From IMG/VR virus record IMGVR_UViG_3300044846_003365, positions 1-64,000 of that record: a DNA stretch of 64,000 nt; one strand, 5' to 3'. This DNA comes from a virus. A model generated the notes under the pieces. The model searched no databases, was not told the DNA's origin, and saw nothing but the letters and a program-made list of their open reading frames with translations. The position numbers and the translations under genes are program-made. This document shows positions 1 through 64,000 of this stretch, piece by piece (the first letter of the stretch is position 1; each line of letters starts with the position of its first letter).

Positions 1-1011
1 GACAAAACCGTTAATGTTTTTTTCCAAGAAGTTAGAAAAGTAAGTTGTAGCTAGCTTGTCTGCTTTTCTTTGGTTAAGTACCGCTTCTGCTAAAGCTTTG
101 ACTTCTGAAGAGCCATCACGAACTAGCATTTTAAGCTGGTCTTTGGAAGCAGACTTTTGACCAGAAGGAGTGGTCTCCGTAATGTTAGCGCCCATTGCCT
201 CGAAACGGCGAACTAGTTGAATATTACTGGTAATGGAAATTCCATGGGACTCTTTACCCCAAGCCTTAACTCTCTCACCGTAGTCGTTTAGCTGGTCATA
301 CTTTTTCTGAGAATATTCCAAGTCAATTTTGGCACCATTTAGCTCCATGCTAGTAACTATTTTTCTGGTAGCCATTTCTAGCTCATAAGGAATGCTATAA
401 GTTTTTCCCGGACCACACTGCTCCCAAAACTGCTCCCAAAGTCGCATAGTGAGAACTGTGTCCAAAGCACCATAGGCCCAATAAGGCTCAAAGTTAGTCG
501 GGACAGTTCCCCAAGTCCAACCGTTTTCGGCTAAGGAAGCGTCTAAGTGTGACTGGAGTGCTGCAGCCTGTGGGTCGACATACTGCTGAGTAAGTTTCTT
601 AAGTGCGCCAGAACCTAGAGGGTCAATAATCTGAGCCATAATCATGGTGTCGTGAGCTCTTTGCCAAGGCATTCTCCAATTTGATTGGATGTCAAACCAC
701 TTAGCTTCAAAGGCAATGTTGTGACAAACAATAGGACCATCAAATCTGTTCATGGCCTCATAAAAAACTCCAGACCATTCTTTCCAAGGAATTGACCAAC
801 CAGTCATTCCGTCTCCAACTTGTACAAGCCTGATTTGACCACGCCAAGGGGATAGGGCGTCAGCTCTAGGATTGCCTAGTAGCTCGCCAGTTTCAATGTC
901 TACAGCTATGGCGTTGTGTGGGCGACGCTCTCCAAGCCAAGTAATAAATTGATTAGCTTTTTCTATTGAATCAACCAGATTTAGTTGAACGTCAGATAGT
1001 CCAGATGTCAT
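1..1011 (-). CDS. DNA polymerase I-like protein, N-terminal part (3'-5' exonuclease), cut by left edge
   Basis: The reading frame starts at ATG 1011 behind an AAGGACG ribosome binding site and stays open to base 1, giving 337 residues without a stop. The N-terminal domain is a DnaQ-like 3'-5' exonuclease. Exo I is seen as AVDIETGELLG (D38, E40), Exo II as CHNIAFEAKWFD, and Exo III as YGALDTVLTMRLW. This arrangement is typical of family A (PolI-type) phage polymerases, and the following helical segment fits the link to the polymerase domain. The polymerase motifs A, B and C would lie beyond the left edge, so polymerase rather than stand-alone exonuclease is an inference. It would proofread or carry out phage DNA replication. 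It is the last gene visible downstream of the tail operon and has its own promoter at 1036-1063. Confidence 0.8.
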   Translation of the reverse strand, partial: MTSGLSDVQLNLVDSIEKANQFITWLGERRPHNAIAVDIETGELLGNPRADALSPWRGQIRLVQVGDGMTGWSIPWKEWSGVFYEAMNRFDGPIVCHNIAFEAKWFDIQSNWRMPWQRAHDTMIMAQIIDPLGSGALKKLTQQYVDPQAAALQSHLDASLAENGWTWGTVPTNFEPYWAYGALDTVLTMRLWEQFWEQCGPGKTYSIPYELEMATRKIVTSMELNGAKIDLEYSQKKYDQLNDYGERVKAWGKESHGISITSNIQLVRRFEAMGANITETTPSGQKSASKDQLKMLVRDGSSEVKALAEAVLNQRKADKLATTYFSNFLEKNINGFV

Positions 1012-1035
1012 AATCGTCCTTAATTGTCATTTACT

Positions 1036-1063
1036 ATTTTACACTTTTGTGGAAAAAAGTCAA
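1036..1063 (-). promoter_or_regulatory. sigma70-type promoter for the DNA polymerase gene
   Basis: On the minus strand TTGACT (1058-1063) and TAAAAT (1036-1041) are separated by 16 bp, 25 bp before the polymerase start. It overlaps the end of the upstream gene, so the polymerase can be expressed separately from the tail operon. Confidence 0.6.
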
Positions 1064-1368
1064 CCTAAAGGAGGGTCTACATCTCCTTCATCTTCTGGGT
1101 AGTCGTCTTCGTCGTTAAAATCTGCGGAATTCGGGTCAAAGTCAAAGTCTTCTAGTATCTCAATGTTTCCAAAACCAAAGCTAGTATCTGGCCTAAACAT
1201 TATACCTGAAGAGAGCATAAATCCAACTATTTGAATAGCATCTTGGTGGCTAAAACCAGAAAGCTTTAGCTCTGTAAAGATTTCGTGTACTTGAATTGCT
1301 GTAACGCTAAGCGGGCTTATGTCAGCGTCGGTGGAGGCCAAGTTAGGTGTCTCTTCAGGGGTTTCCAT
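1060..1368 (-). CDS. hypothetical protein, acidic C-terminus
   Basis: A 102-residue protein that I do not recognise. It has a short helical middle (roughly residues 22-55, including a segment ending GFMLSSG) and an Asp/Glu-rich tail from about residue 72 to the end. It lies between the tail genes and the polymerase and follows the 156-residue gene after a 21-bp gap, so it is probably the last gene of the tail transcript. There is no signal peptide or clear membrane span. Confidence 0.6.
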   Translation of the reverse strand: METPEETPNLASTDADISPLSVTAIQVHEIFTELKLSGFSHQDAIQIVGFMLSSGIMFRPDTSFGFGNIEILEDFDFDPNSADFNDEDDYPEDEGDVDPPLG

Positions 1369-1389
1369 GAGCCTCCAATTTAACTTTTA

Positions 1390-1860
1390 TTAAGGTATTA
1401 GTTCTATTTTATACACAGATTCAATATCTGAGTCCTCTTGAGAGGACGTTTCTAAAAGTCTTTGAGCAACGTTGGTAAGGTATCTAGCACCACCACTGTC
1501 GTATTTGTATAGTGCTTCTAGTACAGCCTGAGGCTCCTCTGAAACTTGTGCCCAATAGCGGTGCTTTTCTGGAAAGACTAGAGCCACTTCTTCAGAAGGT
1601 TCGCACTGCTCGCAAGGAAGAGAGTGAGTGTCGATTTCTTTGAAAGCTATTTCTTGAAGGTTGTAGCGTTTTACCAAAGGACAAGCAGCACCATGAAAGA
1701 CTAGGGAAACGCCAATACGTGAAAGTATGAAGGAACCACTTTCGGTTCTGTAGAGCTTAAACTCAATCCAGCGGGTAGAGTCACGCCTTCTTGAGGTGGA
1801 CTCACCCAACAGACGTCCTTCAAACTGGAGGGTTCTTGCCCCGTCTTTTACTTCATACAT
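1390..1860 (-). CDS. conserved phage hypothetical protein next to the tail fibre
   Basis: A 156-residue protein. A central cysteine-containing stretch (PCEQCEP) is followed by a helical segment with RYWAQVSE and EALYKYDSGGARYLTNVAQ. This pattern recalls proteins beside tail genes in other actinophages, but I know no function. It starts 4 bp after the fibre gene ends, so it is translated in the same operon. A tail or assembly role is an inference from position only. Confidence 0.65.
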   Translation of the reverse strand: MYEVKDGARTLQFEGRLLGESTSRRRDSTRWIEFKLYRTESGSFILSRIGVSLVFHGAACPLVKRYNLQEIAFKEIDTHSLPCEQCEPSEEVALVFPEKHRYWAQVSEEPQAVLEALYKYDSGGARYLTNVAQRLLETSSQEDSDIESVYKIELIP

Positions 1861-1864
1861 TATT

Positions 1865-3082
1865 CTAGCTTAACCTATCTTCTAAAGCCTTTAGACGGTC
1901 TTCTAAAGATTGAATTTTTTCCTGCTGATGTTTTAGAACTGGAATAACTGCAGCCACTAGTCTGTCATAAGATATGCTTTGAACTTCTCCCTCAAAATTA
2001 TATTCAACAAATTCTTCAAGGCCAGCTTCTAATAAATCTTCGGCTATAAATCCAGGTATTCTACGTAAATTTTCATAAGAATTGCTGTTATTTTCATATT
2101 CAGATTTATCAACCCAAGTCTTGGGCTGAAGATTTAATATATTTAACCCAGTATTTAACGATTGCTGGTCCAACTTATATTTAGCTGCAGAACTTACTAA
2201 ATGAAGAACATAAAAATTAGCAGCAGCAGCTATGTACCTAGTGTTAGCTGCAGAACCAGTAGTGGGGGGGCCGAGCGCCTGAATTTGTCCGTTTTCAGAT
2301 GTAACCGAAGTCCCAGCTCTTAAGCTTAGGGTAGTTGTCAAGTTGTTTACGGTGTAGTTTTCGGACTCGTCTAACTCGCTTGCGCCAACAGCGTTTGCAG
2401 CAATATTACCCGAAGTAATTGTTTGGGAGCCAATCATAGAGCCAGTAATGGTTGGGATTCTGCCGGTACCAAAAGTTCCAGATGTAATTTTGTCTGCATC
2501 TAAGCTTGGAATTCGTGCATCTGCAAAAGTTCCAGATGTAATCTTTCCAGCGTCTAAGTTTGGAATCTTGTCAGCCGTTAGGCTTGGAATTCGTGCGTCA
2601 TCAAAAGTTCCAGATGTAATCTTTCCAGCGTCTAAGTTTGGAACGTCTGAGGCAGCAATAGTTGAAGTTGTAAAAGCAGTGTTTCCAGAAGCTTTAACAA
2701 ACCCAGCACTAAAAGTTACGGCACCAGTTCCACCCTTATTAACTGGTAGTGTGCTGGTGATAACGGTAGTGCTTGATAGGTTTACAGAGTTTTGAGCTAG
2801 TTTTTCAGCGGTTATAGATGCATCAACTATTTTAGGTGTTGTTACAGCACCGTCTTCTATGTTGCCTGTTCTAATTGCATCAGGTGCAATTTTTTCATTG
2901 GTAACAGAACCCTTGTCTAGGTTGGCTGCTGTAATAGTAGCGGTTCTAATTTGAACAGAAGTAACGCTATTTTCAGCTATCTTTCTAGGGGCTGGGCGCT
3001 TGCCAATCTGACTGATTCTAGCGTTAACTTGGGAAATGTTACTGTTAAGGCTGTTTTTAGCTCTGTATCTTCTACTCGCCAC
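1865..3082 (-). CDS. tail fibre / tail-tip protein with C-terminal intramolecular chaperone (S74-like)
   Basis: A 405-residue protein. The N-terminal third carries short repeats of the kind NSVTSVQIRTATIT and GSVTNEKIAPDAIRTG. The middle has tandem copies of a unit resembling DAGKITSGTFADARIPSL (roughly residues 150-215), typical of elongated trimeric beta-structured fibres. The C-terminal part (about 290-405) looks like a peptidase S74 / endosialidase chaperone: KTWVDKSE, then PGFIAEDLLEAGLEEFVEY, then SYDRLVAAVIPVLKHQQ and a terminal coiled coil. That domain usually drives trimer folding and then cleaves itself off. It overlaps the hub gene by 11 bp. It is probably the receptor-binding fibre at the tail tip, though the binding target cannot be read. 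Confidence 0.8.
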   Translation of the reverse strand: MASRRYRAKNSLNSNISQVNARISQIGKRPAPRKIAENSVTSVQIRTATITAANLDKGSVTNEKIAPDAIRTGNIEDGAVTTPKIVDASITAEKLAQNSVNLSSTTVITSTLPVNKGGTGAVTFSAGFVKASGNTAFTTSTIAASDVPNLDAGKITSGTFDDARIPSLTADKIPNLDAGKITSGTFADARIPSLDADKITSGTFGTGRIPTITGSMIGSQTITSGNIAANAVGASELDESENYTVNNLTTTLSLRAGTSVTSENGQIQALGPPTTGSAANTRYIAAAANFYVLHLVSSAAKYKLDQQSLNTGLNILNLQPKTWVDKSEYENNSNSYENLRRIPGFIAEDLLEAGLEEFVEYNFEGEVQSISYDRLVAAVIPVLKHQQEKIQSLEDRLKALEDRLS

Positions 3083-6000
3083 GTTTGTCCACCTGCCATT
3101 CTGGAATTAGTTGTAAATTAATTTTTTCTGGGAAAGTTACTGAGTCAGGGACTTCGACAGAGAAAGAGTTAATCTTTCTTAAAATAACTTTTTCTCCTAC
3201 GCTGTCAAATCTAGGTTCGAGGTTGCTAGAAAGACGCTGGTTAATAAAGTCATCATTAATAATCAGTGAGCACCAATCACCTGGAGCATAAGTGCCAACT
3301 ACTGGCTGTACAGAACCATTTACAGAAAGAGAGAACTTGCCGTCTGGTGGTCTGCTTTCTTGCAAGTATCTTTCTGCGTAGCTATACAAAGTTTCGCCAT
3401 CAGAAAAATCTTCAGTAGCTTCATCGTCATCAAGAAGTGGCCATCTTTTTTGAGCGTCTGGCTCGTTTAACAAAGAGGTGTCAGTAGCAGCAGCGTAAGG
3501 CTGGCTAATGTCATCTCCTAGGTCACCAATGTTTCCAACCATAAAGAACCTAGTAGCTGAGTTTTCAGCCGACTCTTCTAGTTGCAGGTCGCTAACGTTT
3601 CCTGGGAACTCAAAGACCAGTCTGTCTGCTCCGTAGTAGGAAAGTGGGACAGTTTCGCCTGTAGGCAAGACTCCGCCAGGCAAACTAGCAATGTAGTTTT
3701 TAACGGCAGTTGGCAATATTGGAAGCAAGACAAGTTCTCTTCTAAAAATACCAGTATCTGCGTCAATATAGCAGTCAACTCTGTACTCAAATCCGTCAAT
3801 AATGTCGGAATACTTATCTAACTCTTCACCAATGTTACGTAGCTCAAAGCCTCTAAATAGCAACGGGAAGACGTTGGTATCTGAGAATCCGTCAGTAGAA
3901 AAACCAAAGCCTAACTCTGAAGAATAAGTGTATGGTCCGTAAGTACCGTAAGAAATAGTGGCCTCTTGTAGAGCAGAAGCGTAGCCATAAATTGGGGTGC
4001 TACTGGCAAGCTGAACAGCATCGGTTACGTTATAAGTCAGTGTTTTAAGAGTTGGGTTAGCAGTTGCAACAGTATAAGTTCCAGCAATCGGGCTATCAGA
4101 TGAAGCCGTACCATTAGGAATAGCGTCTGCCTCAACTACTGTCCTAGTGGAGGCTGTTGCAACCGAAACTGTGTTAGAAGTTACGGCAACAATGTTGCAG
4201 TTAGTGACGTTAAATTCGGCACTGTAAATAGTTGCCAAACCACCTACAGCCACTGTTTGGCTAGCTACTGCAACGTTGTAAGTAACTCCAGTTTTTGGAT
4301 AGGAGAACTGGGTACTACTAACCACAGTTGCAATAGCATTTTGAACGTTAAAGATTCCGTTTTGCTCTACAATCTCAGCGGTAGTGGTTGTAGAAAGAGT
4401 AGTCAGAGGTATGTCTTTATCAAGTCCAGTAGCGTTAAGCACTATGGTGTTTTGAGTTTTAGAGATAATGTCAGCGCCAGTATAAACTTTGTTTAGTGGG
4501 CTAGATGAGCCAGAAGCCGTTCCGCTAACACTACGAGCTCCGCCAGTATCAGAAGCAGAGGTAGAGGAGTAAGTAATAGTGTTGGTAGTTACGCTACTGA
4601 TGTTAAATGTTCCGTTGTAGCCACCTAGTGTCTTAGTTACAGTTCCAATGTTAGTTCCAGTAAATAGACCAGGCTCACCAGTTTGATAGGTGTAGTTTAT
4701 GGTAATAAAAGGTTCGTAAGACCCAGAGCCTTCTCCATAGACACCCATGTAGTTGTTTGGGTTAGCATCTGAAGCTGGAGTTGTGGGGGAGAAAAGACTA
4801 GTTGGGGTCTGTTGACCAACAATAATTCCTCTAGCACTTCCATTTAAGAAATACTGTCTCCAGTTAGTTGGTAGCTGAAGGCTTCTAGTTACAGTACCTG
4901 TCGCCCAGCCAGTCCAGTCTGGAGCTTCTGCTCCAGAAATGTGGGCAGGTGGGGCAGAAATAGCTAGGCTAGTTTGAGAGTGAATTCCTAGGAAAAGCGT
5001 AGAGTTTGACCAACCAACGCTAGGTCTCCTAGTCATTGTAAGGGTCATAGAGTCAATAGAAGTAACGTTCGCTAAAGTAACTCCAGTAGCTAGCTGGTTG
5101 GCAAAGTTTTGGAATCTAGCAGCTCCAGCCTCGGCACCAAAAGTGTTTGATGGATTTCCTTGGTACATAGTATTAAGTTGACCGTAGTCGGCAGCCGTGT
5201 TGACCGTGAGCCTACCTCTACCTTGGGATTGGAATTCCCAAGTCCAAGACTCCAAACAGTTCAACACTGTTGAAGCGGTTGCAGTAGAAGAAGCGGTTCC
5301 AGACGGATTATTGTACTTAAAAGTTCTAGCAGTTACTCCAGAAATTGTGGCAGTAGCGTTAAATGAAGTAGGAATGTTAAACGCACCAGCAATGTCAATA
5401 GAGTCGCCATTAGAGAACCCGTGGTCGGCAGAGGTAGTAACCGTAGTTACGTTATTTACTCTTTCCAATCTAGTGATAGTAAAGCTCCTAGAAGAGCTAA
5501 CCCCAGAAACAACAACACTACTGTTAACTAGGAATCCGTGAGCAACGTTAGTAGTGAGAGTCACATTTCCGCCAGTAGAAGTCAAAGAAGTTACACCAAC
5601 TGAGATTGAGGCCAAGTTTTTAATCTCGATGCTTCCAGAAGCACTATTGGACTGGATGTTGTGGCTAACATTAGTTGCACCATTCCCAGTATAAAAAACA
5701 GCAGTGTTAGTTGACTTGGTGTATTGGTATCTACCTATTCTGTATGAGTCAGATAGTCCTGTAACAGTCACTGTGTTTCCAGTTGTCAAGTTGTGGGCAG
5801 CTGAAGTAGTCACTGTGAAGGTAGCATTGCTACCAGTAAAGGTCATAGCCCTTTGACTGACCGCGGCGGTATCAGCCAAGCCAGTAACAGTCAGCCCCCT
5901 GCCAACCAAAAAGTTGTGAGTTGATTTTGTAGTATAAGTAATTCTGTTTCCAGAGACGGCTCGCTTGACTACAGTAGCGTAGTCTTTCATGTTAGAAATA

Positions 6001-7331
6001 GTTATGCTGTCACCTGGAGCGTAGTTTGCTGTTTCTCCAGTAGTAATAACAGCAGCCCTTTGAGTGAGAGTCTCTTGTCTAACTTCTTTTCTTGTTAAGA
6101 ACTGAGTAGGTTTACCAGATACGGTGGCGATTGGGGCAGAAAGAGAAAGCGGTAGCTTATTTAAAGAAGTATTGATTCTGTACTGAAAGGTATTTTCATC
6201 AATTGGGTTTACTGGTATTTGAAACTCGCCATCCAATAGCCTGCTAGATGAGTCGGGGGTATCTAGTCCCTCTACTTGAACGTAAGCGGTAGCGTATAAA
6301 TCGTGTGGCTCTACTGTTCTAACGGTAACAACTGATTCGTCAGGTGCTAAAGAATCTACTTGAAACTCTGAAATTCTGTAAAGGTCAGTTGCCACGTTTG
6401 CAGTAGCCAAGGTTCCGCTGACGTCTGACACAACTACTACGTTGCCATTTACACTTTCTACTTTCCTAAGTCCATCAATAATAGGGGAAACGTTTTTAAC
6501 TTGAATTTCTTGACCTGGAACTAAGTTAACAGTGTCATCAACAATTAAAGATGCAGTTCCGCCACTCACAGAGCGGACCAATACGTTAGCTGTCACAAAG
6601 TTAAAAGGCCTAATTTCAGAATTTGGAAACTCGATTCCAGCAAAATCGTCTTCCATAGCTGTAATTAAAATTCTTACAAAGTCATAGGTGTTTGTTCTGG
6701 CGTAAACAGTCGTATTAATGTAAGTTCCATTTGGAATAACTGGTGAGCCAGGTTTATCAGCATTAGATAAAGTAGTAAAAGTTGTTCTTGTAATTGGAGG
6801 AATTTCAGGGGGGCCGACGGCTGGAGTTAAGACTGTGTAGTATCCATCGTAAGCACTGTTGGAGATGTCTAGAAACGAGTATCTAACTGTAGAGTTGGGC
6901 TCTATTTCATAAGCAACCCCACTCTCTAAAGTGACATAAGCAAATCCATCTCTAACAACTAGGGTCGCCTCAAAAACTTGACCGAAAGTCTTCCAAATTC
7001 TTCTGTGGTGGAAGTAGCTAGTAAACTCAGAAGCATTGACGCTTAGGACTCTGTCATTAACGTTATAAGAGCGGGACCAAATAATTCCACCCCAAACGCA
7101 GACACCGTCTCTAACTATATAAAGTCCAGTTCTACCGGGCATAGTAGATTCATAAAGTTGAAGGTGAGCAGTCTCATCGCTAATTGAAATATTTCCAGAA
7201 AAAGCTCCAGCACCTTTTAGAGCACGCTCGTAAGAAACGCCCTTAAATGGGATTTCCGCAATAGGTTGATTGGTAACCAAATTTACGACAAAGTAACGGT
7301 ACTTAGCCGTAGTGTTGTCTTGGACTGCCAT
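3072..7331 (-). CDS. tail hub / minor tail protein (Gp37-like) with a ~1000-residue beta-domain insertion
   Basis: A 1419-residue protein starting at ATG 7331. The first ~150 residues (ALKGAGAFSGNISI, then MPGRTGLYIVRDGVCVWGG) and the last ~250 (LYSYAERYLQES, then GDWCSLIIN, then FPEKINLQLIPEW) resemble the two halves of the ReqiPepy6 Gp37-like hub found in many siphovirus tail tips. Between them lies a very long Ser/Thr/Val-rich stretch of repeated beta-domains. Their recurrent signature is a strand, then A-H-G-(F/L), a short turn, V-V-V-S-G-V, then a short insert and a further strand. Placed between the distal tail protein and the fibre, it should form the baseplate hub. The insertion probably extends outward for adhesion. 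Confidence 0.75.
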   Translation of the reverse strand: MAVQDNTTAKYRYFVVNLVTNQPIAEIPFKGVSYERALKGAGAFSGNISISDETAHLQLYESTMPGRTGLYIVRDGVCVWGGIIWSRSYNVNDRVLSVNASEFTSYFHHRRIWKTFGQVFEATLVVRDGFAYVTLESGVAYEIEPNSTVRYSFLDISNSAYDGYYTVLTPAVGPPEIPPITRTTFTTLSNADKPGSPVIPNGTYINTTVYARTNTYDFVRILITAMEDDFAGIEFPNSEIRPFNFVTANVLVRSVSGGTASLIVDDTVNLVPGQEIQVKNVSPIIDGLRKVESVNGNVVVVSDVSGTLATANVATDLYRISEFQVDSLAPDESVVTVRTVEPHDLYATAYVQVEGLDTPDSSSRLLDGEFQIPVNPIDENTFQYRINTSLNKLPLSLSAPIATVSGKPTQFLTRKEVRQETLTQRAAVITTGETANYAPGDSITISNMKDYATVVKRAVSGNRITYTTKSTHNFLVGRGLTVTGLADTAAVSQRAMTFTGSNATFTVTTSAAHNLTTGNTVTVTGLSDSYRIGRYQYTKSTNTAVFYTGNGATNVSHNIQSNSASGSIEIKNLASISVGVTSLTSTGGNVTLTTNVAHGFLVNSSVVVSGVSSSRSFTITRLERVNNVTTVTTSADHGFSNGDSIDIAGAFNIPTSFNATATISGVTARTFKYNNPSGTASSTATASTVLNCLESWTWEFQSQGRGRLTVNTAADYGQLNTMYQGNPSNTFGAEAGAARFQNFANQLATGVTLANVTSIDSMTLTMTRRPSVGWSNSTLFLGIHSQTSLAISAPPAHISGAEAPDWTGWATGTVTRSLQLPTNWRQYFLNGSARGIIVGQQTPTSLFSPTTPASDANPNNYMGVYGEGSGSYEPFITINYTYQTGEPGLFTGTNIGTVTKTLGGYNGTFNISSVTTNTITYSSTSASDTGGARSVSGTASGSSSPLNKVYTGADIISKTQNTIVLNATGLDKDIPLTTLSTTTTAEIVEQNGIFNVQNAIATVVSSTQFSYPKTGVTYNVAVASQTVAVGGLATIYSAEFNVTNCNIVAVTSNTVSVATASTRTVVEADAIPNGTASSDSPIAGTYTVATANPTLKTLTYNVTDAVQLASSTPIYGYASALQEATISYGTYGPYTYSSELGFGFSTDGFSDTNVFPLLFRGFELRNIGEELDKYSDIIDGFEYRVDCYIDADTGIFRRELVLLPILPTAVKNYIASLPGGVLPTGETVPLSYYGADRLVFEFPGNVSDLQLEESAENSATRFFMVGNIGDLGDDISQPYAAATDTSLLNEPDAQKRWPLLDDDEATEDFSDGETLYSYAERYLQESRPPDGKFSLSVNGSVQPVVGTYAPGDWCSLIINDDFINQRLSSNLEPRFDSVGEKVILRKINSFSVEVPDSVTFPEKINLQLIPEWQVDKRGE

Positions 7332-7376
7332 CTTTTATACTTTCGTCATCTTACGTTATTTAAAACTAATTATAGT

Positions 7377-9149
7377 TTAACCTATCCAGCCAGACCTGTA
7401 GAGAACAATGATGTAGCCACCAGTAAGAGTAGGTGCCTCTGGCCTTCCAAAAGAAATAGAGTTAACGCCAGTTTCTAGATAGAACCAATCTGACAAGGTG
7501 TCCAAAAAGAACCTATATCCACTAGATTCTCCATTTAGGTAGACCTCTTGCCTATAAGTATCTATTTCTAGAATATCTTCAGTGTTTAGGCTGGCTCTTA
7601 CGTTAGTTCCAGTTGCTGAAGTTTTTGCAAAGTCAGCTAAATCTAAAGTAGGGCTTGTGTACTGAATGTAGTATTTATCACTCGGAGCCGTAGGGTCATT
7701 TACAACGTCTATAACTTGAATATCTGTTCCGTTAACTGAGCCACTGTCGTTAGTACTGTTTTCAATGTCTACAAAGTCGCCTATGGCTAGATTTGTCTCG
7801 GTAGCAAAAAATGCAGTTACAACGTCATCTTGCCTACTAAAGTGGGTGATTGTCTTAGTAGTGGTAGATTTGCTTCTCAAAGGCTGAGCCAATGAAATAA
7901 TAGAATCATTTGTAAGATTTGCTATGTATGTTCCAACCTCAGTGGGGCCGTGAACTTCAATTAATAGTGGTACTGGAGTGTTTCCAATGTTTTGAATAGG
8001 AAGGGACGCTTCTCCAACAGCGTCAACAGCAGCTAAATTTATTTGCTCAGATTTTCTTCCGTTTTCATCTCCACCTACCCATTCATATTTAATCGGGTCA
8101 GGGGCTCTGAGGGTCAGAGAGAATTCAGTTTTACCTCTAGGACTAACTGTGGTAATTTGAGGCCTATCAACTAACCTAACTAAAGAAGCTTTAGGTGGCT
8201 CTTCGTCTACAACTAAGTAGCCACTCTTTTTTACCAAATCTATGGCAACAACTAGTTTGTCTCTAGCAATTTCTACGTACTCTTTTGTGGGAGGGAAAAA
8301 TACCCCACTCAAGGAAATTTCTCTAGTTGCGTATCTCCCTCTAACATCGTAAGAACCGTCTCCTAGCCCCCTAGAAATGTCTGGAACTTCTGGCTCTGGC
8401 TGTCCCCACCAGCCCTCTAAGTCGGTACACACCCAAAGAATGCCGTCCTCATCTATGGTGTTAAATTGTAAGCCATTCAGGGTTATGTCAGCATTTAGTT
8501 CCATTCCAGTAATGTTTGGAAGTGGGACTGGGCGCATTACTGTATTGACAGAATTATTCTCTCTGTCTTGGGAAATAGACTCGAAGAAACTGTTTACGTA
8601 AGCGTTTTGTTCAAACATAATTGCATCTATTAGGTAATATCCTAAAGATGCTTCAGACTCTAATTGATAAATTTGAATTTCAGCAAAAGCAGCTGGATAC
8701 TCTGGCCTTTCAGGTAGAGCAAAAGGTGCAGTTCCAGTTGCTGAAATAGAAACAAATTTATTGTCAACTCCAAAAACGGTGGTATCACTATAAAAGGTCT
8801 GCAAAGGGACTTCAGCTTCTTCATCCTCAAACCAAAGAATTGCGCACCTAAAAGTTCTTGATTCTAGAAGATTTGAAATTTTGACAAAAGCAGATAAGGT
8901 GTATTCAAGTCCAGGTGTTACTGGCATCCTATAGCCGTCTTGTATGGTCAGCTCAGGGCCTTGACCAATGTTTTTAATACCGCAATCTACTTCACCTATT
9001 GGCAAAGAAACTTTCAATGAATATTCTCCAGATTTAGCATCTTCTGAAGTAACTTCTAGGGTGGAGTCTAGGTTGGTTTTTCGCCAAAAAGCTAAGCTTG
9101 CGCCCCTGAAACTTGGGTTTTTAATGTAGTTAATTCTTGTTGTCGTCAC
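7377..9149 (-). CDS. distal tail (Dit-like) protein with N-terminal jelly-roll-like domain
   Basis: A 590-residue protein with a GTG start whose GTGA overlaps the tape-measure stop, so it is translationally coupled. Residues 1-~190 (INYIKNPSFRGASLAFW onward) look like a carbohydrate-binding jelly roll of the NPSF type common on tail proteins. The middle (GMELNADITLNGL, then YDVRGRYATREISLSGVF, then FSLTLRAPDPIKYEW) matches the N-terminal part of distal tail proteins. Near residues 430-520 a further beta-domain resembles the repeats in the hub and in the major tail protein. It should form the ring joining the tail tube to the hub. Confidence 0.75.
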   Translation of the reverse strand: MTTTRINYIKNPSFRGASLAFWRKTNLDSTLEVTSEDAKSGEYSLKVSLPIGEVDCGIKNIGQGPELTIQDGYRMPVTPGLEYTLSAFVKISNLLESRTFRCAILWFEDEEAEVPLQTFYSDTTVFGVDNKFVSISATGTAPFALPERPEYPAAFAEIQIYQLESEASLGYYLIDAIMFEQNAYVNSFFESISQDRENNSVNTVMRPVPLPNITGMELNADITLNGLQFNTIDEDGILWVCTDLEGWWGQPEPEVPDISRGLGDGSYDVRGRYATREISLSGVFFPPTKEYVEIARDKLVVAIDLVKKSGYLVVDEEPPKASLVRLVDRPQITTVSPRGKTEFSLTLRAPDPIKYEWVGGDENGRKSEQINLAAVDAVGEASLPIQNIGNTPVPLLIEVHGPTEVGTYIANLTNDSIISLAQPLRSKSTTTKTITHFSRQDDVVTAFFATETNLAIGDFVDIENSTNDSGSVNGTDIQVIDVVNDPTAPSDKYYIQYTSPTLDLADFAKTSATGTNVRASLNTEDILEIDTYRQEVYLNGESSGYRFFLDTLSDWFYLETGVNSISFGRPEAPTLTGGYIIVLYRSGWIG

Positions 9150-12100
9150 GATGCGGCACCTTTACGTAGTTGTAATGCTAGAACTCTAGAAATCTTGGTA
9201 GCTAGTTCAGACTCGTTCATTCCTTCGGCTGGGTAAACACTGATGTTAATGTTGCCTTCTAAGCCAGAAGGTTCTTTTTTAGAGAGCAGTTCAATCATGG
9301 CTCTATCTCTTACAGACAATCCTGAAGAGTCTAGAGGCTCTACACGCTCTGCACGCCCAGCTTCAGCAATTTGAGCAAGCATACCGCCCGGTCTTGCAGC
9401 TACAATTCCACCTTCAGCTAGTCGAGGTAGCCTAATTTCAGGAATTTTAGGTAGGTTGAATCCAACTGATTGCCCACCAATAATTGGTACCCAGTCTGGG
9501 ACGGTGAACTTAAGAGTGTTGATGGCTGAAATAAGATTGTTCACACCTCTAATAGCAAAGTTTATAAAGCCTTCAAAGAATCCAATCAAGCCATTTGCAA
9601 TTCCCTTAAAGAAGTCAGAAATTCCCTTAAAGACGCCCATAAAGAATGATGAAAAGCCTTGAATAGCTGGAGTAACAAATTTAACAATGGCTTCTACTAT
9701 TTTACCAAGTACTGTAACAACTGCTGTGATAAATGGTGCAACAATTTCAAAAGCTTTTGCTAAAACTGCAATTATAATTCCAGCAACAGTAACAATTATC
9801 TTTATAAGTCCGCCAATTATAGGAATAAGTATTCCCAACAAAAGCTGTATAACAGGGGTAACAGCTTTAATTATTGCTGTAAAAGCTGGGACAACCGCTT
9901 CTATGATTTGAGTAATAAGCGGAGCCAGTGTCTCAATAAGGCTAAGAATAACTGGAACTAATGTCTGCACAATTATGTCTACAACTGGCATAATTGCTTC
10001 TATAATCATCATAAACACTGGGATAAGCGAATCTATAATTACTGGTAATACTTCACCAATAGCCGCAATTATAGTTTGAAAGACTGGCAATAACGCTTCT
10101 ACTATTGACGCAATCATCGGCAATACTTGGGCTATTGCGTCAATAATTAGTTGAACTATTGGCAAAAGTTTTGGAACTATGTCTGCAATCGTGGTTGCAA
10201 TTAGTTCTACAACTGGAACTATGGCTTGAGCAACGACTTCTAAAATTCTAGAAAATACTGGAACAAGTGTGTCGGTTAGTTGAGTAAAGGTTGTTGCTAA
10301 TGTGCCAAATGTTCCCTGCAAAGTTTGCCATATTGCATCTATAGAAGCAGCAAATTCAGAGTTACTGTTGTAAAGCCCTATAAATAATCCAGCTAAAATT
10401 GTCACTATTCTAACTATTGGGTTCAGGCCCAAAAATGCTTTTACAACGAAGGCAATAACAAATCCAAAAGCTTTAGCTACACCAGATAGAGTAGTTACGG
10501 CCAAGATGGTACCAGTGATAGGTCCTATAAAGTCTAGGATTGATTTAACTAGTTTGTTTTCTAAAATGTCAGCAACTATTCCAGCTGCAAAAGCTAAGGT
10601 ATCGAAGAAGGCCTTTGGAGCCCCTGAGTCAGCAAAGGCTGCAATTATTCTTGTAATGTTTACAATTAAGTTAGCCATAGCTGGGCCAGCTAAGATACCG
10701 TTTCTTAGAATTTCTCCAACATAAGGAGCGCCTTCTTTTAGGGTGTCCCAGAACATACCTATTTCTGGCATCGCTCCAAGCCCAATAATTTCTTTAATTA
10801 AGGCTCCGATTGACTGGAAGATAGAAATGCTGTTACCAGCAGCTCCTCTAAAGAATTCTTGTAGTCCAGCACTGTCATCACCTATAGCTGCAAAACCAGC
10901 CGTGGCATCTTTCAGCCACTGAATCATCATGTCTCCGCCAGAACCTGGCTGGAAGTTGGCCATGATAATGTCGCCAAGGCCGTTAAATACGTTGCCAAAC
11001 ACTTCTGATAGGTCGCCAAGAATTTCTTTTGACCTAGTAAAAAAGTCAGTAAGTCTTCCAGATTCCTGCTCAACGTTTAGGAAGTTCTTAAAGGCGTCAA
11101 CTTTTCCTACCAAGAAGTCCATAAAACTTCTAATTAGTGGGTCTAGCTCTTCCATAATGATTAGGAAAATTTCCCAACCGTCGCCCGCTATGTCACCAGC
11201 TTGAGAAATAGTGCCAGCGGTAGAAGTAAATAGTCCCCCAAGTCTTTCCACGTTCTGAGGGTCAACAATCGAGTCAGTTAGCTTTGTTACAAATGTTCCT
11301 AAGGCAGTACCTACCTCGCCAAAACCTTGTTTAAGAGTGGGGAATGCAATATCAATTACTCTTTTAATTTGAGTTTCGAGTACTGGCAAGAACCCAGAGG
11401 CCACAGCTTCTTTCAGCTCGTCTAGCAGTGGCCTAATGTCGGCCAAGAATCTAGCAAAGTCAGCTTGGCTTGCTGTTAAGCCAGCTAGCGGGTTTGAGCC
11501 ACCTAATTGCCTCTGAGCATCGGCTAAATCTTCTCTAGCCCTTCTTAGAGCTTCATTAGCGTCATCTAGACGCTCAGCATTTTCTTGCTCAGTTTCGCCT
11601 CTATTTTCAATTGCTTCTGCTAAATCCTCTTCGGCTTCTATAACGCCTTCAAGGTTATTTATGTCACCGCCAATTCTTGCCTGCTCTGCTGCAAGGTCTC
11701 TATTGGCATCAATGGCCCTACGGAGGTTTAAGTCTGCTTCTGCAAATGCAAGTTCTGCATCTCTTCTAGCTCTAGAGTTAGGTGGTAAGTCTTGTACACG
11801 TGCAAGTGTCTCTCTTGCTCGCTCAAGCTCAAGGGCTGCTTTCTTTTCCGCTAAGGCAGCATCCTCAGCGTCAAAGTTTAATTGCTGAAGTTCTTCTCTA
11901 CCCTCACGTATTGCTCGGTTTAGTCTATTTTGAGCATCAGTTACTCTATCGTTGGCATCTTCTAGCCTGTCAGCGTTGTCTGAGACTACTCTTTGTAGAT
12001 TTTTTTGAGCGTCATTTACAGCTCTAATTTCATTTTTTAGTGAGCGAGCAGCGCTTCCACCAGCCTCACTTAGCCTTTGAGCAGCAGCCCCCACTCCACC

Positions 12101-12520
12101 TAATGCTAAATTAGCAAGTGCAGAAGCAATTTTTAATTGTACTAATACACCAATAAAAGTTAAGGCAGCTGGTATAGCACCTCCTACTGCACCAGCTAAT
12201 CCAGCGAGACCACCAATTAGGGAGCCTATGGAACCAAGAACTACACCTAAAGTGGTTTGTAAAACAAAACCAGTTTTTTGTAATCTTTTCCAAGACTCTC
12301 CAGCAGCGTCAGCTTCGGGAGCAATGGCTTTCAATCCATTAGAGATTTTTTGAAAAAGAGTGCCTTGAGAGCCACTAAAAGCTTTAGAAAATTTTCTACC
12401 AGCATTTTGACCTGCTGTTGAAACAGCGCCACTAGCGCCTTTAATTCCTCTTTCAATGTCTTTAGCTACATCTGTTGTTATAGCTCGCACAATAATTTGT
12501 GCGGAACCTACTACTGCCAT
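9146..12520 (-). CDS. tail tape measure protein
   Basis: A 1124-residue protein, the longest helical protein of the tail operon. A basic, Gly-rich N-terminus leads into a hydrophobic segment (about 90-155), then a long charged coiled coil (about 160-350). The long middle is full of short hydrophobic units of the kind ALLPVFQTIIAAIGEVLPVI (about 740-960), followed by a globular C-terminus. This is the expected architecture, and its position directly after the tail-assembly chaperones confirms it. From the usual ~0.15 nm per residue the tail would be around 170 nm. That length is an estimate, not an observation. Confidence 0.92.
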   Translation of the reverse strand: MAVVGSAQIIVRAITTDVAKDIERGIKGASGAVSTAGQNAGRKFSKAFSGSQGTLFQKISNGLKAIAPEADAAGESWKRLQKTGFVLQTTLGVVLGSIGSLIGGLAGLAGAVGGAIPAALTFIGVLVQLKIASALANLALGGVGAAAQRLSEAGGSAARSLKNEIRAVNDAQKNLQRVVSDNADRLEDANDRVTDAQNRLNRAIREGREELQQLNFDAEDAALAEKKAALELERARETLARVQDLPPNSRARRDAELAFAEADLNLRRAIDANRDLAAEQARIGGDINNLEGVIEAEEDLAEAIENRGETEQENAERLDDANEALRRAREDLADAQRQLGGSNPLAGLTASQADFARFLADIRPLLDELKEAVASGFLPVLETQIKRVIDIAFPTLKQGFGEVGTALGTFVTKLTDSIVDPQNVERLGGLFTSTAGTISQAGDIAGDGWEIFLIIMEELDPLIRSFMDFLVGKVDAFKNFLNVEQESGRLTDFFTRSKEILGDLSEVFGNVFNGLGDIIMANFQPGSGGDMMIQWLKDATAGFAAIGDDSAGLQEFFRGAAGNSISIFQSIGALIKEIIGLGAMPEIGMFWDTLKEGAPYVGEILRNGILAGPAMANLIVNITRIIAAFADSGAPKAFFDTLAFAAGIVADILENKLVKSILDFIGPITGTILAVTTLSGVAKAFGFVIAFVVKAFLGLNPIVRIVTILAGLFIGLYNSNSEFAASIDAIWQTLQGTFGTLATTFTQLTDTLVPVFSRILEVVAQAIVPVVELIATTIADIVPKLLPIVQLIIDAIAQVLPMIASIVEALLPVFQTIIAAIGEVLPVIIDSLIPVFMMIIEAIMPVVDIIVQTLVPVILSLIETLAPLITQIIEAVVPAFTAIIKAVTPVIQLLLGILIPIIGGLIKIIVTVAGIIIAVLAKAFEIVAPFITAVVTVLGKIVEAIVKFVTPAIQGFSSFFMGVFKGISDFFKGIANGLIGFFEGFINFAIRGVNNLISAINTLKFTVPDWVPIIGGQSVGFNLPKIPEIRLPRLAEGGIVAARPGGMLAQIAEAGRAERVEPLDSSGLSVRDRAMIELLSKKEPSGLEGNINISVYPAEGMNESELATKISRVLALQLRKGAAS

Positions 12521-12553
12521 TACTCACCTCCTCTAACTGCTACTAATAAACTT

Positions 12554-13006
12554 CTAAACCAATGGACCGTCTAGTACAGAGCCAAGTTGCGAGACATCTG
12601 TAGAAGGTATGAATGGTTTAGTAGCTTTTTTCCTAGGATTAAATGGCTTAATGTCTCCCAAATCATCTATTGGCTCGTTTGGTGAGGCAAAAAATTCATC
12701 GTTGGCTGAAGCACTGACGTAAGACTTTGAGGAATTAGAAGCGTATTTATAGGTCTCGTTATATAGATTTCTATAAACACTTATTCTAATTTTTTCGTGA
12801 GCTTGGGCTTGCTCAGCTGTGGAATAGTTCATATCTTCTTCAAAGAAGTAATGAACAACATCTAACATGTCAGATGCTTCCATTTCTAGAAGATTTATTC
12901 CGTTCACAAGAGCCTTACCGTTAATAAAGTGCCAGAGGTCTATCGCCCAAATTAAGAGACTTCTGGCTGCGCTTCCGGGCGTCCAGAGTATTCCTCCATT
13001 AGCCAA
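12554..13006 (-). CDS. tail assembly chaperone, second frame (probably made by -1 frameshift)
   Basis: This frame of 150 residues overlaps the end of the upstream chaperone gene and is offset from it by -1. Its only start inside the overlap is a TTG without a good ribosome binding site. Overlapping reading frames directly before the tape-measure gene are the classical G/GT arrangement of siphoviruses, where a fraction of ribosomes shift to make the longer product. Both frames are open between 12952 and about 13017. I see no perfect X-XXY-YYZ heptamer there; C-CCG-GAA near 12975 is the nearest candidate. The C-terminal extension is helical, then Pro/Lys-rich. Confidence 0.7.
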   Translation of the reverse strand: MANGGILWTPGSAARSLLIWAIDLWHFINGKALVNGINLLEMEASDMLDVVHYFFEEDMNYSTAEQAQAHEKIRISVYRNLYNETYKYASNSSKSYVSASANDEFFASPNEPIDDLGDIKPFNPRKKATKPFIPSTDVSQLGSVLDGPLV

Positions 13007-13290
13007 GCAACAATGTCAGCTAGGGTTTCAACTGTTACGATTCTGTCCTTGCTTTCAGCTAGAGAATTAAATCTCTCTAGGCTTTCGTCTAGAAGAACAA
13101 CTTCAAAAAATTTGTTAACGGCTTCCGCTGACTTAACGGCGTCGTCTACGTTTGCTAGTGCAACTAGTGACAGCAAAGTACGGCCCTGAACCTGAGTCAC
13201 GCAGTGGAACTCTTCGCCGTGTAGTTTGAAGGATAGGGGTGTTACGTTTCCTTCGCTTTTTCCTGCACCAAAATCTTTAAATCTTGACAT
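12952..13290 (-). CDS. tail assembly chaperone, first frame
   Basis: A 112-residue protein starting at ATG 13290 after AAAGGAAATAAT. It has a beta-rich N-terminus (TPLSFKLHGEEFHCV) and a helical C-terminus (VETLADIVAWLMEEYSG), as is usual for short tail-assembly chaperones that bind the tape measure during assembly. The product is identified mainly from position and from the overlapping -1 frame. Confidence 0.75.
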   Translation of the reverse strand: MSRFKDFGAGKSEGNVTPLSFKLHGEEFHCVTQVQGRTLLSLVALANVDDAVKSAEAVNKFFEVVLLDESLERFNSLAESKDRIVTVETLADIVAWLMEEYSGRPEAQPEVS

Positions 13291-13322
13291 ATGTAATTAT
13301 TTCCTTTGTTATTGTGGACATA

Positions 13323-13342
13323 GTAAACGGGTTTGTTTACTG
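13323..13342. repeat. small inverted repeat upstream of the tail assembly chaperone
   Basis: Arms GTAAAC and GTTTAC face each other about 30 bp before the chaperone start, within the 85-bp gap after the connector genes. No T-run follows, so it may be a 5'-leader hairpin rather than a terminator. Confidence 0.35.
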
Positions 13343-13375
13343 CTTCTATTCTACTACAGTTTAAAAGTGGTGCTT

Positions 13376-13885
13376 TTAGATAAAGTGTCTAAGCTGAGTC
13401 GATAAATAGGGGTTTGGCTTAGTGCCTGGATGCATAACTCTAGGGGTACCAATTACCCTGCTTCCTTTTCTAAAAACTAAAATTGTATTTGGAGGATTGG
13501 GAGTAATAATGTGGGCTCTTGTGCCCTCGTGGTGGGCCAAGGCATAATTCTTGTTTGACCCGATTGTTAAATACTGACCGTTTCTAAGTGGGTAGTGTTC
13601 CATGTTTATGGATTTTCTTAAAGCACCAGTTCGAACTCCAACCATTCTTTTTGCGTCTTTTACAGCTTTATTGCCTTTTACTTCTAAGTACTTCCAAAGA
13701 CCGCCAGCGGGGGTGTTGAGTTCTATTTTTAGCTTCTCTTTAAAAATTACTACGTTTGTGATGGTGTAGCTTAAGTGAGTGCCAGAGCCTTTATAAGAAC
13801 GAGACCCAGCCCTTCTAAGCGAGCCAGTCAGTCTCTGGCCAGCATAAATAAAGGGGCTGTCTGGAATTAAACCATAGGCTGGCAT
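13376..13885 (-). CDS. head-tail joining / tail completion protein (HK97 gp10-like)
   Basis: A 169-residue protein. The core includes RMVGVRTGALRKSI followed by strands and YALAHHEGTRAHIITP, then a short TKPNPYLSTQLR tail. This is the familiar layout of gp10-like proteins of siphoviruses, which sit at the head-tail interface. It begins one base after the upstream gene ends and precedes the chaperones, which fits the usual order. Confidence 0.75.
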   Translation of the reverse strand: MPAYGLIPDSPFIYAGQRLTGSLRRAGSRSYKGSGTHLSYTITNVVIFKEKLKIELNTPAGGLWKYLEVKGNKAVKDAKRMVGVRTGALRKSINMEHYPLRNGQYLTIGSNKNYALAHHEGTRAHIITPNPPNTILVFRKGSRVIGTPRVMHPGTKPNPYLSTQLRHFI

Positions 13886-13886
13886 T

Positions 13887-14393
13887 TTATGGGACCGCCA
13901 TAGTGACTTGTAGCACTACGGTTTGGAATCCACCTTCAGGCGGGCTAACTTCTACAGCTGCAATAACACCAACACCGTAACCAGTCTCGTCCCACATGTC
14001 TAGAAGCTTCATGGAGTCCATAAGAACCCAAGCATCGATAGCAGAAGAAGTAGAAGTTTGCTCAATCTTTTCTGCGCTAGGTGGCCTACCATTTTGACCA
14101 ACTACCGCCACTTCTCTTGAGATAGAAACATTTATAGTGGCACTTCTAGGAACGTTACATCTCATAGGCTCGTTAGCTTGAGCTCCTGGTGCTCCTAAGT
14201 AAAGCTGGACAAGGTTTACAACCAACTGCTCGCAGTCTATGGCTGGCTGGCCTATAGTCCAGTACTGCCTGCTAGGTAGAGGAACGTTATAAGATTGGTA
14301 AATGCTTTGGACTCTTTGCAAAACACCGTCCATCATGTTTTTTAAATTTAGAGCGTCTTCAGATACTCCAGTAACGTCAATTTGCGTAGCCAT
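13887..14393 (-). CDS. head-tail connector / tail terminator-like protein
   Basis: A 168-residue protein. A helix near the N-terminus (EDALNLKNMMDGVLQRVQ) is followed by strands including CEQLVVNLVQLYLG and NVPRSATINVSISREV, and a C-terminal strand EGGFQTVVLQVTM. The length and position between the adaptor and the gp10-like gene fit a tail terminator or neck protein. The assignment is by context and general pattern, not by a diagnostic motif. Confidence 0.6.
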   Translation of the reverse strand: MATQIDVTGVSEDALNLKNMMDGVLQRVQSIYQSYNVPLPSRQYWTIGQPAIDCEQLVVNLVQLYLGAPGAQANEPMRCNVPRSATINVSISREVAVVGQNGRPPSAEKIEQTSTSSAIDAWVLMDSMKLLDMWDETGYGVGVIAAVEVSPPEGGFQTVVLQVTMAVP

Positions 14394-14401
14394 GTCTTTT
14401 C

Positions 14402-15511
14402 CTAACTGCTTAGCTTAATTTTTAGGTTCCCAGTTTCTAGCTCGGCCACCTGCTCTACTCCGTTAACTGTTTTAGTAGCGTATAGAGTCCAAGTACCGGG
14501 GTCTACAATTCCTAGAGCAGCGTAAGCCTTGCTGTAGGGAATAGAGAACGACAGAGACTCTGCACCATTATTAAGGGTTATGCTACTGGATTCCAAATCT
14601 ACTGACTTAGTGCTTCCGTAGTTTCTTAGTGTCACTACTGGAGTCCAACCAGCTTCGTCAAAAAATACCGATACATCGGAGCCAGTAGCGGTGGCCGAGT
14701 TCCAAGTAGCAGGTGTTGACTTAACTACGGTTAAGTCAAAATTTACGTTGGCCGTTAGAACTGCTTCTTTTGCGTTATAACGTCTGGCTCTAGGGGCGTC
14801 TGGGGAGAAAACTCTTGAGCGACGTCTTGCTTTGTCTGGGTTAGTGGACTTAAGGAATAGGTCTACAGCGTAGACACCAGTTCTCAGGTCATCAATAAAA
14901 TCTTGGCTGTCTAGGAGAGTATAAGAAACTCCTTGACGAGAAATAGAAGTAACACGCTGTGGAAGAGCGCAGTCATCGTCTCCAGACCACAGCTTTGCGA
15001 ACTCGATGGCTAAGGTCCTAGCAGCCATCTTTCCAGCTACAGGAACTGGATATCCATAAGTGTAAGTAACCTCTACGTTACACGGAGTCCAAGGAACTCC
15101 AGCAGTTGCTTGAAGTACAGAGTGGTCAACTAGATAGTAAGAAGATGGGTCAAGAATGTCTCCTTGACGGTTTCTAACAGCGTGTACTTTTGTAACATTG
15201 CTTCCACGAAGCCTAATTCTAGATTCTGGGGATAAACCATCTGCAACTAGCTCAGCGTAATTGTCAAAGTCATTTAGAGGAATGTTGTAGACCTCGCCAG
15301 AGATAAGAATACCTCCATAGGTCCTAGAAGATGCACCCATTCTGTAGGCACGCTTAGCACACACATAGCGCTCAGTCACAGTTGTCTCACCAGTAAATTT
15401 ACGGCCAGACATTGCCCATAGAAGGTATGAAGCAACCTGAGCGGCCTCTGTGGCGTACTCAGTTTGAGAGTACTGTCCCAGTTCAGACGGTTCTATCCAA
15501 AGTGATGTCAT
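14402..15511 (-). CDS. head-to-tail adaptor protein with C-terminal Ig-like extension
   Basis: A 369-residue protein starting at ATG 15511. Residues 1-~240 fit an actinophage head-tail adaptor: SLWIEPSELGQY, helices with QVASYLLWAMSGRKF, strand pairs, then ARTLAIEFAKLWSGDD and LLDSQDFIDDLRTGVYAVDLFLK. The last ~110 residues form a separate beta-rich domain (FDLTVVKSTPATW, later YGSTKSVDLESSSITL) that could be an Ig-like or decoration module. Adaptors are usually shorter, so the extension is notable. Confidence 0.7.
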   Translation of the reverse strand: MTSLWIEPSELGQYSQTEYATEAAQVASYLLWAMSGRKFTGETTVTERYVCAKRAYRMGASSRTYGGILISGEVYNIPLNDFDNYAELVADGLSPESRIRLRGSNVTKVHAVRNRQGDILDPSSYYLVDHSVLQATAGVPWTPCNVEVTYTYGYPVPVAGKMAARTLAIEFAKLWSGDDDCALPQRVTSISRQGVSYTLLDSQDFIDDLRTGVYAVDLFLKSTNPDKARRRSRVFSPDAPRARRYNAKEAVLTANVNFDLTVVKSTPATWNSATATGSDVSVFFDEAGWTPVVTLRNYGSTKSVDLESSSITLNNGAESLSFSIPYSKAYAALGIVDPGTWTLYATKTVNGVEQVAELETGNLKIKLSS

Positions 15512-15533
15512 TTTACATCTTCCTACTAACCAA

Positions 15534-15582
15534 AACGGGCGATACGTCTATGTAAATTATACAATGAGACGTACCGCCCGTA
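15534..15582. repeat. long inverted repeat between major tail protein and adaptor genes
   Basis: Two 15-bp arms (around 15534-15548 and 15568-15582) pair at 14 of 15 positions (ACGGGCGATACGTCT with AGACGTACCGCCCGT) around a ~19-base AT-rich loop. On the minus strand only TTTT follows, so it may act as a partial terminator or as a processing or stabilising hairpin for the abundant major tail mRNA. Confidence 0.65.
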
Positions 15583-15595
15583 TCGGATTAGCTAA

Positions 15596-16672
15596 TTAGG
15601 AGGTTGGGTCCTCGTTAGAGCGGATTACGCGGTCCACAGTTACGTCAGGGTTGTAGTTGACGTTACCTGGAACGTTGTACTGAGTAGTTGAGGTCGATGG
15701 GTTCGACTTAACTACAGCAGTGGAGCTTGTTACTGCGGTTGGGGCCACGTCTGAGACAACCTTAGTGTAGCTAATGGTGTCAGAAGTCTTACTTAGAATT
15801 GTGTAAGTACCGTTGAAGGTGCTGTCAACTCCAGAAACAACTACAGACTCGCCAACGATGAATCCGTGGTTAGCCTCAGTAGTAATTGTGGCAACGTTGG
15901 TAGTAACAGCCTTAGTTACTACGTTGTACTCAGGTGATACGTCTAGGTTAGTAACAGCTGTGTAGCCAGTGTCCTCGCTAGAGTCGTTAATACCGTCGTA
16001 GTTCCAAGTGTAGAATCCGTTTAGACCTACTGGAGCCCATGAAGCACGTGCGTAGCTGTAAGGACGCTCTGCAGCAACTGGGAACTCCCAACGGCCGTCA
16101 GGTCCGTCTTCGAAGTTAACGTTTCCAAGGCCGTAACCTTCGAAAGTAGTTGCTAGCATGCCGTTCTCAATTACGCGGTCTCCAGACTGGCGTAGCTTTG
16201 CGTATGGGAATACCCAGTGGAAGTAAGGAAGAGTCGAAGCTCTCTTACCATCCTTTACAGCAAATGACCAAGCCTCAATTGAAACACCGTTACCAGCAGG
16301 GTCGTCACCTACGGCTGGGGCTGCCCAACCAATTGACTTGTTGTCTGGTGAACCAAATGTTCCAAGGTTCTTGCGTAGTAGTAGACCACCTGAAATTAGA
16401 CCAGTTAGTTCTGGGTCTGGCTCACAAATTGCAAGCTCCATGGTGATTCTCTTTAGTGTGTCTGGTGACTTGTAAGTTACGCAGACGGTTCCGTTAGCGG
16501 ACTTTTCGGTGATTTCGTCGCCCTCTTCATATTCTGGGGTGAACGAGACTCGCATGAAAGCAGAAGTTGTGTAACTGTCTCCAGGTCCGTTTAGTAGATT
16601 TCCTGCAGCGTCCAGACGGGTGACACGAATCGACACACCCTGAATGCTTGCAGCATATTCCTGAGTAGCCAT
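15596..16672 (-). CDS. major tail protein (tail tube) with extra C-terminal beta-domain
   Basis: A 358-residue protein starting at ATG 16672 (AAGGAGAATAGCTAA before it). The first ~225 residues (IRVTRLDAAGNLLNGPGD, then YEEGDEITEKSANGTVCV, then TLKRITMELAICEPDPEL) fit actinophage tail tube proteins. From about residue 250 a second domain (VVTKAVTTNVATITTEANHG followed by VVVSGV and NGTYTI) resembles the repeat domain of the hub and one segment of the distal tail protein. Such a domain would stud the tail surface. The gene directly follows the capsid genes rather than the connectors, a less common order. Confidence 0.8.
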   Translation of the reverse strand: MATQEYAASIQGVSIRVTRLDAAGNLLNGPGDSYTTSAFMRVSFTPEYEEGDEITEKSANGTVCVTYKSPDTLKRITMELAICEPDPELTGLISGGLLLRKNLGTFGSPDNKSIGWAAPAVGDDPAGNGVSIEAWSFAVKDGKRASTLPYFHWVFPYAKLRQSGDRVIENGMLATTFEGYGLGNVNFEDGPDGRWEFPVAAERPYSYARASWAPVGLNGFYTWNYDGINDSSEDTGYTAVTNLDVSPEYNVVTKAVTTNVATITTEANHGFIVGESVVVSGVDSTFNGTYTILSKTSDTISYTKVVSDVAPTAVTSSTAVVKSNPSTSTTQYNVPGNVNYNPDVTVDRVIRSNEDPTS

Positions 16673-16692
16673 TTAGCTATTCTCCTTAGTGG

Positions 16693-17568
16693 TTAGGCTG
16701 TTAGGTCGACCCGAACAGCGAGGTGGATTGAAGTATCAAAGTAAACAGCCGCTGGGCGGATTGCCTTGATACGCATGTCATTCGCATTACCCGACACATC
16801 ATACGCTTGCGCGAGATTGTCGTTCACGACATCAACATCGCCCACATAAGTGCGGACGGTGCCAGTGGCGTAAATCCATTTGTTGGCGTCAGTAGCAGAT
16901 GCTCCTGTTGCGCCATCTGGTCCAGTACCTGAGTAACCAGAGCCAACAATAACAGGGGTGCCACCAAAAGTTTGTAGGTGGTCAGGGCCCTTGTTGTGAA
17001 AAAGCATGTTTGAACTACTAGAAAGAAGAGCTGCTACGTCGCGAGTCATGTGAATGACACCCTGTTCGCCAGCCTGTGAAGCTAAAGCAATTTGATGCTC
17101 CAAAATAGCAAGTGCTCTACGTGCGGTAACAGCTGTTCCGCTATTTAGCACTGTAGCAGTTGAAGATGAAAGAGCTTTATTTTCGTGAGTTTCACCTTTA
17201 CGAACAGCTCCATCCCACAACTCAGCTTCCATAGCTTTCTGAGTCATTCCTTCTAGCTGCTTTTTAATTCTTTCAATTCGGTCAATGCCGAGAAATCCTA
17301 GAGTAGAACGAGTCTCGTCTACTTCAATAAAAAATGGCTTAATTTCGTCGTAGTAATTTACGGTAGCGCCATTTACTAATACACCAGAAGTGGTGTCAGT
17401 GTCGTCCCAGTTTGTAAGATACTCGACTGTGGTTTCGTATTCTTGGGAGAATCCTCTAATCCACTGGTCTTCGCCAGGAGCATTTTCAGGCTTTACGACG
17501 GCGAGTAGGCCAAAAGCCGATGGCACAATCTTCGGTGCTGTTACAACACCAGTCTTAGTGAAAGCCAT
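16693..17568 (-). CDS. second capsid protein (probable short HK97-fold / pentamer-type capsid protein)
   Basis: A 291-residue protein starting at ATG 17568. It has a strand-rich N-terminus (TAPKIVPSAFGLLAVV), a helix RIERIKKQLEGMTQKAMEAELWDG, a helix with ARRALAILEHQIAL, and a C-terminal strand region ending SIHLAVRVDLTA. This fits an HK97-fold capsid protein without a scaffold domain. Some actinophages encode paired long and short capsid proteins annotated as hexamer- and pentamer-forming. The adjacent longer gene matches the first type, so I infer this is the second. A decoration or head-completion role is the alternative. Confidence 0.65.
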   Translation of the reverse strand: MAFTKTGVVTAPKIVPSAFGLLAVVKPENAPGEDQWIRGFSQEYETTVEYLTNWDDTDTTSGVLVNGATVNYYDEIKPFFIEVDETRSTLGFLGIDRIERIKKQLEGMTQKAMEAELWDGAVRKGETHENKALSSSTATVLNSGTAVTARRALAILEHQIALASQAGEQGVIHMTRDVAALLSSSSNMLFHNKGPDHLQTFGGTPVIVGSGYSGTGPDGATGASATDANKWIYATGTVRTYVGDVDVVNDNLAQAYDVSGNANDMRIKAIRPAAVYFDTSIHLAVRVDLTA

Positions 17569-17604
17569 TTTAAAATCCTTATCTAAATCTTGAACCCCGT
17601 GTCA

Positions 17605-17628
17605 GGGGTGCCTATTGCTAGGCACCCC
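17605..17628. repeat. perfect hairpin between the two capsid genes
   Basis: Perfect 10-bp arms GGGGTGCCTA and TAGGCACCCC surround a TTGC loop in the 78-bp gap between the capsid genes. No T-run follows on the minus strand, so it is not a standard terminator. It could lower or stabilise expression of one capsid gene relative to the other. Confidence 0.75.
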
Positions 17629-17646
17629 CTCAACGAGTGAGTAATT

Positions 17647-19683
17647 TTAGTACTCGATAGCGGCTGCGGTTGCTCCACCAGTGGTGTCGCGAAGTGCTGC
17701 AGCTACACCGTTGACCGAGATGGTCGAGGTAATCTTCAAGGACTCGATGCCAACCTTGGCAACGTTCTCGAAGGTCTCAATGAACATCTTGTAATCGTTG
17801 GTTCCAACCAGTGACGAGTCACGGATGATACCTAGGTCAAGAGTTCCACCATCTAGGAACAAGAATGTTCCCTCGGCAAATAGGAACCAGTCAAAGCTGT
17901 CTGGGAACTCAAGAAGAGCAGCAGTGCCCTGTGAGCCAAAGACAGTCGCGTCTAGAGAGGCTACTAGGTCAACGTTTAGGTTGGCTAGGTAACCGTTAAT
18001 CTCTGCACGAGATACTGATAGGGTTCCATCTCCTGGCATAGCTAGAGCTAGGTCAGCTGCCATAGCGTCGTATACCCAAGCTGGGATGATTGCCTTCAGG
18101 CGAGCCTGAGGGTCAATGCGGTGACGGCTACGGTAAGCAGTTGCTGCACGACGAATCTGGACTAGGAAGTCACGACCAAAACCGATTAGGGAAGTGGATG
18201 TAACAGCTGTCGAACCAGAACCGATGTTGGTCAGCAAGTTCTGCTCTGCCTCACGTGCGTGCTGTACTAGGGCTAGCTCGTTGTGACGGGCAATTAGCTC
18301 TGGGTAAGCACGAGTCATAAGGTTACCGAACTGTAGCTGTAGAGTTACAGCGTCAGTTGACACTGTGTTCTCTGAAGCTGCGGTTACGGTTAGGCTTAGC
18401 TTTGAGGATGGGCTTGGTGTCTCAGCTGAGTCATTTGCAGCAGTCCAGATGCCAACAGCGTTAGCGTAGGAACCAGCAGCAAAGCTCGGTGGGGTCACAA
18501 AGCGGATTCCGCCACGGTCAGCCTGGAAGCGAGGCAATGCATCGCGAACAGGGCGGTCAGTGGTGGAACCGATTCCGAAGATGTCATACTTAACCTCGAA
18601 TGGTGCAGCGTGTCCACCAGAAGCAACAAGTGCTTCCTGACCTACAACTGCATCAATCTTGGCTGAGTTTGCCTCGGCGTCGGTTGATAGAGTGCGCTCC
18701 TCTGGGAACGAGGTGGTTACAGATGCAACAATGTGCTGCTCTCCGTCTCCTCCATTTACACGACGAAGCGAGTGGATGCGCTTTTCCATAGCCGAAGCTA
18801 CTTCGTACATGTTCTTGATTTCTGTGCCAGCTGTATATCCAGGAATGTCGGCTCCAGCGGTAATTGCTACCTTTACTGGCTCCGAAACCTGAATCACAGG
18901 CTGACGGTCAGCTGGAGCTTGGAAGCTCTCTTCTGCTGCGGCGGTCACGGTTGCCTGCTCTTCCTGCGCCTCTGGCGCGGTTGGGGTTTCTTCAATTGTT
19001 GACTCTTCTGCTTCAGCTGCGACTTCTTCTTGCTCTTCGCTAGCATCTGCAACGACTGGCTCTTCAGCCACAGGCTCCTCAACAGCAGGAGCTTCAGTCT
19101 CAACCTCAACGGCTGGAACTTCTTCTTCTGTAGCTGGAGCGTCTTCAGTAACTTCTTCATCAGTTGAAGCTTCCTGAACAGTCTCGGTTTCAACAGCTAG
19201 TACTTCTTCAGTACTCTCTGCACTTTCTTCGGTTGAAAATTCGGAAATTTCCTCCGTAGCAATCGACGCGTCAACGGTCTCAGACTCGAATTTCTTCTTG
19301 TCTTCCTCGTCTTCTTTTTCTTCAGTCATAGCAGCCTCAGGTTTTTCCTCAGGCTCACCCTCTTCTGGCATTTCCTCTTCCGCTGGAACTTCTTCCATTG
19401 GAGTGTCCTCACCATCAGTGACCTCTTCGCCCTCACCCTTAACACGCATGGTTGCCTCAGCAGCTCGCGTAGCAAGCTCCTCAGCAGCAGCCTCGCGGTT
19501 CTGGACTTCGCTTTTAACGGTGTCCAGCATGTCAGCAAGTGACGTCATAGCGTCAACCGTTTCCGGAGTAGGTTCCTCAGATTCGACCTTTTCAAATTCG
19601 CTAACGATATCTGCCTGAAGCTGAGCAACTTGCTCGTCGCTCAAGTCAGCCAGAGTATCTACCTGCGACTTAATTTGGTCCAC
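17647..19683 (-). CDS. major capsid protein with N-terminal acidic scaffold region
   Basis: I place the start at GTG 19683, five bases after AGGAG, giving 678 residues; an ATG 45 bp upstream lacks a site. Residues 1-~95 are helical (TLADLSDEQVAQLQADIV). Residues ~95-270 are extremely rich in Glu, Ala, Pro and Thr, as expected of a fused scaffolding (delta-like) domain removed by the prohead protease. The rest (from about residue 310) is the HK97-fold shell domain, with long helices (LMTRAYPELIARHNELALVQHAREAEQNL) and GRDFLVQIRRAATAYR. The protease lies directly upstream. It should build the main lattice. Confidence 0.85.
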   Translation of the reverse strand: MDQIKSQVDTLADLSDEQVAQLQADIVSEFEKVESEEPTPETVDAMTSLADMLDTVKSEVQNREAAAEELATRAAEATMRVKGEGEEVTDGEDTPMEEVPAEEEMPEEGEPEEKPEAAMTEEKEDEEDKKKFESETVDASIATEEISEFSTEESAESTEEVLAVETETVQEASTDEEVTEDAPATEEEVPAVEVETEAPAVEEPVAEEPVVADASEEQEEVAAEAEESTIEETPTAPEAQEEQATVTAAAEESFQAPADRQPVIQVSEPVKVAITAGADIPGYTAGTEIKNMYEVASAMEKRIHSLRRVNGGDGEQHIVASVTTSFPEERTLSTDAEANSAKIDAVVGQEALVASGGHAAPFEVKYDIFGIGSTTDRPVRDALPRFQADRGGIRFVTPPSFAAGSYANAVGIWTAANDSAETPSPSSKLSLTVTAASENTVSTDAVTLQLQFGNLMTRAYPELIARHNELALVQHAREAEQNLLTNIGSGSTAVTSTSLIGFGRDFLVQIRRAATAYRSRHRIDPQARLKAIIPAWVYDAMAADLALAMPGDGTLSVSRAEINGYLANLNVDLVASLDATVFGSQGTAALLEFPDSFDWFLFAEGTFLFLDGGTLDLGIIRDSSLVGTNDYKMFIETFENVAKVGIESLKITSTISVNGVAAALRDTTGGATAAAIEY

Positions 19684-19756
19684 TGTTTCTCCTAACGGGA
19701 CAGTTGTGTGGCGGTAGTTCCACCACATGCTGTGTCGGTATAAGGCAAAGGGACTG

Positions 19757-19772
19757 CACGCATAGAAGCGTG
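19757..19772. repeat. 5'-leader hairpin of the major capsid gene
   Basis: Arms CACGC and GCGTG with a six-base loop lie 74 bp before the capsid start. Flanking bases extend the pairing weakly. It may be a leader stem of the capsid mRNA. Confidence 0.4.
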
Positions 19773-19824
19773 AGGCACTCCACCTATGAACTATTTTACA
19801 ATAGTTTTTTTGTGTTTATTATTA

Positions 19825-22800
19825 CTAAGTAAGAAGTCTCAGTAGCTTTGACATCTCGGAGGAAATCTCTCCCTGACTGTATAAGTCAGAGCCAGACTTG
19901 AACCCTCTAAGTGCCTCCGTAGCTACATCGGCGTCTTCCTTACCTATCTTGGCCTCTACCTTGGTAATCATGTCATCCATGAGGTCCCTTAGGGCAGGGG
20001 GTAAATCTGAGTAGCGAATCTTCCTAGCTTGGTTGTTAAACCCAAGGGGGAGGTTAGCTATAACTTTTCCTAGCTCAGCAGCTGAGCTACGAACATTTTC
20101 CAGTGAAACCTTATTTAAGGCACCACTATCTAGTCTGTCTACTATACCTATTAGTTTATCTGCAGCTTCAGCAGATTTGTAGTAGTCACCTAGTTCGTGC
20201 AAGTTTTCTATGCTTTTGACTTCTTCAACAATTTTCTGTAAACCAGCCGTGCCAAGGTTATTTTTAAGTCTGGCAAGAACTTTACGGAACTTGCCGTGCT
20301 CGTCGCGGGGCTGAGTTTTGGCGGTATAGATGCCAGTATCTTTCCTGCCGTCAGTGCCAACCCGCTCTTCTTCAGTAGGAGTTTCGCCGTTAACGATAGG
20401 TTCGCCCGTGTTAGGGTCAATTTCCTCTTCGTTAGCTAGCGACTCAACCTTGGTAGATTCAGCGCCAGCTTTCTTAGCTGGCGCTACTACTTTTTTTGGG
20501 TCAACGACCTCCTCAGGAGCAGCGTACCCGCCACTCGCAGAGACCGCATCAATTTTTGCTCGCATCGCATCTAGAGAAGCTGTAATGCTGTCTGAAGAAG
20601 CTGACTTCCAGTCCTGCGGAACCAAGTCGTACTTCTTTAGAGCACGTGCACGCTTGATAATATGCTTGCGCACTAGTGCACGCTTTTCTTTAGTAGTTCT
20701 TCCGTAAGACTGAATAGCATTCTTCAAATCAGAAGCATTTCTAATTGGGAATGAGCCGTCTGGCAACGCCTGACCCTTCTTTGCCAAACGCTGACGCATC
20801 TGAGAAGAGATAAAAGCAAAGTCATCGTAGTCTGTAGAGAACTCCGCTTTAGCTTCTGCAAATTTTGCCTTAATTGCCTGTAGCTCATCTGACTTCTCGG
20901 CTAGAAGGTTAGCTGTCTCTAACTTATTTAGCCTGTCAGTAAGTTCTGTTACTGGGTCACTCTTCATCTTGGCTAGAGTCTGAGCACCAGCTGCAACTAG
21001 AGCCATAACAGCACCAGAAGCAACACGAGCACGAGCGATTGGGAAGCCTGGAACGTTTACCTGACATACAGCAACTAGCTCAAGTGAGCCACGGATTGGT
21101 CTCCAGTCTCCAGAAGGAGCTGAAGCACGTGCTGCACGTACCTGCTCAGGGCTAATGCTTGGACGTAGCGCACCAGCTACCCAAATTCCGTAAGAATCTT
21201 CTCCAGCGTGTACATCTGCAAAAGCTGAAGCAGTGTCGTCGTAGTGCTTGACAGCCTCAGAAGCAGAGGCTTCAAGAGAAGCGTGTCCTCCAGCTAGGGT
21301 TAAGTTTCCAACTGCAACGTCTTCGCCAGTCTCAGTTCTGACTGCGCCAGTGTGAAAGTATGCGTAGTTAGAACGGCTACGTGGTGGCTTTACGCCTCTT
21401 GACATTCCAATGTGGTCAACATTCCAAGCTGCAATGTGACCGAATACTCTACCGTCGTCGGTGATTGTTAGTGGGGTTGCCTTGTCTAGCTTAGGGTCCT
21501 CGAACCACTCTTTAGGTGGGTTAAGAGGTACGGAGCTAGCAATAATGCCACAAGCGACTAGGCTATCGGCATAGTTTGGGTCCACATCCTCAGCGTATAC
21601 GCCGTCGGAAATCATGGGTTCCTCCTGATTAATCATAGTATCTTCCTCAAGATAAATCTTGCATTCTTGAAAAGCTGGCTTAGGTACTATTGTAATACCC
21701 ATTACCCTAGCCTTATTTATAACAATTTTGTCTTTACCTAAAGATTTGGAGTCTTCGTCAGTATCTGAAGCCTCGTTCTTGTGTTCGGTGGCCTCAAACT
21801 GGTCCATGTCGGCTGAAATGCCTTTAATGAAATTGTTTTTAATTAGGCGCACAACTTCTTTGGCATTGGCTCCGCTATCAAAGTATCCGTAGGCATTGCC
21901 AATTCCATCTTCAGTTCTTTCCATGTGGTCGATTCGACCAACTACAACTGAGCCATCATGTCCAGAACTAGTCTTGACCTGCCACATTAGAGGTAGAGGA
22001 AGCTCTCTGAAGGAGATAGCTCCCTTCTTAAATTTTCTACCGTCTCCAGACTCGACTTCTTCTGGAATAACCAAAGGAATACTAAACTTTGGACCTAGCT
22101 CGCTTTCTGAGCTAGCAACTAGCGATTCTTTGGTTATTGAAGACAGTATTTTATTGAATTTATTTCTAGCTTCGTTCTTCATAGCAATTTGACCAAACGA
22201 ATCTAGTACCGCAGTTTCTGAACTAACAATCCCGTTGCTAAAAGTGGCGAATCCGCCCTTACGACGACCAAAAATTTGCCTGTGCTTAGCGTCTCCAGTC
22301 CAAAGACCAGTAACTTCCTTGTGCCTTAAGGCGCAATAACCTTTAGCCCTTGGACCTAAGTACTTTGACAGATTTCTAACGCATCTGGTCCAGTCTCCTG
22401 GAGTGCCCCATCTAATCTTTAGGGCACCCTCCCCACGAGTCCAGTAGCGACGAAGTTCCTCTGCGTTTCCACGGTTTCTGTCTGCGCCACCTGCCGCCAA
22501 AAGTGATTCTGAATCTGCCAAAAATTGGCTTTCTGCACGCTTAATTGACTCTGCATTTGGGCCCCATAGAACCATCAAAGCTTGGTCGTAGCTAGCTGAA
22601 GCTTGAACTCCGTCTACCTGTAGTAGAACGCTGTTCAATTCTTCACCCTGTAGGGCAACTACTGGCGGTGGGGTAGGAGACTTAAGGTCAGCCAATACTC
22701 CATCGTCTTTTACCCACTTCTTTTCGTTGCGAGCGTAAGCAACTGGTTCGTTACTCTTATTAGTCGCTGGGACAATACTTACAAGCTTAAGAACTGCACT

Positions 22801-24507
22801 AGGGTCATCTTGAGGAACGATAGCGAAGTACATTGGCTCTACGTCAGATGTCTGAGGAGTTAGAGCTACTTCTTTTTGCTTACTTACTGGTGCTACAGTT
22901 TTTTCTTCTGCCTCTGCTGCAGAAACTACAGCAAAACTTTGAGCGTCTTTGTTATAGGCAGGCTTATTAGTAACTTGAGAAACTAAAGGATGAACTGGCG
23001 GGTAAGTTGTAGGCTTGCCTGGGTCCCAGTTGGCTGGGTACTGTAGGTAATCTTTTTTAACATAATCCATCTGAGGAAGATATGAAGCTCTTTGACTGTC
23101 AACCCATGCTCCCCAGTTTGTTAGAACTTGGCTTAAGTCGTCTGAAGTAAGAGCTGGCAAAGTTCCAGGAATCTGAGCCTGAGGCCTGTCAATAGGAGTT
23201 CTTGGCTCTCCTAAAATTCCAGAAGTGTCTAACGGCACCATATCAATAACGTCCTGCTGAGGAAGTGTGCCTATTGGGTCTTCCCCTTCTTGAAGCATCC
23301 TAATTTGAGAAGACGGGTAAGTTGCAGAGGTTCCGTCATCAAATTTCATAGTTACAGAATCGTTAGCTGAGTTAATGTTTGTAACTAATCCAACTCTGTT
23401 GTCAACAGTAGATGCACTTTTACCTGTTTTAGCAAATTTACCTGAGGCATCTCTAACTTGCTTAGAGGCATTTTGAGCTCTCTCTTCTGGGGTGTAGTTA
23501 CCGTCTTGGCTGGCTGGTGGAGCTTCTGTAGCTGAAACTACAGCGTCTACTAGCTCCCAGTCTTCTTCAAATACTGCAGCGGAAGCCATCATGGCTTCTT
23601 CTTTATCTAGGTCAAAAACTAAAACGTTAGAGAACGGTTCGTTCTGCATTCTGGCGCAAATGCTAATAGCAGATTCTGGGTCAATCTGAATGTGAGCTTT
23701 TTCGCAAGTGTCGCTTGGGTCGTCAAGCTCTCTGTCATAAGTCCAAACATCACCCTCGATGTGGCCCATGTTGTCCCAAGTTCCGTCGTCCCAGAGGTAG
23801 ACATTTCCAGTAATGTCAATTTTGTAGATTCTGTCAATGCCAGAACCATCTAGTCGAACGCGAGCCAAAAATTCTGGAGCAACGCTTTCGTCATAATCTT
23901 TTCCATACTTAAAAGAATTTAGGTCAGCTTTGTAATCTTCTTCATAGCCAGCAGAACGTAGGGCTTTTTTATTTTCACGCTCTACAATTGCAGACGCCCA
24001 GCGCTTTGCGGCCTCTCCACCCCAAAGTGCCCAAGCAATCCTTCCGTTAGATGGGAAGTTATCTTCTCCCATGTCCCAGCCCTTGCCTTTTTTATCTACT
24101 TCGTGGCGCGGGAAATACTTTGCAATGTGGCGTATTTTTTCAATACCAATTTGGCCACCCTTAGCTAGTCTGCGTGCTGTGTTCAGACCAACTGGGGTTC
24201 CTCCACGCTTTTCTTCTTTACGCCACTTGAGGGCTTTAATCGCTTCAGCTTTTACTCCAGCTGGAATTGTGTACATACGTGCAGACGCCAATACTGGCTC
24301 TGGAGAGATAGTGCTAAAAGCTGACTCTACTAAGTTAAGGATTTCAGCATTAGGTTCGTAAGTTGGCTTGTCCCACTTGCGTCTGCTTTGTAGAGCCTTG
24401 CTTGGTCCAGCTTCTACTACTAAGGTTAAGTCAGTGTCTACTACTATAGAGTGTTCGCCATTGGAAAACAGTGCTAGGGACTTTTGAAAACCTACAAATT
24501 TGAGCAT
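19825..24507 (-). CDS. capsid maturation protease fused to several head-associated domains
   Basis: A 1560-residue protein starting at ATG 24507 behind GAAGGAAC. About residues 80-165 (ALKWRKEEKRGG, then YFPRHEVDKKGKGWDMGED, then GRIAWALWGGE) form a small domain often seen on actinophage head proteins. Around 680-740 (RRYWTRGEGALKIRWGTPGD, then RCVRNLSKYL) is another. About 820-950 looks like a prohead serine protease of the S78 type: GRIDHM with H861, FIKGISADMD with S898, then VMGITIVPKPAFQ. About 990-1180 (TPLTITDDGRVFGHIAAW, then AGGHAS with H1075, then SAPSGDWRPIRGSLELVA) is a second conserved actinophage domain, sometimes itself annotated as the maturation protease. Which domain cuts the capsid scaffold is unresolved. 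Long linkers suggest a polyvalent protein packaged in the head. Confidence 0.8.
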   Translation of the reverse strand: MLKFVGFQKSLALFSNGEHSIVVDTDLTLVVEAGPSKALQSRRKWDKPTYEPNAEILNLVESAFSTISPEPVLASARMYTIPAGVKAEAIKALKWRKEEKRGGTPVGLNTARRLAKGGQIGIEKIRHIAKYFPRHEVDKKGKGWDMGEDNFPSNGRIAWALWGGEAAKRWASAIVERENKKALRSAGYEEDYKADLNSFKYGKDYDESVAPEFLARVRLDGSGIDRIYKIDITGNVYLWDDGTWDNMGHIEGDVWTYDRELDDPSDTCEKAHIQIDPESAISICARMQNEPFSNVLVFDLDKEEAMMASAAVFEEDWELVDAVVSATEAPPASQDGNYTPEERAQNASKQVRDASGKFAKTGKSASTVDNRVGLVTNINSANDSVTMKFDDGTSATYPSSQIRMLQEGEDPIGTLPQQDVIDMVPLDTSGILGEPRTPIDRPQAQIPGTLPALTSDDLSQVLTNWGAWVDSQRASYLPQMDYVKKDYLQYPANWDPGKPTTYPPVHPLVSQVTNKPAYNKDAQSFAVVSAAEAEEKTVAPVSKQKEVALTPQTSDVEPMYFAIVPQDDPSAVLKLVSIVPATNKSNEPVAYARNEKKWVKDDGVLADLKSPTPPPVVALQGEELNSVLLQVDGVQASASYDQALMVLWGPNAESIKRAESQFLADSESLLAAGGADRNRGNAEELRRYWTRGEGALKIRWGTPGDWTRCVRNLSKYLGPRAKGYCALRHKEVTGLWTGDAKHRQIFGRRKGGFATFSNGIVSSETAVLDSFGQIAMKNEARNKFNKILSSITKESLVASSESELGPKFSIPLVIPEEVESGDGRKFKKGAISFRELPLPLMWQVKTSSGHDGSVVVGRIDHMERTEDGIGNAYGYFDSGANAKEVVRLIKNNFIKGISADMDQFEATEHKNEASDTDEDSKSLGKDKIVINKARVMGITIVPKPAFQECKIYLEEDTMINQEEPMISDGVYAEDVDPNYADSLVACGIIASSVPLNPPKEWFEDPKLDKATPLTITDDGRVFGHIAAWNVDHIGMSRGVKPPRSRSNYAYFHTGAVRTETGEDVAVGNLTLAGGHASLEASASEAVKHYDDTASAFADVHAGEDSYGIWVAGALRPSISPEQVRAARASAPSGDWRPIRGSLELVAVCQVNVPGFPIARARVASGAVMALVAAGAQTLAKMKSDPVTELTDRLNKLETANLLAEKSDELQAIKAKFAEAKAEFSTDYDDFAFISSQMRQRLAKKGQALPDGSFPIRNASDLKNAIQSYGRTTKEKRALVRKHIIKRARALKKYDLVPQDWKSASSDSITASLDAMRAKIDAVSASGGYAAPEEVVDPKKVVAPAKKAGAESTKVESLANEEEIDPNTGEPIVNGETPTEEERVGTDGRKDTGIYTAKTQPRDEHGKFRKVLARLKNNLGTAGLQKIVEEVKSIENLHELGDYYKSAEAADKLIGIVDRLDSGALNKVSLENVRSSAAELGKVIANLPLGFNNQARKIRYSDLPPALRDLMDDMITKVEAKIGKEDADVATEALRGFKSGSDLYSQGEISSEMSKLLRLLT

Positions 24508-24575
24508 TAGTAGTTCCTTCTAACGTGTACCACTGGGAGACAAATAAACAACTTAAAACTCATTATAGTAGATTT

Positions 24576-25247
24576 TTAACCGTTTGATGTGTAGCTAAGG
24601 GCTTCTTCTACACTCATAGATGCATTTCTATCGTAGGTGTCTAAAAAGTCTTTAGCTCTTTCTAGGCTCAGTTCGGCAACAAATAAGTCTTCGTATTTTT
24701 CGTCAGACATGTCAGCCTTGGACCAGCCAGACTCCTGCCTAAAGTATGTGCCAGCTGAAGTCATGTAGATTACTTCCGTAATCATTCCAACATCTTCTCT
24801 ATAGTAAACAACCATACTCTCAAAGAAAGGCAAGAATCCCCCCTGAGGCACGCTAGAGCCAAGCTGTTGCTCAATAACAGGGCGAGACTCTAGGCTGACT
24901 TTAGACTCTAAAACCTCTACAGGCACTGGGACTTTGTACTTAGAAATCCAAGAACCGTCTTCTGAAACAAGCTTACGAATTAAGTAAACGTTAGTGTCGT
25001 CCTGAAATACGAGCTTGGTGGCAAACTCTCCAGCTGAGGCAACCTGAGACTTATCTAAGTCAAAGTACCTAATTCCGTTGCTGGAAGTTAGAACATAAGT
25101 CCCCTTACCTTCTTGGCTGTTGTCGTAGTAGACACCAATAATAGTTTCGTCAGACTCTTGAGCTCCAGACACAGAAAGTACGCCTAGAGTAGGAAACATA
25201 ATTTCTACTGACTCGTCAGTTATCCTAAAGTTTTCTTTCTTGGGCAT
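24576..25247 (-). CDS. hypothetical protein of the head operon
   Basis: A 223-residue soluble protein of unknown function, alternating strands and turns (IIGVYYDNSQEGKGTYVL) with a C-terminal helix ERAKDFLDTYDRNASM. It begins 4 bp after the 2772-residue gene ends and precedes the protease gene, so it is almost certainly co-translated with them. A head or internal virion role is inferred from position only. Confidence 0.6.
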   Translation of the reverse strand: MPKKENFRITDESVEIMFPTLGVLSVSGAQESDETIIGVYYDNSQEGKGTYVLTSSNGIRYFDLDKSQVASAGEFATKLVFQDDTNVYLIRKLVSEDGSWISKYKVPVPVEVLESKVSLESRPVIEQQLGSSVPQGGFLPFFESMVVYYREDVGMITEVIYMTSAGTYFRQESGWSKADMSDEKYEDLFVAELSLERAKDFLDTYDRNASMSVEEALSYTSNG

Positions 25248-25251
25248 AACC

Positions 25252-28200
25252 TTACCTAACCGTATCCATCAATATTTGCTTTATTTCTTCCATTGTGTTG
25301 AGGTTGGCGTCATAATAAGAAGCCCTCTCAATACCATTTGCATCCTTATAAGCCATCTTATACAAGACAGAGCCGTCTGGCATAGTGACAGACTCTATGT
25401 AGCCAGCAGAAGAAGCCTTTAGCTCATCGCTAGTCTTGCCTTGAGCGCCTAGGTAGGCCACGCCGTCTGAACCTTCTTGCCACTTAAGTTGCTGAGGCTT
25501 CTTACCAGATACTGGCTTTTGTACAGCGTTACCTAATGAATCTACTGGTAGCGGAGCACTTCCGTCTGAGCGAGCCAAGACCTCTAGGTTCTTAGTAGTG
25601 ATTCTTCTAGAACCTCCACTAGTACCTGGGAATCTAACGTAGACGACATCTTCGTAAGAGTAAGTTCCACTATCTCTTTGATAGCTAATTCTTGTTCTCT
25701 TTGTGACGTATCCAACCTTAGTCACACCGTTGAAAGTGTGCCTAACCTTGTCTCCAACTCTAACAATGGTGTTTCCATCGCGGGATGGGTAAGGAACCAT
25801 GTTTGCGCCCGGAGCTTCTCGGTTTGCAACTATTCTCTCTACTACATCGTCTAGCTGAGAGCCTCTTAAAGCTGGGTTGTCTCTAAAGTTCTTAATTAGA
25901 TTGTCAATAAATTCTTGTCTAGCAGAACCTTCTGGCATCATGCTCATTTGGTTAGCAATGTTCTCAATCAGAGCGTCAACAACACCGTTACCAGTCTTTG
26001 GAATACCAGTGTCGCCGATAAACTCTGTGGAGTCACGTCCTTCAACGAACCTATTTGGTAGTAGCTGTCCAGTAGCTGGGTCAGTAGCTTCTGACTCTTT
26101 GTCAGAGGAGTTGTTGAACCAGTTGTTTGGGTTGGTTCCGTTAATTCCACGTCCACTAGTGTTTCCGTTTAGTAGAGCCCTTACCCTAGAAACTGTAACC
26201 TCTGGTGAGTGAGACTTGTCAGTAAATCTACCAACGCTAACGTCTCCTACTTGTTTGCCTTCGGCATCAATCTGGTACTGACGTACATAAGCAACAAAGT
26301 CATCATTAGGAGTCTTGTGAAGAACAACCTCGTACCTGAATACTCTGTTGTCACCTCTAGTCCTGCCTTGGAAGTCTCTGCTAGCAACAAGAATGTCACC
26401 ATTAGGTAGAACTTGGTGGCCCTCGAACGCCTGCTTAACAGCGTTAAGAACAATCTGGGGCTGGCCTAGGTTGGCTATCAATCTAGGAGAGTCAACAATT
26501 CTTGGGGCAACATCTTCAACCTGAGCTGGAACTTCTGGCTCAGGTGGGGTAGTAGTAGTTGGGGCTGGAGCAGTTCCCTCTTCTTGGTTTACAAACTCTG
26601 AAGCTCTTCTTAGAGCTTCTTCTTCAGTTTCGTAAACTTCAGTAGCAGTCGGGTCCAAACTTCTGTCAAAGCCAACTAAGTCATACTTTCCGTTTTCACT
26701 GTCAAAAGTAATGGTGACCATAGAGTGAGGGATTCCGTCTTCCTCTTCCGAGTGCTCTACTTGAATAGAGTCTTCTTCAGGTCTACGAATTACCAAGAAG
26801 CCTTCTGGCATTCCTAGAGCCTGAGCCTCGTCTAATCTTTCTCTCTGAACCTGAGAAACAAATGGCCTGTCTTCTCCAAGCTTCGGAACACCGTAGTACT
26901 CAAGCATCCCATCTCTACGGTACTTGAGCGTGTCTAGGGTTCTCTGCCTGTCAACGTCATCTCTAATAATGCTAACTAGCTGTTCTAGAATCTCGTCAGT
27001 TAGTGGAGCAACAACTTCGCTAACATAGCGCTTCATGTCTTCGCTATCTCTGTCAAAGATGTCGTTCTGACCAGATACGCTGTCGTAGTTAGGGAATGGT
27101 AGGGCGTAAGGTCCACCTTCAGCAGTCCTCTTAGAAATATTTAGAATTTCTTCCATAGAAGCTGACTCTGTAAATCCAGCTCCGTAGGCTTCTCTTCTTC
27201 CAGAAGGTGTGTAGAACATAGCTGAGCCATTGTCTACTCTGTAGACATTTCCATCTCCGCCAACAACCATGTTGTCTGAGTTGAAGTAAGCATCAAAATT
27301 GTTCATCAAAAGGTCTAGGGCTATGCCCTTTCTGAAGGCATCAATTCTTGCTTGGTCTCCAGACTCCATAGCGTCAGCAATGTGAGAAATAATGTTTTCT
27401 TGAGAGCGGAATATGAAAGGCGAAGCTAAGTAATTTTCATCACCGTCAATGGTAGCTCTCCTAATTTCGGAGGCATTAATTCCCATAGTTCTGTAGACAG
27501 CTGAAGCAAAAATTTCCATGTCAACTTGTCTAGAGAAGTCGTCTCCAAACATAGTGTGGGCAGCTCTCTTAACAACCCAGAAATTGCCTTCAGAGTCTCT
27601 GTAAACTCTGACGGGGTTAGAAGCTTCTGTCACCCCCATAGACTCATTTGAAGCAAGAGTATATGAATCGTCTAGTACCAAAGGCTCAGAGTTTGCAATC
27701 GACACAGCTTGACCAACCCTGCCTTCAGCTTCGTTTACTGGAGCTTCTGGCTCAGGCTTAGCTTCTTCTAGTTCTGTGGTCAAAACTTGCTCTGGGTTGT
27801 CCAGTAGTAAGTTATTCTTTAGCCAGTTTCTAGAAAAATCTAGAGCTTCGGCGTAGCTATCAAACTCTGAACTTTCTCTGAAAGAGTCAGCTCTGTCTCT
27901 AGAAAAAACAGCGTATTTGCCTTCTTCAAATCCGTAGTTAATTTGGATTTCTTGGCCTGATGGCATTGACATTCCAGCAATAAATTCATTCTGTTCAAAG
28001 TTAGCTGGGCCACTTGGCATGTTGCGAGACGTGTAGGCAAGTTCTCCACCTCTAGGGGTGACTATTCTTCCGCTCTGTACTTTCAATTCATTTGAAGTAA
28101 AGCTAAGACCATCTGGCGTAGCCACTGCTCTAGGTAGCTCATCTAGGCTTCTAATAGGCTCGTTAGTGATTGGGTTAACTGTAGCACCGTTAGCTATGCC

Positions 28201-31200
28201 AAGAAGCTCGCCGACAGCTCTGACTGCATCTTCTTCATTATTGAACCTAGCTCCAAAGTTATCCGCCCCTTCTGGCAACTTTGAGGTGTTAATGCTGTGA
28301 GTCAGTCTATAAACTTGAGCACTAGTTAAGACATCGGTTTCTCTGTCTATTCTAGCTACGCTACTTATGTCTTGAGACCTAACAATGGAAAAAACATCTC
28401 CCCTAGTAGAGTTAGCTGTTCTTCGGATAAAGAATCTTTCACCGTTTATTCCGAGCTGGACTTCTGTAACTTGCGTAGCAGAGGTGTTTACTAGGTCTGG
28501 AGTCGAAAGTTGGATTACAGGGGCACCAGAGTTAACAATTTGACTTCTGTCTATTTCAGCAATTAGATTTCCAGTTCCAGCAGACCTACGCTGAGCTTCC
28601 TGCTCCAACATAATTAAGGCAATGTTTTTGTCGCTAACAGTTGCGATTGACCGAAGTCTGTCCAGTCCACGGGCGGTTGCTGGCCAAAATACTGGAGTAG
28701 CATCTTCTTCATTAGACACAGCCAATGTATAAGTGCCGTTATCATTTTCGATGACTCTACCAATTATTGTTCCAGATTCTGAGTCAGTAGGGCTAATTGT
28801 TCCTATAAGAGCAATTGTTCCGTTACTATCTTTATCTTCATAAGTAATTACAGCAAGGTCAGACCTATTGCCACTAGGGAAAGAGTAATCTCTTCTAGTT
28901 GCAGCGCCAAGACCTGATTCAGACTTAAGGGTTGCTGGCTCTGGAAGGTCTTCAAGTGTCCAAGCTTGTCCATAATTAGATGCTATAGAAGCGTTAAGAA
29001 GAGCATCTACATTTTCTCCCTGCATTTGGAGGGCATCTCTTAGGGCTGCGTGGCCAATCTGTATCTCTTTACCGTCTTGGTATCTAAGGGTTAGAGTCTC
29101 GCCAACCGCCGCTGGGAATACGGCTCTTGTATAAGCTTTTCTAAGAGTGCTAGTAGAAAAGTTTCTAGCAATAACTCTTGGGTCATCTGAAGCTTCTCCG
29201 TTTCTCCACTGTTCTTCTGTAACAGTAGGAACGTGCTTTTCATTCAAAACTGTTACTAGAGTTGGACTACCGTTACGTCTTATGCCTCTAGGCCTAAGTT
29301 CAGTAGTTGGAGCAATTCGGGCGGTAATGTCTCTAGGGTTGACATCCTCTTCTTGAATTCTACTAGCGCCACCAGCGGTAGCAACTCTAGAAACAGAACC
29401 AAAGTCTCCACCTATTTCTCTCGGAGCTGGAGGAATCTCTGCTTCAACTTCTCTATAAATCTTTTCAATATCTTTAGAGATACCGCTTAAGCCATCTGGA
29501 CTCTGCTGTAGGTCAAAAACATCTAGCTTTATCGGGGTGACATCTTCTAGTGGCCTTACTTCTCTTCTAGAAACTTTGTCAGCGTCAGTAAACTCTTCGG
29601 AATCAATCTTGTCAATTAGCCTAGTTAGGTTGTCGACCAAGTGAGCAGAAGCATCATCCATAACACCTTGTCTAAATCCAACAGTTTGTGGAAAAGGAGT
29701 GTTGCCAGCTTCTTGAATAGAGTCACGGATAGTTTTTAGCTTTGTTAGGGCTTGTTCCTTGCTAATTCCGCCCTCAAAGGACATTTCCTTAATTACTTCT
29801 AAAATATCAAAGTCAGGGTTAAGAGCTGTGGTCTTGCTTTTTAGGAAGTTTGCATAGACAGAAGGAACAGGTACTTGGTCTTTAGCGCTTGGATTTGTTT
29901 TGAATCCATTTCTAAAAAGCTCAGCGTGTTGTCTTAGCAGACCGTTTAGGTGCCAAACCGGTCCTTCTTGGCCAAAGCTGTCTGAAACACCAAGTGGCTT
30001 GTAAAAAGATTCAAAGCTTCTAACGGTGCTACTAAAGATATCTCTAATTAGTCTCTTAGATTGGTCAACAGGGCCGTCTTGAGTTTTGACCCAGCCTATT
30101 TCCTTCCACCATTCAACAACCTTGGAGTTTTTTACGTGAAGAAGCTTCTCTACCTGACTTGGGTGGTGCAGAGCTGGGTCGTGACCGTTTACAGCCTTAG
30201 AGCTTCTGTTTCCGTCAACTAGAAGGTGAAGGCTATGCTGGAATTTACGTCCTGCTCCCTCAATTGCATACTGAGAAGCAAGAGCCATAATTCCTCCAAG
30301 ACCGTCCCCCTTAGCCTTGCTGTCATTAACAGTTACATAAGCTGTTGTGACAGGCTTTTTGTTTTTACCGTATCTAGTCTCATAAAAAATCTTTGCGACG
30401 CTTCTATTGGTAGTCTCGTCAAAGTGCCACTTTCCATTTCTGTCACCAAAGTTTTGGAATCCTACAGACGGACCTCTTTTACCGTCTGGACCTATTCTGT
30501 ATACGTTAAGGATTCTGCCTTGGTAGGCCCACTCCATTTCATAAGCGGTTCCGCTCTTACCAACAAAAATAGCTCTGAAGTTTCTAATTACCTCTGTGTT
30601 TTTGTCTTGAGTGTCGCCTGGGCCTCTAACAATAGAACTTTCAATAATCTTTAGATTTCTAACCCTGTTATCAATGCCACCAAAAATGTCAGCCTTGTCG
30701 CCTCTGAGTTTGATGTCAGCTAGGAGGTCTGTAACGCGACCTGCGTAAATTCTAGCTAGTAGGTACTGTCTATTAAACTGCTCGACATTGTTGGCCTGTC
30801 TAGCATTTGACATACCGAGAATTGCAGAGTTCTTTCCGCCAATCAAAACTTTTAGAAGTCTAGCTTGGGACTCAGTTAAATTTTCGTAATCAATGTTTTC
30901 TGGGGTTCTAAGACCATCAAAAATGTTAGAATCTATGTTTTCAGGAATCTCTATGTCCTGAACAATCTCGGCTTTAGAGAGAGACGAAGGTTCTACGTCT
31001 AAAGCGTCTTGTTTATTCTTTGTAAAGTTTCTTACGCCAATAAGTCTTGACGCAAGGCTTCCTAAGTTTTCTTCTTCTTCAGAATCTTCTGGCGCACCGA
31101 GCTTGTCTCGTAGTGCTCCAATTTTTTCTACTAAAGAGCGGATTCCTCGCATGACAAGGTTTCCATCTTTTTGCTCTACAGCCGAGTCAATTTCGGAAGT

Positions 31201-33570
31201 AGCTTCAACAATGTCAGACTTATCTTCAGAAATGTCTACATCTGGACTTCCTAGTACGGAGACGTAATCTCTTACTTCTCCAACAACTTCAGTAGTTTGC
31301 TCTCCTAATTCGTCAGTAAAATCTACTGACTCTTCGGGATGCTCTTCACTAAGTTGTCGTAAATTCGACCCGTCAGTTCTGTTCTCTGGTCCTCCGAGAG
31401 GTTCTCCCAGTTCTTTAGTTCTAGGTCCATCACTACTCTGCTCTCCTGAGAGTCTGGACTCTTCTCTTTGCCTTCTTGCTCTGCCACGGTCTCCTGTACC
31501 TCCTGTGTCGATGTAACCTCTGAATTCAATTCCAAAGATTCCTTGCTGGTTGTTTTCCCTACCCCAAGCCATAGCTCGTTCTAGTTCTGTTTCACTATTC
31601 TCGTCGAAAATCTTAGAAATGTCAAGTGTGACTTCTCTGTTGTCCTTGTCGTGCCAAAGACCTAGCTTGTTTCCAGAGTTAAATTCCCTGTAATTCCTAG
31701 CTATAAAGTCATTTAGGGCCAGTTTTCCAAGCTCTCTGTCGAAGAAAGCCGTGTCCACTAGCTCTTCGTTTAGCCCACGCAAACCTACGGCAATTCCAGT
31801 CTTTAGCGGGGTTCCAGAGTCAGCCTCAACTGTGCCACCCTCTTCTTTAGAGACTCTCTCAATTAGGTCTTGAGGCTCGCCTACAACTTCTGGCCCAACA
31901 GCAGGGGTATTAGTCTTGGCGTTTTCAACGTCCTGCTTTAGAACGTTGCTTAGACGTCCGTAGAGGTCGTTTTTGTCGCCCTTGGACTTGTCAATTAGGT
32001 CACCAAAGTATTCAATGGAGTCAGCAATACGGCGTGCCTGCTCGGAGCCTTCTCCCCTTGTGGCGTTCCTTAGCTCAGACTCTTCAGTTCCTAGAGCTTC
32101 TGCTAGTTCTTTGTAAACTCCGTCCCTGTCATTACCGCCTTGGGCATCTGGAGTGGTATCTCCATCGCTTGGGGGAACGTTGTAACCCTCAAGGTCTGAA
32201 CGTAGTTTCTCAAACTTAGCCCAAGCTTGGCGCTGGACTGGTCTAGGTAGGTCTACAGACCAAGAAGTGGCTAGGTCGTCTTCAGCATTTCTCCAACCAG
32301 CGCTGTTCTCACGTAGCCAATCAAGAATCTCTGGACCTGGAACGCCTTCATCAATCTTTCTAGCAACGTCGCCCTGCTCGTTGTCGTACCACTGCAACTC
32401 ACTCTTAAGTCTTTCACGCTCGTCAATAGCGTCCTGCTTTGAGGTGTCAGGTAGGGAAGCTTCGTACTCTTTACGCTTAGCTTCGAACTCTTCATCTAGC
32501 TTTGCTAGTCGAGCGTCAACGTCTTCTAGTTGCCCAGGGCTGCCACCAAATCTTCTAATCCTGCTTGCAACCATGTCAAGCTCTGCACGACGTCCAGCAA
32601 TTTCATTTAGCTGGCGTGCTAGTTCTACTGAATCTGCTGTTGCAACGCTTGGGGCAGGCTTTACTCCGTCTCTAATGTCGTCGCTTATAGGAACGACTTC
32701 AGGACTCTTTGGTCTTAGTTCTTCTGGAGTTGCTTTTCTAGGGGCTTCGGCTTCTGGTATCTCTGGACGGATGGTTTCGCCAATTTCAAATTTAGGAATT
32801 ACTTTGACTTTGGCGTTATCCGAGTAAACCTTGCGAGTACCATCTGTAAAAGTAGCAATCGGCCCTGAGTCTGAGCTAAAGATGCTCTGAATTTCTTTTT
32901 CTTCACCAGTTGGAAGAATTACGGTGTCGCCAGGCTTTAGGTCTCTAGCTGTAACTTCTTTAGTTCTGCCTAGAGCTTCTTGAAGAAGTGTGTAGCCCTC
33001 TCCTAGGTCTTCTTTGGTGGCCTCAGTCTCGGCAACAACGTTAGTGCTCTCGTAGCGTGGGGCAGTAGCACGCTTAAACTTAATAGAAGCTTTTTGCTCT
33101 GGGGAAAGCTTGCCTTCTGCAAGCTCTCTGTCAAGGTCGGTGATTTCATTTCTCTTAATAGCAGAGATGTCTTCAATGTCAGTATCAATGACTTCGCCAA
33201 TTGGGTTTCCGTTGACGTCGTGTCCAGCCTTAGTAACGCCAGCCTGACGTAGGGCACTTCTAGAAAGCTTGGCCAGAACCTGCTGACCAGATTTCATGTT
33301 TACTTCAACAACGTTGTTGCCAAAGTCTGGGTCGTTTTCCATGAGGATAAGACCATAACCGGGCCTATTTGGGACAGCACCAACGAATCTACCTGTAGCT
33401 GTTTTTACATTTCCGCCAGACTTAAACTTAAAGCTAAAGTCACGGCCCATCTCGACCCAACGGCCAAATCTATCTCTAAGCTGGGTGGCAACATTTGCCC
33501 GACGCTCAGCCGAAGTATAAGCTGCTACTAATGGAGATAGTGGCTGGGTTTCGTCGATAGGGTCGAACAT
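25252..33570 (-). CDS. giant polyvalent head-operon protein (2772 residues) with kinase-like and possible acetyltransferase-like domains
   Basis: The largest gene of the window, starting at ATG 33570 after TAGGAG. The N-terminus carries small beta-barrels (GRFVGAVPNRPGYGLILMEN; LKPGDTVILPTGEEKEI), then charged coiled coils (about 320-480). Around 590-700 lies a domain with NKLGLWHDKDNREVTLDISK (W639). Around 1000-1150 a segment with KAKGDGLGGIMALASQ (near 1087-1100) resembles the acetyl-CoA loop of a GNAT fold, weakly. Residues ~1985-2130 look like a HipA/PI3K-type kinase: K2001, E2019, NNFDAYFNSDNMVV (D2093, N2100) and RVDNG (D2113). Further beta-domains follow. Placed between portal-side genes and the protease, it is probably packaged and injected. 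Enzymatic activity is inferred. Confidence 0.75.
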   Translation of the reverse strand: MFDPIDETQPLSPLVAAYTSAERRANVATQLRDRFGRWVEMGRDFSFKFKSGGNVKTATGRFVGAVPNRPGYGLILMENDPDFGNNVVEVNMKSGQQVLAKLSRSALRQAGVTKAGHDVNGNPIGEVIDTDIEDISAIKRNEITDLDRELAEGKLSPEQKASIKFKRATAPRYESTNVVAETEATKEDLGEGYTLLQEALGRTKEVTARDLKPGDTVILPTGEEKEIQSIFSSDSGPIATFTDGTRKVYSDNAKVKVIPKFEIGETIRPEIPEAEAPRKATPEELRPKSPEVVPISDDIRDGVKPAPSVATADSVELARQLNEIAGRRAELDMVASRIRRFGGSPGQLEDVDARLAKLDEEFEAKRKEYEASLPDTSKQDAIDERERLKSELQWYDNEQGDVARKIDEGVPGPEILDWLRENSAGWRNAEDDLATSWSVDLPRPVQRQAWAKFEKLRSDLEGYNVPPSDGDTTPDAQGGNDRDGVYKELAEALGTEESELRNATRGEGSEQARRIADSIEYFGDLIDKSKGDKNDLYGRLSNVLKQDVENAKTNTPAVGPEVVGEPQDLIERVSKEEGGTVEADSGTPLKTGIAVGLRGLNEELVDTAFFDRELGKLALNDFIARNYREFNSGNKLGLWHDKDNREVTLDISKIFDENSETELERAMAWGRENNQQGIFGIEFRGYIDTGGTGDRGRARRQREESRLSGEQSSDGPRTKELGEPLGGPENRTDGSNLRQLSEEHPEESVDFTDELGEQTTEVVGEVRDYVSVLGSPDVDISEDKSDIVEATSEIDSAVEQKDGNLVMRGIRSLVEKIGALRDKLGAPEDSEEEENLGSLASRLIGVRNFTKNKQDALDVEPSSLSKAEIVQDIEIPENIDSNIFDGLRTPENIDYENLTESQARLLKVLIGGKNSAILGMSNARQANNVEQFNRQYLLARIYAGRVTDLLADIKLRGDKADIFGGIDNRVRNLKIIESSIVRGPGDTQDKNTEVIRNFRAIFVGKSGTAYEMEWAYQGRILNVYRIGPDGKRGPSVGFQNFGDRNGKWHFDETTNRSVAKIFYETRYGKNKKPVTTAYVTVNDSKAKGDGLGGIMALASQYAIEGAGRKFQHSLHLLVDGNRSSKAVNGHDPALHHPSQVEKLLHVKNSKVVEWWKEIGWVKTQDGPVDQSKRLIRDIFSSTVRSFESFYKPLGVSDSFGQEGPVWHLNGLLRQHAELFRNGFKTNPSAKDQVPVPSVYANFLKSKTTALNPDFDILEVIKEMSFEGGISKEQALTKLKTIRDSIQEAGNTPFPQTVGFRQGVMDDASAHLVDNLTRLIDKIDSEEFTDADKVSRREVRPLEDVTPIKLDVFDLQQSPDGLSGISKDIEKIYREVEAEIPPAPREIGGDFGSVSRVATAGGASRIQEEDVNPRDITARIAPTTELRPRGIRRNGSPTLVTVLNEKHVPTVTEEQWRNGEASDDPRVIARNFSTSTLRKAYTRAVFPAAVGETLTLRYQDGKEIQIGHAALRDALQMQGENVDALLNASIASNYGQAWTLEDLPEPATLKSESGLGAATRRDYSFPSGNRSDLAVITYEDKDSNGTIALIGTISPTDSESGTIIGRVIENDNGTYTLAVSNEEDATPVFWPATARGLDRLRSIATVSDKNIALIMLEQEAQRRSAGTGNLIAEIDRSQIVNSGAPVIQLSTPDLVNTSATQVTEVQLGINGERFFIRRTANSTRGDVFSIVRSQDISSVARIDRETDVLTSAQVYRLTHSINTSKLPEGADNFGARFNNEEDAVRAVGELLGIANGATVNPITNEPIRSLDELPRAVATPDGLSFTSNELKVQSGRIVTPRGGELAYTSRNMPSGPANFEQNEFIAGMSMPSGQEIQINYGFEEGKYAVFSRDRADSFRESSEFDSYAEALDFSRNWLKNNLLLDNPEQVLTTELEEAKPEPEAPVNEAEGRVGQAVSIANSEPLVLDDSYTLASNESMGVTEASNPVRVYRDSEGNFWVVKRAAHTMFGDDFSRQVDMEIFASAVYRTMGINASEIRRATIDGDENYLASPFIFRSQENIISHIADAMESGDQARIDAFRKGIALDLLMNNFDAYFNSDNMVVGGDGNVYRVDNGSAMFYTPSGRREAYGAGFTESASMEEILNISKRTAEGGPYALPFPNYDSVSGQNDIFDRDSEDMKRYVSEVVAPLTDEILEQLVSIIRDDVDRQRTLDTLKYRRDGMLEYYGVPKLGEDRPFVSQVQRERLDEAQALGMPEGFLVIRRPEEDSIQVEHSEEEDGIPHSMVTITFDSENGKYDLVGFDRSLDPTATEVYETEEEALRRASEFVNQEEGTAPAPTTTTPPEPEVPAQVEDVAPRIVDSPRLIANLGQPQIVLNAVKQAFEGHQVLPNGDILVASRDFQGRTRGDNRVFRYEVVLHKTPNDDFVAYVRQYQIDAEGKQVGDVSVGRFTDKSHSPEVTVSRVRALLNGNTSGRGINGTNPNNWFNNSSDKESEATDPATGQLLPNRFVEGRDSTEFIGDTGIPKTGNGVVDALIENIANQMSMMPEGSARQEFIDNLIKNFRDNPALRGSQLDDVVERIVANREAPGANMVPYPSRDGNTIVRVGDKVRHTFNGVTKVGYVTKRTRISYQRDSGTYSYEDVVYVRFPGTSGGSRRITTKNLEVLARSDGSAPLPVDSLGNAVQKPVSGKKPQQLKWQEGSDGVAYLGAQGKTSDELKASSAGYIESVTMPDGSVLYKMAYKDANGIERASYYDANLNTMEEIKQILMDTVR

Positions 33571-33584
33571 TAAAACGTCTCCTA

Positions 33585-33632
33585 ATGGAAAATTTAAGCT
33601 TATACTTTGCTTAAATCAGTATAGCAAAGATG
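33585..33632 (-). promoter_or_regulatory. possible promoter and small hairpin upstream of the giant gene
   Basis: On the minus strand TTGCTA and TATAAG are separated by 17 bp in the 73-bp gap, and CTTTGCT/AGCAAAG arms overlap them. The -35 match is only fair, so this may simply be an intercistronic hairpin. Confidence 0.35.
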
Positions 33633-33643
33633 CTTTTAGTCTA

Positions 33644-34195
33644 TTAGATAAGGTCTAAAAGCGTTTCAACGGGCTTTTGAGTTTTGATAGAAGAAAGTCG
33701 CTGACCGACATAAGCTCTTTCAACAGAACCTTCTTCAGTTTTTAGTGCAGAGGCAATCATTGGACGTAGCTCTTCTGGAATTCTTGGGTCAGAAGAGCGC
33801 CACTCAATAGAAGCAAGTAGAACTTCTTCTTCTGAGTGCTCGTCGTTCTTAGTACTGAGTGGGTGGCCTAGTGGCAAATACTTAGCGTTATCTTCATTGA
33901 TTTTAAAGTCCTCGCCAAAAATGGCAACGTTAACAAAATCGTTTAGTTCTTTAAAAGCAAGTAGCTTTTGGTATTCCTTATCAGCAAAGATGTTCTTAAG
34001 AATGGCGCTCTCAACAATTGTGTAAGCCGTGACTGGGTCAACGGACCTAATCTCAGATACGCCCCTATTAGCAGAGGCAATTAGCTCGGAAATAGCCTTA
34101 CCAAAGTCTAGTTCGTTGTTGTTAAATAGAGGATTTTCTACAAGCTCGTTAATTTCTGAAGCGTAGCTGTCTTCCTCGTGTGATACCTGCTCCAT
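33644..34195 (-). CDS. hypothetical protein of the head operon
   Basis: A 183-residue acidic, mainly helical protein that I do not recognise. It has helices such as DFGKAISELIASANRGVSEI and EYQKLLAFKELNDFVNVAIF. It lies between dps and the 2772-residue gene. An Asp/Glu-rich N-terminus and lack of membrane segments suggest a soluble head-associated or scaffolding-like protein, but nothing diagnostic is visible. Confidence 0.6.
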   Translation of the reverse strand: MEQVSHEEDSYASEINELVENPLFNNNELDFGKAISELIASANRGVSEIRSVDPVTAYTIVESAILKNIFADKEYQKLLAFKELNDFVNVAIFGEDFKINEDNAKYLPLGHPLSTKNDEHSEEEVLLASIEWRSSDPRIPEELRPMIASALKTEEGSVERAYVGQRLSSIKTQKPVETLLDLI

Positions 34196-34223
34196 AAAAA
34201 CTCCTTTTTGCTGACTACTTGTC

Positions 34224-34730
34224 TTAGTAGTCTGACATGTACTCTGAAGCCATCTCGTTTAAAGAGATTTCAGAAATAGAAGTCTTGTCAGCGCCAATGA
34301 TGGTGCCCAACTGCCAGTGGTACTTAGTGTGCACATCTACACGTCCAGCTAGGAAGTCTGCAACGCCCTGCTCATTAAGTTCGCTAGCCATAGCAAAAGC
34401 TTCTAGTAGGCAACGAACCAAATTAGCATTTAGGTTGTAAAGCTCACGGCTCTGGTCAATGGGGTCAGATGACGTAGGGTTTGGCTCCATAGAAGCCATA
34501 GAAACGTAGTCAGACAATGTAACTGGTGCATCGAAGCCAAGCTTGCGAATGTTCTCGCCTAGTGGGTCGATAGCTGATTCTGCATCTTCGTATAGCTCGC
34601 CAAAGAAGTCGTGGAACTGAATAAACTGTGGTCCCTTGACATTCCAATGGAAGCCCTGTGAAGCAAACTTGTAAGTTACAAGGTCGCTAAGAATTACAGA
34701 AAGCTTAGAAGCTAGCATTTCCTTGCTCAT
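34224..34730 (-). CDS. dps: Dps-like ferritin
   Basis: A 168-residue Dps family protein of normal length. The ferroxidase residues are present with family spacing: H28 in GFHWNVKG, H40 in FHDFFGELY, then D55 and E59. Dps dodecamers oxidise and store iron and protect DNA from hydroxyl radicals. The ATG overlaps the portal stop (TAATG), so the gene is coupled to portal translation and expressed late with the virion genes. Dps genes are found in some phages, but location inside a head operon is unusual. It may act in the infected cell or be packaged with DNA. The family call is confident; the purpose is inferred. Confidence 0.9.
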   Translation of the reverse strand: MSKEMLASKLSVILSDLVTYKFASQGFHWNVKGPQFIQFHDFFGELYEDAESAIDPLGENIRKLGFDAPVTLSDYVSMASMEPNPTSSDPIDQSRELYNLNANLVRCLLEAFAMASELNEQGVADFLAGRVDVHTKYHWQLGTIIGADKTSISEISLNEMASEYMSDY

Positions 34731-36517
34731 TATTGGTTTTCTCCTGTTTCGGTTGGTTGCTCTGGCTCAGCTAACTGCGGAGCTTCCTCTTGAGCTGGTT
34801 GTGGTTGTGGTTCTGCTGGTGTTTCTTCGGTAGGAGCTTCGGGATTCAAAGTCTCCTCCAAATTCTCTGGGATTGGCGCAACGCTTTGGGCTTGGTTGGC
34901 CTTTCTTATCTTCTGCATAATGTCTGGAGCTAGGCTCTCGATTATCTGTGCAGTAAGTTCTGGGGTAACGGCACCCTTCTCGAAGACTAGACGTAGCGCA
35001 ACTTCAGTTGGAGTCGGAGCTTCGTTCTCTGAGAATCCGTGAGCACGTCTCCAAGTCTCGTAGCTAATTGCCATCTTCTCGAAACCTGAGTCTGCATCTG
35101 CTGCACGGTCATTACGAGTAGCAACCTGAGATGGGTCGTACCAAACAACAATGTTGTCAACTTCTGCGTCAGTGAATCCATTTGCAAGTAGGTAAGGACG
35201 TAGGTAAACAACTGTAAGAGCGTCGGCGATAAGTAGCATCAGAGGCTCAATGTGCGCCTTGTAGAGGCTCTCGTCAATTTGAAGTGCGTTGGAGTACTTA
35301 ACGTTTGCTAGACCTGTAACGATGTCCTTAGGGACGTCGAGACCCTGCATGATGCGCTCAAGAACTCGGTCTGAACGCTCAGCAAGTGCTGGGTCGAATG
35401 AACGCTCAAACTTGAACTGCTTAATCTTGTCACCAAGCTCAGCAGGTCCACGAATGATAAGTGGAACAACGGCAGACGCTGAGTCTTCATCCTTGATAGG
35501 AGTAGTCATAGCGTCGATGAGCTGGTCCTCGAAAGCGTCTTCTAGCTCTTCTGGAGTTGGCTCGTCGTAGATACCGTCTGGGTCATCGTAAGGATAGGCG
35601 CTGTCTGGTGTAGCTGCAACAGACAAACCATCTGGCAAGTAAAGAGCACCAGCGTTCAAGCGTGAACGTGCAGTGCCACGGAAAGTTCTGTTTAGAAGTA
35701 GAAGTTCAGCGCAAAGGTCAAGTATGCCCTTCATGCTCGAATCGGACTCGTCAGTGAAGCGTGGGTGTGACTTCCAAATACGTCCAACAAATGCATCCTT
35801 AGGAAGCATAATTGAACCCTTTTTGCTAGTTCCACCAGCAGAAACTCCAGACTTCAAATCTCTACGTGGAGTAAGAATGTAGTTACCCTTTTGGTCAGCA
35901 ACAATTTCGTCAACGGAGCGAATGTCCCAGCTCTCTGGGGTGCCGTGACCAACGCGTGCTGGAGTCTGTGCTAGGTAGCACTCACCAGTAACCTGAATGT
36001 TTAGAGCAGCGTCTCTAAGAAGACCTGCCTGACCTCCGTAAGCGGAGTCAAGACGTTTGATTGCACGCTCAGCTGCTTGAATTAGTCGAGCCTGACTTTC
36101 GTCTTCAACGTTCTTAGCTGGTACTGGAGCTTCAGCAGGATTAATGACAACTGCTGGGTAAAGTTTGATTCTGGAAACAACGGAAGCAACTAAGTTGAAA
36201 GCGTATTTGATTTCACCAATGGCGTCATAGTATTCCCAAGCTTCAGACTGCCACATAGAAGAAACTGAAGAACGTCGCTCTCTAAACATCTGAGCTTCTG
36301 AGCGGTCTCCAACTTTTAGCTGTACAGCCGATGCTGTTAGAGCACGTGGGGAATTAAAAGCTACAGCCTGTGCCTGCTGGGGAGCAGAAAGAAACACGTC
36401 AGACGGAACCTGAAGGCTAGAGCCAACGATTCTTTGGTTGGTGGCACTGGCGCGGATACCGCTAGCGTCTCCAGAACGTCTGCGAGCTGGGTTTGGCTGT
36501 TTTTTGAAAATTCCCAT
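34730..36517 (-). CDS. portal protein
   Basis: A 595-residue protein starting at ATG 36517. The N-terminal ~70 residues are basic and disordered. The core (WQSEAWEYYDAIGEIKYAFN, then SYGGQAGLLRDAALNIQVTG and LLLNRTFRGTARSRLNAGAL) and the segment FDPALAERSDRVLERIMQGL followed by LPK-like DVPKDIVTGLANVKYSNALQ fit actinophage portals. The C-terminus is Pro/Glu/Gln-rich and low complexity. It should form the dodecameric channel at one capsid vertex on which the terminase docks. It sits at the start of the head operon. Confidence 0.85.
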   Translation of the reverse strand: MGIFKKQPNPARRRSGDASGIRASATNQRIVGSSLQVPSDVFLSAPQQAQAVAFNSPRALTASAVQLKVGDRSEAQMFRERRSSVSSMWQSEAWEYYDAIGEIKYAFNLVASVVSRIKLYPAVVINPAEAPVPAKNVEDESQARLIQAAERAIKRLDSAYGGQAGLLRDAALNIQVTGECYLAQTPARVGHGTPESWDIRSVDEIVADQKGNYILTPRRDLKSGVSAGGTSKKGSIMLPKDAFVGRIWKSHPRFTDESDSSMKGILDLCAELLLLNRTFRGTARSRLNAGALYLPDGLSVAATPDSAYPYDDPDGIYDEPTPEELEDAFEDQLIDAMTTPIKDEDSASAVVPLIIRGPAELGDKIKQFKFERSFDPALAERSDRVLERIMQGLDVPKDIVTGLANVKYSNALQIDESLYKAHIEPLMLLIADALTVVYLRPYLLANGFTDAEVDNIVVWYDPSQVATRNDRAADADSGFEKMAISYETWRRAHGFSENEAPTPTEVALRLVFEKGAVTPELTAQIIESLAPDIMQKIRKANQAQSVAPIPENLEETLNPEAPTEETPAEPQPQPAQEEAPQLAEPEQPTETGENQ

Positions 36518-36526
36518 TGTTCTCTC

Positions 36527-36823
36527 TTAGTGTTCCATGCGGTTTGCAATAAGTCCCGCTACCGCAGACAATGCAAACGGAATACAGGCAATAGTAGTCG
36601 CTACAGGAACTATTGTATAGCAGATTGTAATAAGTGATGCGACCCAAATGCTCATGCACCAATAGCAAGTGAACAGGTATCCAAACTTTGTGTTGTGGGG
36701 TGGGTATTTCTCCCAAATCTTGTTTCTAAGACCGTCAAAAATAACGTCGACGATAAGTAGGCGTGAAATCCTATACGTCGCTAAGGCTAGAAGAATGAGA
36801 GCGATTGGGTTAAGAATGTCCAT
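36527..36823 (-). CDS. DUF1360-like small membrane protein
   Basis: A 98-residue protein. It begins with a hydrophobic helix (ALILLALATYRISRLLIVD), then FGYLFTCYWCMSIWVASLI with the C-x2-C pair typical of DUF1360, and ends with a third hydrophobic stretch. Members of this family are common small membrane proteins of phages of Gram-positive bacteria, and their function is unknown. It lies 9 bp upstream of the portal gene, so it is a late gene. Confidence 0.75.
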   Translation of the reverse strand: MDILNPIALILLALATYRISRLLIVDVIFDGLRNKIWEKYPPHNTKFGYLFTCYWCMSIWVASLITICYTIVPVATTIACIPFALSAVAGLIANRMEH

Positions 36824-36826
36824 TTG

Positions 36827-37204
36827 TTATTTAACTCCTTTTTGAGATGTAAGTGTTTTGTAAGGGTTCCAAGCACGTAGACGTGAGCCACATCCGCAGT
36901 TAGTATCCTTCTGAAAGGCTAGCATCTTTCCGCTTAAAGTGGTTAGTCTGTAAGTTTTCTTATCTCCTTCAGGCCCAACTAGATTTTCTTTTAAATACTT
37001 TTCTTGGAAGACGACCATAGGACCTTGAGGCGAATCTTGAGCAACTGTGACAGTCTCTTCAGTCAAAACAACCCTTGTAGTGGCTATGTAATAGATGTCT
37101 GGGTCTTGTGAAGGTGGATAAGCGTTAAGGACGTCGACGGTTTCAATGTGGCCAGCAGGGGTCAGCTGAAAATGGGCTGGAAACACGTCCACAATTATCT
37201 GCAA
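36827..37204 (-). CDS. hypothetical protein with cysteine-containing C-terminus
   Basis: A 125-residue protein with a TTG start after AGGAAAATAGA. Strand-rich throughout (YIATTRVVLTEETVTVAQD), it ends in a compact NCGCGSRLRAWNP segment that resembles proteins next to DUF1360 genes in other actinophages. No function is known to me. It is packed between the HTH protein (1-bp gap) and the DUF1360 gene. Confidence 0.55.
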   Translation of the reverse strand: MQIIVDVFPAHFQLTPAGHIETVDVLNAYPPSQDPDIYYIATTRVVLTEETVTVAQDSPQGPMVVFQEKYLKENLVGPEGDKKTYRLTTLSGKMLAFQKDTNCGCGSRLRAWNPYKTLTSQKGVK

Positions 37205-37205
37205 T

Positions 37206-37706
37206 CTATTTTCCTAAACGTCTAGCGATGGCACGGAACGTAACATTGGAGGCGCGAGCAATCTCAGCCGTAGTTACGTTGGTGTTGAATAGTTTTTTTA
37301 TTATTTCATTAAACTCTTGGTTGGCTTGGAACTGTAGGGACGTCGACGACATGCCACTTCTATAGGTTCTGGCGATGGGGGCAAGATAAGCGAGCCTTTT
37401 TTCTGTTTCAGCGGGGATTCCGGGCGAAACTGGCTTCTTTCTTTGATACCCAATCGGCTTAGGCTCGTTTGGTTGCTGGACTGCACCGCCAACTTGCTTC
37501 AAGGCCCCGTTCTCAACCCAATACTTGACTGTGGAACGTCGAACTGGGGGGTCGTAGGCCTCACCGATAGCCCTGAGCGTCCAGCCTGCCTCAAAGAGCT
37601 GGCGGGAACGGCTGTTGCGCTCCTCCTTGGTCTTCAAGGATAGTAGAAAGTCCTTTTCTTCCTTAGGAAGGCCTTCATCTCTGGCTGGACGTCGATTGGA
37701 AGTCAT
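37206..37706 (-). CDS. double helix-turn-helix DNA-binding protein, first gene of the virion operon
   Basis: About 166 residues from ATG 37706; a second in-frame ATG at 37715 is possible. One HTH-like element lies in the N-terminal half (QLFEAGWTLRAIGEAYD, then RRSTVKYWVENG) and a second at the C-terminus (VTTAEIARASNVTFRAIARR). The 183-residue protein at 40922-41473 has the same two-HTH layout with similar linking helices, so the two are probably paralogues. No ribosome binding site is visible. A TACAAT box ends 7 bases before ATG 37706, the geometry of a leaderless transcript. It could regulate the virion operon or act as a terminase-associated DNA-recognition protein. Confidence 0.65.
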   Translation of the reverse strand: MTSNRRPARDEGLPKEEKDFLLSLKTKEERNSRSRQLFEAGWTLRAIGEAYDPPVRRSTVKYWVENGALKQVGGAVQQPNEPKPIGYQRKKPVSPGIPAETEKRLAYLAPIARTYRSGMSSTSLQFQANQEFNEIIKKLFNTNVTTAEIARASNVTFRAIARRLGK

Positions 37707-37860
37707 AATGTACATTGTAGCACGCTCTGTACGAAGCCTATTACGTTAAAGTTATTTGGACTGAAGGAAGAAGAATGATACATTAACGTATTTTGCTTTT
37801 GGCCTGTTAGACGGGTACGCTTGCTTTTCAGCTGCGTCAAAATTGTTTCCGGAAACCATA

Positions 37861-37885
37861 AAAACGGCACTAAAAATGCCGTTTT
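37861..37885. terminator. hairpin with flanking A and T runs
   Basis: Nine-bp perfect arms AAAACGGCA and TGCCGTTTT around CTAAAAA, with T-rich DNA after it on the plus strand and A/T runs on the other side. It may act as a terminator in either direction or as a structural element of the control region. A second inverted repeat, TATGCCC/GGGCATA, follows at 37896-37924. Confidence 0.5.
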
Positions 37886-38042
37886 TGATGCCGTTTATGC
37901 CCTTTTTTAGTGTCATAGGGCATAAAACCAGCCCTTTCGAACACTTATAAACTAATTTTTAGACTAAAAGAGACTAAAAAATAAAATTTATGTCTAAAAA
38001 ACAAATAACTATCTAAAACTAGACTACTTTGATAGTCAAATA

Positions 38043-38107
38043 AGCCTAAAAACAGGCTAAAAACAGGCTAAAAATGGGCTAAAAACAGGCTAAAAACAGC
38101 CTAAAAC
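38043..38107. repeat. six tandem 11-bp repeats (iteron-like)
   Basis: Consecutive units starting at 38043, 38054, 38065, 38076, 38087 and 38098 match AGGCTAAAAAC with at most two changes; the last unit is 10 bp. Head-to-tail units of one helical turn beside AT-rich DNA resemble replication iterons. They could instead be regulator binding sites. Confidence 0.8.
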
Positions 38108-38166
38108 AAGCTATCTCTGAGTCCAGTCCAGTCTTTTCGCCTCTAAAATCTAGCGTCTGAGAGCCT

Positions 38167-38188
38167 AGGGAGGTCATTATTTCCACGC
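38167..38188 (+). repeat. 22-bp dispersed site, weak copy
   Basis: Ends in TTTCCACGC with the right overall length, but the left half is AGGGAG instead of AAGGGT. It points toward the plus-strand genes. Confidence 0.35.
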
Positions 38189-38440
38189 TGAGGCGACCTA
38201 AAACCCAGCTTTTCGGGCAAATGCTAGATAGTTATTTATAGTTTGTAATTGTTTGTAATCTAGAACCAGCTAACCACCTATGTCAAAGATAGGTAAAACT
38301 TCGTTGATATGATTCTAAACAATCACTTAGATAATTACCAAAGGGTAAGTTAGCCACACCAGCCCAACAGTTGGTTGCTTAGATAGAACTCCGCAGGGTG
38401 TTAGATTCAGATTCAGATTAGGGCTATCCGCACAAGTCCC

Positions 38441-38458
38441 GTTATCAAATCGTTATAA
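38441..38458 (+). repeat. GTTATC-N5-GTTATAAA dispersed site
   Basis: One of five copies of this direct-repeat site, 19 bp upstream of the plus-strand promoter of the 89-residue gene. Confidence 0.6.
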
Positions 38459-38476
38459 AGAACTATAACTTTAGAC

Positions 38477-38505
38477 TTGACAAGTTGCCCGTAAGCTTGT
38501 ATCCT
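38477..38505 (+). promoter_or_regulatory. sigma70-type promoter for the first plus-strand gene
   Basis: TTGACA (38477-38482) and TATCCT (38500-38505) are separated by 17 bp. The start codon follows 39 bp later. Confidence 0.75.
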
Positions 38506-38544
38506 TTTCTTATTAGCCTTACCCACCTATCGAAAGGGATTCAA

Positions 38545-38814
38545 ATGTCCACCACCGCAACCACTACCACCACCGCCCACGACACTACCTGTATGGCAAC
38601 TGCCCCTTGCGAGCCTTGCTCGGCAATCATTAGCCACGCACAGGAAGCACGCCACGCATACAACAAGGCTCTAGATATTCTTGAAGACCTTGGCTCTACC
38701 CCTTGGGTATATCAAGCTGGCGGTGTTGAGACCGCAGACTTTTGGCGAGTCTTCGAAGACTTGCGAAACTTGCGAGACGAAGCAGACCGCAGGATTCCTA
38801 GTGGAGATTACTAG
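38545..38814 (+). CDS. small hypothetical protein
   Basis: 89 residues from ATG 38545, which follows GAAAGGGATTCAA; a longer upstream frame has no site and would overlap the promoter. The N-terminus is Thr/Ala-rich with four cysteines between about residues 15 and 26 (CMATAPCEPC). The rest is helical (HARHAYNK-like region, then FEDLRNLRDEADRR). It is a monocistronic plus-strand gene with its own promoter and terminator, opposite in direction to its surroundings. The function is unknown. Its position beside the control region suggests an early role. Confidence 0.7.
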   Translation: MSTTATTTTTAHDTTCMATAPCEPCSAIISHAQEARHAYNKALDILEDLGSTPWVYQAGGVETADFWRVFEDLRNLRDEADRRIPSGDY

Positions 38815-38829
38815 GAACTAAAACAGAAG

Positions 38830-38858
38830 CCCCCTCGAAAGAGGGGGTTTTCTTTTTG
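38830..38858 (+). terminator. Rho-independent terminator of the 89-residue gene
   Basis: Seven-bp stem CCCCCTC/GAGGGGG with a GAAA loop followed by TTTTCTTTTT. Confidence 0.9.
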
Positions 38859-38885
38859 CCTAAGTTATTCCGCACCCAGGCCGGG

Positions 38886-38907
38886 GAGGGTAGTGGTATT
38901 TCCACGC
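38886..38907 (+). repeat. 22-bp dispersed site
   Basis: GAGGGT, seven bases, then ATTTCCACGC-type right half (TTTCCACGC), directed toward the phosphatase gene whose start lies 60 bp downstream. Confidence 0.65.
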
Positions 38908-38967
38908 AGAAGAACTTGACAATTGCTAACCCGTATGAGAACCTAGAAGCTTACGAAAGAGAGAACT

Positions 38968-39474
38968 GTGAACCAGCCTAACGACCCAAGACTAGCGTCT
39001 GTGAACCAGCCGTATCATAAACCCTTAGCTACTTGGTCAGAGGTCTTGCCTAATCTATGGCAGGGAGGCACAGAGGACGACGACATCTACCTTCAACACG
39101 ACCAGCCAACTATTACTAAAGATAACTTTGATTCGGTATACACCTTGTATGGTTGGGCGAACCCAGTTGGTTGGTTTGTGAAAGAAACTCGGCTAGGTTT
39201 CCACGACAGCGACAGCCTAACTGTCCACCCTAAACAACTCTACGACTTAGCCAGCCAAGCACACAGGGATTGGAAAGAAGACAAGCGTGTCTTGATTAGG
39301 TGTCAGGCAGGTCTGAATAGGTCAGCCTTGATAACAGCTTTAGTCCTAATCAAGGAAGGCTTTACCGCAAGCCAAGCTATAACTTTGCTTAGGGAAACTA
39401 GAAGCGAGTATGTCCTAATCAACCCTCACTTTGAAAAGTGGTTGCTAGAAACAGAACACTTTAGCGAACTCTAA
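38968..39474 (+). CDS. tyrosine/dual-specificity phosphatase-like protein
   Basis: 168 residues from a GTG start after GAAAGAGAGAA. The active-site P-loop is clear: LIRCQAGLNRSALI, with C112 and R118 in the C-x5-R-S signature. D80 or D82 in FHDSDSLTVHP is the likely general acid, and helices follow as in cysteine-based phosphatases. It would remove phosphate from protein Tyr/Ser/Thr or another phosphoester; the substrate is unknown. The tail of the gene overlaps the oppositely oriented terminase gene by 14 bp. A 22-bp dispersed site replaces an obvious promoter upstream. Confidence 0.8.
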   Translation: MNQPNDPRLASVNQPYHKPLATWSEVLPNLWQGGTEDDDIYLQHDQPTITKDNFDSVYTLYGWANPVGWFVKETRLGFHDSDSLTVHPKQLYDLASQAHRDWKEDKRVLIRCQAGLNRSALITALVLIKEGFTASQAITLLRETRSEYVLINPHFEKWLLETEHFSEL

Positions 39475-40858
39475 AGAACCCAGTTCCCCTAGTGTCTGGC
39501 AATCTCCTAGAAGCCAAAGACTTAGCCTTTATGCTACCGCCCACAAAACCAGCGGGGGGTTTGATTAGTAAGGCGGTAAGAGCGTGAACCAAAGCATCTA
39601 CTCTGTCAGGCGACTTACCCTCACCCGGAACCCAGCTAAACATCTGAGACTCTAGGTCAGACAAGTAGCCTATGTGGTGAACTCTACCTTGCTCATACGC
39701 AAGGGTAGTGGGCTCAGCCCTCAAAGCTTTACCATACTTAGAGTGAACTTCGAGAACCTTTATGTTTGGGTCAATGGCGTTGATAGCATTACGAACCAAA
39801 GCCCCACCTTGGTTTACTTCGGCAACAACAGGGCAACCCCACTTACGAGCCATAGCTACAACTTTGTTTGCCCACACATCAGGCGAACCTAAAACAGAAG
39901 CATCTTCTAAAACCCAAGCTTGACGCTTATACAAATCTCTATCCGCAGTAGAAGCACACACCACAATCCCACACTCATCTCTAGGATTCTCGGCTACTGA
40001 AGGGTCTACTCCAATTATTCTTAGTGGAGCTTTAGGAGGCATAGAGTGTTCCCTATGTTGCTCAATCAACTCCTCAGTCCACAAAGCCCCCTCAACATCA
40101 TCAAGCATCTCACCATAAAGTTCTTGTTGAGCTAAGCGTGTTCCTTCATAAACTCCAGTAATAGCATCTAGATAAGCAGAAGATAAGTTTCCAGAGTTGT
40201 CCATAGTTGAACCACGGGACACCCACACCTTGCCAGTTCGCTTAGCCTCATCTAGAAGCGAGTAAAGGATAGGCACACGCTTAGGAGTAGTAGTGGCTAG
40301 AATCTGGGGATTACGACCTAGACGAGTTGCCACACGAAGGTTGTCCCAAGAGGTCATACCAGCAGCATCTGGGTTCTGTCTCCAAGCTGCCAGCTCATCA
40401 GCCCAAGAGTAGTGGGCTTGAACACCACGAAGGGAGTCTGGCTCATCAGCAGTTCCAAGAACAGCGGTATTGCCATTAGGCCAGGTCAGCCTACGCTTGG
40501 AAGGCTCATACAAAGGTCTCTCACTTGGAGGCGACACAGCCAAGATACCACTATCACCTTCGACAATAACATCTCGCACATCTGCTGCAGTTCGAGCTAC
40601 GAGCAAGAACCGCAAGCGACCTTGGCTTGAATCCAATGCTTTAGTTCTAACCCACTCCGCAGCACTCCTAGTCTTACCAGCACCACGACCAGCCAAGAAC
40701 AACCCAACATTCCAAGAGTCATTAGCAGGCGGAATCTGTTCAGGTCTTCCCCAGAAGCTCCAGTCCCAAATCAAAGACTCAGGGTCCATACCAGCTAGGA
40801 CAGCTAAGCGTTCTTCATCTGGGAGTTCCGCAACTATCTGAGCCAGGCTCTTCGGCAT
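39461..40858 (-). CDS. terminase large subunit
   Basis: A 465-residue packaging motor and nuclease. Walker A is GRGAGKT (57-63), Walker B is SWADE (D154, E155), and a coupling-motif-like LATTTPK follows at about 187-193. The RNase H-like nuclease has acidic residues D285 (IIGVDPS), E347 (VVAEVN) and D421 (SPDRVDAL). The start is ATG 40858 after AAGGATTCAG. It is not adjacent to portal or to the small-terminase candidate at 62391-63302. It lies beside the plus-strand phosphatase gene in a tail-to-tail overlap. Confidence 0.93.
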   Translation of the reverse strand: MPKSLAQIVAELPDEERLAVLAGMDPESLIWDWSFWGRPEQIPPANDSWNVGLFLAGRGAGKTRSAAEWVRTKALDSSQGRLRFLLVARTAADVRDVIVEGDSGILAVSPPSERPLYEPSKRRLTWPNGNTAVLGTADEPDSLRGVQAHYSWADELAAWRQNPDAAGMTSWDNLRVATRLGRNPQILATTTPKRVPILYSLLDEAKRTGKVWVSRGSTMDNSGNLSSAYLDAITGVYEGTRLAQQELYGEMLDDVEGALWTEELIEQHREHSMPPKAPLRIIGVDPSVAENPRDECGIVVCASTADRDLYKRQAWVLEDASVLGSPDVWANKVVAMARKWGCPVVAEVNQGGALVRNAINAIDPNIKVLEVHSKYGKALRAEPTTLAYEQGRVHHIGYLSDLESQMFSWVPGEGKSPDRVDALVHALTALLIKPPAGFVGGSIKAKSLASRRLPDTRGTGFFRVR

Positions 40859-40878
40859 CTGAATCCTTACTAAGCGAA

Positions 40879-40905
40879 AAAGGGCGTGGAAAATACCACA
40901 CCCTT
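40879..40905. terminator. hairpin between the HTH gene and the terminase gene
   Basis: AGGGCGTGG and CCACACCCT arms pair with one G-T wobble around a five-base loop. The stem coincides with a copy of the 22-bp site, so the hairpin and the site overlap. Confidence 0.5.
40884..40905 (-). repeat. 22-bp dispersed site upstream of the terminase gene
   Basis: On the minus strand AAGGGT, seven bases, TTTCCACGC, ending 25 bp before the terminase start and pointing into it. Confidence 0.75.
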
Positions 40906-40921
40906 CATCATACCACCTAGC

Positions 40922-41473
40922 TTACGAAATAACTCTGTGGTCTTTACGAATTGGTTTGTAGACTTTGCTCTTGCCATTTTTAGAAGGCTTGTAGCCATAA
41001 CGAGCTAGTCTGAACTGTAAAGCTGAGCTTGTCACTCCAAGGCGCAACGCTAGTCTATAAACTGGCACTCCTTCAACTCTGTTTGCGTAGTCCAATAGCT
41101 TTGTGTATTCCTCTGCCTCTTTACGATAGGTCTGAACGTTCGAGCGAACCAGCCTTGCCTTCGGCTGTAGCTCTAGCAAGCGAGCCAATGTCTCGGCACT
41201 AGGCTCAACATATACAGGCTTTACCTTTTCAATGTGGCGTGGTGGGTCTGGGATAGGTAGTGAACTAATGTTCGCACCGCTAACAGGAAAGTCAACAATC
41301 TGCCTAGCTCTTTCCCTAGTCATACCGCAAGCATTAGAAATACTTGTCAATGTCCAGCCAGCGTTCCGCAAGGCGATTATGTAATCGTTCCTCGCAGGGG
41401 TTCCTTCAATCTTTTCAAAAGCTTTTACTACCTCTGGGGGTAGCTCAACCAGTTTCTTTCTTACATTTGTCAT
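40922..41473 (-). CDS. double helix-turn-helix DNA-binding protein (paralogue of the 37.7-kb protein)
   Basis: 183 residues. The first HTH is in ALRNAGWTLTSISNACGMTRERARQIV and the second in VYRLALRLGVTSSALQFRLAR. The linker holds SAETLARLLELQPKARLVRS, which parallels PAETEKRLAYLAPIARTYRS of the protein at 37206-37706. It lies directly upstream of the large terminase gene, where a small terminase subunit or operon regulator is expected. A DNA-recognition role in packaging or control is plausible but not shown. Confidence 0.65.
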   Translation of the reverse strand: MTNVRKKLVELPPEVVKAFEKIEGTPARNDYIIALRNAGWTLTSISNACGMTRERARQIVDFPVSGANISSLPIPDPPRHIEKVKPVYVEPSAETLARLLELQPKARLVRSNVQTYRKEAEEYTKLLDYANRVEGVPVYRLALRLGVTSSALQFRLARYGYKPSKNGKSKVYKPIRKDHRVIS

Positions 41474-41510
41474 TTAGTGTTTTCCTTTCATAAGACTATG
41501 TAATCCTCGT

Positions 41511-41528
41511 TTATAACGATTCGATAAC
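41511..41528 (-). repeat. GTTATC-N5-GTTATAAA dispersed site
   Basis: Minus-strand copy 38 bp upstream of the double-HTH gene at 40922-41473. Confidence 0.6.
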
Positions 41529-41587
41529 AATACTAACCTTTTTCTAATCAAAGCGGTATACTTGTTCGCTTTGAGCGTCAATAAAAA

Positions 41588-41612
41588 AATCCCCCACCTT
41601 TTGGCAGGGGAT
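41588..41612 (-). terminator. Rho-independent terminator of the peptidoglycan-binding gene
   Basis: Minus strand: stem from ATCCCCTGCC and GGTGGGGGAT around AAAA, followed by a T7 run. Confidence 0.85.
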
Positions 41613-41628
41613 TCTTTACTATAACTAT

Positions 41629-42144
41629 TTAGACAATAGGCTTTACATTAGGGTCGTTCTTGAAGATAGCCAAGAAAGTCTCGGCATCAAGTTTTCCAGA
41701 ATCCCCCACCTTATTATCTTTTTGGTAGCTAGCAATAGCAGATAGGGTATTCTCTCCATACCAACCATCTTTATCCTTACCAGCCTGCTCATAACCAAGC
41801 TCCACCAGTCGCCTTTGAAGGTGGTGAATAGTTAGAGACTTTCTTGCTTTCACATTTTTGTAGACTACTGAAGCTAGAGAAACATCATCTACGGAGTTGT
41901 TAGACACAACAGCAGGTCCAGCAGGCTCAGGGGCGGAGTTTAGAATATCGTCCATAGTGACAGACTTAGGCTCACGATACTTGCTCTTAGCTACTGGCTT
42001 AGGCTGTTCCTCAACTACAGGCTCAGGCTCAACGGCAACAGGCTCAGGGGCTACCTCTAGGGTAGGCTCTTCAACAACGGCTACAGGCTCAGTAGGGGTT
42101 AGCTCTGGCTCTACAGCCTCAAATTCAATTTCTGATTCACTCAT
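41629..42144 (-). CDS. peptidoglycan-binding-domain protein with acidic Pro/Glu-rich N-terminus
   Basis: 171 residues. Residues 1-~55 are a low-complexity Pro/Glu/Val repeat. Residues ~95-165 form a PG_binding_1-type domain: LTIHHLQRRLVELGYE, then DGWYGENTLSAIASYQKDN and LDAETFLAIF. No signal peptide or catalytic domain is visible. It could be a virion protein that touches the cell wall or a lysis accessory. The gene is bounded by a strong terminator and begins directly at a 17-bp palindrome, without a ribosome binding site. Confidence 0.75.
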   Translation of the reverse strand: MSESEIEFEAVEPELTPTEPVAVVEEPTLEVAPEPVAVEPEPVVEEQPKPVAKSKYREPKSVTMDDILNSAPEPAGPAVVSNNSVDDVSLASVVYKNVKARKSLTIHHLQRRLVELGYEQAGKDKDGWYGENTLSAIASYQKDNKVGDSGKLDAETFLAIFKNDPNVKPIV

Positions 42145-42161
42145 AGTGTAAATTTTACACT
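42145..42161. promoter_or_regulatory. perfect 17-bp palindrome at the start of the peptidoglycan-binding gene
   Basis: AGTGTAAA-T-TTTACACT touches the start codon. On the minus strand it contains TAAAAT ending seven bases before ATG, the spacing of a leaderless promoter. It could therefore be an operator covering the -10 box. Confidence 0.6.
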
Positions 42162-42164
42162 AAT

Positions 42165-42335
42165 TTAGACACGCTGAGCTAAGCCAGCGAAGGCTACGGC
42201 ACTAAGCCCAAGGGCTAATGTCAAAGTTGACAGGTCAGGAGCAAACAAAGCAACTCCTATTGAGAGAACAGCAAATACAACGGCAAGAACAGAAGTCCAA
42301 ACCACATCTTTCATAAGCAACAACCAATTACGCAT
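42165..42335 (-). CDS. small membrane protein (56 residues)
   Basis: ATG 42335 directly follows the stop codon of the upstream gene (TAGATG). Two hydrophobic segments (TSVLAVVFAVLSIGVALFA and LTLALGLSAVAFAGLA) suggest two membrane spans. With its 53-residue neighbour it forms a pair of tiny membrane proteins after the deacetylase-like gene. I cannot assign a function; spanin- or holin-like accessory roles are possible. Confidence 0.65.
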   Translation of the reverse strand: MRNWLLLMKDVVWTSVLAVVFAVLSIGVALFAPDLSTLTLALGLSAVAFAGLAQRV

Positions 42336-42497
42336 CTATTTTTCCTCTTCATCTTTCTTCGGCATTACGACTCCCAACAAAGGGCCGCCATCTTTCCACG
42401 CGTCTTCTTTACTTTTGTCCTTCCGCATCTCAATCCAGCTCAAAGCAACCAGAACTAAAATGGAAAGAACAAGAGTAAAGACTAGGAACTCTAGCAA
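42336..42497 (-). CDS. small membrane-anchored protein (53 residues)
   Basis: TTG start six bases after AGGAG. One N-terminal hydrophobic helix (EFLVFTLVLSILVLVALSW) is followed by a charged cytoplasmic-type tail rich in Lys, Asp and Glu. It directly abuts the next small membrane protein. No function is recognised. A copy of the 22-bp pattern falls inside this coding sequence. Confidence 0.65.
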   Translation of the reverse strand: MLEFLVFTLVLSILVLVALSWIEMRKDKSKEDAWKDGGPLLGVVMPKKDEEEK

Positions 42498-42505
42498 TCT
42501 ATCTC

Positions 42506-43486
42506 CTAAGCTAAAACTGTTTTACCAGTCTTTCGGTATATGTTAGCTACAACTCTAGCCCAAACTTCGGGCGTTGAGTCATAAGGCTTGTAGCCACCAG
42601 CCCCACCAATCAGAACCCTGCCTTTGGCAAAGCGATTAGCTAGGTCGGCAACAACACTAGACGCACCTTCATAACCTTCGTAGGTATACTTCATACCCCA
42701 AATGTCAGACTCGTGAGCGTCAGCACCCGTAGCTAGAAGAATAACATCAGGCTCGTATTCCTCGACCTTCTGAGCAATCTCGTTGATAGCCCAAGAGAAC
42801 TCAACATCTCCAGAACCTCTCGGCAAAACATAGTTATACCAATGCTTTTCTGGAAGCGAATACTCGTAAGGCTCGTCTTCAAAATACTTAGAGTCATACC
42901 AAGTGTCAGAGTGAGTAGGATACATCCTGTGTCCGTGAATACTGAAAGTAGGTATGTCCGTATCTTCTAGTAGATTCTGAACTCCATCTCCAGCGTTCAC
43001 ATCCCAGTCAATGTAGACTGCCTTCAAACCATTACGCTCGAACTCCTTAGCAGCCCAAGCGAAATCGTTGAAGACGCAAAAGCCTTCACTCCATCCGTAT
43101 TGAGCGTGGTGCTTCGCACCTTGTGGATTGAACCCAACTCTGGCTTCCCCTGAGATAATCTTCTCGACTAGGCGAGCAGTCCCAGAGAACATTTGTAGAG
43201 CGGTATGCCCCATCAGCAGATTCTCTTTATGCCACTCGTATGAAACGCCTTTGTCAATTACTTCCGCAACAAACTTAGGGTCGTGGATGCTTTCCAAACT
43301 TGCTCTGTCGTAGTCAGCAACAGTAGGCTCGATAACCTCAATAGCGTCAGAACCAAGAGAGTTAGATAGCTTTTCTAGGGCGAGCTTAGCCCGTATTGGC
43401 TTAGTAATGTGCGTGCCATCACCAGAACCAAGTTGCCAGTTTAGGTAGTCGTCGCTATACGCAACAAATAACTTTTCGTTGTTCAT
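42506..43486 (-). CDS. HDAC-family (arginase/deacetylase fold) protein with altered zinc ligand
   Basis: 326 residues from ATG 43486, eight bases after GAGGAG. The family hallmarks are present: tandem histidines in QGAKHHAQYG (H126, H127), GFCVFNDFAWAA, IDWDVNAGDGVQ (D160, D162), GADAHESD (D256) and IGGAGGY (Y299). In classical enzymes the zinc is held by Asp-x-His plus Asp. Here the His position is Asn164. The family includes histone, acetylpolyamine and acetoin-utilisation deacetylases; the substrate is unknown. It could reverse acetylation of a host protein or polyamine, or the Asn could mean an altered or lost activity. It has its own strong promoter. Confidence 0.85.
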   Translation of the reverse strand: MNNEKLFVAYSDDYLNWQLGSGDGTHITKPIRAKLALEKLSNSLGSDAIEVIEPTVADYDRASLESIHDPKFVAEVIDKGVSYEWHKENLLMGHTALQMFSGTARLVEKIISGEARVGFNPQGAKHHAQYGWSEGFCVFNDFAWAAKEFERNGLKAVYIDWDVNAGDGVQNLLEDTDIPTFSIHGHRMYPTHSDTWYDSKYFEDEPYEYSLPEKHWYNYVLPRGSGDVEFSWAINEIAQKVEEYEPDVILLATGADAHESDIWGMKYTYEGYEGASSVVADLANRFAKGRVLIGGAGGYKPYDSTPEVWARVVANIYRKTGKTVLA

Positions 43487-43517
43487 TTCTAACTCCTCTC
43501 TTTTCGTCATTATTTCT

Positions 43518-43546
43518 ATTCTACAACGCAAAGAAAGTTTTGTCAA
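43518..43546 (-). promoter_or_regulatory. sigma70-type promoter of the deacetylase-like gene
   Basis: Minus strand TTGACA (43541-43546), 17 bp, TAGAAT (43518-43523). Confidence 0.8.
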
Positions 43547-43582
43547 GTTGCGTGATGAAACAGCTACCCTTTAGCAGGCAGT

Positions 43583-43927
43583 CTAACCTTGCTCAGCTTT
43601 TCTTTCTTTTCTAATTAGGAAGATTGACGCAAGAGAGCCAACAACATAACCAATCATCAAAGACGGAATCCAACTAAACTCAGGCTTCCACCCAACTACA
43701 AAGCCCATTACAACTATGAAAGTCAAAGCCCCCGCAGTTGCTTCAAGGAAAATCTCTAGTCCCAGAAATAAAGGCTTAGGGCTTTTCTTAGAGTGCTTAG
43801 GGCTTATGTAAGTAGACCTAGTGCTTTTCGGAGTGTAGTGATGCTTCCTAAGATGCTTGATAGACCAGATAGCCACAATAGAACCAACGGCAACTAGGAG
43901 AGAGCTAAGAATAATAGCAAACTCCAT
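43583..43927 (-). CDS. small membrane protein
   Basis: 114 residues with an N-terminal hydrophobic helix (IILSSLLVAVGSIVAIWSI), a basic Ser/Lys-rich loop, then two more hydrophobic segments (ATAGALTFIVVMGFVVGW and LMIGYVVGSLASIFLI) and a basic end. Probably three spans. Its start overlaps the stop of the preceding 70-residue membrane protein gene. Function unknown. Confidence 0.65.
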   Translation of the reverse strand: MEFAIILSSLLVAVGSIVAIWSIKHLRKHHYTPKSTRSTYISPKHSKKSPKPLFLGLEIFLEATAGALTFIVVMGFVVGWKPEFSWIPSLMIGYVVGSLASIFLIRKERKAEQG

Positions 43928-44139
43928 TACGCAACCACCTTGTTTAGCAGTCTGCTAATTACTGGATACAGCACTAGGAACAGCACCCAAGCCAAACCAA
44001 TAGACCAAAGGTTATCGGCAAAGTTCCCACCATAACCAGCACCCAAAGCAATAAGCACAGCGAAAATAGCCCAGTAGATACCAAAAATCAACGGCAAGGT
44101 AGCCAAGCCAACCAAACCTCTAAGAATTGCTTTTACCAT
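43927..44139 (-). CDS. small membrane protein
   Basis: 70 residues, nearly all hydrophobic, with two or three spans (LATLPLIFGIYWAIFAVLIA and LAWVLFLVLYPVISRLL). It is first in a two-gene unit with its own promoter. No homologue is recognised; it may alter the host membrane. Confidence 0.65.
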   Translation of the reverse strand: MVKAILRGLVGLATLPLIFGIYWAIFAVLIALGAGYGGNFADNLWSIGLAWVLFLVLYPVISRLLNKVVA

Positions 44140-44171
44140 CTTTTTTCCTTTCGTCGTTTTGTTGCTCTTCT

Positions 44172-44200
44172 ATTGTATCTAATTAGACACAGCTTGTCAA
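44172..44200 (-). promoter_or_regulatory. sigma70-type promoter of the two membrane-protein genes
   Basis: Minus strand TTGACA (44195-44200), 17 bp, TACAAT (44172-44177). Confidence 0.8.
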
Positions 44201-44208
44201 GTATTTAT

Positions 44209-44370
44209 TTAGACTACTTTCCAGCCCAGTATTGAGCCAGCAAAGAATCTGTCCTGCCAAAACGCTAAATTAGCGGGAAAGTAAGGGGCAGGGTAGGTTA
44301 TCTGTCTAGTAGTTCCGTCAAGGTAAATTACCTCAATCGTTCTAGTCTGGTTTTCGGTTTCGTTTATCAT
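44209..44370 (-). CDS. small hypothetical protein (53 residues)
   Basis: ATG 44370 follows AAAGGACTAAA. Two strands (TRTIEVIYLDG, then TTRQITYPAPY) are followed by an aromatic-rich helix (LAFWQDRFFAGSILGW). The stop lies just before the -35 box of the next unit. It is soluble and of unknown function. Confidence 0.65.
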   Translation of the reverse strand: MINETENQTRTIEVIYLDGTTRQITYPAPYFPANLAFWQDRFFAGSILGWKVV

Positions 44371-44391
44371 TTTAGTCCTTTCTCTGTATTT

Positions 44392-44420
44392 ATAGTATCA
44401 GCTAAAGGCAAACTTGTCAA
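44392..44420 (-). promoter_or_regulatory. sigma70-type promoter of the 53-residue gene
   Basis: Minus strand TTGACA (44415-44420), 17 bp, TACTAT (44392-44397). Confidence 0.75.
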
Positions 44421-44428
44421 GCACTTTA

Positions 44429-44698
44429 CTAAAGTTTTTTCGTGTCCTCGGCAATTATTTCCAAAGCCCTAGCAATACCCTTTAGGTTTTCCGCAGACCT
44501 TCTACCTAATTTGATAGAGCCAACCACTCCAACTAAAGTCCCAAAGAATAATAGCCAAGCAACAAAAAAGCCCACAGACCCAGTTAGAACCTGAATAAAT
44601 AAATAAGCCCCGTAGCCCAAGAACCCAAGCAGGAAAGCTAAGGCAATAAGCATTGTCAGCCTAAGTCTTTTTGTCCACCTCTCGGCTTGCTCTGTCAA
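44429..44698 (-). CDS. small membrane protein, possibly longer at the N-terminus
   Basis: From TTG 44698 the product has 89 residues: a basic start (ERWTKRLRLTM), two hydrophobic spans (LIALAFLLGFLGYGAYLFIQ and VGFFVAWLLFFGTLVGVVGS) and a charged amphipathic tail. The same frame stays open and protein-like for 19 more codons upstream, back to an ATT codon (44755) set seven bases after TAGGAG. A rare ATT start coupled to the preceding gene is therefore possible. Confidence 0.6.
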   Translation of the reverse strand: MTEQAERWTKRLRLTMLIALAFLLGFLGYGAYLFIQVLTGSVGFFVAWLLFFGTLVGVVGSIKLGRRSAENLKGIARALEIIAEDTKKL

Positions 44699-44741
44699 AA
44701 GAGTTAGAGAAACCTCTCTCAGTATTTTTTCTCTATCTTTA

Positions 44742-44879
44742 TCAGAAATCTGAATCTTCTTCTCCTAGTTGCCCACTAGATATAAAAGCAAAAGCGAAAA
44801 GTGTTAGGAAAACTAATGCGGTAGTTAGGAACAAACCCAAAAGCATAAACCCAACTAGAATCCAAAACCAAAGTTCCAT
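44742..44879 (-). CDS. tiny membrane protein (45 residues)
   Basis: ATG 44879 after AGGAAAGATAACT. It is almost one long hydrophobic region (WILVGFMLLGLFL, then ALVFLTLFAFAFI) with an acidic end. It sits between a zinc-finger-like gene and another membrane protein with minimal gaps, so the three are probably one operon. Function unknown. Confidence 0.6.
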   Translation of the reverse strand: MELWFWILVGFMLLGLFLTTALVFLTLFAFAFISSGQLGEEDSDF

Positions 44880-44890
44880 AGTTATCTTTC

Positions 44891-45064
44891 CTAAAACTTA
44901 CTTTCGTAAGCCTTCTCAATCTGAGCTTCTAGTTTCCTTTCCCAAGCTAGAACTCTTTCTTCCTTACAAGACAAGCAAATCTGTCGTGTCTGGTGCTTCG
45001 CCATAGCTGGAACTAGAGTTTGTTCTCCGCACTCGTAGCAAGCAATCAAAACTTTATTTTCCAT
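44891..45064 (-). CDS. small zinc-ribbon-like protein (57 residues)
   Basis: ATG 45064 is seven bases after AGGAG; an ATG six bases earlier is less well placed. Two CxxC knuckles (CYEC and CLSC, 19 residues apart) suggest a zinc ribbon, followed by a charged helix. It may bind nucleic acid or a host protein. Confidence 0.65.
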   Translation of the reverse strand: MENKVLIACYECGEQTLVPAMAKHQTRQICLSCKEERVLAWERKLEAQIEKAYESKF

Positions 45065-45092
45065 ACTCATCTCCTTTTCGAGATAAGTATAG

Positions 45093-45347
45093 CTAAATCA
45101 GCGGTATTTGTCCAGCGCGACGCGCAAACTCTGTTTCAATGTTTTTAGCAAGCCAAGCGTAGTCGCCCTTAGACGCAACCTCAGCCTGCTCAACAAAGTC
45201 AAGAGCAACTGCCAAATCAACCAACAGTTCTGTCGGCATCTCTAATTCATTTTGGACATCTAGCACGCCAGAAGTTCCCTGCTTGTCATAATCTCCAAGC
45301 AAAGCCATAATTTCTGCGTCAGACATCTCCGCAATGTTTTTATTCAT
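45093..45347 (-). CDS. small acidic helical protein
   Basis: 84 residues after AAGGACTGAG. Helical with many acidic residues (MSDAEIMALLGDYD, then LVDLAVALDFVEQAEVA). There is no recognised domain. No consensus promoter precedes it; instead a 22-bp dispersed site lies 40 bp upstream, with TAGAAT between. Confidence 0.65.
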   Translation of the reverse strand: MNKNIAEMSDAEIMALLGDYDKQGTSGVLDVQNELEMPTELLVDLAVALDFVEQAEVASKGDYAWLAKNIETEFARRAGQIPLI

Positions 45348-45386
45348 CTCAGTCCTTCTTCGAACACAACAACTTTATTCTACCAC

Positions 45387-45408
45387 GCGTGGAAGAACTC
45401 TTACCCTT
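45387..45408 (-). repeat. 22-bp dispersed site
   Basis: Minus strand AAGGGT, seven bases, CTTCCACGC (one change from TTTCCACGC), 40 bp upstream of the 84-residue gene and pointing to it. CCACGCGTGG at its right end is a perfect palindrome. Confidence 0.7.
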
Positions 45409-45428
45409 CCCGGATGGCAAAGAAGAAA

Positions 45429-45452
45429 GCGGGAAGACCTGAGTCGTCCCGC
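45429..45452 (-). terminator. terminator of the 107-residue gene
   Basis: Minus strand GCGGGA/TCCCGC stem with a 12-base loop followed by TTTCTTCTTT. Confidence 0.7.
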
Positions 45453-45460
45453 ATCATCTT

Positions 45461-45784
45461 TTACTGATAAAGAAAGCCACCATAGGGGTCAGCCTTCTCC
45501 AAAGCCAACTCGAACTGAGTGTTCAAGTTGTATTTCGTAGCCCAACCTGTCTTCACCTTCGCAGGTGCTTTCCAAGTCGCAGCTTTTATCAAGTCCCCAG
45601 TTTCCTTCTCAACGAAGGCAAATACAGACCTGCTTCCCAAGTTCTCGTAGCCTCGCAGGTTGGAAGAAATAACAATCTTGTCAAACTTCCTACCTGACTC
45701 AACTTCGAGCTTGTAGAAGTGGCTTCCTTCTTCGGCATTGAACTTTTGCTCAACGGCAGAGCAGTAATCCCAAGCTACGGACAT
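45461..45784 (-). CDS. hypothetical protein
   Basis: 107 residues of strands and short helices (HFYKLEVESGRKFDKIVIS, then RSVFAFVEKETGDLIKAATW). It resembles small single-domain phage proteins that I cannot name further. The ATG overlaps the stop of the 60-residue gene, so the two are coupled. Confidence 0.65.
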   Translation of the reverse strand: MSVAWDYCSAVEQKFNAEEGSHFYKLEVESGRKFDKIVISSNLRGYENLGSRSVFAFVEKETGDLIKAATWKAPAKVKTGWATKYNLNTQFELALEKADPYGGFLYQ

Positions 45785-45966
45785 TAGGCTACAACAATCG
45801 TTCCAGTTAGAGACCAGCTCACCTTAGCCCTCTTGTCGCCTTCAAGACCCTTTAGAGTTGCCTCTAATACTTCCTGAGCCTTCTCGTAGCTGTGAACTTC
45901 ATAAATCGGCTCTATTGTCCCAGTTGCGCTCTGAATTTTTATTGCTATTGAATTTATATTTACCAT
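45784..45966 (-). CDS. small hypothetical protein
   Basis: 60 residues with an alternating strand-helix-strand pattern (SIAIKIQSATG, then YEKAQEVLEATLKGLEG, then KVSWSLTGTIVV). It starts at ATG 45966 after GAAAGGAAACAA and opens a two-gene unit with its own promoter. Function unknown. Confidence 0.6.
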   Translation of the reverse strand: MVNINSIAIKIQSATGTIEPIYEVHSYEKAQEVLEATLKGLEGDKRAKVSWSLTGTIVVA

Positions 45967-45991
45967 TTGTTTCCTTTCTCTCGGTATCTAT

Positions 45992-46020
45992 ACTATAAAG
46001 CTTTTTTAGCTTTTTGTCAA
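45992..46020 (-). promoter_or_regulatory. sigma70-type promoter
   Basis: Minus strand TTGACA (46015-46020) preceded by AAAC, rather AAACT, 17 bp, TATAGT (45992-45997); it serves the 60-residue gene. Confidence 0.75.
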
Positions 46021-46041
46021 GTTTATTTGGGAAAAAGAAAA

Positions 46042-46059
46042 CCCCGCATCTCTGCGGGG
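46042..46059 (-). terminator. Rho-independent terminator of the NlpC/P60 gene
   Basis: Perfect CCCCGCA/TGCGGGG stem with a four-base loop, followed on the minus strand by TTTTCTTTTT. Confidence 0.9.
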
Positions 46060-46077
46060 TAATCTTATGGTCAGTCT

Positions 46078-46713
46078 TTATTCGGTAGCTAAGATACGGG
46101 TATAAGTTATCTCCCCGTAAACAGCCCCGAACTCGGAAATTGACCTGTAAGAAGTCGTTTGACCAGGCCTACCTATATGTATCATCACATCTGGGGAAAT
46201 GTAAATGCCAATATGTCCTGCTGTGTCGGCGTTATGACCAAATGCCACTAAGTCTCCACGCATAGGACTATCAACTCTTACTCCAGAGTTTTTCTGAGAG
46301 CTAGCTCCGTGATATAGTTCCACACCTAGACCTCCATAAAACCACTTCACCATGCCAGAACAGTCCCAGCCTCCCGGAGTGCTTCCGCCGAAGACATACC
46401 ATGTCTTCCCTACTTGCGCTTCCAAAAGGCGAATTCGCTCTTCCATGGCTATCTTGTTTTTATAGGCATCTTCTCTGTGTTTCTTTAGAGCTACCTCAGC
46501 GATGATTCTTTGTCTCTCAGCCTCTTCTTCCTCAATCATCTGAGCGATATATTCTTCACTCATAAAGGAAGGGGAAGGCTCCATAGCTCCCATCATGTAC
46601 GATGTGCTACTAATCGTTGCGTCATTGGTTTCTATTGGTTTTTCCTCCACTACAGCAGCTACTGCTCCAGTAGTGAGAGAAAGGGTGATACTTGATGATA
46701 TCAACCATCTCAT
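46078..46713 (-). CDS. exported NlpC/P60 cell-wall peptidase
   Basis: 211 residues. A short hydrophobic N-terminus (ITLSLTTGAVAAVV) can serve as signal or anchor, followed by a charged coiled coil (about 55-100) and a C-terminal NlpC/P60 domain. The catalytic C118 is in GGWDCSGMV, H167 in AGHIGIYI, and a third polar residue at H179. Such enzymes cleave D-Glu-diamino acid bonds in peptidoglycan stem peptides. It lies among early-type genes far from the holin and has its own promoter and a structured leader. A role other than final lysis is possible, for example superinfection control or wall remodelling. Confidence 0.85.
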   Translation of the reverse strand: MRWLISSSITLSLTTGAVAAVVEEKPIETNDATISSTSYMMGAMEPSPSFMSEEYIAQMIEEEEAERQRIIAEVALKKHREDAYKNKIAMEERIRLLEAQVGKTWYVFGGSTPGGWDCSGMVKWFYGGLGVELYHGASSQKNSGVRVDSPMRGDLVAFGHNADTAGHIGIYISPDVMIHIGRPGQTTSYRSISEFGAVYGEITYTRILATE

Positions 46714-46790
46714 TTGCGCCTACCTTTCCTTTGAGAGTAATTTCTCGGCGTTTATTGGTTTGGTTCTCCCAATCTTGTATTCAGTTATAA

Positions 46791-46812
46791 ACGACTTCAT
46801 CTCTGAAGTCGT
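46791..46812 (-). promoter_or_regulatory. perfect 5'-leader hairpin of the NlpC/P60 mRNA
   Basis: Perfect nine-bp arms ACGACTTCA/TGAAGTCGT with a four-base loop sit right at the expected transcription start. It probably shields the 5' end of the mRNA or controls translation. Confidence 0.7.
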
Positions 46813-46818
46813 GTTTAT

Positions 46819-46847
46819 ATTTTACCTCACCTAGCTTCTTTTTTCAA
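46819..46847 (-). promoter_or_regulatory. sigma70-type promoter of the NlpC/P60 gene
   Basis: Minus strand TTGAAA (46842-46847), 17 bp, TAAAAT (46819-46824). Confidence 0.75.
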
Positions 46848-46945
46848 GTTTGAACCCCCAAATCTGACAAAAAATCTTCCTAGATGCTAGTAAAACACTA
46901 GAAAGTAAGGAAAAACCCCTTTTGTTTCGAGTTTGGGCGTTTTGC

Positions 46946-46967
46946 GCGTGGAAAAAGACAGACCCTT
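46946..46967 (-). repeat. 22-bp dispersed site
   Basis: Minus strand AAGGGT, seven bases, TTTCCACGC, between the terminator of the 64-residue gene and the NlpC/P60 promoter. Confidence 0.75.
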
Positions 46968-47007
46968 CCCGGTCCCTCCTCCAGGGCCTGGAAGAAGAAT
47001 TACATAA

Positions 47008-47039
47008 GAAAAAACCCTAAGAGTCGAAATCTCTTAGGG
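47008..47039 (-). terminator. Rho-independent terminator of the 64-residue gene
   Basis: Nine-bp stem CCCTAAGAG/CTCTTAGGG with a seven-base loop and a T6 run on the minus strand. The stem starts inside the last codons of the gene. Confidence 0.9.
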
Positions 47040-47211
47040 CTTGTCGCTCGCTGGCGTTGCGAGTTCTAGCTCGCTTCTCTCGCCTATTGGCGTGAGAGCC
47101 ATTAGCACCTGAGCTATTACGCTGAACTAATAGCGTGTGTAGCTGAAATGCCTCAGCCTTGCGTCTAGCATCATTTACTAAACCCAGCGACTGCTTCTTT
47201 TTCTTTGCCAT
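47017..47211 (-). CDS. small strongly basic protein
   Basis: 64 residues from ATG 47211 after AAAGGTGG; a GTG two codons earlier is less likely. It is very rich in Arg and Lys (MAKKKKQ at the start, then NRREKRARTRNASERQ) and probably binds nucleic acid. Its terminator lies within its 3' end. Function unknown. Confidence 0.6.
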   Translation of the reverse strand: MAKKKKQSLGLVNDARRKAEAFQLHTLLVQRNSSGANGSHANRREKRARTRNASERQALRDFDS

Positions 47212-47261
47212 ACTCACACACCACCTTTCTAATAATTAGCGTATCCGTTGGCTACCCGTCT

Positions 47262-47291
47262 ATAATAACACACTACACACCCACCCGTCAA
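47262..47291 (-). promoter_or_regulatory. promoter of the 64-residue gene
   Basis: Minus strand TTGACG (47286-47291), 18 bp, TATTAT (47262-47267). Confidence 0.6.
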
Positions 47292-47310
47292 GTCCTGTGG
47301 CGTGTGTGGC

Positions 47311-47433
47311 AAAGGGGCGTGCCGTCAAGTAGTAAAGGGCGTGCCGTCAAAAAGGGTTGCCCCCCACTAAGTATCGAGAAAGAAAACCTTAGTGAGGGGC
47401 GTGCCGTTGGGAAAAAGTGGTGGAACCCAACGG
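47311..47433. repeat. three copies of a GGGCGTGCCGT element plus two hairpins
   Basis: An element resembling AAAGGGGCGTGCCGTCAA occurs at 47311, 47334 and 47394 in the same orientation. Two stems follow: CACTAAG/CTTAGTG (47365-47394) and CCGTTGGG/CCCAACGG (47404-47433). There is no coding frame, so this is a structured non-coding stretch. Confidence 0.65.
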
Positions 47434-47481
47434 CGGTTGGTTGCGTGGCTATGGGGGATAGCAAACCGCAACCAAGTCTAT

Positions 47482-47658
47482 TTAGTAATTTTCATCTACC
47501 CAATCAATTACATCTTGTAGCTTATCGGCTGAACTGACAAACTTTAGGAACTCGCCGTCTTCCATTAGCAAGCTGGACATTACCGTTGTTGCGCTTTCTA
47601 CTTCTCCAAGCACCACCCGTAGGCTCAGCGTGCTTAGCAGTTGTCCCGTTGAAATCAT
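47482..47658 (-). CDS. small hypothetical protein (58 residues)
   Basis: ATG 47658 after GAAAGGAATAAA. Mostly helical (LLSTLSLRVVLGEVESATTV, then ADKLQDVIDWVDENY) and acidic at the end. Its promoter lies inside the end of the regulator gene upstream. Function unknown. Confidence 0.6.
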   Translation of the reverse strand: MISTGQLLSTLSLRVVLGEVESATTVMSSLLMEDGEFLKFVSSADKLQDVIDWVDENY

Positions 47659-47679
47659 TTTATTCCTTTCGTCATTTAT

Positions 47680-47708
47680 ATTCTACACCCGTGCCGTTGA
47701 ATTGTCAA
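47680..47708 (-). promoter_or_regulatory. sigma70-type promoter of the 58-residue gene
   Basis: Minus strand TTGACA (47703-47708), 17 bp, TAGAAT (47680-47685), embedded in the 3' end of the ClgR-like gene. Confidence 0.75.
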
Positions 47709-47970
47709 GTTCAACTTCCCAAGAGTAAGGAACCCGAAGCTCTTCTCTTTCCATAAGCAAGCCCGCCTCTTGAACAATTACATAGCTCGGCACATCAAGA
47801 GCGTAAGCTATGTTCTCAACTATGTCTGAGGAAGCTTCTTTCTTGCCTCGCTCAACTTCGCTGAGATACCCAAGAGAAATGTTTGACTTAGTAGACAACT
47901 GCCTAAGAGTCATACCAATCCTGTTCCTACGCAAGTGAACTATGTGTCCAATAGATTCGTGTAATCTCAC
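47683..47970 (-). CDS. ClgR-like XRE-family transcriptional regulator
   Basis: 95 residues with a GTG start overlapping the upstream stop (GTGA). It has one XRE helix-turn-helix: RRNRIGMTLRQLSTKSNISL, then GYLSEVERGKKEASSDIV, then ALDVPSYVIVQ. The LGYLSEVERGKKEASS stretch closely recalls ClgR, the actinobacterial activator of clp protease genes. A phage copy could redirect host Clp expression or act as a phage repressor. It is the last gene of a three-gene unit with two acidic proteins. It is one of the best clues to an actinobacterial host. Confidence 0.8.
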   Translation of the reverse strand: MRLHESIGHIVHLRRNRIGMTLRQLSTKSNISLGYLSEVERGKKEASSDIVENIAYALDVPSYVIVQEAGLLMEREELRVPYSWEVELDNSTARV

Positions 47971-48341
47971 TCGACAATCCTTTCATTTCCGTATTCTGCT
48001 TGTAGAACTTTTGCTTGCCCAATCGCATCATCTAGCGAGTGGTAAGGCTCGGAATAATATTCCGAATCCTTGCTGTCCATAACCTCGAACCAAGAGTTGT
48101 TTACCCAAGTAAACATCTCTTCTCCTAAAGCGTGAAACTTTTCTAAATCTTCATCTGTCTTTACGCCAATACCTTCGAGCTGGTCTGTGTAGCGAATTAC
48201 AATCTGGCTCTCCAAGTCTGGAGAGTAGTGAATACGCATCTCGCCATTACGAATAACATAAAAGCGTGGCTGTTCGGAATCTTGCCAAACTAGCTCGTGC
48301 CCTGCTTCGTTCGTGTAGAACGATGAGTCTTGTCTAATCAA
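47967..48341 (-). CDS. hypothetical acidic protein
   Basis: 124 residues, strand-rich at first (ELVWQDSEQPRFYVIRNGEM), then helical (DLEKFHALGEEMFTWVNNSW and DDAIGQAKVLQAEYG). It overlaps both neighbours by a few bases, so it is translationally coupled to the ClgR-like gene downstream. Function unknown. Confidence 0.65.
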   Translation of the reverse strand: MIRQDSSFYTNEAGHELVWQDSEQPRFYVIRNGEMRIHYSPDLESQIVIRYTDQLEGIGVKTDEDLEKFHALGEEMFTWVNNSWFEVMDSKDSEYYSEPYHSLDDAIGQAKVLQAEYGNERIVE

Positions 48342-48618
48342 CTTCTTCCTCCCTAATCAAAATGAAATCGTTTGGTGTTGTTTCTTCGCTGTAATACTCG
48401 TCAATAGTTTCGCCTCTGTGCTTGTGGACATAAGCAAATACCCAACTATCAAACGCATACCAATCCTTGTCATCACTTAGCAAGCCACTATCCAAAGCTT
48501 CATCTTCTTCTTTGGTGTTGATAATTCCTATGTTTACGGCAACAGGAGCCTTGTCCTTCGGGTCGTCAAGAAATCTCATATACGCCCCAACTACTTCAAT
48601 GTCGTCTGGTGTAATCAT
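48334..48618 (-). CDS. hypothetical acidic protein
   Basis: 94 residues, strongly acidic (NTKEEDEALDSGLLSDDKDW, later ETIDEYYSEETTPND). It opens the unit that contains the ClgR-like gene, after GAAAGGACAATA. No domain is recognised. Small acidic phage proteins may mimic DNA, but nothing specific is visible here. Confidence 0.65.
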   Translation of the reverse strand: MITPDDIEVVGAYMRFLDDPKDKAPVAVNIGIINTKEEDEALDSGLLSDDKDWYAFDSWVFAYVHKHRGETIDEYYSEETTPNDFILIREEEVD

Positions 48619-48639
48619 TATTGTCCTTTCTCTAAAACA

Positions 48640-48668
48640 ATTTTATCAGGTATAAACTAATTTGTCAA
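48640..48668 (-). promoter_or_regulatory. sigma70-type promoter of the regulator unit
   Basis: Minus strand TTGACA (48663-48668), 17 bp, TAAAAT (48640-48645). Confidence 0.75.
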
Positions 48669-48902
48669 GTTGTATGACTGAAGCAAGCTCGCGAGCGCGT
48701 CCTCTCGCTCAACAAACTTTTCCCTAAGGTCTTCGTTGTCTCGATAGCTTAGCCAGTTGTTGCTCAGCTCGTCCCAAGCTACTTCGGAATCAAACTTTGC
48801 GTCCAAGGTGTCAGGGTCTACTCCCCAAGCGTTGCTTGACTCGTCCCACCTAACTACAAAGTGATACTGAATACTTTTTCCTGTTGCTATTGCGTTTGTC
48901 AT
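48657..48902 (-). CDS. hypothetical acidic protein
   Basis: 81 residues. A strand (IQYHFVVRWDESSNAW) leads into an acidic region and a C-terminal helix (LREKFVEREDALASLLQS). It overlaps the upstream gene by 4 bp. Function unknown. Confidence 0.6.
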   Translation of the reverse strand: MTNAIATGKSIQYHFVVRWDESSNAWGVDPDTLDAKFDSEVAWDELSNNWLSYRDNEDLREKFVEREDALASLLQSYNLTN

Positions 48903-49174
48903 ACTCTAATTTCCTCTCCTTGGTCGTTTACTACTACAAACTGATTCTCTAAAGCTATGTATCCATCGTGGCTAGTTGTGTCCTCGACATAGTCGATGGC
49001 ATTACTACGCACATACTCTAGAAACAATTCCTCATCGAACAGGTCTGTTCCATTGTCGGCAAGTATTTCTAAATACTGCTCTAGAGTTTGCTTGGTGTCC
49101 CAAGTCAAAGTTAGTTGGGCATTTATTGTCTGCCCAACCTTTTTTACAAATTCATTTACAATCTTGTCTGACAT
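48899..49174 (-). CDS. hypothetical acidic protein
   Basis: 91 residues. A helix with QTINAQLTLTWDTKQTLEQY is followed by acidic helices (NGTDLFDEELFLEYVRS) and a C-terminal strand (ENQFVVVNDQGEEIRV). It starts at ATG 49174 after AAAGGAGTTCAA and is coupled to the next gene. Function unknown. Confidence 0.65.
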   Translation of the reverse strand: MSDKIVNEFVKKVGQTINAQLTLTWDTKQTLEQYLEILADNGTDLFDEELFLEYVRSNAIDYVEDTTSHDGYIALENQFVVVNDQGEEIRV

Positions 49175-49186
49175 TTGAACTCCTTT

Positions 49187-49363
49187 CTAAAGTTCGTGTG
49201 CTTCCCAGTCGCCAGTAAAACCTTCGGCTTCAGTTTCGTATTCGTCCTGTTGCCCATTAGTAATTACTTCGTAAGCTTTGTTATAAGCTTCATCTCTGTC
49301 CTTTGCCTCAACAGTTGTGGTGTGAAATACTGTTTCATAAATTCTCACTTCCCACTCAGCCAT
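49187..49363 (-). CDS. small acidic protein (58 residues)
   Basis: ATG 49363 overlaps the last base of the upstream stop. A strand-helix layout (EWEVRIYETVFHTTTVEAKD, then RDEAYNKAYEVITNG) resembles small phage proteins with one alpha/beta hairpin. It ends in an acidic tail. Function unknown. Confidence 0.65.
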   Translation of the reverse strand: MAEWEVRIYETVFHTTTVEAKDRDEAYNKAYEVITNGQQDEYETEAEGFTGDWEAHEL

Positions 49364-49614
49364 TAGTCCTCGTCCTCTTCTTCTTCATCTGAAGACACAA
49401 GTCCATAAACATAATCGTTTACAGTTTCACGAGCATCGTCCCATAGACTTTCGTGGTCAAGGTCATCTGCTGTTTGGTCGAACTGCTCTGCTGTTGGGCT
49501 AGGTGTGCCATCAGCAAATTCAAAATGCTCTGCCAGAAAATACTGAAAAATAATTGACTGGTCTTTGTCCTCAATCTGTTCCAACTGAGAAATCAAATCT
49601 TTTACTGTTGCCAT
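49363..49614 (-). CDS. very acidic small protein
   Basis: 83 residues, with a helical start (TVKDLISQLEQIEDKDQSI) and Asp/Glu in about a third of the positions, ending in an unbroken acidic run. It starts after GAAAGGAAAAGCAA at ATG 49614 with its own perfect -10 promoter. The composition fits a possible DNA-mimic protein, but this is inference. Confidence 0.65.
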   Translation of the reverse strand: MATVKDLISQLEQIEDKDQSIIFQYFLAEHFEFADGTPSPTAEQFDQTADDLDHESLWDDARETVNDYVYGLVSSDEEEEDED

Positions 49615-49639
49615 TTGCTTTTCCTTTCGTAGTTGTTTT

Positions 49640-49668
49640 ATTATAAAGGTGTTTGACTAAAAAGTCAA
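49640..49668 (-). promoter_or_regulatory. sigma70-type promoter with a TTGAC/GTCAA dyad
   Basis: Minus strand TTGACT (49663-49668), 17 bp, TATAAT (49640-49645). The sequence between holds a TTTGAC...GTCAAA inverted repeat over the -35 box. Confidence 0.8.
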
Positions 49669-49677
49669 ATCCATTTG

Positions 49678-49989
49678 CTAGGAAACCCCTAGCTTTTTGG
49701 TTGCGACTTCGTAGACTTTTTCTAGTCTTGTTCTGACTGAGTCGGCAAGTTTTAGGTCGTCCAGCATTTCGCCAAAGTGCCCTGTGATAACTTCCAAGTC
49801 ATCGCCATCAAACTCTGCTTCCTCAAAGTGCCACCAAAGTCCATCATTACCAGTTAGCCCAGAAAACTCTGAGTCCAACATTTTCTTTAGGTAGTCTGAC
49901 ACTTGTTCGTCAGTTAGCTTGCTTGCGTGTTCGTTCTCCTCTGGATAGAACTCGAACTGAACATTTAGAATTACTTTTCTTTCAGTCAT
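49678..49989 (-). CDS. hypothetical acidic protein
   Basis: 103 residues from ATG 49989, six bases after GAGGAG. Begins with a strand (RKVILNVQFEFYPEEN) and acidic helices, and ends in a basic helix (SVRTRLEKVYEVATKKLG). It is coupled to the upstream 57-residue gene (TAATG overlap). Function unknown. Confidence 0.65.
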   Translation of the reverse strand: MTERKVILNVQFEFYPEENEHASKLTDEQVSDYLKKMLDSEFSGLTGNDGLWWHFEEAEFDGDDLEVITGHFGEMLDDLKLADSVRTRLEKVYEVATKKLGVS

Positions 49990-50162
49990 TAGTTCTCCTC
50001 CTCGACAGTCCACTCAACATTGTCCCAGCTCACGCCATCAAGGTCATTACTTCTTCTTGACAGTAAGTCAATCAGCGTGTCAAGTTTTGTATCTAACGCC
50101 TTCAGGTCTTCGACATTTGTTGCGTAATAGTCGAAGGTAATTCTTCCGCTAAAATCTTTCAT
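49989..50162 (-). CDS. small acidic protein (57 residues)
   Basis: ATG 50162 after AGGAAAAAGCAG. A strand (GRITFDYYATN) is followed by a helix (EDLKALDTKLDTLIDLLSRR) and an acidic end. The stop overlaps the start of the next gene. Function unknown. Confidence 0.6.
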   Translation of the reverse strand: MKDFSGRITFDYYATNVEDLKALDTKLDTLIDLLSRRSNDLDGVSWDNVEWTVEEEN

Positions 50163-50176
50163 CTGCTTTTTCCTTC

Positions 50177-50338
50177 CTAGTTGTTAGCAAACTTTTTTAT
50201 TGACTCTACTTGTTTGTCGTCATCGTGTTTCCAATAGTCTTCGCAACTATCGCAAATCTGATATTCTTTTTCTTCATCGAGAAACTTTATGTGGTGAGTT
50301 GCTGAGTCGAAGCAACCTGACATATCGCACTCGAACAT
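50177..50338 (-). CDS. small zinc-finger-like protein (53 residues)
   Basis: ATG 50338 directly at the end of the upstream gene. Two cysteine pairs, C-x3-xC (CDMSGC) and CDSC, and a nearby HH suggest a zinc-binding knuckle in an acidic protein. Function unknown. Confidence 0.6.
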   Translation of the reverse strand: MFECDMSGCFDSATHHIKFLDEEKEYQICDSCEDYWKHDDDKQVESIKKFANN

Positions 50339-50605
50339 TTACTTACCTGCCTGCTGTGATAAGAATCTCGAAGCGTCAAAAGTAAAAGCAAGATGACTCT
50401 TCTCAAATACTCTGTCGTCCTCTAGGCACTCAGACAAAACTGAAACTCTTGCGAGCGCAAGTGAAACGCTAGGGTAGTATTCGACCCACTCGTTCACAAC
50501 ATAGTCAGTCCAAGTAAGCTTGTAAGACTTCTCTCCACCTTTGGGTAAGAACTCTGAAATCTCTACGCCACACTCGCCAAATAAATCTAATGAAATTTTT
50601 TCCAT
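50339..50605 (-). CDS. hypothetical protein
   Basis: 88 residues from ATG 50605, after AAGAAGGAAAGTGGTT; longer frames upstream cross the promoter. Strands (KSYKLTWTDYVVNEWVEY) precede a helix (SLALARVSVLSECLED). Function unknown. It is the first gene of a four-gene run with its own promoter. Confidence 0.65.
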   Translation of the reverse strand: MEKISLDLFGECGVEISEFLPKGGEKSYKLTWTDYVVNEWVEYYPSVSLALARVSVLSECLEDDRVFEKSHLAFTFDASRFLSQQAGK

Positions 50606-50645
50606 AACCACTTTCCTTCTTTCTGTCATTTTTGTTGCTTGTATA

Positions 50646-50674
50646 ATAATACAGGCTAGCTTACCTTTTGTCAA
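50646..50674 (-). promoter_or_regulatory. sigma70-type promoter
   Basis: Minus strand TTGACA (50669-50674), 17 bp, TATTAT (50646-50651); serves the 88-residue gene. Confidence 0.8.
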
Positions 50675-50693
50675 GTAAGCTAGCCCGCATTTT

Positions 50694-50969
50694 TTAGTAT
50701 TCTGAGTCGCTCTCAATCCAAGCGTCTAGATGGTGATTCTCAACCAAAGCTCTTACTGGAGCTGTGTTGCTTCCTTTGTAGGAAGTGCCTTCTGGCAGTT
50801 CTACTTCGGAATCCCAGTCGCCAGCATTAGCTAGCTCAATAGCCTCGATACAAGGCTTGACCATAAACTTCGGAACTGGAGGATAGTGATTACCCTGTAA
50901 GTGCCACTCTATTTGTTGGCTTAGTGCCAACTCGCTTGAGGCGATATCAACTGCTGTTCTGAATCCCAT
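50694..50969 (-). CDS. hypothetical protein
   Basis: 91 residues from ATG 50969 after AAAGGACTCCA. Helical start (TAVDIASSELALSQQIEWHL) and an acidic C-terminus. It forms a single-gene unit with its own promoter. Function unknown. Confidence 0.65.
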   Translation of the reverse strand: MGFRTAVDIASSELALSQQIEWHLQGNHYPPVPKFMVKPCIEAIELANAGDWDSEVELPEGTSYKGSNTAPVRALVENHHLDAWIESDSEY

Positions 50970-50994
50970 TGGAGTCCTTTCTTTAGACTCCATA

Positions 50995-51023
50995 AGGATA
51001 ACAAACTATTTGGTAAAAGTCAA
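50995..51023 (-). promoter_or_regulatory. sigma70-type promoter
   Basis: Minus strand TTGACT (51018-51023), 17 bp, TATCCT (50995-51000); serves the 91-residue gene. Confidence 0.7.
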
Positions 51024-51028
51024 ATCTA

Positions 51029-51268
51029 TTACTTGACAACTTTCATTGTTGAAAAGTCTGGCTTCGCCTTTAGCTCACCAATAATGTTGTCGTGTCCTTC
51101 GGCAAAGTTCTCTCTGCTGTCTGACTTAGCAAACAGTCCAGCAAAGGCACTAGAGGCAATCTGACGAGCTTCGCCATCAGTTTCAGACTCTACTTCCAGC
51201 TCAACTACAATCTGAACCTTGCGAACCTTCTTCTCGAAGCCACCTTCGAAATCTTCTTTTTTAGCCAT
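51029..51268 (-). CDS. hypothetical protein
   Basis: 79 residues from ATG 51268, eight bases after AAGGAG. A strand-helix pattern (RKVQIVVELEVESETDGEAR, then QIASSAFAGLFAKS) and a Lys-rich end. A 22-bp dispersed site lies directly upstream of its promoter. Function unknown. Confidence 0.65.
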   Translation of the reverse strand: MAKKEDFEGGFEKKVRKVQIVVELEVESETDGEARQIASSAFAGLFAKSDSRENFAEGHDNIIGELKAKPDFSTMKVVK

Positions 51269-51306
51269 AAGTATCAACTCCTTTTTATCGAACTTATCTA
51301 ACAATT

Positions 51307-51335
51307 AGTTTACACGCAAAAACGAGATGCGTCAA
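51307..51335 (-). promoter_or_regulatory. sigma70-type promoter
   Basis: Minus strand TTGACG (51330-51335), 17 bp, TAAACT (51307-51312); a 22-bp dispersed site ends 10 bp upstream. Confidence 0.65.
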
Positions 51336-51345
51336 GGTCGCAGTT

Positions 51346-51367
51346 GCGTGGAAAAAACCCTACCCTT
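51346..51367 (-). repeat. 22-bp dispersed site
   Basis: Minus strand AAGGGT, seven bases, TTTCCACGC, between the terminator at 51406 and the promoter of the 79-residue gene. Confidence 0.75.
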
Positions 51368-51405
51368 CGACACGAGCGACCTTCGCATTTTCGGGAAAAG
51401 AAAAA

Positions 51406-51425
51406 CCCCCAGCTTTCGCTGGGGG
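51406..51425 (-). terminator. Rho-independent terminator of the 97-residue gene
   Basis: CCCCCAGC/GCTGGGGG stem with a TTTC loop followed on the minus strand by TTTTTCTTTT. Confidence 0.9.
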
Positions 51426-51437
51426 CTTTCGCTAGAA

Positions 51438-51731
51438 CTATCTTGCGACTTTTACAAAGTCGTAATCAGTTGTGTAGCGAGTTGCTTCGTAGACCTCTGG
51501 GAAGTCGGTAGCCAACTTCTTTGAGTCTACATAGGTGTTGGTTCGTGATACCAACTTGAAAGCCACTACGCCACCAAAGGTAGCCTCTGTGGACTGACCT
51601 AGAAGCTGACGCAACTTAGCCTCTGAGTCCTTCTTGAGAGCCTCTGCCTTGTCTGCCAAAGCCTTAGCCTCCACGAAGTCTGCTAGAGCCTTGCGAGCCT
51701 CTGAGTTGAAACCAAGTTCTAATGAACTCAT
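51438..51731 (-). CDS. hypothetical helical protein
   Basis: 97 residues from ATG 51731 after GAAAGTGGTGTTTC. A long charged helix (ARKALADFVEAKALADKAEA, then LKKDSEAKLRQLLG) is followed by strands (TFGGVVAFKLVSRTNTYV) and a conserved-looking end. This layout recalls small phage proteins with an N-terminal coiled coil. Function unknown. Confidence 0.65.
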   Translation of the reverse strand: MSSLELGFNSEARKALADFVEAKALADKAEALKKDSEAKLRQLLGQSTEATFGGVVAFKLVSRTNTYVDSKKLATDFPEVYEATRYTTDYDFVKVAR

Positions 51732-51814
51732 ATGAAACACCACTTTCGAAAGTTTCAGACTTTTCAGTCTGGGTCGCTGGAGAAGTCCTTTTGACTTCTT
51801 TCCCAACTAATACA

Positions 51815-51844
51815 ACTATAAAGCATACCTACGACATTTGTCAA
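51815..51844 (-). promoter_or_regulatory. sigma70-type promoter with TGACA/TGTCG-type dyad
   Basis: Minus strand TTGACA (51839-51844), 18 bp, TATAGT (51815-51820). The -35 region reads TTGACAAATGTCG, a near dyad. Confidence 0.7.
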
Positions 51845-51861
51845 GTTCATTTGAACTTTTT

Positions 51862-51879
51862 TTATAACAGTTTGATAAC
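51862..51879 (-). repeat. GTTATC-N5-GTTATAAA dispersed site
   Basis: Minus-strand copy just upstream of the promoter of the 97-residue gene. Confidence 0.6.
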
Positions 51880-51884
51880 GGAAA

Positions 51885-51902
51885 CCCCGCCCGAAAGCGG
51901 GG
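51885..51902 (-). terminator. hairpin after the 68-residue gene
   Basis: CCCCGC/GCGGGG stem with a six-base loop. Only TTT follows on the minus strand, so termination may be weak. Confidence 0.6.
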
Positions 51903-51915
51903 CTTCCAAATCAAG

Positions 51916-52122
51916 CTAGGACACTACTTGGTAGTCCACAGTAGGCACAACAGAGCTGGCATAAACGCCTAGCTCGTAGATACCAGCGTGTCGAACTGCC
52001 AAGGACTGAGCATCCTCACCCTGAAAAGTTTTGTTCTCGCTTGGAAAGTCGTGAACCAAAACTGTCCACACACCAGCTTCCTCGAAAACTGAAACTCGCT
52101 TGCTCGCATATGAATTGACCAT
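51916..52122 (-). CDS. small hypothetical protein
   Basis: 68 residues from ATG 52122 after AAAGGTGGTCGAGT. It has short strands (KRVSVFEEAGVWTVLVHDFP) and a helix. The strand pattern may be a small beta-hairpin fold. Function unknown. Confidence 0.6.
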   Translation of the reverse strand: MVNSYASKRVSVFEEAGVWTVLVHDFPSENKTFQGEDAQSLAVRHAGIYELGVYASSVVPTVDYQVVS

Positions 52123-52251
52123 ATACTCGACCACCTTTCGACCACTAGGGTCTTAGAGCTGGAGAGCTTCTTGTGAAACTCGTTCCCAACTTTGCTACTC
52201 CTATATTTTACCAGCAGCCTACGACATTTTTACTATAAAACAAAAAAATAT

Positions 52252-52269
52252 TTATAACAGTTTGATAAC
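52252..52269 (-). repeat. GTTATC-N5-GTTATAAA dispersed site
   Basis: Minus-strand copy in the 284-bp gap upstream of the 68-residue gene, 59 bp from a 22-bp dispersed site. Confidence 0.6.
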
Positions 52270-52328
52270 GGAAAAGTTTGTGATTTTAGCACGACCCACT
52301 GACATTTCTGAAACTTTTACATAAGCCA

Positions 52329-52350
52329 AAGGGTCTAAGTTTTTCCACGC
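52329..52350 (+). repeat. 22-bp dispersed site
   Basis: Plus strand AAGGGT, seven bases, TTTCCACGC. It lies directly after the terminator of the 216-residue gene and points toward it. Confidence 0.75.
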
Positions 52351-52361
52351 AGGAGGTTTCC

Positions 52362-52392
52362 AAAAAAAAATGCCAACCCTTTCGGGCTGGCA
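52362..52392 (-). terminator. Rho-independent terminator of the Api92-like gene
   Basis: TGCCAACCC/GGGCTGGCA stem (one bulged base) with a tight loop and a T9 run on the minus strand. Confidence 0.9.
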
Positions 52393-52406
52393 CTCTTTTC
52401 TATTTC

Positions 52407-53057
52407 TTAGAGAACTTTGTAAAGGTTATACTCGTCAGTTTTATCCCAGTCTACATTTCCTTCTTCGTCTAGGACAGCACCAGCGTTCTTGTAATCTTCG
52501 GAAGTAATCTCTCTGTAAGTGTCGGAAAGTATTTCCCCACCTTCAATCTCAGCCCTACCAAAGAAAGCCATACCTTCTTCGGCATACTGATAAATTATTC
52601 TTACATCATAGACTTCAGAAAGTCGTCTAAAGAACTCTAAAGCTGGACTCCACGCAGTAGAAGAACCAATCCCAAGACTGAACTTTCCATTACCCAAATC
52701 TGTAATCTCGGTAATTGAAACTCCACCAAGTTGGTCTAAGTCCCACTTAGTTCCCCAGTTTCCGATATTCCAGTCATACCAGTTGTCAAAAGTTCCAGAA
52801 GAGCCTTTAGCCCACTCCAAAGTCTTTTGCTCGATAGACTTAGTTTTATCTTCTTCTACACCAATAAAGTTTGGTGTTGGGAAAAAGTTATCAAAAGAAA
52901 AGATGTTCGGCTTCTCTTCAAACTTTTCGTAGTTCATAATTTCTTTGTTCCAGTCGCTTCCAATTTTGAAAGTTCCTTCAGCACCCTTTGCCAATATTGT
53001 TTCTAGGGTTTCTTTGTCCCCAATAATATCAACATCTAAATCACACCAGTTTGGCAT
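52407..53057 (-). CDS. Api92/DUF1281-like protein
   Basis: 216 residues. It starts MPNWCDLDVDIIGDKETLE, then has DNWYDWNIGNWGTKWD in the middle and STAWSPALEFFRRLSEVYDV, then YAEEGMAFFGRAEI. This order of NW-C, ENWGTKWD-like and T-W-P motifs marks the Api92-like/DUF1281 family, found on phages and plasmids, with a ferredoxin-like fold and no established function. It follows a 32-residue ORF and ends in a strong terminator. Confidence 0.75.
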   Translation of the reverse strand: MPNWCDLDVDIIGDKETLETILAKGAEGTFKIGSDWNKEIMNYEKFEEKPNIFSFDNFFPTPNFIGVEEDKTKSIEQKTLEWAKGSSGTFDNWYDWNIGNWGTKWDLDQLGGVSITEITDLGNGKFSLGIGSSTAWSPALEFFRRLSEVYDVRIIYQYAEEGMAFFGRAEIEGGEILSDTYREITSEDYKNAGAVLDEEGNVDWDKTDEYNLYKVL

Positions 53058-53058
53058 A

Positions 53059-53157
53059 TTAGTTTCCTTCTTTCTCTGTAATTGCTATTTCGAGTTTGGT
53101 TATGTTTGCTATCGCTTGGTCAAACTCTTCCCAAGTTTCAAATGTCAAAGTAATCAT
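53059..53157 (-). CDS. very short protein (32 residues)
   Basis: ATG 53157 follows GAGGAAGGAAAAA and the frame ends one base before the next gene's start region (TAATATG). It encodes a strand and a helix (TLTFETWEEFDQAIANIT, then KLEIAITEKEG). A consensus promoter sits directly upstream, so the short frame is probably translated as a leader or a small protein. Confidence 0.5.
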   Translation of the reverse strand: MITLTFETWEEFDQAIANITKLEIAITEKEGN

Positions 53158-53178
53158 TTTTTCCTTCCTCGTATTTCT

Positions 53179-53206
53179 ATTATAGAGCTTTTTTCAAATT
53201 AGTCAA
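53179..53206 (-). promoter_or_regulatory. sigma70-type promoter
   Basis: Minus strand TTGACT (53201-53206), 16 bp, TATAAT (53179-53184); overlaps the end of the upstream gene. Confidence 0.75.
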
Positions 53207-53456
53207 GTTCATAATCATAATCTTCGTAATTCGCTTCTTCGTAATCTCTTTTGTCTTCGGCAGTCGAGCTACGGAAATGAACCACGCCACAAAACTCGCA
53301 CTCCACTTCGTAGTTGCCCCAGTCGTCAGTTGCGGAAAGATTTGCTTCATTAGTTTTTCCGCACTCTTCGTTTCCGCAAACAAACTCGTCATACGGAACT
53401 TCTACTGAATAAATACCAGACCCCATCATTGAACCTGCTGGATAATTGCTTGACAT
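53199..53456 (-). CDS. small zinc-ribbon-like acidic protein
   Basis: 85 residues from ATG 53456 after AGAAAGGAAAAA. Four cysteines arranged CGNEEC and CEFC with about 20 residues between suggest a zinc ribbon. The C-terminus is rich in Asp, Glu and Tyr (EEANYEDYDYELD). It may bind RNA polymerase or nucleic acid; this is inference. Confidence 0.65.
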   Translation of the reverse strand: MSSNYPAGSMMGSGIYSVEVPYDEFVCGNEECGKTNEANLSATDDWGNYEVECEFCGVVHFRSSTAEDKRDYEEANYEDYDYELD

Positions 53457-53479
53457 TTTTTCCTTTCTTATTTCTTGGT

Positions 53480-53692
53480 CTACAAGTAGCAATCGCTACA
53501 CTTAGGGCTTCGCTCTAAGCTCTGAATCCACTCGTGAGTTTCTTGGTTTACTGTGTATTCGCCACCACACTTGTAGCAAGTAAAGTCATATCTAACTTCA
53601 CCCTTTGGGGCTACTCTGCGATTACCACGCAAAGCCAAGTCGTTTAGTTCCTGCTCGCTTAGTTCAGGATTCTCTTTTGCTAATCTACTCAT
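53480..53692 (-). CDS. small zinc-ribbon-like protein
   Basis: 70 residues from ATG 53692 after AAAGGAAACAA. A helix (LAKENPELSEQELNDLALRG) precedes CYKCGGEY and CSDC, a likely zinc ribbon. It is cotranscribed with the following zinc-ribbon-like gene. Confidence 0.65.
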   Translation of the reverse strand: MSRLAKENPELSEQELNDLALRGNRRVAPKGEVRYDFTCYKCGGEYTVNQETHEWIQSLERSPKCSDCYL

Positions 53693-53715
53693 TTGTTTCC
53701 TTTCGTTAGTATTCA

Positions 53716-53744
53716 GTATAAAGCTACCTACTGACATTTGTCAA
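53716..53744 (-). promoter_or_regulatory. sigma70-type promoter with TGACA/TGTCA dyad
   Basis: Minus strand TTGACA (53739-53744), 17 bp, TTATAC (53716-53721). TGACA-AA-TGTCA overlaps the -35 box. Confidence 0.75.
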
Positions 53745-53812
53745 GTTGTTAGGTAATTCTTTTCTTCGTGTTTAGAAACTACACCCACCCACCGACATTT
53801 TTGGAATTGTCA

Positions 53813-53834
53813 AAGGGTAGCTCTTTTTTCACGC
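53813..53834 (+). repeat. 22-bp dispersed site
   Basis: Plus strand AAGGGT, seven bases, then TTTTCACGC (one change in the right half). It points away from the gene on its left. Confidence 0.7.
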
Positions 53835-53861
53835 AGACCCCCCGAAGAAAAAGTTGAGCAG

Positions 53862-53957
53862 TTTTACAACTTGCTCAGGTTGTTATTCCTGTATACCTCA
53901 CCAATAGAGGTGTTTAGGAAACTTAGGTAAGCCTTTTTACAACTTGCTCAGGTTGTT
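53862..53957. repeat. two direct copies of a 23-bp imperfectly palindromic element
   Basis: TTTTACAACTTGCTCAGGTT followed by GTT occurs exactly at 53862-53884 and 53935-53957. Inside it, ACAAC and GTTGT are mirror arms, so each copy resembles an operator half-turn pair. They are 73 bp apart. Confidence 0.75.
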
Positions 53958-54013
53958 TTGTTCGCTTCAGCTTTAGAGTCTTGCGACGCAGTATTTGGGC
54001 GAACAAAGCTTTA

Positions 54014-54190
54014 TTACTTTTCAGCTTCAATAGCTAAAGCAGTTTCCCACTTTTTGCTATCGTAAGCTTCGTCAAACCTTTTGTAATCTTCGCTTGACCA
54101 ATCTTTCGTGTCAATCAGAAGAATCTTCCCGTGTCCATAGCTTTCGTCGTCAGCTATCCAAAGCGTGTTAGGTGAAAGTTCTTTTATCAA
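54014..54190 (-). CDS. small acidic protein (58 residues), TTG start
   Basis: The TTG start overlaps the upstream TGA stop (TTGA) and follows GGAAGAGGTG. The product (LWIADDESYGHGKILLIDTK, then DWSSEDYKRFDEAYDSKKWE) is strand-turn-strand-helix. It is coupled to the upstream gene. Function unknown. Confidence 0.65.
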   Translation of the reverse strand: MIKELSPNTLWIADDESYGHGKILLIDTKDWSSEDYKRFDEAYDSKKWETALAIEAEK

Positions 54191-54597
54191 ATCTTCACCT
54201 CTTCCTTACGCTTTCTACTAGCCCATCCGTCTCCAGCGAACTCCATCTCGTAGTCCCAGACCTTACCAAGAGCAACAGCGACATCCGTTGAGATGTCAGT
54301 CCAGCTCTCGCTCTCACGCCATAAGTTGCTAAGGTCAGGGTAAGTTGGTAAGTCCTCATCCGTTGAGTAGTCCCCAAGCACCAAGACTCTATCGCCTGTC
54401 CAGCGACCAGACAAGCCGTCAAACTTGTTCCAGTCTCCACCACCCCTTGCCGGTGAGGTCATAAGTAAAAGATATAACGCGTCAGACATTGAACCCTCGC
54501 AACCCGTTTGCTCGTATTGCTTAGCACCCAAGCCGAGCGGATAAGAACTAACCTGCTCTTGCTTATCAAGATTTACTAATTTGTGATACTGTCCCAT
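54187..54597 (-). CDS. conserved phage hypothetical protein
   Basis: 136 residues from ATG 54597 after GAAAGGAAACAG. It begins MGQYHKLVNLDKQE, continues with a Leu-rich stretch (SMSDALYLLLMTSPARGGGD) and then GLSGRWTGDRVLVLGDYST. This order is typical of a widespread phage and bacterial protein family without known function. It is coupled to the 58-residue gene. Confidence 0.7.
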   Translation of the reverse strand: MGQYHKLVNLDKQEQVSSYPLGLGAKQYEQTGCEGSMSDALYLLLMTSPARGGGDWNKFDGLSGRWTGDRVLVLGDYSTDEDLPTYPDLSNLWRESESWTDISTDVAVALGKVWDYEMEFAGDGWASRKRKEEVKI

Positions 54598-54620
54598 CTG
54601 TTTCCTTTCGTCGTTGTTTT

Positions 54621-54649
54621 ATTGTATACCTTATCCGTCTCTTTGTCAA
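54621..54649 (-). promoter_or_regulatory. sigma70-type promoter
   Basis: Minus strand TTGACA (54644-54649), 17 bp, TACAAT (54621-54626); serves the 136-residue gene. Confidence 0.8.
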
Positions 54650-54657
54650 GTTTATTG

Positions 54658-54691
54658 GCAGGGGGGAGAGAGACAGGTTCTCCCCCCGCCA
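54658..54691. terminator. GC-rich hairpin after the VWA gene
   Basis: Long G/C-rich arms (GGC, GGGGGGAGA against TCTCCCCCC, GCC) face each other with a short loop. No clear T-run follows on the minus strand. Confidence 0.6.
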
Positions 54692-54696
54692 AGCCT

Positions 54697-56544
54697 TTAG
54701 CGGTTCTGCTTTGACAGGGCATCCGCAGCTTTCTGACCAATCAGTTCAGCTACCTTGCCCAAGCCGTCGTCAGTTGTGGCAGAAACAACTTCTGCACCGT
54801 GTTGCGCTAGCCCCTTTACCGTGTAGTCGTCAGGGGAGAAGGTAATCCACAACACTCCAACGCCACTATCCTTACAAGCCTTTAGCCACTCCGTAGCCTT
54901 CTTGGCTTGCTCGTAGCGGTAGTGTGCATCAGACACAACAACCAACAAGCGAGCGCCGTCAGAGTGCAACAAGTTCAGCGAGCCATCCAAAGCTTGAAAG
55001 CCTTTGTCAAACTCTTCTGTCGAGTCTGGCGCTGTGTAAACATTGACGGCATTTAGGTGTTGCCCCGGCTTTAGAGTCGCAAAGACATCTTGACCAAAGT
55101 AGACCATAGCTGTCGTTGCTTGAACCCTGCGACCTGCTTCTGACAAAACCCAAGCTGTGGTAGCTAAGGGATTCATAGCAGCACCCATAGAACCAGAGAT
55201 ATCAACCATCACGCCAACCTTTAGTTCAGGGTCGTCAGTATGCTTTCTAACAGTTCTTTCCCAAGCTTCGACTCTGTGGTTCAAGCCCATTGACTTGTAT
55301 GCAGCGTTCTGAACCATAGCACGAGAGCGCAACCTGCCCTGCGGAACAAAGCTTCTAATCTCTGTCTGCGAGCGCTCACGATACTTAGCTTTCTCAAGTA
55401 GCTTCGCAACCTTGACAGCTGCAGCTCTCTCTTCTCCAGTTGGAGTTCTAGTCTCCCTTAGAGTCGAGTTAGTCCCATTGTTTTCTCCGGGACCAGAGCT
55501 GTTAGAGAAAACTTCTGACGCAACATCCTTATGCTTTTTCTGTTGCTTAGAAACTTCGGCACGAGCCTTAGCTTCTTCAATAGCTTCTTCAACATCCATA
55601 GCATCAAAAGCTTCTGACAGGTTAGAGATTTTTACAATCTCTCTAGCTTCTTCAACTGCTTCTTTCAAAGCTTCGGCAAACTGCTTTGCAGCAGAGCTAC
55701 CAGTTCCATTACCAGAACCATTAGAAGAAGAACTTGATTCAGAACCTTCGCCATCCTCTTGCTCTGAACCTTCTTCGCCCTGCTGTTTCTCTCCAGCATC
55801 CTTACTAGCCTTGTCCACAATCTCAACCCAGCGTTTCGCTAGTGGATAAAGTTGTGTGGCATCAGCGTGGCTATCGTGAGCTTGGAACTCAAGCCACACT
55901 TCACGCAACTGGCTAAGAGTGTCCTCTCCCATTACGGAAACAATCAACTCACGAATAGGCTCAACTTCACTCTCGTCTAGAACTCCAGCATCAACACGAG
56001 CGAGAGTTAGACCAGCAGTAAACGCAGCGCCACGAACAGACGACAAGTTTTCTGCAACTGAATCCATATCACCAATCGCAAGTTCCATAGCAGAAGAGCG
56101 AAGAAAAAGTTTATTCTCTGGCATAGACTTTATTCCAAAGGATTCAATTCTTCCTTCTTCCAAAGTCTGCAAAGCTTTATACTCAACGCCACTAAGTTCG
56201 TCAAAAGCTTTCTCCAAAGAGAAACGAGAATAGCGAGCGTGCAAAGCTTCGTGGTAAATTGCACCACAAGCAACTGGATGCTCTAGCTGTCCCAATCTAG
56301 TATTCAAGTTAGAAACTAATTCCGGGCCAATGTTAGGAAAAGCTTTGGCTGTGTTGATTTCGATTTCGGCGCTCGCAGGGTTGAACAAAGCCGGGTGGTC
56401 GTGCGAAATGCTGTCGCCCATAGTTACAACTAGGTCGCTACGAAAAGACCAATCGTTTACAAGACGACCAACGACTGCACCAATGCGCAACCAACTAGGG
56501 TCGTTCTCTTTACGAGTCTCCAAGTCCAAACTAAAGTGATTCAT
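54697..56544 (-). CDS. VWA-domain protein, partner of the MoxR-type ATPase, with HExxH-like motif
   Basis: 615 residues from ATG 56544, six bases after CAGGAG. The N-terminal half carries YHEALHARYSRF (H98, E99, H102), a metallopeptidase-like HExxH. The middle is a long Glu/Ser-rich linker (about 270-370). The C-terminus is a von Willebrand A domain with MIDAS VMVDISGSMG (D448, S450, S452) and VVVSDAH near 535-541. CobT-like and other VWA partners of MoxR ATPases share this architecture. The pair should form an ATP-driven chaperone that inserts metals or remodels a target complex. The target is not visible. Confidence 0.8.
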   Translation of the reverse strand: MNHFSLDLETRKENDPSWLRIGAVVGRLVNDWSFRSDLVVTMGDSISHDHPALFNPASAEIEINTAKAFPNIGPELVSNLNTRLGQLEHPVACGAIYHEALHARYSRFSLEKAFDELSGVEYKALQTLEEGRIESFGIKSMPENKLFLRSSAMELAIGDMDSVAENLSSVRGAAFTAGLTLARVDAGVLDESEVEPIRELIVSVMGEDTLSQLREVWLEFQAHDSHADATQLYPLAKRWVEIVDKASKDAGEKQQGEEGSEQEDGEGSESSSSSNGSGNGTGSSAAKQFAEALKEAVEEAREIVKISNLSEAFDAMDVEEAIEEAKARAEVSKQQKKHKDVASEVFSNSSGPGENNGTNSTLRETRTPTGEERAAAVKVAKLLEKAKYRERSQTEIRSFVPQGRLRSRAMVQNAAYKSMGLNHRVEAWERTVRKHTDDPELKVGVMVDISGSMGAAMNPLATTAWVLSEAGRRVQATTAMVYFGQDVFATLKPGQHLNAVNVYTAPDSTEEFDKGFQALDGSLNLLHSDGARLLVVVSDAHYRYEQAKKATEWLKACKDSGVGVLWITFSPDDYTVKGLAQHGAEVVSATTDDGLGKVAELIGQKAADALSKQNR

Positions 56545-56575
56545 TTTTTTCTCCTGTCTCTGATTCACTAAGTAA

Positions 56576-56604
56576 ATTGTAAAGCTTTTAGCTTCATTTG
56601 TCAA
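56576..56604 (-). promoter_or_regulatory. sigma70-type promoter of the VWA gene
   Basis: Minus strand TTGACA (56599-56604), 17 bp, TACAAT (56576-56581). It lets the VWA gene be expressed separately from the ATPase. Confidence 0.8.
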
Positions 56605-56682
56605 GTTCTAGGGGGTGTGTGGTGAGTGCCTAAACAACTATGAAAAAGACACCCACCCCACTTCTGCCTAATCTGGAAGGAT

Positions 56683-57714
56683 TTAGATTTTGGCAGGTCT
56701 AGCTTCTTCACCATAAACTCTGGTAAAGACATCTGACACAACAGTTCTGTCCATCTCTGGCGCAGAAGCAATTAGATTCTCAATCGCCCACTTCGTTCCA
56801 AAAGACTCGGAAAGAGTTTTGAAAGTTAGTAGCTCTCGCATCTGCGGCGCCCAAGAGATTTCGTTAGAAGCTTGCTTCTTAGCGAGATTCTGGGCAACAG
56901 TAACTGCTGGAGTCGGAACGCCAAGCTTACGAGCAAGAACCCAATCAGTAGTCATTTCTGCTTGGATACCAAATCGAGAAAGCAAAGCTTCTGACAAGCG
57001 AACACCCGGAGCGTTAGGGTTAGTTGCAGCAACTACATAAAAGCCTTCTTTAGCTTTTACAGTTCCACGCTCTGGATTGGCAGTAACGGCAATCTCTCGA
57101 CGACCATCCATCAGACCATACACAACTGACAAGACCTTAGGGTCAATAAGACCAATCTCGTCAATCAGTAAAGCCTTACCCTGCTCTGCAGCTTTGACCA
57201 GCGGCCCATCAATCCACTCGAATCCACCACTTGGAGTCTGAACATAGCCACCAACAAAGTCGGCAACTTCTGTATCGCCAGTTCCAAGGACAGTAAACAA
57301 GTCTGAACCAAATGCAGCTTCGACCATAGCAGTCTTACCAGTTCCCGGTGCGCCATACAGTAGAACATACTGGTTAGCTACACGAGCTTTCTTTAGGACT
57401 TCAACATCACTATGCTCTCCCCAACTGCGAGCAAAATACTTCTCGCCATTAGGTCGCTCATAAGAAGATTCGCCTTCTAGAGTTTCTGCTTCCACAATCT
57501 TTGCCTTCTTTGGAGTGGAGTTAGCATCCCTGTTTCTAAGAACAGCTTTGCCAAACTTTTCGTCGTAGTAAGACACTAGCTTAGCATCACCAACTAGAGA
57601 GTAGTTTTGAGTAACAGTATCTCTAATTAGCTTCGCCAAGTCCAAACCTGGATTAGCAGCGTCAAGTCCATCAAGAACTTCTGTGTTTCTATTTACAATC
57701 GCAATTTCAGTCAT
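56683..57714 (-). CDS. MoxR/CobS-like AAA+ ATPase
   Basis: 343 residues from ATG 57714 after AAGGAAAGATAAA. Walker A is GAPGTGKT (121-128), Walker B is LLIDE (D185, E186), and a sensor-like VVAATNP follows. The absence of a C-terminal protease or helicase domain, and the neighbouring VWA gene, point to the MoxR/CobS branch. CobS-like genes occur in several phage groups, where their role is unresolved. It is translated with the 167-residue gene upstream. Confidence 0.85.
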   Translation of the reverse strand: MTEIAIVNRNTEVLDGLDAANPGLDLAKLIRDTVTQNYSLVGDAKLVSYYDEKFGKAVLRNRDANSTPKKAKIVEAETLEGESSYERPNGEKYFARSWGEHSDVEVLKKARVANQYVLLYGAPGTGKTAMVEAAFGSDLFTVLGTGDTEVADFVGGYVQTPSGGFEWIDGPLVKAAEQGKALLIDEIGLIDPKVLSVVYGLMDGRREIAVTANPERGTVKAKEGFYVVAATNPNAPGVRLSEALLSRFGIQAEMTTDWVLARKLGVPTPAVTVAQNLAKKQASNEISWAPQMRELLTFKTLSESFGTKWAIENLIASAPEMDRTVVSDVFTRVYGEEARPAKI

Positions 57715-57733
57715 TTTATCTTTCCTTCCTTGA

Positions 57734-58237
57734 CTAAGCGCTTTCAGTTTCGAATAGGGACTCTCCCCATCCAAGACCAGTTCTTGCTCTAAGAACTCGT
57801 CGAACTAGAGAGTTTGGAGTCTTGCCACTTGACAGCTCTGATATCTCTAGGTGAGAAACTTCTACCACTATTGGCTTCTTGAACAAAGTCCAACCCAATC
57901 TTGTGAAATCTCGTATTGTGTGGATGGAGTTGTAGGACAAGTTCGCAACGAAGAACTCTTTTACAGAAGTCTCTGACTTCTGAATAAGCACTCCATCAGA
58001 ATCTCTTTCAATAGTTGATTCTGGATTTGCTACATGCTCTCCCAAAGCCTTGAAGATACTCCAAGTCTTTCTAGGGTGAGAAGTAGAAATCACTCTTCGC
58101 ATTACACGAGAAGCGACCAGCTTGTTATCTATCCCAATTACTGCTGGGGTAAAGATAACTTGCGAAGTATAAGAACCCTTGCGGAACTCTAGATACAGAG
58201 CTTTACCAGCAGAGTCCTTTGGACTTTTTTCACTCAT
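57734..58237 (-). CDS. hypothetical protein upstream of the AAA+ gene
   Basis: 167 residues. Strands (YLEFRKGSYTSQVIFTPAVI) and a helical middle, then SLEIS-like strands and a C-terminal basic segment (SLVRRVLRARTGLG). It opens the unit with the AAA+ ATPase and may assist the pair. No domain recognised. Confidence 0.65.
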   Translation of the reverse strand: MSEKSPKDSAGKALYLEFRKGSYTSQVIFTPAVIGIDNKLVASRVMRRVISTSHPRKTWSIFKALGEHVANPESTIERDSDGVLIQKSETSVKEFFVANLSYNSIHTIRDFTRLGWTLFKKPIVVEVSHLEISELSSGKTPNSLVRRVLRARTGLGWGESLFETESA

Positions 58238-58266
58238 AGTTGTTTTCCTTCTTTCTGTAGATTTAG

Positions 58267-58295
58267 ATTATTGCAGACTTTTTCTGCTTTGTCAA
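58267..58295 (-). promoter_or_regulatory. sigma70-type promoter of the AAA+ unit
   Basis: Minus strand TTGACA (58290-58295), 17 bp, AATAAT (58267-58272). Confidence 0.7.
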
Positions 58296-58313
58296 GTCTT
58301 TCGACTAGACTTT

Positions 58314-58607
58314 TTACTCGTCGTCGTCTTCGACTTCAACTTCGACTTTTTGTTCCTCAATCGAAAAGCCATTGTATTTTTCGATAATTCGGAAAAGTTC
58401 TTCCCAAGCATATTTGTTTAGCTCGTCTTCGTCATAAATGTAGACATCATCATCTATCCAAGTCTTGTCTGAGAGTTGGACATTTCCTACTGGTTCATAA
58501 CTTATGGTGGTCTCCCAATTAGTCTCGTCATAAAAACCAGACACTTCTAATCTGAAACCATCAAGCTCGATGCTTGCTACTGCTTTGGTCTTTGTAGTTG
58601 TTTTCAC
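58314..58607 (-). CDS. hypothetical acidic protein
   Basis: 97 residues from GTG 58607 after AAAGGAAAAC. Beta-rich (ASIELDGFRLEVSGFYDE, then TTISYEPVGNVQLSD) with a Glu/Asp-rich C-terminal run. It is monocistronic with its own promoter. Function unknown. Confidence 0.65.
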   Translation of the reverse strand: MKTTTKTKAVASIELDGFRLEVSGFYDETNWETTISYEPVGNVQLSDKTWIDDDVYIYDEDELNKYAWEELFRIIEKYNGFSIEEQKVEVEVEDDDE

Positions 58608-58629
58608 GTTTTCCTTTCGTCGTTGTAAT

Positions 58630-58659
58630 ACTATAACATAAGCTACTGACATTTGTCAA
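58630..58659 (-). promoter_or_regulatory. sigma70-type promoter with TGACA/TGTCA dyad
   Basis: Minus strand TTGACA (58654-58659), 18 bp, TATAGT (58630-58635). TGACA-AA-TGTCA overlaps the -35 box. Confidence 0.75.
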
Positions 58660-58719
58660 ATCGCTTTTGTTGTGCCTGCTGACACAACTTTTACATTGTG
58701 CCAGCAGCCACTGACATTC

Positions 58720-59238
58720 CTAGAAGTGGAAGTCCACTGGGACTAGGAACCAATCAAGCTCACCTTCGGCAATCTTTTTGCGAAAGTGTTCTGTGTTAGT
58801 GCTGTCGTGTTCTAGGTCGAAGAAGTAGGAATTGAAGTCCCAAGTGCCTTGCAACATATCAATCATCTTCTTCAAGGGATACAGCTCAAAGTCATACTGC
58901 ATTTCCCCGGTATAGCTGTCGAGCTTTGCTTCTAGGTCAACACCTTTTTCTGCCAAGCTCTTGCGATAACCATTGAACTCATCAACACGATTTGAAATTG
59001 CTTTTGCAATCAGCTCGTTGAACTTAGCTGGGTCATCATTCCAACTAACGATGTGGTTTGGAGAACTTGCGTAAGGGTCGCCTTCAACAAATCTTCCACC
59101 ACCAACTACGAACCAGTCGTACCAAGTGCCACTTGAGCTTTCAAAGTCTCCCAACCAACGCTGAAAAGTATCTTCGACGTTCCTCAGTGCTTCATCGCTG
59201 TTGTCAGCTTTTACTGCTACATACTGCAATACATGCAT
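58720..59238 (-). CDS. hypothetical protein
   Basis: 172 residues from ATG 59238 after AGGAAAAACAAAT. An aromatic segment (SSGTWYDWFVVGGGRF) recalls a motif seen in several small phage proteins. The rest is mixed helical, with a Glu/Asp-rich middle. Function unknown. Confidence 0.65.
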   Translation of the reverse strand: MHVLQYVAVKADNSDEALRNVEDTFQRWLGDFESSSGTWYDWFVVGGGRFVEGDPYASSPNHIVSWNDDPAKFNELIAKAISNRVDEFNGYRKSLAEKGVDLEAKLDSYTGEMQYDFELYPLKKMIDMLQGTWDFNSYFFDLEHDSTNTEHFRKKIAEGELDWFLVPVDFHF

Positions 59239-59264
59239 ATTTGTTTTTCCTTCCTGTTGCTTTT

Positions 59265-59293
59265 ATTGTATCAATTTATTTTTCAAAAGTCAA
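59265..59293 (-). promoter_or_regulatory. sigma70-type promoter
   Basis: Minus strand TTGACT (59288-59293), 17 bp, TACAAT (59265-59270); serves the 172-residue gene. Confidence 0.75.
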
Positions 59294-59312
59294 ATCTATT
59301 TTGGTGAGAGTT

Positions 59313-59328
59313 GGGGGATTGCTCCCCC
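59313..59328. terminator. hairpin after the 148-residue gene
   Basis: GGGGGA and TCCCCC arms with a short loop. Only weak T-richness follows on the minus strand. Confidence 0.55.
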
Positions 59329-59342
59329 ACTCCCGGCGCTCG

Positions 59343-59789
59343 CTAATCTATGCGAGCGTCCACCCAACATTCGAAACCCTTCGAACGCAAGTGTTGCGCC
59401 ATTCGATTTGCGATGAAGCGCTTACGCTCGAAGCTCTGGCCAGCGTCAGCAAAACCATATCGCTCGAAAGTGTAAAGGCCAACGCCCTTAGCTCTGCCAA
59501 ACGACCACCACTTCGAACCTAGCTTTTCTCCCATTGGGCGCTCTTGCACTAGCCACTGGGCGAACCCACTGCGACCACTCTCAAGAACTACAGTGGCAAA
59601 ACCACAAACGCCACCTTCGACAAACCAAGTTTTCTGGTTTGGGTCAACATCATTGCCAAGTGGTGTGCTTGGCGAACCAACGATGATTGGAGTTGGAGCT
59701 GGGCACTCAGCGAGTGCTTTGTGCGAAACAGCCTTCAGCTCGTTGAACAGAGCTTCGTACTGCGCACTTTTACTGCTAATTGTTTTCAT
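59343..59789 (-). CDS. hypothetical protein
   Basis: 148 residues from ATG 59789 after AGGAAGGAACCC. It has a helical N-terminus (SAQYEALFNELKAVSHKALA), then GFATVVLESGRSGFAQWLV, a segment WWSFGRAKGVGLYTFERYG and a basic helix (ERKRFIANRMAQHLRSKG). Function unknown. Confidence 0.65.
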   Translation of the reverse strand: MKTISSKSAQYEALFNELKAVSHKALAECPAPTPIIVGSPSTPLGNDVDPNQKTWFVEGGVCGFATVVLESGRSGFAQWLVQERPMGEKLGSKWWSFGRAKGVGLYTFERYGFADAGQSFERKRFIANRMAQHLRSKGFECWVDARID

Positions 59790-59812
59790 GGGTTCCTTCC
59801 TCATAGAATTAT

Positions 59813-59841
59813 AGTTTACACTATTGTCTGACAAAAGTCAA
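59813..59841 (-). promoter_or_regulatory. sigma70-type promoter
   Basis: Minus strand TTGACT (59836-59841), 17 bp, TAAACT (59813-59818); serves the 148-residue gene. Confidence 0.65.
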
Positions 59842-59849
59842 ATCGTGTC

Positions 59850-60158
59850 TTACTCGTTTTCATCGTCGTAGTCAGCAAACTGCTCAACAACTTGGATGTA
59901 TCCATCATTTGGGTTTTCTGGAGTTGTGTGGACAGCGTTGATAAATCTCAAGCCACAAGATTCCTCATACCACTCGACAACTTTGTTTGCCATTTCCTCA
60001 GGGTCCATTTCGGCGGAACTGATTAGTGGGTCGTAACCCCAAGAATTCATCAAGGTCATTTGTTCGTCATCCATAAGAATGTAAATCTTGTGGCAAGTGT
60101 CGAACGCAATTCCTTTGGCTTCTTTGGTGTATTCCAAAATTTCAAAAGCATCAACCAT
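59850..60158 (-). CDS. hypothetical acidic protein
   Basis: 102 residues from ATG 60158 after GAAAGGAAACAAAAA. Helices and strands alternate (VDAFEILEYTKEAKGIAFDT, then CHKIYILMDDEQMTL) and the end is Asp/Glu-rich. A TATAAT box lies at 60184-60189 without a good -35 box. Function unknown. Confidence 0.65.
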   Translation of the reverse strand: MVDAFEILEYTKEAKGIAFDTCHKIYILMDDEQMTLMNSWGYDPLISSAEMDPEEMANKVVEWYEESCGLRFINAVHTTPENPNDGYIQVVEQFADYDDENE

Positions 60159-60228
60159 TTTTTGTTTCCTTTCTGTTGCTTTTATTATACAACCCCCCAC
60201 TGACAAAAGTAATCCCTTTTTGGGTTAT

Positions 60229-60246
60229 GTTATCAATTTGTTATAA
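60229..60246 (+). repeat. GTTATC-N5-GTTATAAA dispersed site
   Basis: Plus-strand copy six bases before a 22-bp dispersed site, the closest pairing of the two motifs. Confidence 0.6.
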
Positions 60247-60252
60247 ATGCGA

Positions 60253-60274
60253 AAGGGTGCCAGTTTTTTCACGC
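60253..60274 (+). repeat. 22-bp dispersed site (left of a convergent pair)
   Basis: Plus strand AAGGGT, seven bases, TTTTCACGC (one change in the right half). It faces a second copy on the other strand. Confidence 0.75.
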
Positions 60275-60281
60275 AGGCTCA

Positions 60282-60303
60282 GCGTGGAGAATGTTTGACC
60301 CTT
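60282..60303 (-). repeat. 22-bp dispersed site (right of a convergent pair)
   Basis: Minus strand AAGGGT, seven bases, TCTCCACGC. The pair is separated by seven bases and its inner halves (CACGC/GCGTG) form an inverted repeat. Confidence 0.75.
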
Positions 60304-60551
60304 TAGGAGTCTGGGTTTAGAACTGGCGAAGCACAGCTAACGCAAACGACCCACTCAGAGTCGTCATCAAGAACAATTACATAAGCTTTGAAGGAAGTGT
60401 CTGAAGACGCGGTCCCTAGGGGTTCTCTACATTGAGCACAAGACTCGTCGTCGTAAGTGTCAAGTCCGGCAAGGTTGGCTAGTCTCTCATCGCTGGTGTT
60501 AGATATGACGTGCATTTCAATGTGGCGCATGGTTTTATCATAGAGCACCAT
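60303..60551 (-). CDS. small zinc-ribbon-like protein
   Basis: 82 residues. Two CxxC pairs (CAQC near residue 37 and CVSC near residue 73) fit a zinc ribbon. No ribosome binding site is clear; the start could be ATG 60551 or the in-frame ATG 60530. It follows the lysozyme-like gene by 25 bp. Function unknown. Confidence 0.55.
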   Translation of the reverse strand: MVLYDKTMRHIEMHVISNTSDERLANLAGLDTYDDESCAQCREPLGTASSDTSFKAYVIVLDDDSEWVVCVSCASPVLNPDS

Positions 60552-60576
60552 CCGTTAGGTTATTTTGAGGAAGACC

Positions 60577-60969
60577 TCAGTACCAACCAATCCACTTGAT
60601 GTGGTCCCAAGCTCCACACGCTTTATCGGAGTACCGATGCACCATGTACTTCCACGTATCGCGTACCTGCAAGTATGGCTTGCCGTTATGGCGGGCCTTC
60701 GAGCTCGCTAACTGTCCCAAGCCGTAGTAGATACCGTTCTGAGCTTTGTGGTTCCAGCGGGACTCGTAATGAATAACTTTGGCAAAGCAGTCCCACTGGC
60801 GAGCCGCTCCCTTGCCCGTTACTGGATGTCCGCCGTTAGCTAGGACGTACGTCTTCGCATAAGCTTTTATCTGGTCGACGGAGGGGGACTTGGGCTCAGC
60901 GCTCGCCGTTGGTACGAAGAGCGTCAACGTCAGTACTGCTACAGTCACTGCAATGGCTAGCCGTCTCAC
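60577..60969 (-). CDS. secreted lysozyme / transglycosylase-like protein
   Basis: 130 residues. A canonical signal peptide (residues 1-24: basic start, IAVTVAVLTLTL core, cleavage after TASA). The mature part has CFAKVIHYESRWNHKAQ with E69 as the likely catalytic acid, then GIYYGLGQLASSKA and a C-terminal YMVHRYSDKACGAW. This is the pattern of SLT-type lysozyme-like domains. It would cut peptidoglycan glycan strands after export through the host Sec system. It lies in the lysis region and complements the CHAP-like lysin. Confidence 0.8.
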   Translation of the reverse strand: MRRLAIAVTVAVLTLTLFVPTASAEPKSPSVDQIKAYAKTYVLANGGHPVTGKGAARQWDCFAKVIHYESRWNHKAQNGIYYGLGQLASSKARHNGKPYLQVRDTWKYMVHRYSDKACGAWDHIKWIGWY

Positions 60970-61248
60970 TTAAGCGAGCTCGCTAACCCGCTTGCCGTTA
61001 ACTCCAAGAACATCTAGATTGATGCCCAGTGATTTAAAAATTTCAATTGCGGTCTCACGTGGCGTGCCGTTCTCGTTGAACTGAGCAAAGAGACCGTCGA
61101 CCTCGTCTTTACAAATTGGGTGCCAAGGTCCTAGGTCGTCATACCACCTCAGGTCATCCGACGGTCCAGCATTAGGAGAGCTTTCATTACCACATGCGCT
61201 ACAGATTCGCTCGCCATCTCTCAGGCTCTTGATTACTTTTGATTGCAT
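60970..61248 (-). CDS. hypothetical zinc-binding-like protein of the lysis region
   Basis: 92 residues from ATG 61248 after AAAGGACAATT. CSAC and a later HPIC give a possible metal-binding site in the N-terminal half; the C-terminal half is a helix plus SLGINLDVLGVNG. The next gene follows with no gap. Function unknown. Confidence 0.6.
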   Translation of the reverse strand: MQSKVIKSLRDGERICSACGNESSPNAGPSDDLRWYDDLGPWHPICKDEVDGLFAQFNENGTPRETAIEIFKSLGINLDVLGVNGKRVSELA

Positions 61249-61270
61249 AATTGTCCTTTCGTTTTAATTC

Positions 61271-61299
61271 ACTTTAAACCTTCAGCAGGTTTTTGTCAA
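61271..61299 (-). promoter_or_regulatory. sigma70-type promoter upstream of the lysozyme-like gene pair
   Basis: Minus strand TTGACA (61294-61299), 17 bp, TAAAGT (61271-61276). Confidence 0.7.
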
Positions 61300-61352
61300 G
61301 TCTATTTTCGTTGAGGCGGAAGGGCCCGTGGGCAACTTTAACATAAGAAAAT

Positions 61353-61384
61353 CCCCCTCGGCCAGACGAATAGCTGAGGGGGAA
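61353..61384. terminator. hairpin after the CHAP-like lysin gene
   Basis: CCCCCTCGGC and GCTGAGGGGG arms with one mismatch around a ~10-base loop. Followed on the minus strand by ATTTTCTTATG. Probable terminator of the lysis transcript. Confidence 0.7.
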
Positions 61385-61479
61385 ATTCCCATGAACAACA
61401 TAACTAACTAACTAAAGAAGCCACTGAGCAGGCACCCAGTAACAAGATAATTTTATCAGGACCCACTGACATTCGCAAG

Positions 61480-62244
61480 TCAAACTTTGACTTTAAAGAT
61501 TCCCGTTTCTTTTGACAAACGCTGAAGACTGTTGAAATCAGGGACCCCGTCAGCTGGAACATAACCGATGCTCCGTTGGAACTTAGCATAAGCACTACGA
61601 GTCTTACCGTCGAAGTGTCCTCGCGGAAGTCGACGTACACCCGTCACTACAGAAAGCGCAAGCTGTACAAGCTGGACGTTTGGGTGCTTCATGTTTGGCT
61701 TCACTTGTGCAGGTACGATTTCGGGCACCGTTGATGTATTTAGCTCCTCACCATGGCGGGCCGTTAAGTTAAAGTTAGGACGCGCAAACCCTATTGTGTC
61801 AAGAGAACTGCGCACCCGTTTATACACCCCATCATTTAATGCACTCCCCCTTGGCAGGCCGTGACTTACTTGCGCTTCTATAGTAGAGAAAATACCATCC
61901 GTTGAGTAGGAGGAGACGTCCGTCACTATTCCAACATGTGGCGGGCCGAAGTCCGTTACTGTAGACGTCTCAAAGAAAACAATGTCACCCGTCTTCGGAG
62001 TCTGGAAGAAGCGTCCGTTACTTAAGTAACTGCTTAATGCTTGCGGGGTATATACAAACGCGGGTAGTGGCAGGCCGACTTCGCGAGCGCAAACGTCGAT
62101 GAAGGCACCGTCCCATGGCAGGCCTTTGCCACTGTAACCGACGGTCTCACCAAAGATGTTAGTCCCGTCCGCACGGGAGGTGTAACCTAAGTAATTCTCG
62201 GCGCTCGCCAGAAACTTATTTCTGAGCTCTGTCTTCGTTGTCAT
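61480..62244 (-). CDS. CHAP-like lysin with C-terminal peptidoglycan-binding domain
   Basis: 254 residues from ATG 62244. The N-terminal domain (about 1-150) follows a CHAP/NlpC-like plan: LPWDGAFIDVCAREVGL, then PKTGDIVFFETS and PPHVGIVTDV (H103), then IEAQVSHGLPRGSALNDGVYKRV. The position usually held by the nucleophilic Cys is D45, as in part of this actinophage family, so the catalytic mechanism is open. The C-terminal half (HPNVQLVQLALSVVTG, then FDGKTRSAYAKFQRSIGY) is a PG_binding-type domain. It is the main endolysin candidate, next to the holin region. Confidence 0.75.
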   Translation of the reverse strand: MTTKTELRNKFLASAENYLGYTSRADGTNIFGETVGYSGKGLPWDGAFIDVCAREVGLPLPAFVYTPQALSSYLSNGRFFQTPKTGDIVFFETSTVTDFGPPHVGIVTDVSSYSTDGIFSTIEAQVSHGLPRGSALNDGVYKRVRSSLDTIGFARPNFNLTARHGEELNTSTVPEIVPAQVKPNMKHPNVQLVQLALSVVTGVRRLPRGHFDGKTRSAYAKFQRSIGYVPADGVPDFNSLQRLSKETGIFKVKV

Positions 62245-62449
62245 TCTCTCCCGCTAGTTTTTCCAAAGCTAGTACTAAGTTTACTGCTTCGTTGGCACGG
62301 GCCGTCACACGGACGTGCTCGATTCGCGTGGAGCTCAGCTTGATGTCAGAATGTAGACGCTCTGAGTGCTCTTTCGCTACTTCTATGATATCACTCAGAT
62401 TCAACTTTGTCAACTTTCTTTTCAGGTGTGTCTTCGACAACCTCTGCAT
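62216..62449 (-). CDS. small hypothetical protein overlapping the small-terminase candidate
   Basis: The frame from ATG 62449 gives 77 residues; a TTG start near 62404 would give ~62 and fits the gene boundary better. The core (LSDIIEVAKEHSERLHSDIK, then VTARANEAVNLVLALEKLAG) is helical and looks like a real small coiled-coil protein. It overlaps the lysin start by 29 bp. The start is uncertain. Confidence 0.5.
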   Translation of the reverse strand: MQRLSKTHLKRKLTKLNLSDIIEVAKEHSERLHSDIKLSSTRIEHVRVTARANEAVNLVLALEKLAGENDNEDRAQK

Positions 62450-63302
62450 CAACAGTATCCTCTTCAGCAACGGGGGCAGATTCCAACACACTAGTGGCGA
62501 GCCGTTGCAAACGTTCTTGAATAACCGATGCTGCAGGTCTAATGTCAATCGTTACGTCAGAGTTAATGTCAAACCCTGCTCTAACTCCAGCACGGTCAAG
62601 TATCTCGGTAGCTGCTTTGAGCTTTACAGGTTCGCTCTCAGCTGAATCCATCAACTGCTCCAGTATGTCAACTGCTGCAGGTGTGGCTTGTGTCAATCTA
62701 TCCCGTGCCCGTTCAACGCTATCCGTTGTCTTATTACGTAAAGAACCTAAATGGACCCTACACAAGCCGTCATCTTGTGGACGTCCTCCAGTCCAGAGCT
62801 GACATCGGATGCCGTCATCCTTGATGGCTTTACATCTGTGAGGGAGGGGGGAGGCCTTACGTCCCAGCTTTAGGCCCTCGTTCTGTTCCTTAGCCCAAAC
62901 CTTAGTCGAGCCCAATACCCACGGAGGAACAATGTTGTCCGCTTCTGCTTCGGCTAGTAAATCGAAGCCCGTTAAGTAATCTGAGTTCTTATTACGGGCG
63001 TCCGCAAGAATGGGGGCTTTCTCTTCTAGAGAGAGCAGACGTTGTTTACTCTGCATCTCTTGGGAGAGGGCTTGGATGAGTCCAGTTGGGACGCCGTTAA
63101 CTGCGTAAACAGGAATCCAATTCAGTCGCGCTCGCCGAAGGGCGGAACGGTTTTCAAAGGTGTCGACGCAAATACCTTTATCGGTTTCTTCGATACCGTA
63201 AACGCTTAGGTCTGGACGTAGGTTGGTAGGGGTGTCAACTTGAATCTCAGGGTCAACATCCTTAGCTCCGAAAGCGGAGGAAAGGTCTAGACTGTCTGAC
63301 AT
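62391..63302 (-). CDS. putative terminase small subunit
   Basis: 303 residues. A zinc-binding-like segment (HRCKAIKDDGIRCQLW, then GLCRVHLG) is followed by a helical segment (RDRLTQATPAAVDILEQLMD, then AESEPVKLKAATEILDRAGV, then RAGFDI) and a strand plus helix (IDIRPAASVIQERLQRL). The last part resembles the oligomerisation region of small terminase subunits of actinophages. The acidic tail is low complexity. It is 21.5 kb from the large subunit gene, which is unusual. A non-terminase DNA-binding protein is the alternative. Confidence 0.6.
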   Translation of the reverse strand: MSDSLDLSSAFGAKDVDPEIQVDTPTNLRPDLSVYGIEETDKGICVDTFENRSALRRARLNWIPVYAVNGVPTGLIQALSQEMQSKQRLLSLEEKAPILADARNKNSDYLTGFDLLAEAEADNIVPPWVLGSTKVWAKEQNEGLKLGRKASPLPHRCKAIKDDGIRCQLWTGGRPQDDGLCRVHLGSLRNKTTDSVERARDRLTQATPAAVDILEQLMDSAESEPVKLKAATEILDRAGVRAGFDINSDVTIDIRPAASVIQERLQRLATSVLESAPVAEEDTVDAEVVEDTPEKKVDKVESE

Positions 63303-63338
63303 CTATTTTGTCTTTCTATAGTAGTTATAAAGTTAGGG

Positions 63339-63380
63339 AGACGGGCCGACATCGGGGAGAGACCAGCCGACCCGTCTCGT
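63339..63380. terminator. GC-rich stem-loop between holin and small-terminase genes
   Basis: GAGACGGG and CCCGTCTC arms extend imperfectly inward around a loop of about 20 bases. No T-run. It may lower readthrough from the holin gene. Confidence 0.5.
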
Positions 63381-63457
63381 TTACGCGAAGTGTGGGTGTG
63401 GTACAAAACGTCCTGACTCTCCCTGACGCCGACGCCACTTCGCTGTCTAGGTCGCTC

Positions 63458-63670
63458 TTACTTCTCGGTTGAGACAGTGACAGTCTTAGGCGTCGAGATT
63501 GACGTAAGGACTGAGATACCTGCTGCGGCTAGTGAGGCAAGGACGGACTGTGCAATGTCGACGTTAAGTACGCCAACTGCATCCGTTCCTACCAACGCAA
63601 GTAGGGTCTGAGCGAAAGTCTTAATTGCACGCTCGATAGCGCCAATCCAGAATTCTTTGGTAAGTAACAT
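63458..63670 (-). CDS. holin (phage r1t-type)
   Basis: 70 residues from ATG 63670, after AAGGAGTTAACA. FWIGAIERAIKTFAQTLLAL is followed by a second hydrophobic stretch (LASLAAAGISVLTSIS), the layout of r1t-type holins common in phages of Gram-positive bacteria. It would form membrane holes that end the infection cycle and release the lysins. It lies upstream of the small-terminase candidate and the CHAP-like lysin. Confidence 0.85.
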   Translation of the reverse strand: MLLTKEFWIGAIERAIKTFAQTLLALVGTDAVGVLNVDIAQSVLASLAAAGISVLTSISTPKTVTVSTEK

Positions 63671-63784
63671 TGTTAACTCCTTAAGTTATGGAAGGTTACG
63701 TTAACAGTATGCCGGAGAAAAAATGGCGCGTGGAGAGAGACAGGGACACTTTGGCCATTTAGAAACGGAAAAAGAGCCCAGTAT

Positions 63785-64000
63785 TTATAAGGGTTTTAGG
63801 TCTTGCTTAATCTTTCTTAAAACTGATTCTGAATAGGTATTAATTCCGCCCCTAAACAAGGCTGGCATCTTCCCCTTTTGGTTGTTGCTTCGCTTCCACT
63901 TCTTCATAAAAGCTTTAACTTTGAGAGCATGGGCAACCTCAACTTGGCCGTCTTCTGTCATCTCTAAAAACTTAATCCGTCGCCACGAATACAGGGTGTG
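63785..64000 (-). CDS. hypothetical protein, C-terminal part, cut by right edge
   Basis: The frame enters at the right edge and ends at TAA 63785, giving the last 71 residues. The segment is basic and helical (HTLYSWRRIKFLEMTEDGQV, then HALKVKAFMKKWKRSNNQK). A DNA-binding role is possible. The N-terminus is outside the window and no family is recognised. Confidence 0.55.
   Translation of the reverse strand, partial: HTLYSWRRIKFLEMTEDGQVEVAHALKVKAFMKKWKRSNNQKGKMPALFRGGINTYSESVLRKIKQDLKPL

What the first reader, a model, noticed from the sequence alone, without database searches (positions are those of the whole stretch)
25252..33570. 2772-residue head-operon protein contains a HipA/PI3K-like kinase domain
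Residues ~1985-2130 keep an orderly set of kinase residues: K2001, E2019, D2093 with N2100 in the catalytic loop, and D2113 in the DNG metal site. Other regions look like a GNAT fold and several small beta-domains. A giant multi-domain protein in the head operon suggests internal virion effectors injected with DNA that modify host targets.
Basis: partly seen in the sequence, partly recalled or inferred. Interest (0 to 1): 0.7.

Follow-up and report, generated by a model that had tools for sequence, protein, structure and literature searches.

The report
Kinase inside giant phage head-region protein
A bacterial virus carries, beside its capsid genes, a very large protein with a genuine protein-kinase-like domain; related kinases sit in giant proteins of many other phages, and one is annotated as part of the virus particle, so this kinase is probably carried in the particle and released into the host cell.

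Summary
The 2772-residue ORF is real (25252-33570, minus strand), and residues about 1967-2230 form a HipA/CtkA/CotH-type kinase domain. A profile built without the window finds it at E 3e-35. Its AlphaFold2 model (pLDDT 79.5, pTM 0.80) matches CtkA (Z 16.6), CotH (14.0), HipA (11.7) and PI3-kinases (about 9). K2001, D2093, N2100 and D2113 are kept in 52 of 52 homologs, E2019 in 51. The gene lies between portal and head-protease/capsid genes.

The kinase is an uncatalogued, widespread phage family: at least 313 relatives in IMG/VR contigs, mostly in giant proteins. Many sit next to a portal gene; some are fused to ADP-ribosyltransferase or the head protein MuF. In Yersinia phage fHe-Yen8-01 the kinase protein is annotated "phage particle associated protein". 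An RDxxG[RK][FWY] motif occurs near the N-terminus of the giant and in the head-protease protein, rarely elsewhere.

Best reading: a modular ("polyvalent"-type) virion protein whose kinase is delivered to the host with the DNA. Virion location of the window's own protein, ejection, activity and substrate are unproven. The GNAT claim is unresolved. New variant of a known kind.

The parts
25252..33570 (-). Giant modular protein, 2772 aa (P0001)
   Evidence: ORF and translation; ribosome-binding site AGGAG at 33579-33583
26842..27672 (-). HipA/CtkA/CotH-type kinase domain (residues about 1967-2243)
   Evidence: profile A2 match E 1e-57 (window is in A2); leave-window-out HMM 3e-35; AF2 model and PDB matches
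33445..33513 (-). N-terminal RDxxG[RK][FWY] motif stretch (residues 20-42)
   Evidence: motif scan
33145..33543 (-). N-terminal shared module (residues about 10-142), also in giants without kinase (Microbacterium phages Pumpernickel gp82, A3Wally gp85)
   Evidence: tblastn; local phmmer; no kinase there
29866..30708 (-).
   Evidence: AF2 pLDDT 37; no PDB acetyltransferase
28936..29253 (-). Small module (residues about 1440-1545) recurring, often twice, in related giants, in several of them just before the kinase
   Evidence: HMM search; kinase positions
25504..26457 (-). C-terminal modules (residues about 2372-2689) shared with giants of L091, L092 and in part L065, L094
19825..24507 (-). Head maturation protease fusion, 1560 aa, carrying the same motif twice (residues 352 and 1401)
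   Evidence: PHROG 18402 1.3e-56 and Pfam Peptidase_S78 7.9e-4 (below cut-off); motif
17647..19728 (-). Major head protein
   Evidence: phrog_777 6.5e-86
34730..36517 (-). Portal protein
   Evidence: phrog_776 2e-102
34224..34730 (-). Ferritin/Dps-like protein
   Evidence: Pfam Ferritin 3.5e-15; phrog_3636 1.2e-21
33644..34195 (-). 183-aa protein just upstream of the giant, unknown
   Evidence: no convincing family
24576..25247 (-). 223-aa protein just downstream of the giant, unknown
   Evidence: no Pfam family; phrog_7243 0.036 only
39461..40858 (-). Terminase large subunit
   Evidence: phrog_979 2e-21

Best explanation
The ORF is a modular head-operon ('polyvalent'-type) protein of a tailed phage. 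A conserved N-terminal end, including an RDxxG[RK][FWY] motif shared with the head-protease protein, probably helps to bring it into or onto the prohead. One of its payloads is an active-site-complete HipA/CtkA/CotH-type kinase. After the DNA is delivered, the kinase would phosphorylate a host target, most likely a protein. Shown here: ORF, kinase fold (predicted), conserved catalytic residues, head-operon context, broad phage family, module sharing, MuF and ART fusions in relatives. Inferred: packaging of this protein, ejection, catalysis, substrate, and the role of the motif.
For: Fold and catalytic residues. Head operon in the window. In relatives, upstream ORFs include portal phrog_776 in 16 of 87 ORFs from 46 loci; downstream ORFs include head maturation protease phrog_18402 in 8 of 78 and major head proteins phrog_10 in 4 and phrog_2263 in 3 of 78. 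Particle annotation of the Yersinia phage fHe-Yen8-01 homolog, with further neighbours annotated 'particle associated'; its kinase domain scores 2.7e-78 and its C-terminal ART 7.2e-8. Pfam on 18 of the 80 giants: ADPrib_exo_Tox 7, NUDIX 3, Phage_Mu_F 2. Motif: 39 of 89 kinase ORFs (35 of the 39 within the first 230 aa), 18 of 33 protease-family ORFs, 4 of 780 other ORFs (0.9 in shuffles).
Against: No proteomics for this phage. The window kinase departs from 13 of 36 columns conserved in at least 85% of relatives, including the Gly-loop glycine (A1983) and the R-A-x-G-x-x-K stretch (T2121, P2122, E2127), so substrate or activity may have changed. No second catalytic domain was identified in the window protein (Pfam and PHROG 0 families), so 'polyvalent' rests on relatives. 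In a non-redundant set the motif is in only 18 of 51 kinase ORFs, and the five named gammaproteobacterial phage proteins scanned for it lack it; the Yersinia protein was not scanned for it. Several relatives lie away from portal and capsid genes (for example) or before the terminase. Late expression is also compatible with an assembly or immunity role.
Confidence: 0.6

Rival explanations
1. Late-expressed assembly kinase: it acts on scaffold, capsid or Dps proteins during head assembly and is not an effector for the next host.
For: Gene lies among late head genes; a Dps-like gene family (phrog_3636) occurs in 11 of 87 upstream ORFs of relatives; the giant shares a motif with the protease.
Against: Relatives combine the kinase with ADP-ribosyltransferase and NUDIX domains, typical of host-directed effectors; giants without kinase share the N-terminal module and head location, so assembly does not generally need the kinase.
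Confidence: 0.15
2. Immunity kinase: made late, it protects the infected cell from other phages, as Benler et al. 2021 proposed for the HipA-family kinase between portal and capsid genes of Gratiaviridae.
For: Same gene position, and a Dps in both (passages of PMC8008677).
Against: Giant multidomain form, MuF fusions and particle annotation of a homolog fit virion delivery better. Whether the Gratiaviridae kinase is of this family was not tested.
Confidence: 0.1
3. Lipid or small-molecule kinase of the PI3/PI4-kinase type rather than a protein kinase.
For: PI3K-type chains are matched at Z about 9; PF00454 scores 1.2e-3 in 1 of 18 giants.
Against: The best structural matches are CtkA, CotH and HipA, clearly above PI3K; these are protein kinases (recalled).
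Confidence: 0.1
4. Pseudokinase or binding module: fold kept, catalysis lost.
For: Divergent glycine loop and RAxGxxK stretch in the window.
Against: Lys, Glu, catalytic Asp, Asn and metal Asp all kept.
Confidence: 0.05

Closest known systems
Polyvalent proteins of phages and conjugative elements (Iyer et al. 2017, PMC5512222; passages read)
   Same: Very large modular proteins encoded beside virion genes, often with ART, NUDIX, GNAT or MuF modules, predicted to be packaged and injected.
   Different: Their kinase group is described as a Ser/Thr/Tyr-type kinase that lost the C-terminal subdomain, with a His/Asp active site, mainly in (pro)phages of Verrucomicrobia-Chlamydia and Bacteroidetes. 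Here the kinase is HipA/CtkA-like with an NxD loop and C-terminal helices; the main text has 0 occurrences of 'HipA'.
HipA-family kinase of Gratiaviridae gut phages (Benler et al. 2021, PMC8008677; passages read)
   Same: HipA-like kinase encoded between portal and capsid genes; Dps also present in these phages.
   Different: Reported as a kinase-containing protein next to an ATPase and a glycosyltransferase in five phages, interpreted as immunity. Relation to the present family not tested.
CtkA of Helicobacter pylori (PDB 3akj, 3akk, 3akl)
   Same: Closest solved fold: Z 16.6 over 233 residues; the NxD and DxG stretches align in the profile match at E 0.005 with A1.
   Different: 11% identity; a stand-alone cellular protein (recalled). 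With the larger alignment A2 the sequence match drops to E 0.6.
CotH (PDB 5jda) and HipA (PDB 3tpv)
   Same: Fold at Z 14.0 and 11.7.
   Different: No significant sequence match in the window protein; no HipB-like partner identified next to it.
MuF-fused effectors of (pro)phages
   Same: In bacterial genomes the kinase is fused to MuF and/or ART in single ORFs.
   Different: The window giant has no detectable MuF domain.

Membership tests
HipA/CtkA/CotH-type kinase fold | Two-lobed kinase-like fold | tested here: met
   AF2 model pLDDT 79.5, pTM 0.80; CtkA Z 16.6, CotH 14.0, HipA 11.7
HipA/CtkA/CotH-type kinase fold | Lys/Glu pair, catalytic Asp and Asn, metal-binding Asp | tested here: met
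   K2001 52 of 52, E2019 51 of 52, D2093, N2100, D2113 52 of 52. One search pattern contained D2086, N2091 and D2093, so their conservation is partly built in; K2001, E2019, N2100 and D2113 lie outside both patterns
HipA toxin family (Pfam HipA_C) | Sequence match to HipA_C or HipA_2 in the window protein | tested here: not met
   0 families for the window domain at E up to 10; HipA_C in 2 of 10 aligned members, best 3.3e-5
HipA toxin family (HipBA) | Adjacent HipB-like antitoxin | tested here: inconclusive
   Neighbours 33644-34195 and 24576-25247 have no helix-turn-helix family hit in Pfam but are unknown proteins
Polyvalent proteins | Encoded beside virion structural genes | tested here: met
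Polyvalent proteins | Two or more distinct effector domains in one polypeptide | tested here: inconclusive
   Only the kinase is identified in the window protein; relatives carry kinase plus ART, NUDIX or MuF
Polyvalent proteins | Packaged in the virion and injected | not testable with these tools
   Homolog annotated as particle associated; nothing for the window phage
Polyvalent-protein kinase group of Iyer et al. 2017 | Loss of the C-terminal subdomain and His/Asp active site | tested here: not met
   Model has helices up to about residue 2225 after the active site and the loop reads NFD; compared with the text description only, no sequences compared
   pLDDT 37; no PDB acetyltransferase
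MuF-fused effectors | MuF domain in the same protein | tested here: not met
   Pfam 0 families for P0001

The most novel reading that the evidence does not exclude
Tailed phages run a modular virion-delivery system: a short N-terminal sorting tag (RDxxG[RK][FWY] plus the following module), shared with the head maturation protease, loads giant proteins with interchangeable payloads into the prohead, and an uncatalogued HipA/CtkA-like kinase family is a common payload that rewires the host by phosphorylation from the first minutes of infection.
Probability: 0.35. Interest if true: 0.78.

Novelty: new variant of a known kind. Interest (0 to 1): 0.62.

Why it matters
Very few phage protein kinases have a known role. 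If this family is carried in virions and acts at once on entry, host takeover by phosphorylation would be common among phages of Actinobacteria and Gammaproteobacteria, and it is directly testable in cultured phages (Gordonia GodonK and Sixama, Pseudomonas putida Dolphis). The shared motif would give a simple sequence handle for finding other packaged effectors.

Tried and rejected
Whole-protein searches gave nothing: Pfam and PHROG 0 families; phmmer against PDB only chance hits, best E 0.11; the search for related loci with the whole protein or the kinase alone found no contig; megablast against phages no match. The relatives came only through tblastn with the kinase piece and then through alignments.

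GNAT test: only L090/L091 (the same contig) and L092 share the region, so the alignment has 3 sequences and the model is useless. No fold search was made with it. The PDB profile search gave only two chains, zinc-finger matches by chance.

NCBIfam on 52 kinase domains: 12 families, each in a single member, best 2.3e-4, unrelated names; judged chance.

I considered an ADP-ribosyltransferase in the window giant: none found. ART searched in 19 records (17 viral contigs and 2 phages, of the 31 loci that the N-terminal module had brought in): 1 of 19. Kinase in the same 19 records: 3 of 19, so the N-terminal module is not tied to the kinase.

Motif counts: four of the 39 motif-bearing kinase ORFs (L052, L057, L059, L062, evidently one protein, motif at residue 768 in each) have it internally, probably by chance. 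Counts include near-identical contigs; the non-redundant count is 18 of 51. Loci L091-L119 were left out of the counts because they were found partly through the motif itself.

Papers: no held paper on fHe-Yen8-01; 0 papers for HipA + phage + polyvalent + head; 0 for phage-encoded + HipA + kinase domain + ADP-ribosyltransferase + capsid; 'HipA-like kinase' + phage + virion gave only PMC8008677; CtkA + phage gave Helicobacter papers and one on Streptococcus in the listing. The library lacks most subscription papers and bioRxiv, and supplements could not be read. Haloarchaeal tailed viruses HHTV-1 and HSTV-2 have structural matches to the model (E 6e-6 and 1.3e-4); the one listing seen for them was not followed further.

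Full report
What was checked. The ORF 25252-33570 lies on the minus strand, starts with ATG and codes for 2772 residues, with AGGAG upstream and 8 bases between it and the ATG. The window is part of a 79,718-base IMG/VR virus record. The whole protein matches no Pfam or PHROG family and nothing convincing in the PDB.

Is the kinase more than chance? tblastn with 264 residues around the motif hit 25 phage records at E up to 10; the best are Actinomycetia phage DSL-LC01 (8e-9), Enterobacter phage phiT5282EW (3e-5), Morganella phage Mecenats66 and Aeromonas phage ST4 (both 1e-4). An alignment of ten (A1) then found at least 600 matching stretches in viral contigs (limit reached), 313 of them confirmed relatives, 80 kept. 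Of 79 usable domains, 51 non-redundant ones plus the window make A2. In A2, K2001, D2086, N2091, D2093, N2100, R2111, D2113 and G2115 are kept in 52 of 52 and E2019 in 51 of 52. Because one search pattern contained the DxxxxNxD stretch, conservation of D2086, N2091 and D2093 is partly built in; K2001, E2019, N2100, R2111 and D2113 are not in the patterns. A profile of the 51 others scores the window ORF at 3e-35, against 0.46 for the best of 50 shuffles and 0.3 for the next best frame of the window.

Fold. AlphaFold2 on A2 gave mean pLDDT 79.5 and pTM 0.80, with much of the core above 90. Foldseek lists PRPK, CtkA, PI3-kinases and RIO kinases (best E 3.8e-5; CtkA 6.4e-5). VIA-align 2 ranks CtkA Z 16.6 (rmsd 3.5, 233 aligned), CotH 14.0, HipA 11.7, PRPK 10.4 and VPS34 9.2. 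So 'HipA/PI3K-like' is right, and CtkA is the nearest solved fold. Among viral predicted structures the best hits are mostly phage proteins of 770-1480 residues, including one called 'portal protein', Gordonia phages Sixama and GodonK, and Mycobacterium phage Onyinye. Weak sequence links agree: CtkA E 0.005 with A1, but only 0.6 with A2; HipA_C in 2 of 10 members.

Divergence of the window copy. Of 36 columns conserved in at least 85% of the others, the window keeps 23, including all catalytic ones, and changes 13, among them the Gly-loop glycine (A1983) and the R-A-x-G-x-x-K stretch (T2121, P2122, E2127). The glycine's conservation in the others is partly built in by the second search pattern. 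This could mean a changed substrate or, less likely, lost activity.

Surroundings. In the window the order, in the direction of transcription, is terminase (39461-40858), portal (34730-36517), Dps-like (34224-34730), an unknown 183-aa protein, the giant, an unknown 223-aa protein, the protease fusion (19825-24507), major head protein (17647-19728), then connector and tail genes. In relatives, the two nearest upstream ORFs of at least 150 aa (87 ORFs, from 46 of 51 loci) include portal phrog_776 16 times and the Dps-type family phrog_3636 11 times. From downstream, 78 of the 113 listed ORFs were scanned (at most two per locus; a few very long ones left out): protease-type phrog_18402 8, major head phrog_10 4 and phrog_2263 3. 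The 80 kinase ORFs themselves run from 264 to 5922 residues, some cut by contig ends.

Other domains. Pfam on 18 of the 80 kinase ORFs: ADPrib_exo_Tox in 7, NUDIX 3, Phage_Mu_F 2, and single cases of LPD38 (a 'large polyvalent protein' domain), ART-PolyVal, UvrD helicase and exonuclease. Six of nine named phage proteins matched by the kinase also match ADPrib_exo_Tox (ST4 only at 0.013, below cut-off), in their C-terminal parts. In bacterial genomes, 32 loci carry the kinase. MuF is a head protein (passages of PMC5512222).

Virion evidence. Yersinia phage fHe-Yen8-01 gene 129 (2146 aa) holds the kinase (E 2.7e-78) and a C-terminal ADP-ribosyltransferase (7.2e-8). Its record says 'phage particle associated protein', and genes 130, 131, 133, 134 and 135 nearby are also given as particle associated. 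In a Yersinia-phage paper the same term means proteins identified by LC-MS/MS (passages of PMC8309999). That the deposit used the same criterion is my inference; no paper on this phage was found.

A shared motif. RDxxG[RK][FWY] (scanned as [RK]DxxG[RK][FWY]) occurs at residue 32 of the giant and at residues 352 and 1401 of the protease, and in no other ORF of at least 60 aa in the window. Across the loci it is in 39 of 89 kinase ORFs (35 of the 39 within the first 230 residues), 18 of 33 protease-family ORFs and 4 of 780 others, where shuffling gives 0.9. Without near-duplicates it is 18 of 51 kinase ORFs. The N-terminal module around it (residues about 10-142) also begins giants of Microbacterium phages Pumpernickel and A3Wally, each between portal and a large downstream gene, which have no kinase. 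A sorting or processing tag is the simplest reading; nothing here proves it, and five named gammaproteobacterial phage proteins lack it.

Mechanism. Best supported is a packaged, modular protein that delivers a kinase, with other domains in relatives, to the host at infection. Shown: predicted fold, conserved catalytic residues, context, fusions, sharing of modules. Inferred: presence in this phage's virion, ejection, activity, substrate. Rivals: assembly kinase, immunity kinase, lipid kinase, pseudokinase. A precedent for many packaged and ejected head proteins with protease maturation is phage SPN3US (start of abstracts in the listing).

Relation to the known. Polyvalent proteins are a known class (PMC5512222, passages). 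Their described kinase is another, truncated type, and the main text has no 'HipA'. A HipA-family kinase between portal and capsid genes is known from five Gratiaviridae phages and was read as immunity (PMC8008677, passages). I found no description of this HipA/CtkA-like kinase as a module of head-operon giants in the searches; the library is partial. Hence new variant of a known kind.

The GNAT claim stays open.

Noticed in passing
window 42506-43546 (-): A histone-deacetylase/acetylpolyamine-amidohydrolase-like enzyme (phmmer to HDAC6 chains E 5e-33), unusual in a phage.
   Followed up: partly
window 38968-39474 (+): Dual-specificity-phosphatase-like protein with a CX5R motif beside the terminase on the opposite strand (PDB E 6.5e-4); the phage would carry both a kinase and a phosphatase.
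   Followed up: partly
window 34224-34730 (-): Ferritin/Dps-like gene between portal and giant; the family is also in 11 of 87 upstream ORFs of kinase relatives, so the pairing looks conserved.
   Followed up: partly
L091:2755-9525 and 9965-23149; L092 likewise: Two neighbouring giant ORFs (about 2256 and 4394 aa), each with its own kinase domain.
   Followed up: no
L064:2-15922 and L080:2-15916: ORFs of about 5305 aa with two kinase domains each; L044 has a second weaker one.
   Followed up: no
L123:3-8717 (Streptomyces sp. NBC_01340 linear plasmid): 2904-aa open frame with the kinase at its C-terminal end; no annotation listed for the stretch, possibly a prophage.
   Followed up: no
HHTV-1 R4T6E8 and HSTV-2 L7TJZ0 (viral structure library): Haloarchaeal tailed viruses have proteins matching the kinase model (E 6e-6 and 1.3e-4).
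   Followed up: no
window 41629-42144 (-): Looks like a peptidoglycan-binding-type domain protein near the terminase (by eye, no search).
   Followed up: no

Follow-up and report, generated by a model that had tools for sequence, protein, structure and literature searches.

Dispersed asymmetric sites of lineage-specific sequence, probably regulatory, lie between terminators and promoters in a group of large actinobacterial phages

Cluster A phages such as L5 and TipsytheTRex carry stoperators, many dispersed asymmetric intergenic sites of 13 bp whose sequence varies among relatives, and those of the L5 type follow the direction of transcription and for the most part have no association with promoters (PMC6550527, PMC9283540). 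Microbacterium phages of cluster EC contain 12 copies of an 18-bp asymmetric intergenic motif located 22–30 bp upstream of start codons, and the start-associated sequences of clusters K and EF, also dispersed and conserved upstream of genes, are located at the ribosome binding site (PMC7302621). Because the cluster EC motif has already been described (PMC7302621), the general kind of site reported here, a dispersed asymmetric motif in small actinophage gaps, is known; the cluster EC sequence, TAGaCTaTaGGTgTaAgC, is a different one, the sites here lie upstream of the promoter, unlike those of clusters K and EF, and we found no description of the present motifs in the open-licence literature. 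In their logic, the L5-type stoperators come closest among described systems. Class I and class II activator sites (of the CRP type) and the T4 MotA boxes are fixed in helical phase upstream of the -35, or replace the -35, and the present sites resemble them in this; here, however, the sequence varies by phage lineage and the activator is putative.

The window, the whole stretch of DNA that we analysed, comprises bases 1–64000 of a 79.7 kb virus record (G000). An unbiased gapped-word search of this genome ranks first an asymmetric pattern with a constant length of 22 bp, RAGGGT-N7-TTTCCACGC, which probably serves the phage as a regulatory site. Its copies, with neighbouring features, are as follows.

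38167..38188, plus strand: weak partial match, right half only
38886..38907, plus strand: dispersed site GAGGGTAGTGGTATTTCCACGC, followed 8 bp downstream by a -35 TTGACA (38916–38921)
38968–39474, plus strand: gene downstream of the 38886 site
40884..40905, minus strand: exact site, within the 63 bp that separate the double-HTH and terminase large subunit genes
42380..42401, plus strand: one-mismatch match, a doubtful member, inside a small ORF (42336–42497, minus strand)
43550..43571, minus strand: weak site with three mismatches, separated by 3 bp from the strong predicted promoter that follows it (-35 TTGACA, 43541–43546; -10 TAGAAT, 43518–43523)
45387..45408, minus strand: site with one mismatch, preceded by a terminator at a distance of 12 bp
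46946..46967, minus strand: exact site, upstream of the NlpC/P60 gene (46078–46713)
51346..51367, minus strand: exact site, with a terminator 28 bp before it and a -35 TTGACG (51330–51335) 10 bp after it
52329..52350, plus strand: exact site, running against the direction of the genes, 10 bp beyond a terminator
53813..53834, plus strand: site with one mismatch, likewise opposed, lying upstream of a -35 TTGACA at a distance of 68 bp
60253..60274, plus strand: site with one mismatch that opens an inward-facing pair
60282..60303, minus strand: site with one mismatch, second of the pair, overlapping the stop codon of gene 60303–60551

An earlier note on this DNA had listed nine copies, all of 22 bp; a pattern scan returns every one at the same coordinates, on the same strand and with that fixed length, and the sites at 60253 and 60282 do face inward with 7 bp between them. 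The further weak copy it had proposed at 38167 stands for the right half, whereas the AAGGGT half is absent and the match is at chance level. The 79.7 kb record as a whole contains 5 matches with no mismatch, 10 with up to one, 11 with up to two and 17 with up to three, where an order-3 Markov null gives 0, 0.007, 0.19 and 3.1; tested with dinucleotide shuffles, the pattern has 15 matches at up to three mismatches against 2.6 expected, and a control pattern read backwards has 0 matches. All ten copies with at most one mismatch lie within 38.9–60.3 kb, and a record-wide scan found no such copy in the late genes or in the DNA past 60.3 kb. Gaps make up 17% of the 38.0–61.3 kb region and hold nine of the ten (P about 1e-6), the gene limits behind this gap/coding split being predictions, chosen by hand from ORFs. 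The enrichment in gaps, and over shuffled sequence, that the earlier note had proposed as a check is thus evident, and its picture of dispersed, asymmetric sites in both orientations between transcription units is borne out: six of the nine intergenic copies are co-directional with transcription and three are opposed. The match at 42380 is probably coding; its ORF encodes the peptide AWKDGGPLLGV, kept as AWKNSGPLLGV in the relative G001. The weak site at 43550 matches in position an exact site, 55078, of G001.

Relatives were located via the terminase large subunit (39461..40858, minus strand) among IMG/VR contigs and cultured or assembled phages. Many exact copies of the window class were found outside G000 in one contig, G001 (102 kb, terminase 77% identical), which has 14 near-perfect sites with an orientation of about 8 to 5. 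The remaining relatives do not have this sequence; in each, the top-scoring word is a dispersed asymmetric one of its own, with 7–22 copies placed in a similar way.

G002: ..TTTTTC-N4-TTTTCCGTGT
G003 and L180: CTCAAAAAA-NN-TATACTTT, 22 copies each
G006 and G007: NGGGT-N7-TTTTCCATGC
G008: GGGGT-N6-TTTTTCACAC
L170: GTATTTATTTTTTC
L171: GTATTCGTTTTTTC
L187 and L212: TAGTTATTTTTTCTG
L190: GTATCCACTTTTTGA
L179: TATGTATTTTTTCC
L172: GCATTTTTCATTTTT
Microbacterium phages Cece, A3Wally, Zooman and Big4: TTTAGTG-N6-ACTCTTGCGT, with a variant in Pumpernickel

Site length across the classes is ~16–23 bp, orientation is nearly one-directional in certain relatives, and in Cece and Pumpernickel the sites are mostly intergenic by the records' own annotation. 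From architecture and placement we infer that all of the classes belong to one homologous system.

Neither such sites nor the double-HTH gene was found in the metagenome-assembled phage DSL-LC01 (PMC10611076; L157–L159), which has a repeated same-strand promoter, CTAAAG-NN-GTTATAAT or ATTCTAAAG-NN-GTTATAAT, in 27 copies between 23590 and 43303 of the record, mostly flanked by GATTC/GAATC and upstream of many early genes. L203 and L205 carry the double-HTH protein, and the sole repeated word found in them is a promoter word, TGATATAATAG. L205, L203, L201, L188 and other relatives have a repeated -10 word, CCTGATATAATAGTAC, ahead of many genes, which is an extended -10 with no evident -35.

Between G000 and G002, terminase identity is 93%, and that of several early proteins is 74–84%. 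The earlier note had expected close relatives with the same gaps to keep the sites, and this is so only in part: G002 lacks the window sequence, yet has another class in the same gaps. Three corresponding gaps contain a site in both phages, each of its own class.

First gap: upstream of the NlpC/P60 gene (window site 46946)
Second gap: between the orthologues of 54014 and 53492 (window site 53813)
Third gap: at the end of the 60303 gene

The presence of own-class sites in corresponding gaps indicates a coordinated change of the dispersed set rather than its loss. It is possible, though we would stop short of calling it probable, that these phages have a phage-wide regulon whose 7–22 sites are replaced together, with gaps and genes kept and one internally uniform class exchanged for another as the specificity of an undescribed phage regulator diverges at the pace of immunity repressors, with no sign of lysogeny. 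In these large phages, whose hosts are actinobacteria of water and soil, a site with a lineage-specific sequence but a kept placement has the look of a control element in a gene switch that spans the phage. Whole-set replacement between close relatives makes the evolution of dispersed regulatory specificity testable where a lysogenic immunity function is not evident.

Where both elements are recognisable, as consensus predictions, the sites in most cases stand after a terminator and before a sigma70-type promoter. Five relatives keep the -35 at a nearly constant distance from the end of the site, at 25–28 in 8/8 scored sites of L212, 31–35 in 6/6 of L172, 30–32 in 5/7 of L179, 26–28 in 5/7 of L187, and 29–31 or 40–41 (about one helical turn more) in 9/12 of L170 (P 0 to 0.008, from simple jitter controls run after the pattern was seen); the test failed in L171 (P 0.73), L180 (P 0.20) and L190 (P 0.08). 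For the window class (G000, G001 and G008 pooled), 8 of 22 sites are 3–10 bp from the -35 (P = 0.002), with the remaining distances including 16, 37–43, 56–68, 80 and above. For 6 of 28 sites, no promoter can be recognised in the nearest 115 bp. The DNA from site to -35 is not conserved in sequence, and simple duplication therefore does not account for the spacing. Where two sites face inward, the DNA between them measures 7 bp (window), 9 bp or 19–21 bp (G006, G007), values about a turn apart. Together, the spacing constraints and the phasing of the pairs tie the sites to transcription initiation. Since the gaps between terminator and promoter fall outside the inferred transcripts, the sites probably act as double-stranded DNA, which argues against a role at the RNA level; an RNA signal was also rejected on the lack of a supported Rfam match.

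On balance, we lean towards the view that these are not stoperators but sites upstream of the promoters of an early/middle regulon of the phage, where an activator probably binds. Each site-bearing phage of the terminase lineage would use one asymmetric class, repeated upstream of many early and middle units, in the gap from the preceding terminator to the next sigma70-type promoter. A sequence-specific, probably phage-encoded protein would bind the double-stranded site and set the activity of the downstream promoter, most likely activating it from a position near -55 to -80. What favours activation is the location of the sites, ahead of the -35, together with the absence of a good -35 from some promoters; the phased -35 distance expected of an upstream activator regulon is present in L170, L172, L179, L187 and L212 and partly in the window class. 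Many window-class promoters have good -35 boxes, so an activator would not be needed there, and this counts against the reading. If sustained, the order of terminator, site and promoter would be a rule for gene control in an actinobacterial phage group in which we found more than ten site classes, and the rule could be tested at once in Microbacterium phages of this kind that are already in culture.

The sites could instead be operators or silencers, at which a phage repressor blocks the promoter or forms a loop there, and so shuts down or times early genes, perhaps with exclusion of relatives as a result. Class differences among relatives do recall immunity specificities (PMC6550527), and the gaps in the inward-facing pairs fit contacts on one helical face. 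The terminase promoter of contigs related to the TTTTCCATGC class bears on both activation and repression: in ten distinct terminase upstream sequences a site-like element replaces the -35 beside TATAAT/TACAAT, a position over the -35 region that would suit a repressor, but a repressor does not require site-bearing promoters to lack a -35. Nearly every site is upstream of the -35, not over the -35/-10, and a PF00589 search for tyrosine integrases gave 0 matches in six records (G000, which may be incomplete, G001, G002, G003, G006 and G007), with a small resolvase in G006 and G007. We regard repression as unlikely in comparison with upstream activation.

A protein bound in the manner of a stoperator or insulator, keeping transcripts that run through the terminator from entering the following unit, is improbable, even though sites often occur 0–30 bp after terminators and the L5 repressor uses dispersed asymmetric sites (PMC9283540). 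The likeness to stoperators raised in the earlier note is real as regards dispersal and variation among relatives; membership of the L5 system finds no support in consensus, repressor fold, orientation or placement, the sites being upstream of promoters. The window class is mixed in orientation (six co-directional against three opposed, unlike the cluster A rule), and several relatives keep a fixed promoter distance, unlike stoperators. Neither a repressor homologue nor a tyrosine integrase was detected here. The L5 stoperator has the 13-bp consensus GGTGGMTGTCAAG, which is not enriched, with 5 matches at two mismatches against 2.2 expected and none better.

Two encoded proteins were considered as candidates for binding the sites.

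40922..41473, minus strand: 183-aa double-HTH protein, with an N-terminal HTH like sigma region 4.2 (GMTRERARQI) and a C-terminal HTH YRLALRLGVTSSALQFRLARYGY
47683..47970, minus strand: 95-aa XRE (HTH_3) protein, a weakened candidate, which we take to resemble actinobacterial ClgR

The gene for the 183-aa protein adjoins the terminase gene, and the protein has two predicted HTH domains (mean pLDDT 89, in a model whose alignment rows were the window and the relatives' loci) and a weak sequence match to sigma factors. It has no PDB fold match at E<=0.001, and 7R6R, the two-domain monomeric repressor of the L5 gp71 type, is absent among the 50 matches listed. The protein is present in the site-bearing phages examined, and among Microbacterium phages it is found in seven records, all large and of the A3Wally/Cece type (gp45 in Cece, gp49 in Pumpernickel). 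Its two domains would suit an asymmetric bipartite site, and its absence from DSL-LC01, which has no such sites, also made it attractive. As the sole reader of the sites it was rejected, as its recognition helices do not track class: Cece/A3Wally and L170 have both recognition helices in common and differ in their sites, and G000 and G001 have the site in common and differ in the C-terminal recognition helix. The ClgR-like protein occurs in most site-bearing records and went undetected in Cece, Pumpernickel and the L206 record; its recognition helix is constant across classes, and with its absence from some site-bearing phages it too was rejected. The terminase small subunit was set aside as a binder, being a separate gene in the Cece annotation (gp1), homologous to window 62391–63302. 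A blast screen for a protein family tracking site class gave no DNA-binding candidate. As recognition helices do not track the sites and this screen was empty, the reader may be encoded by phage or host. The window also encodes a 169-aa conserved protein (37206–37715), which looks like a paralogue of the double-HTH protein and whose homologues in Cece and Pumpernickel are annotated as HTH; DSL-LC01 has, of the two, the 169-aa type only.

That the sites bind a host protein, with site class mirroring the host rather than a phage regulator, is also improbable. One class or a close variant is common to five Microbacterium phages, the L187/L212 class recurs on L214, a contig binned as Aquiluna, and no phage DNA-binding protein was found with class-tracking recognition residues. 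The classes are nevertheless numerous, and G000 and G002 differ despite their terminase identity, hosts being established for a minority. Hosts in the Microbacteriaceae are likely for part of the group, given L214 and the cultured relatives on Microbacterium.

Replication, packaging or partition sites would also be dispersed in both orientations, but we find this reading hard to credit, as the sites are in the early region only, mostly one per inter-unit gap, with a constrained promoter distance in relatives and classes that change between close relatives. Promoters of a phage RNA polymerase, an alternative in the earlier note, are made less likely by sites in both orientations at varying gene distance with ordinary sigma70-type promoters beside many of them; a search for a single-subunit phage RNA polymerase (PF00940) gave 0 matches, as did its control.

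Several other elements were seen in these genomes. A second motif, GTTATC-N5-GTTATAA (an 11-bp direct repeat), has five copies near promoters in the window, at 38441 (plus), 41513 (minus), 51864 (minus), 52254 (minus) and 60229 (plus), one of them just upstream of the double-HTH gene, and GTTATC-N5-GTTAT has 12 copies in the relative L171. The leader of the NlpC/P60 gene (window 46715–46810, GAATACAAGATTGGGAGAACCAA...) is conserved in G000, G002 and G001 and has no Rfam match. A Mom-like DNA modification protein (PF25680, E 1.7e-46) is encoded at 64047–64685 of the record (L009 4047–4685, minus strand), which suggests that the phage DNA is modified. Window 54697–57774 encodes an AAA+ ATPase (MoxR/AAA_5) adjoining a weak VWA/CoxE-like protein, and these are kept in many relatives.
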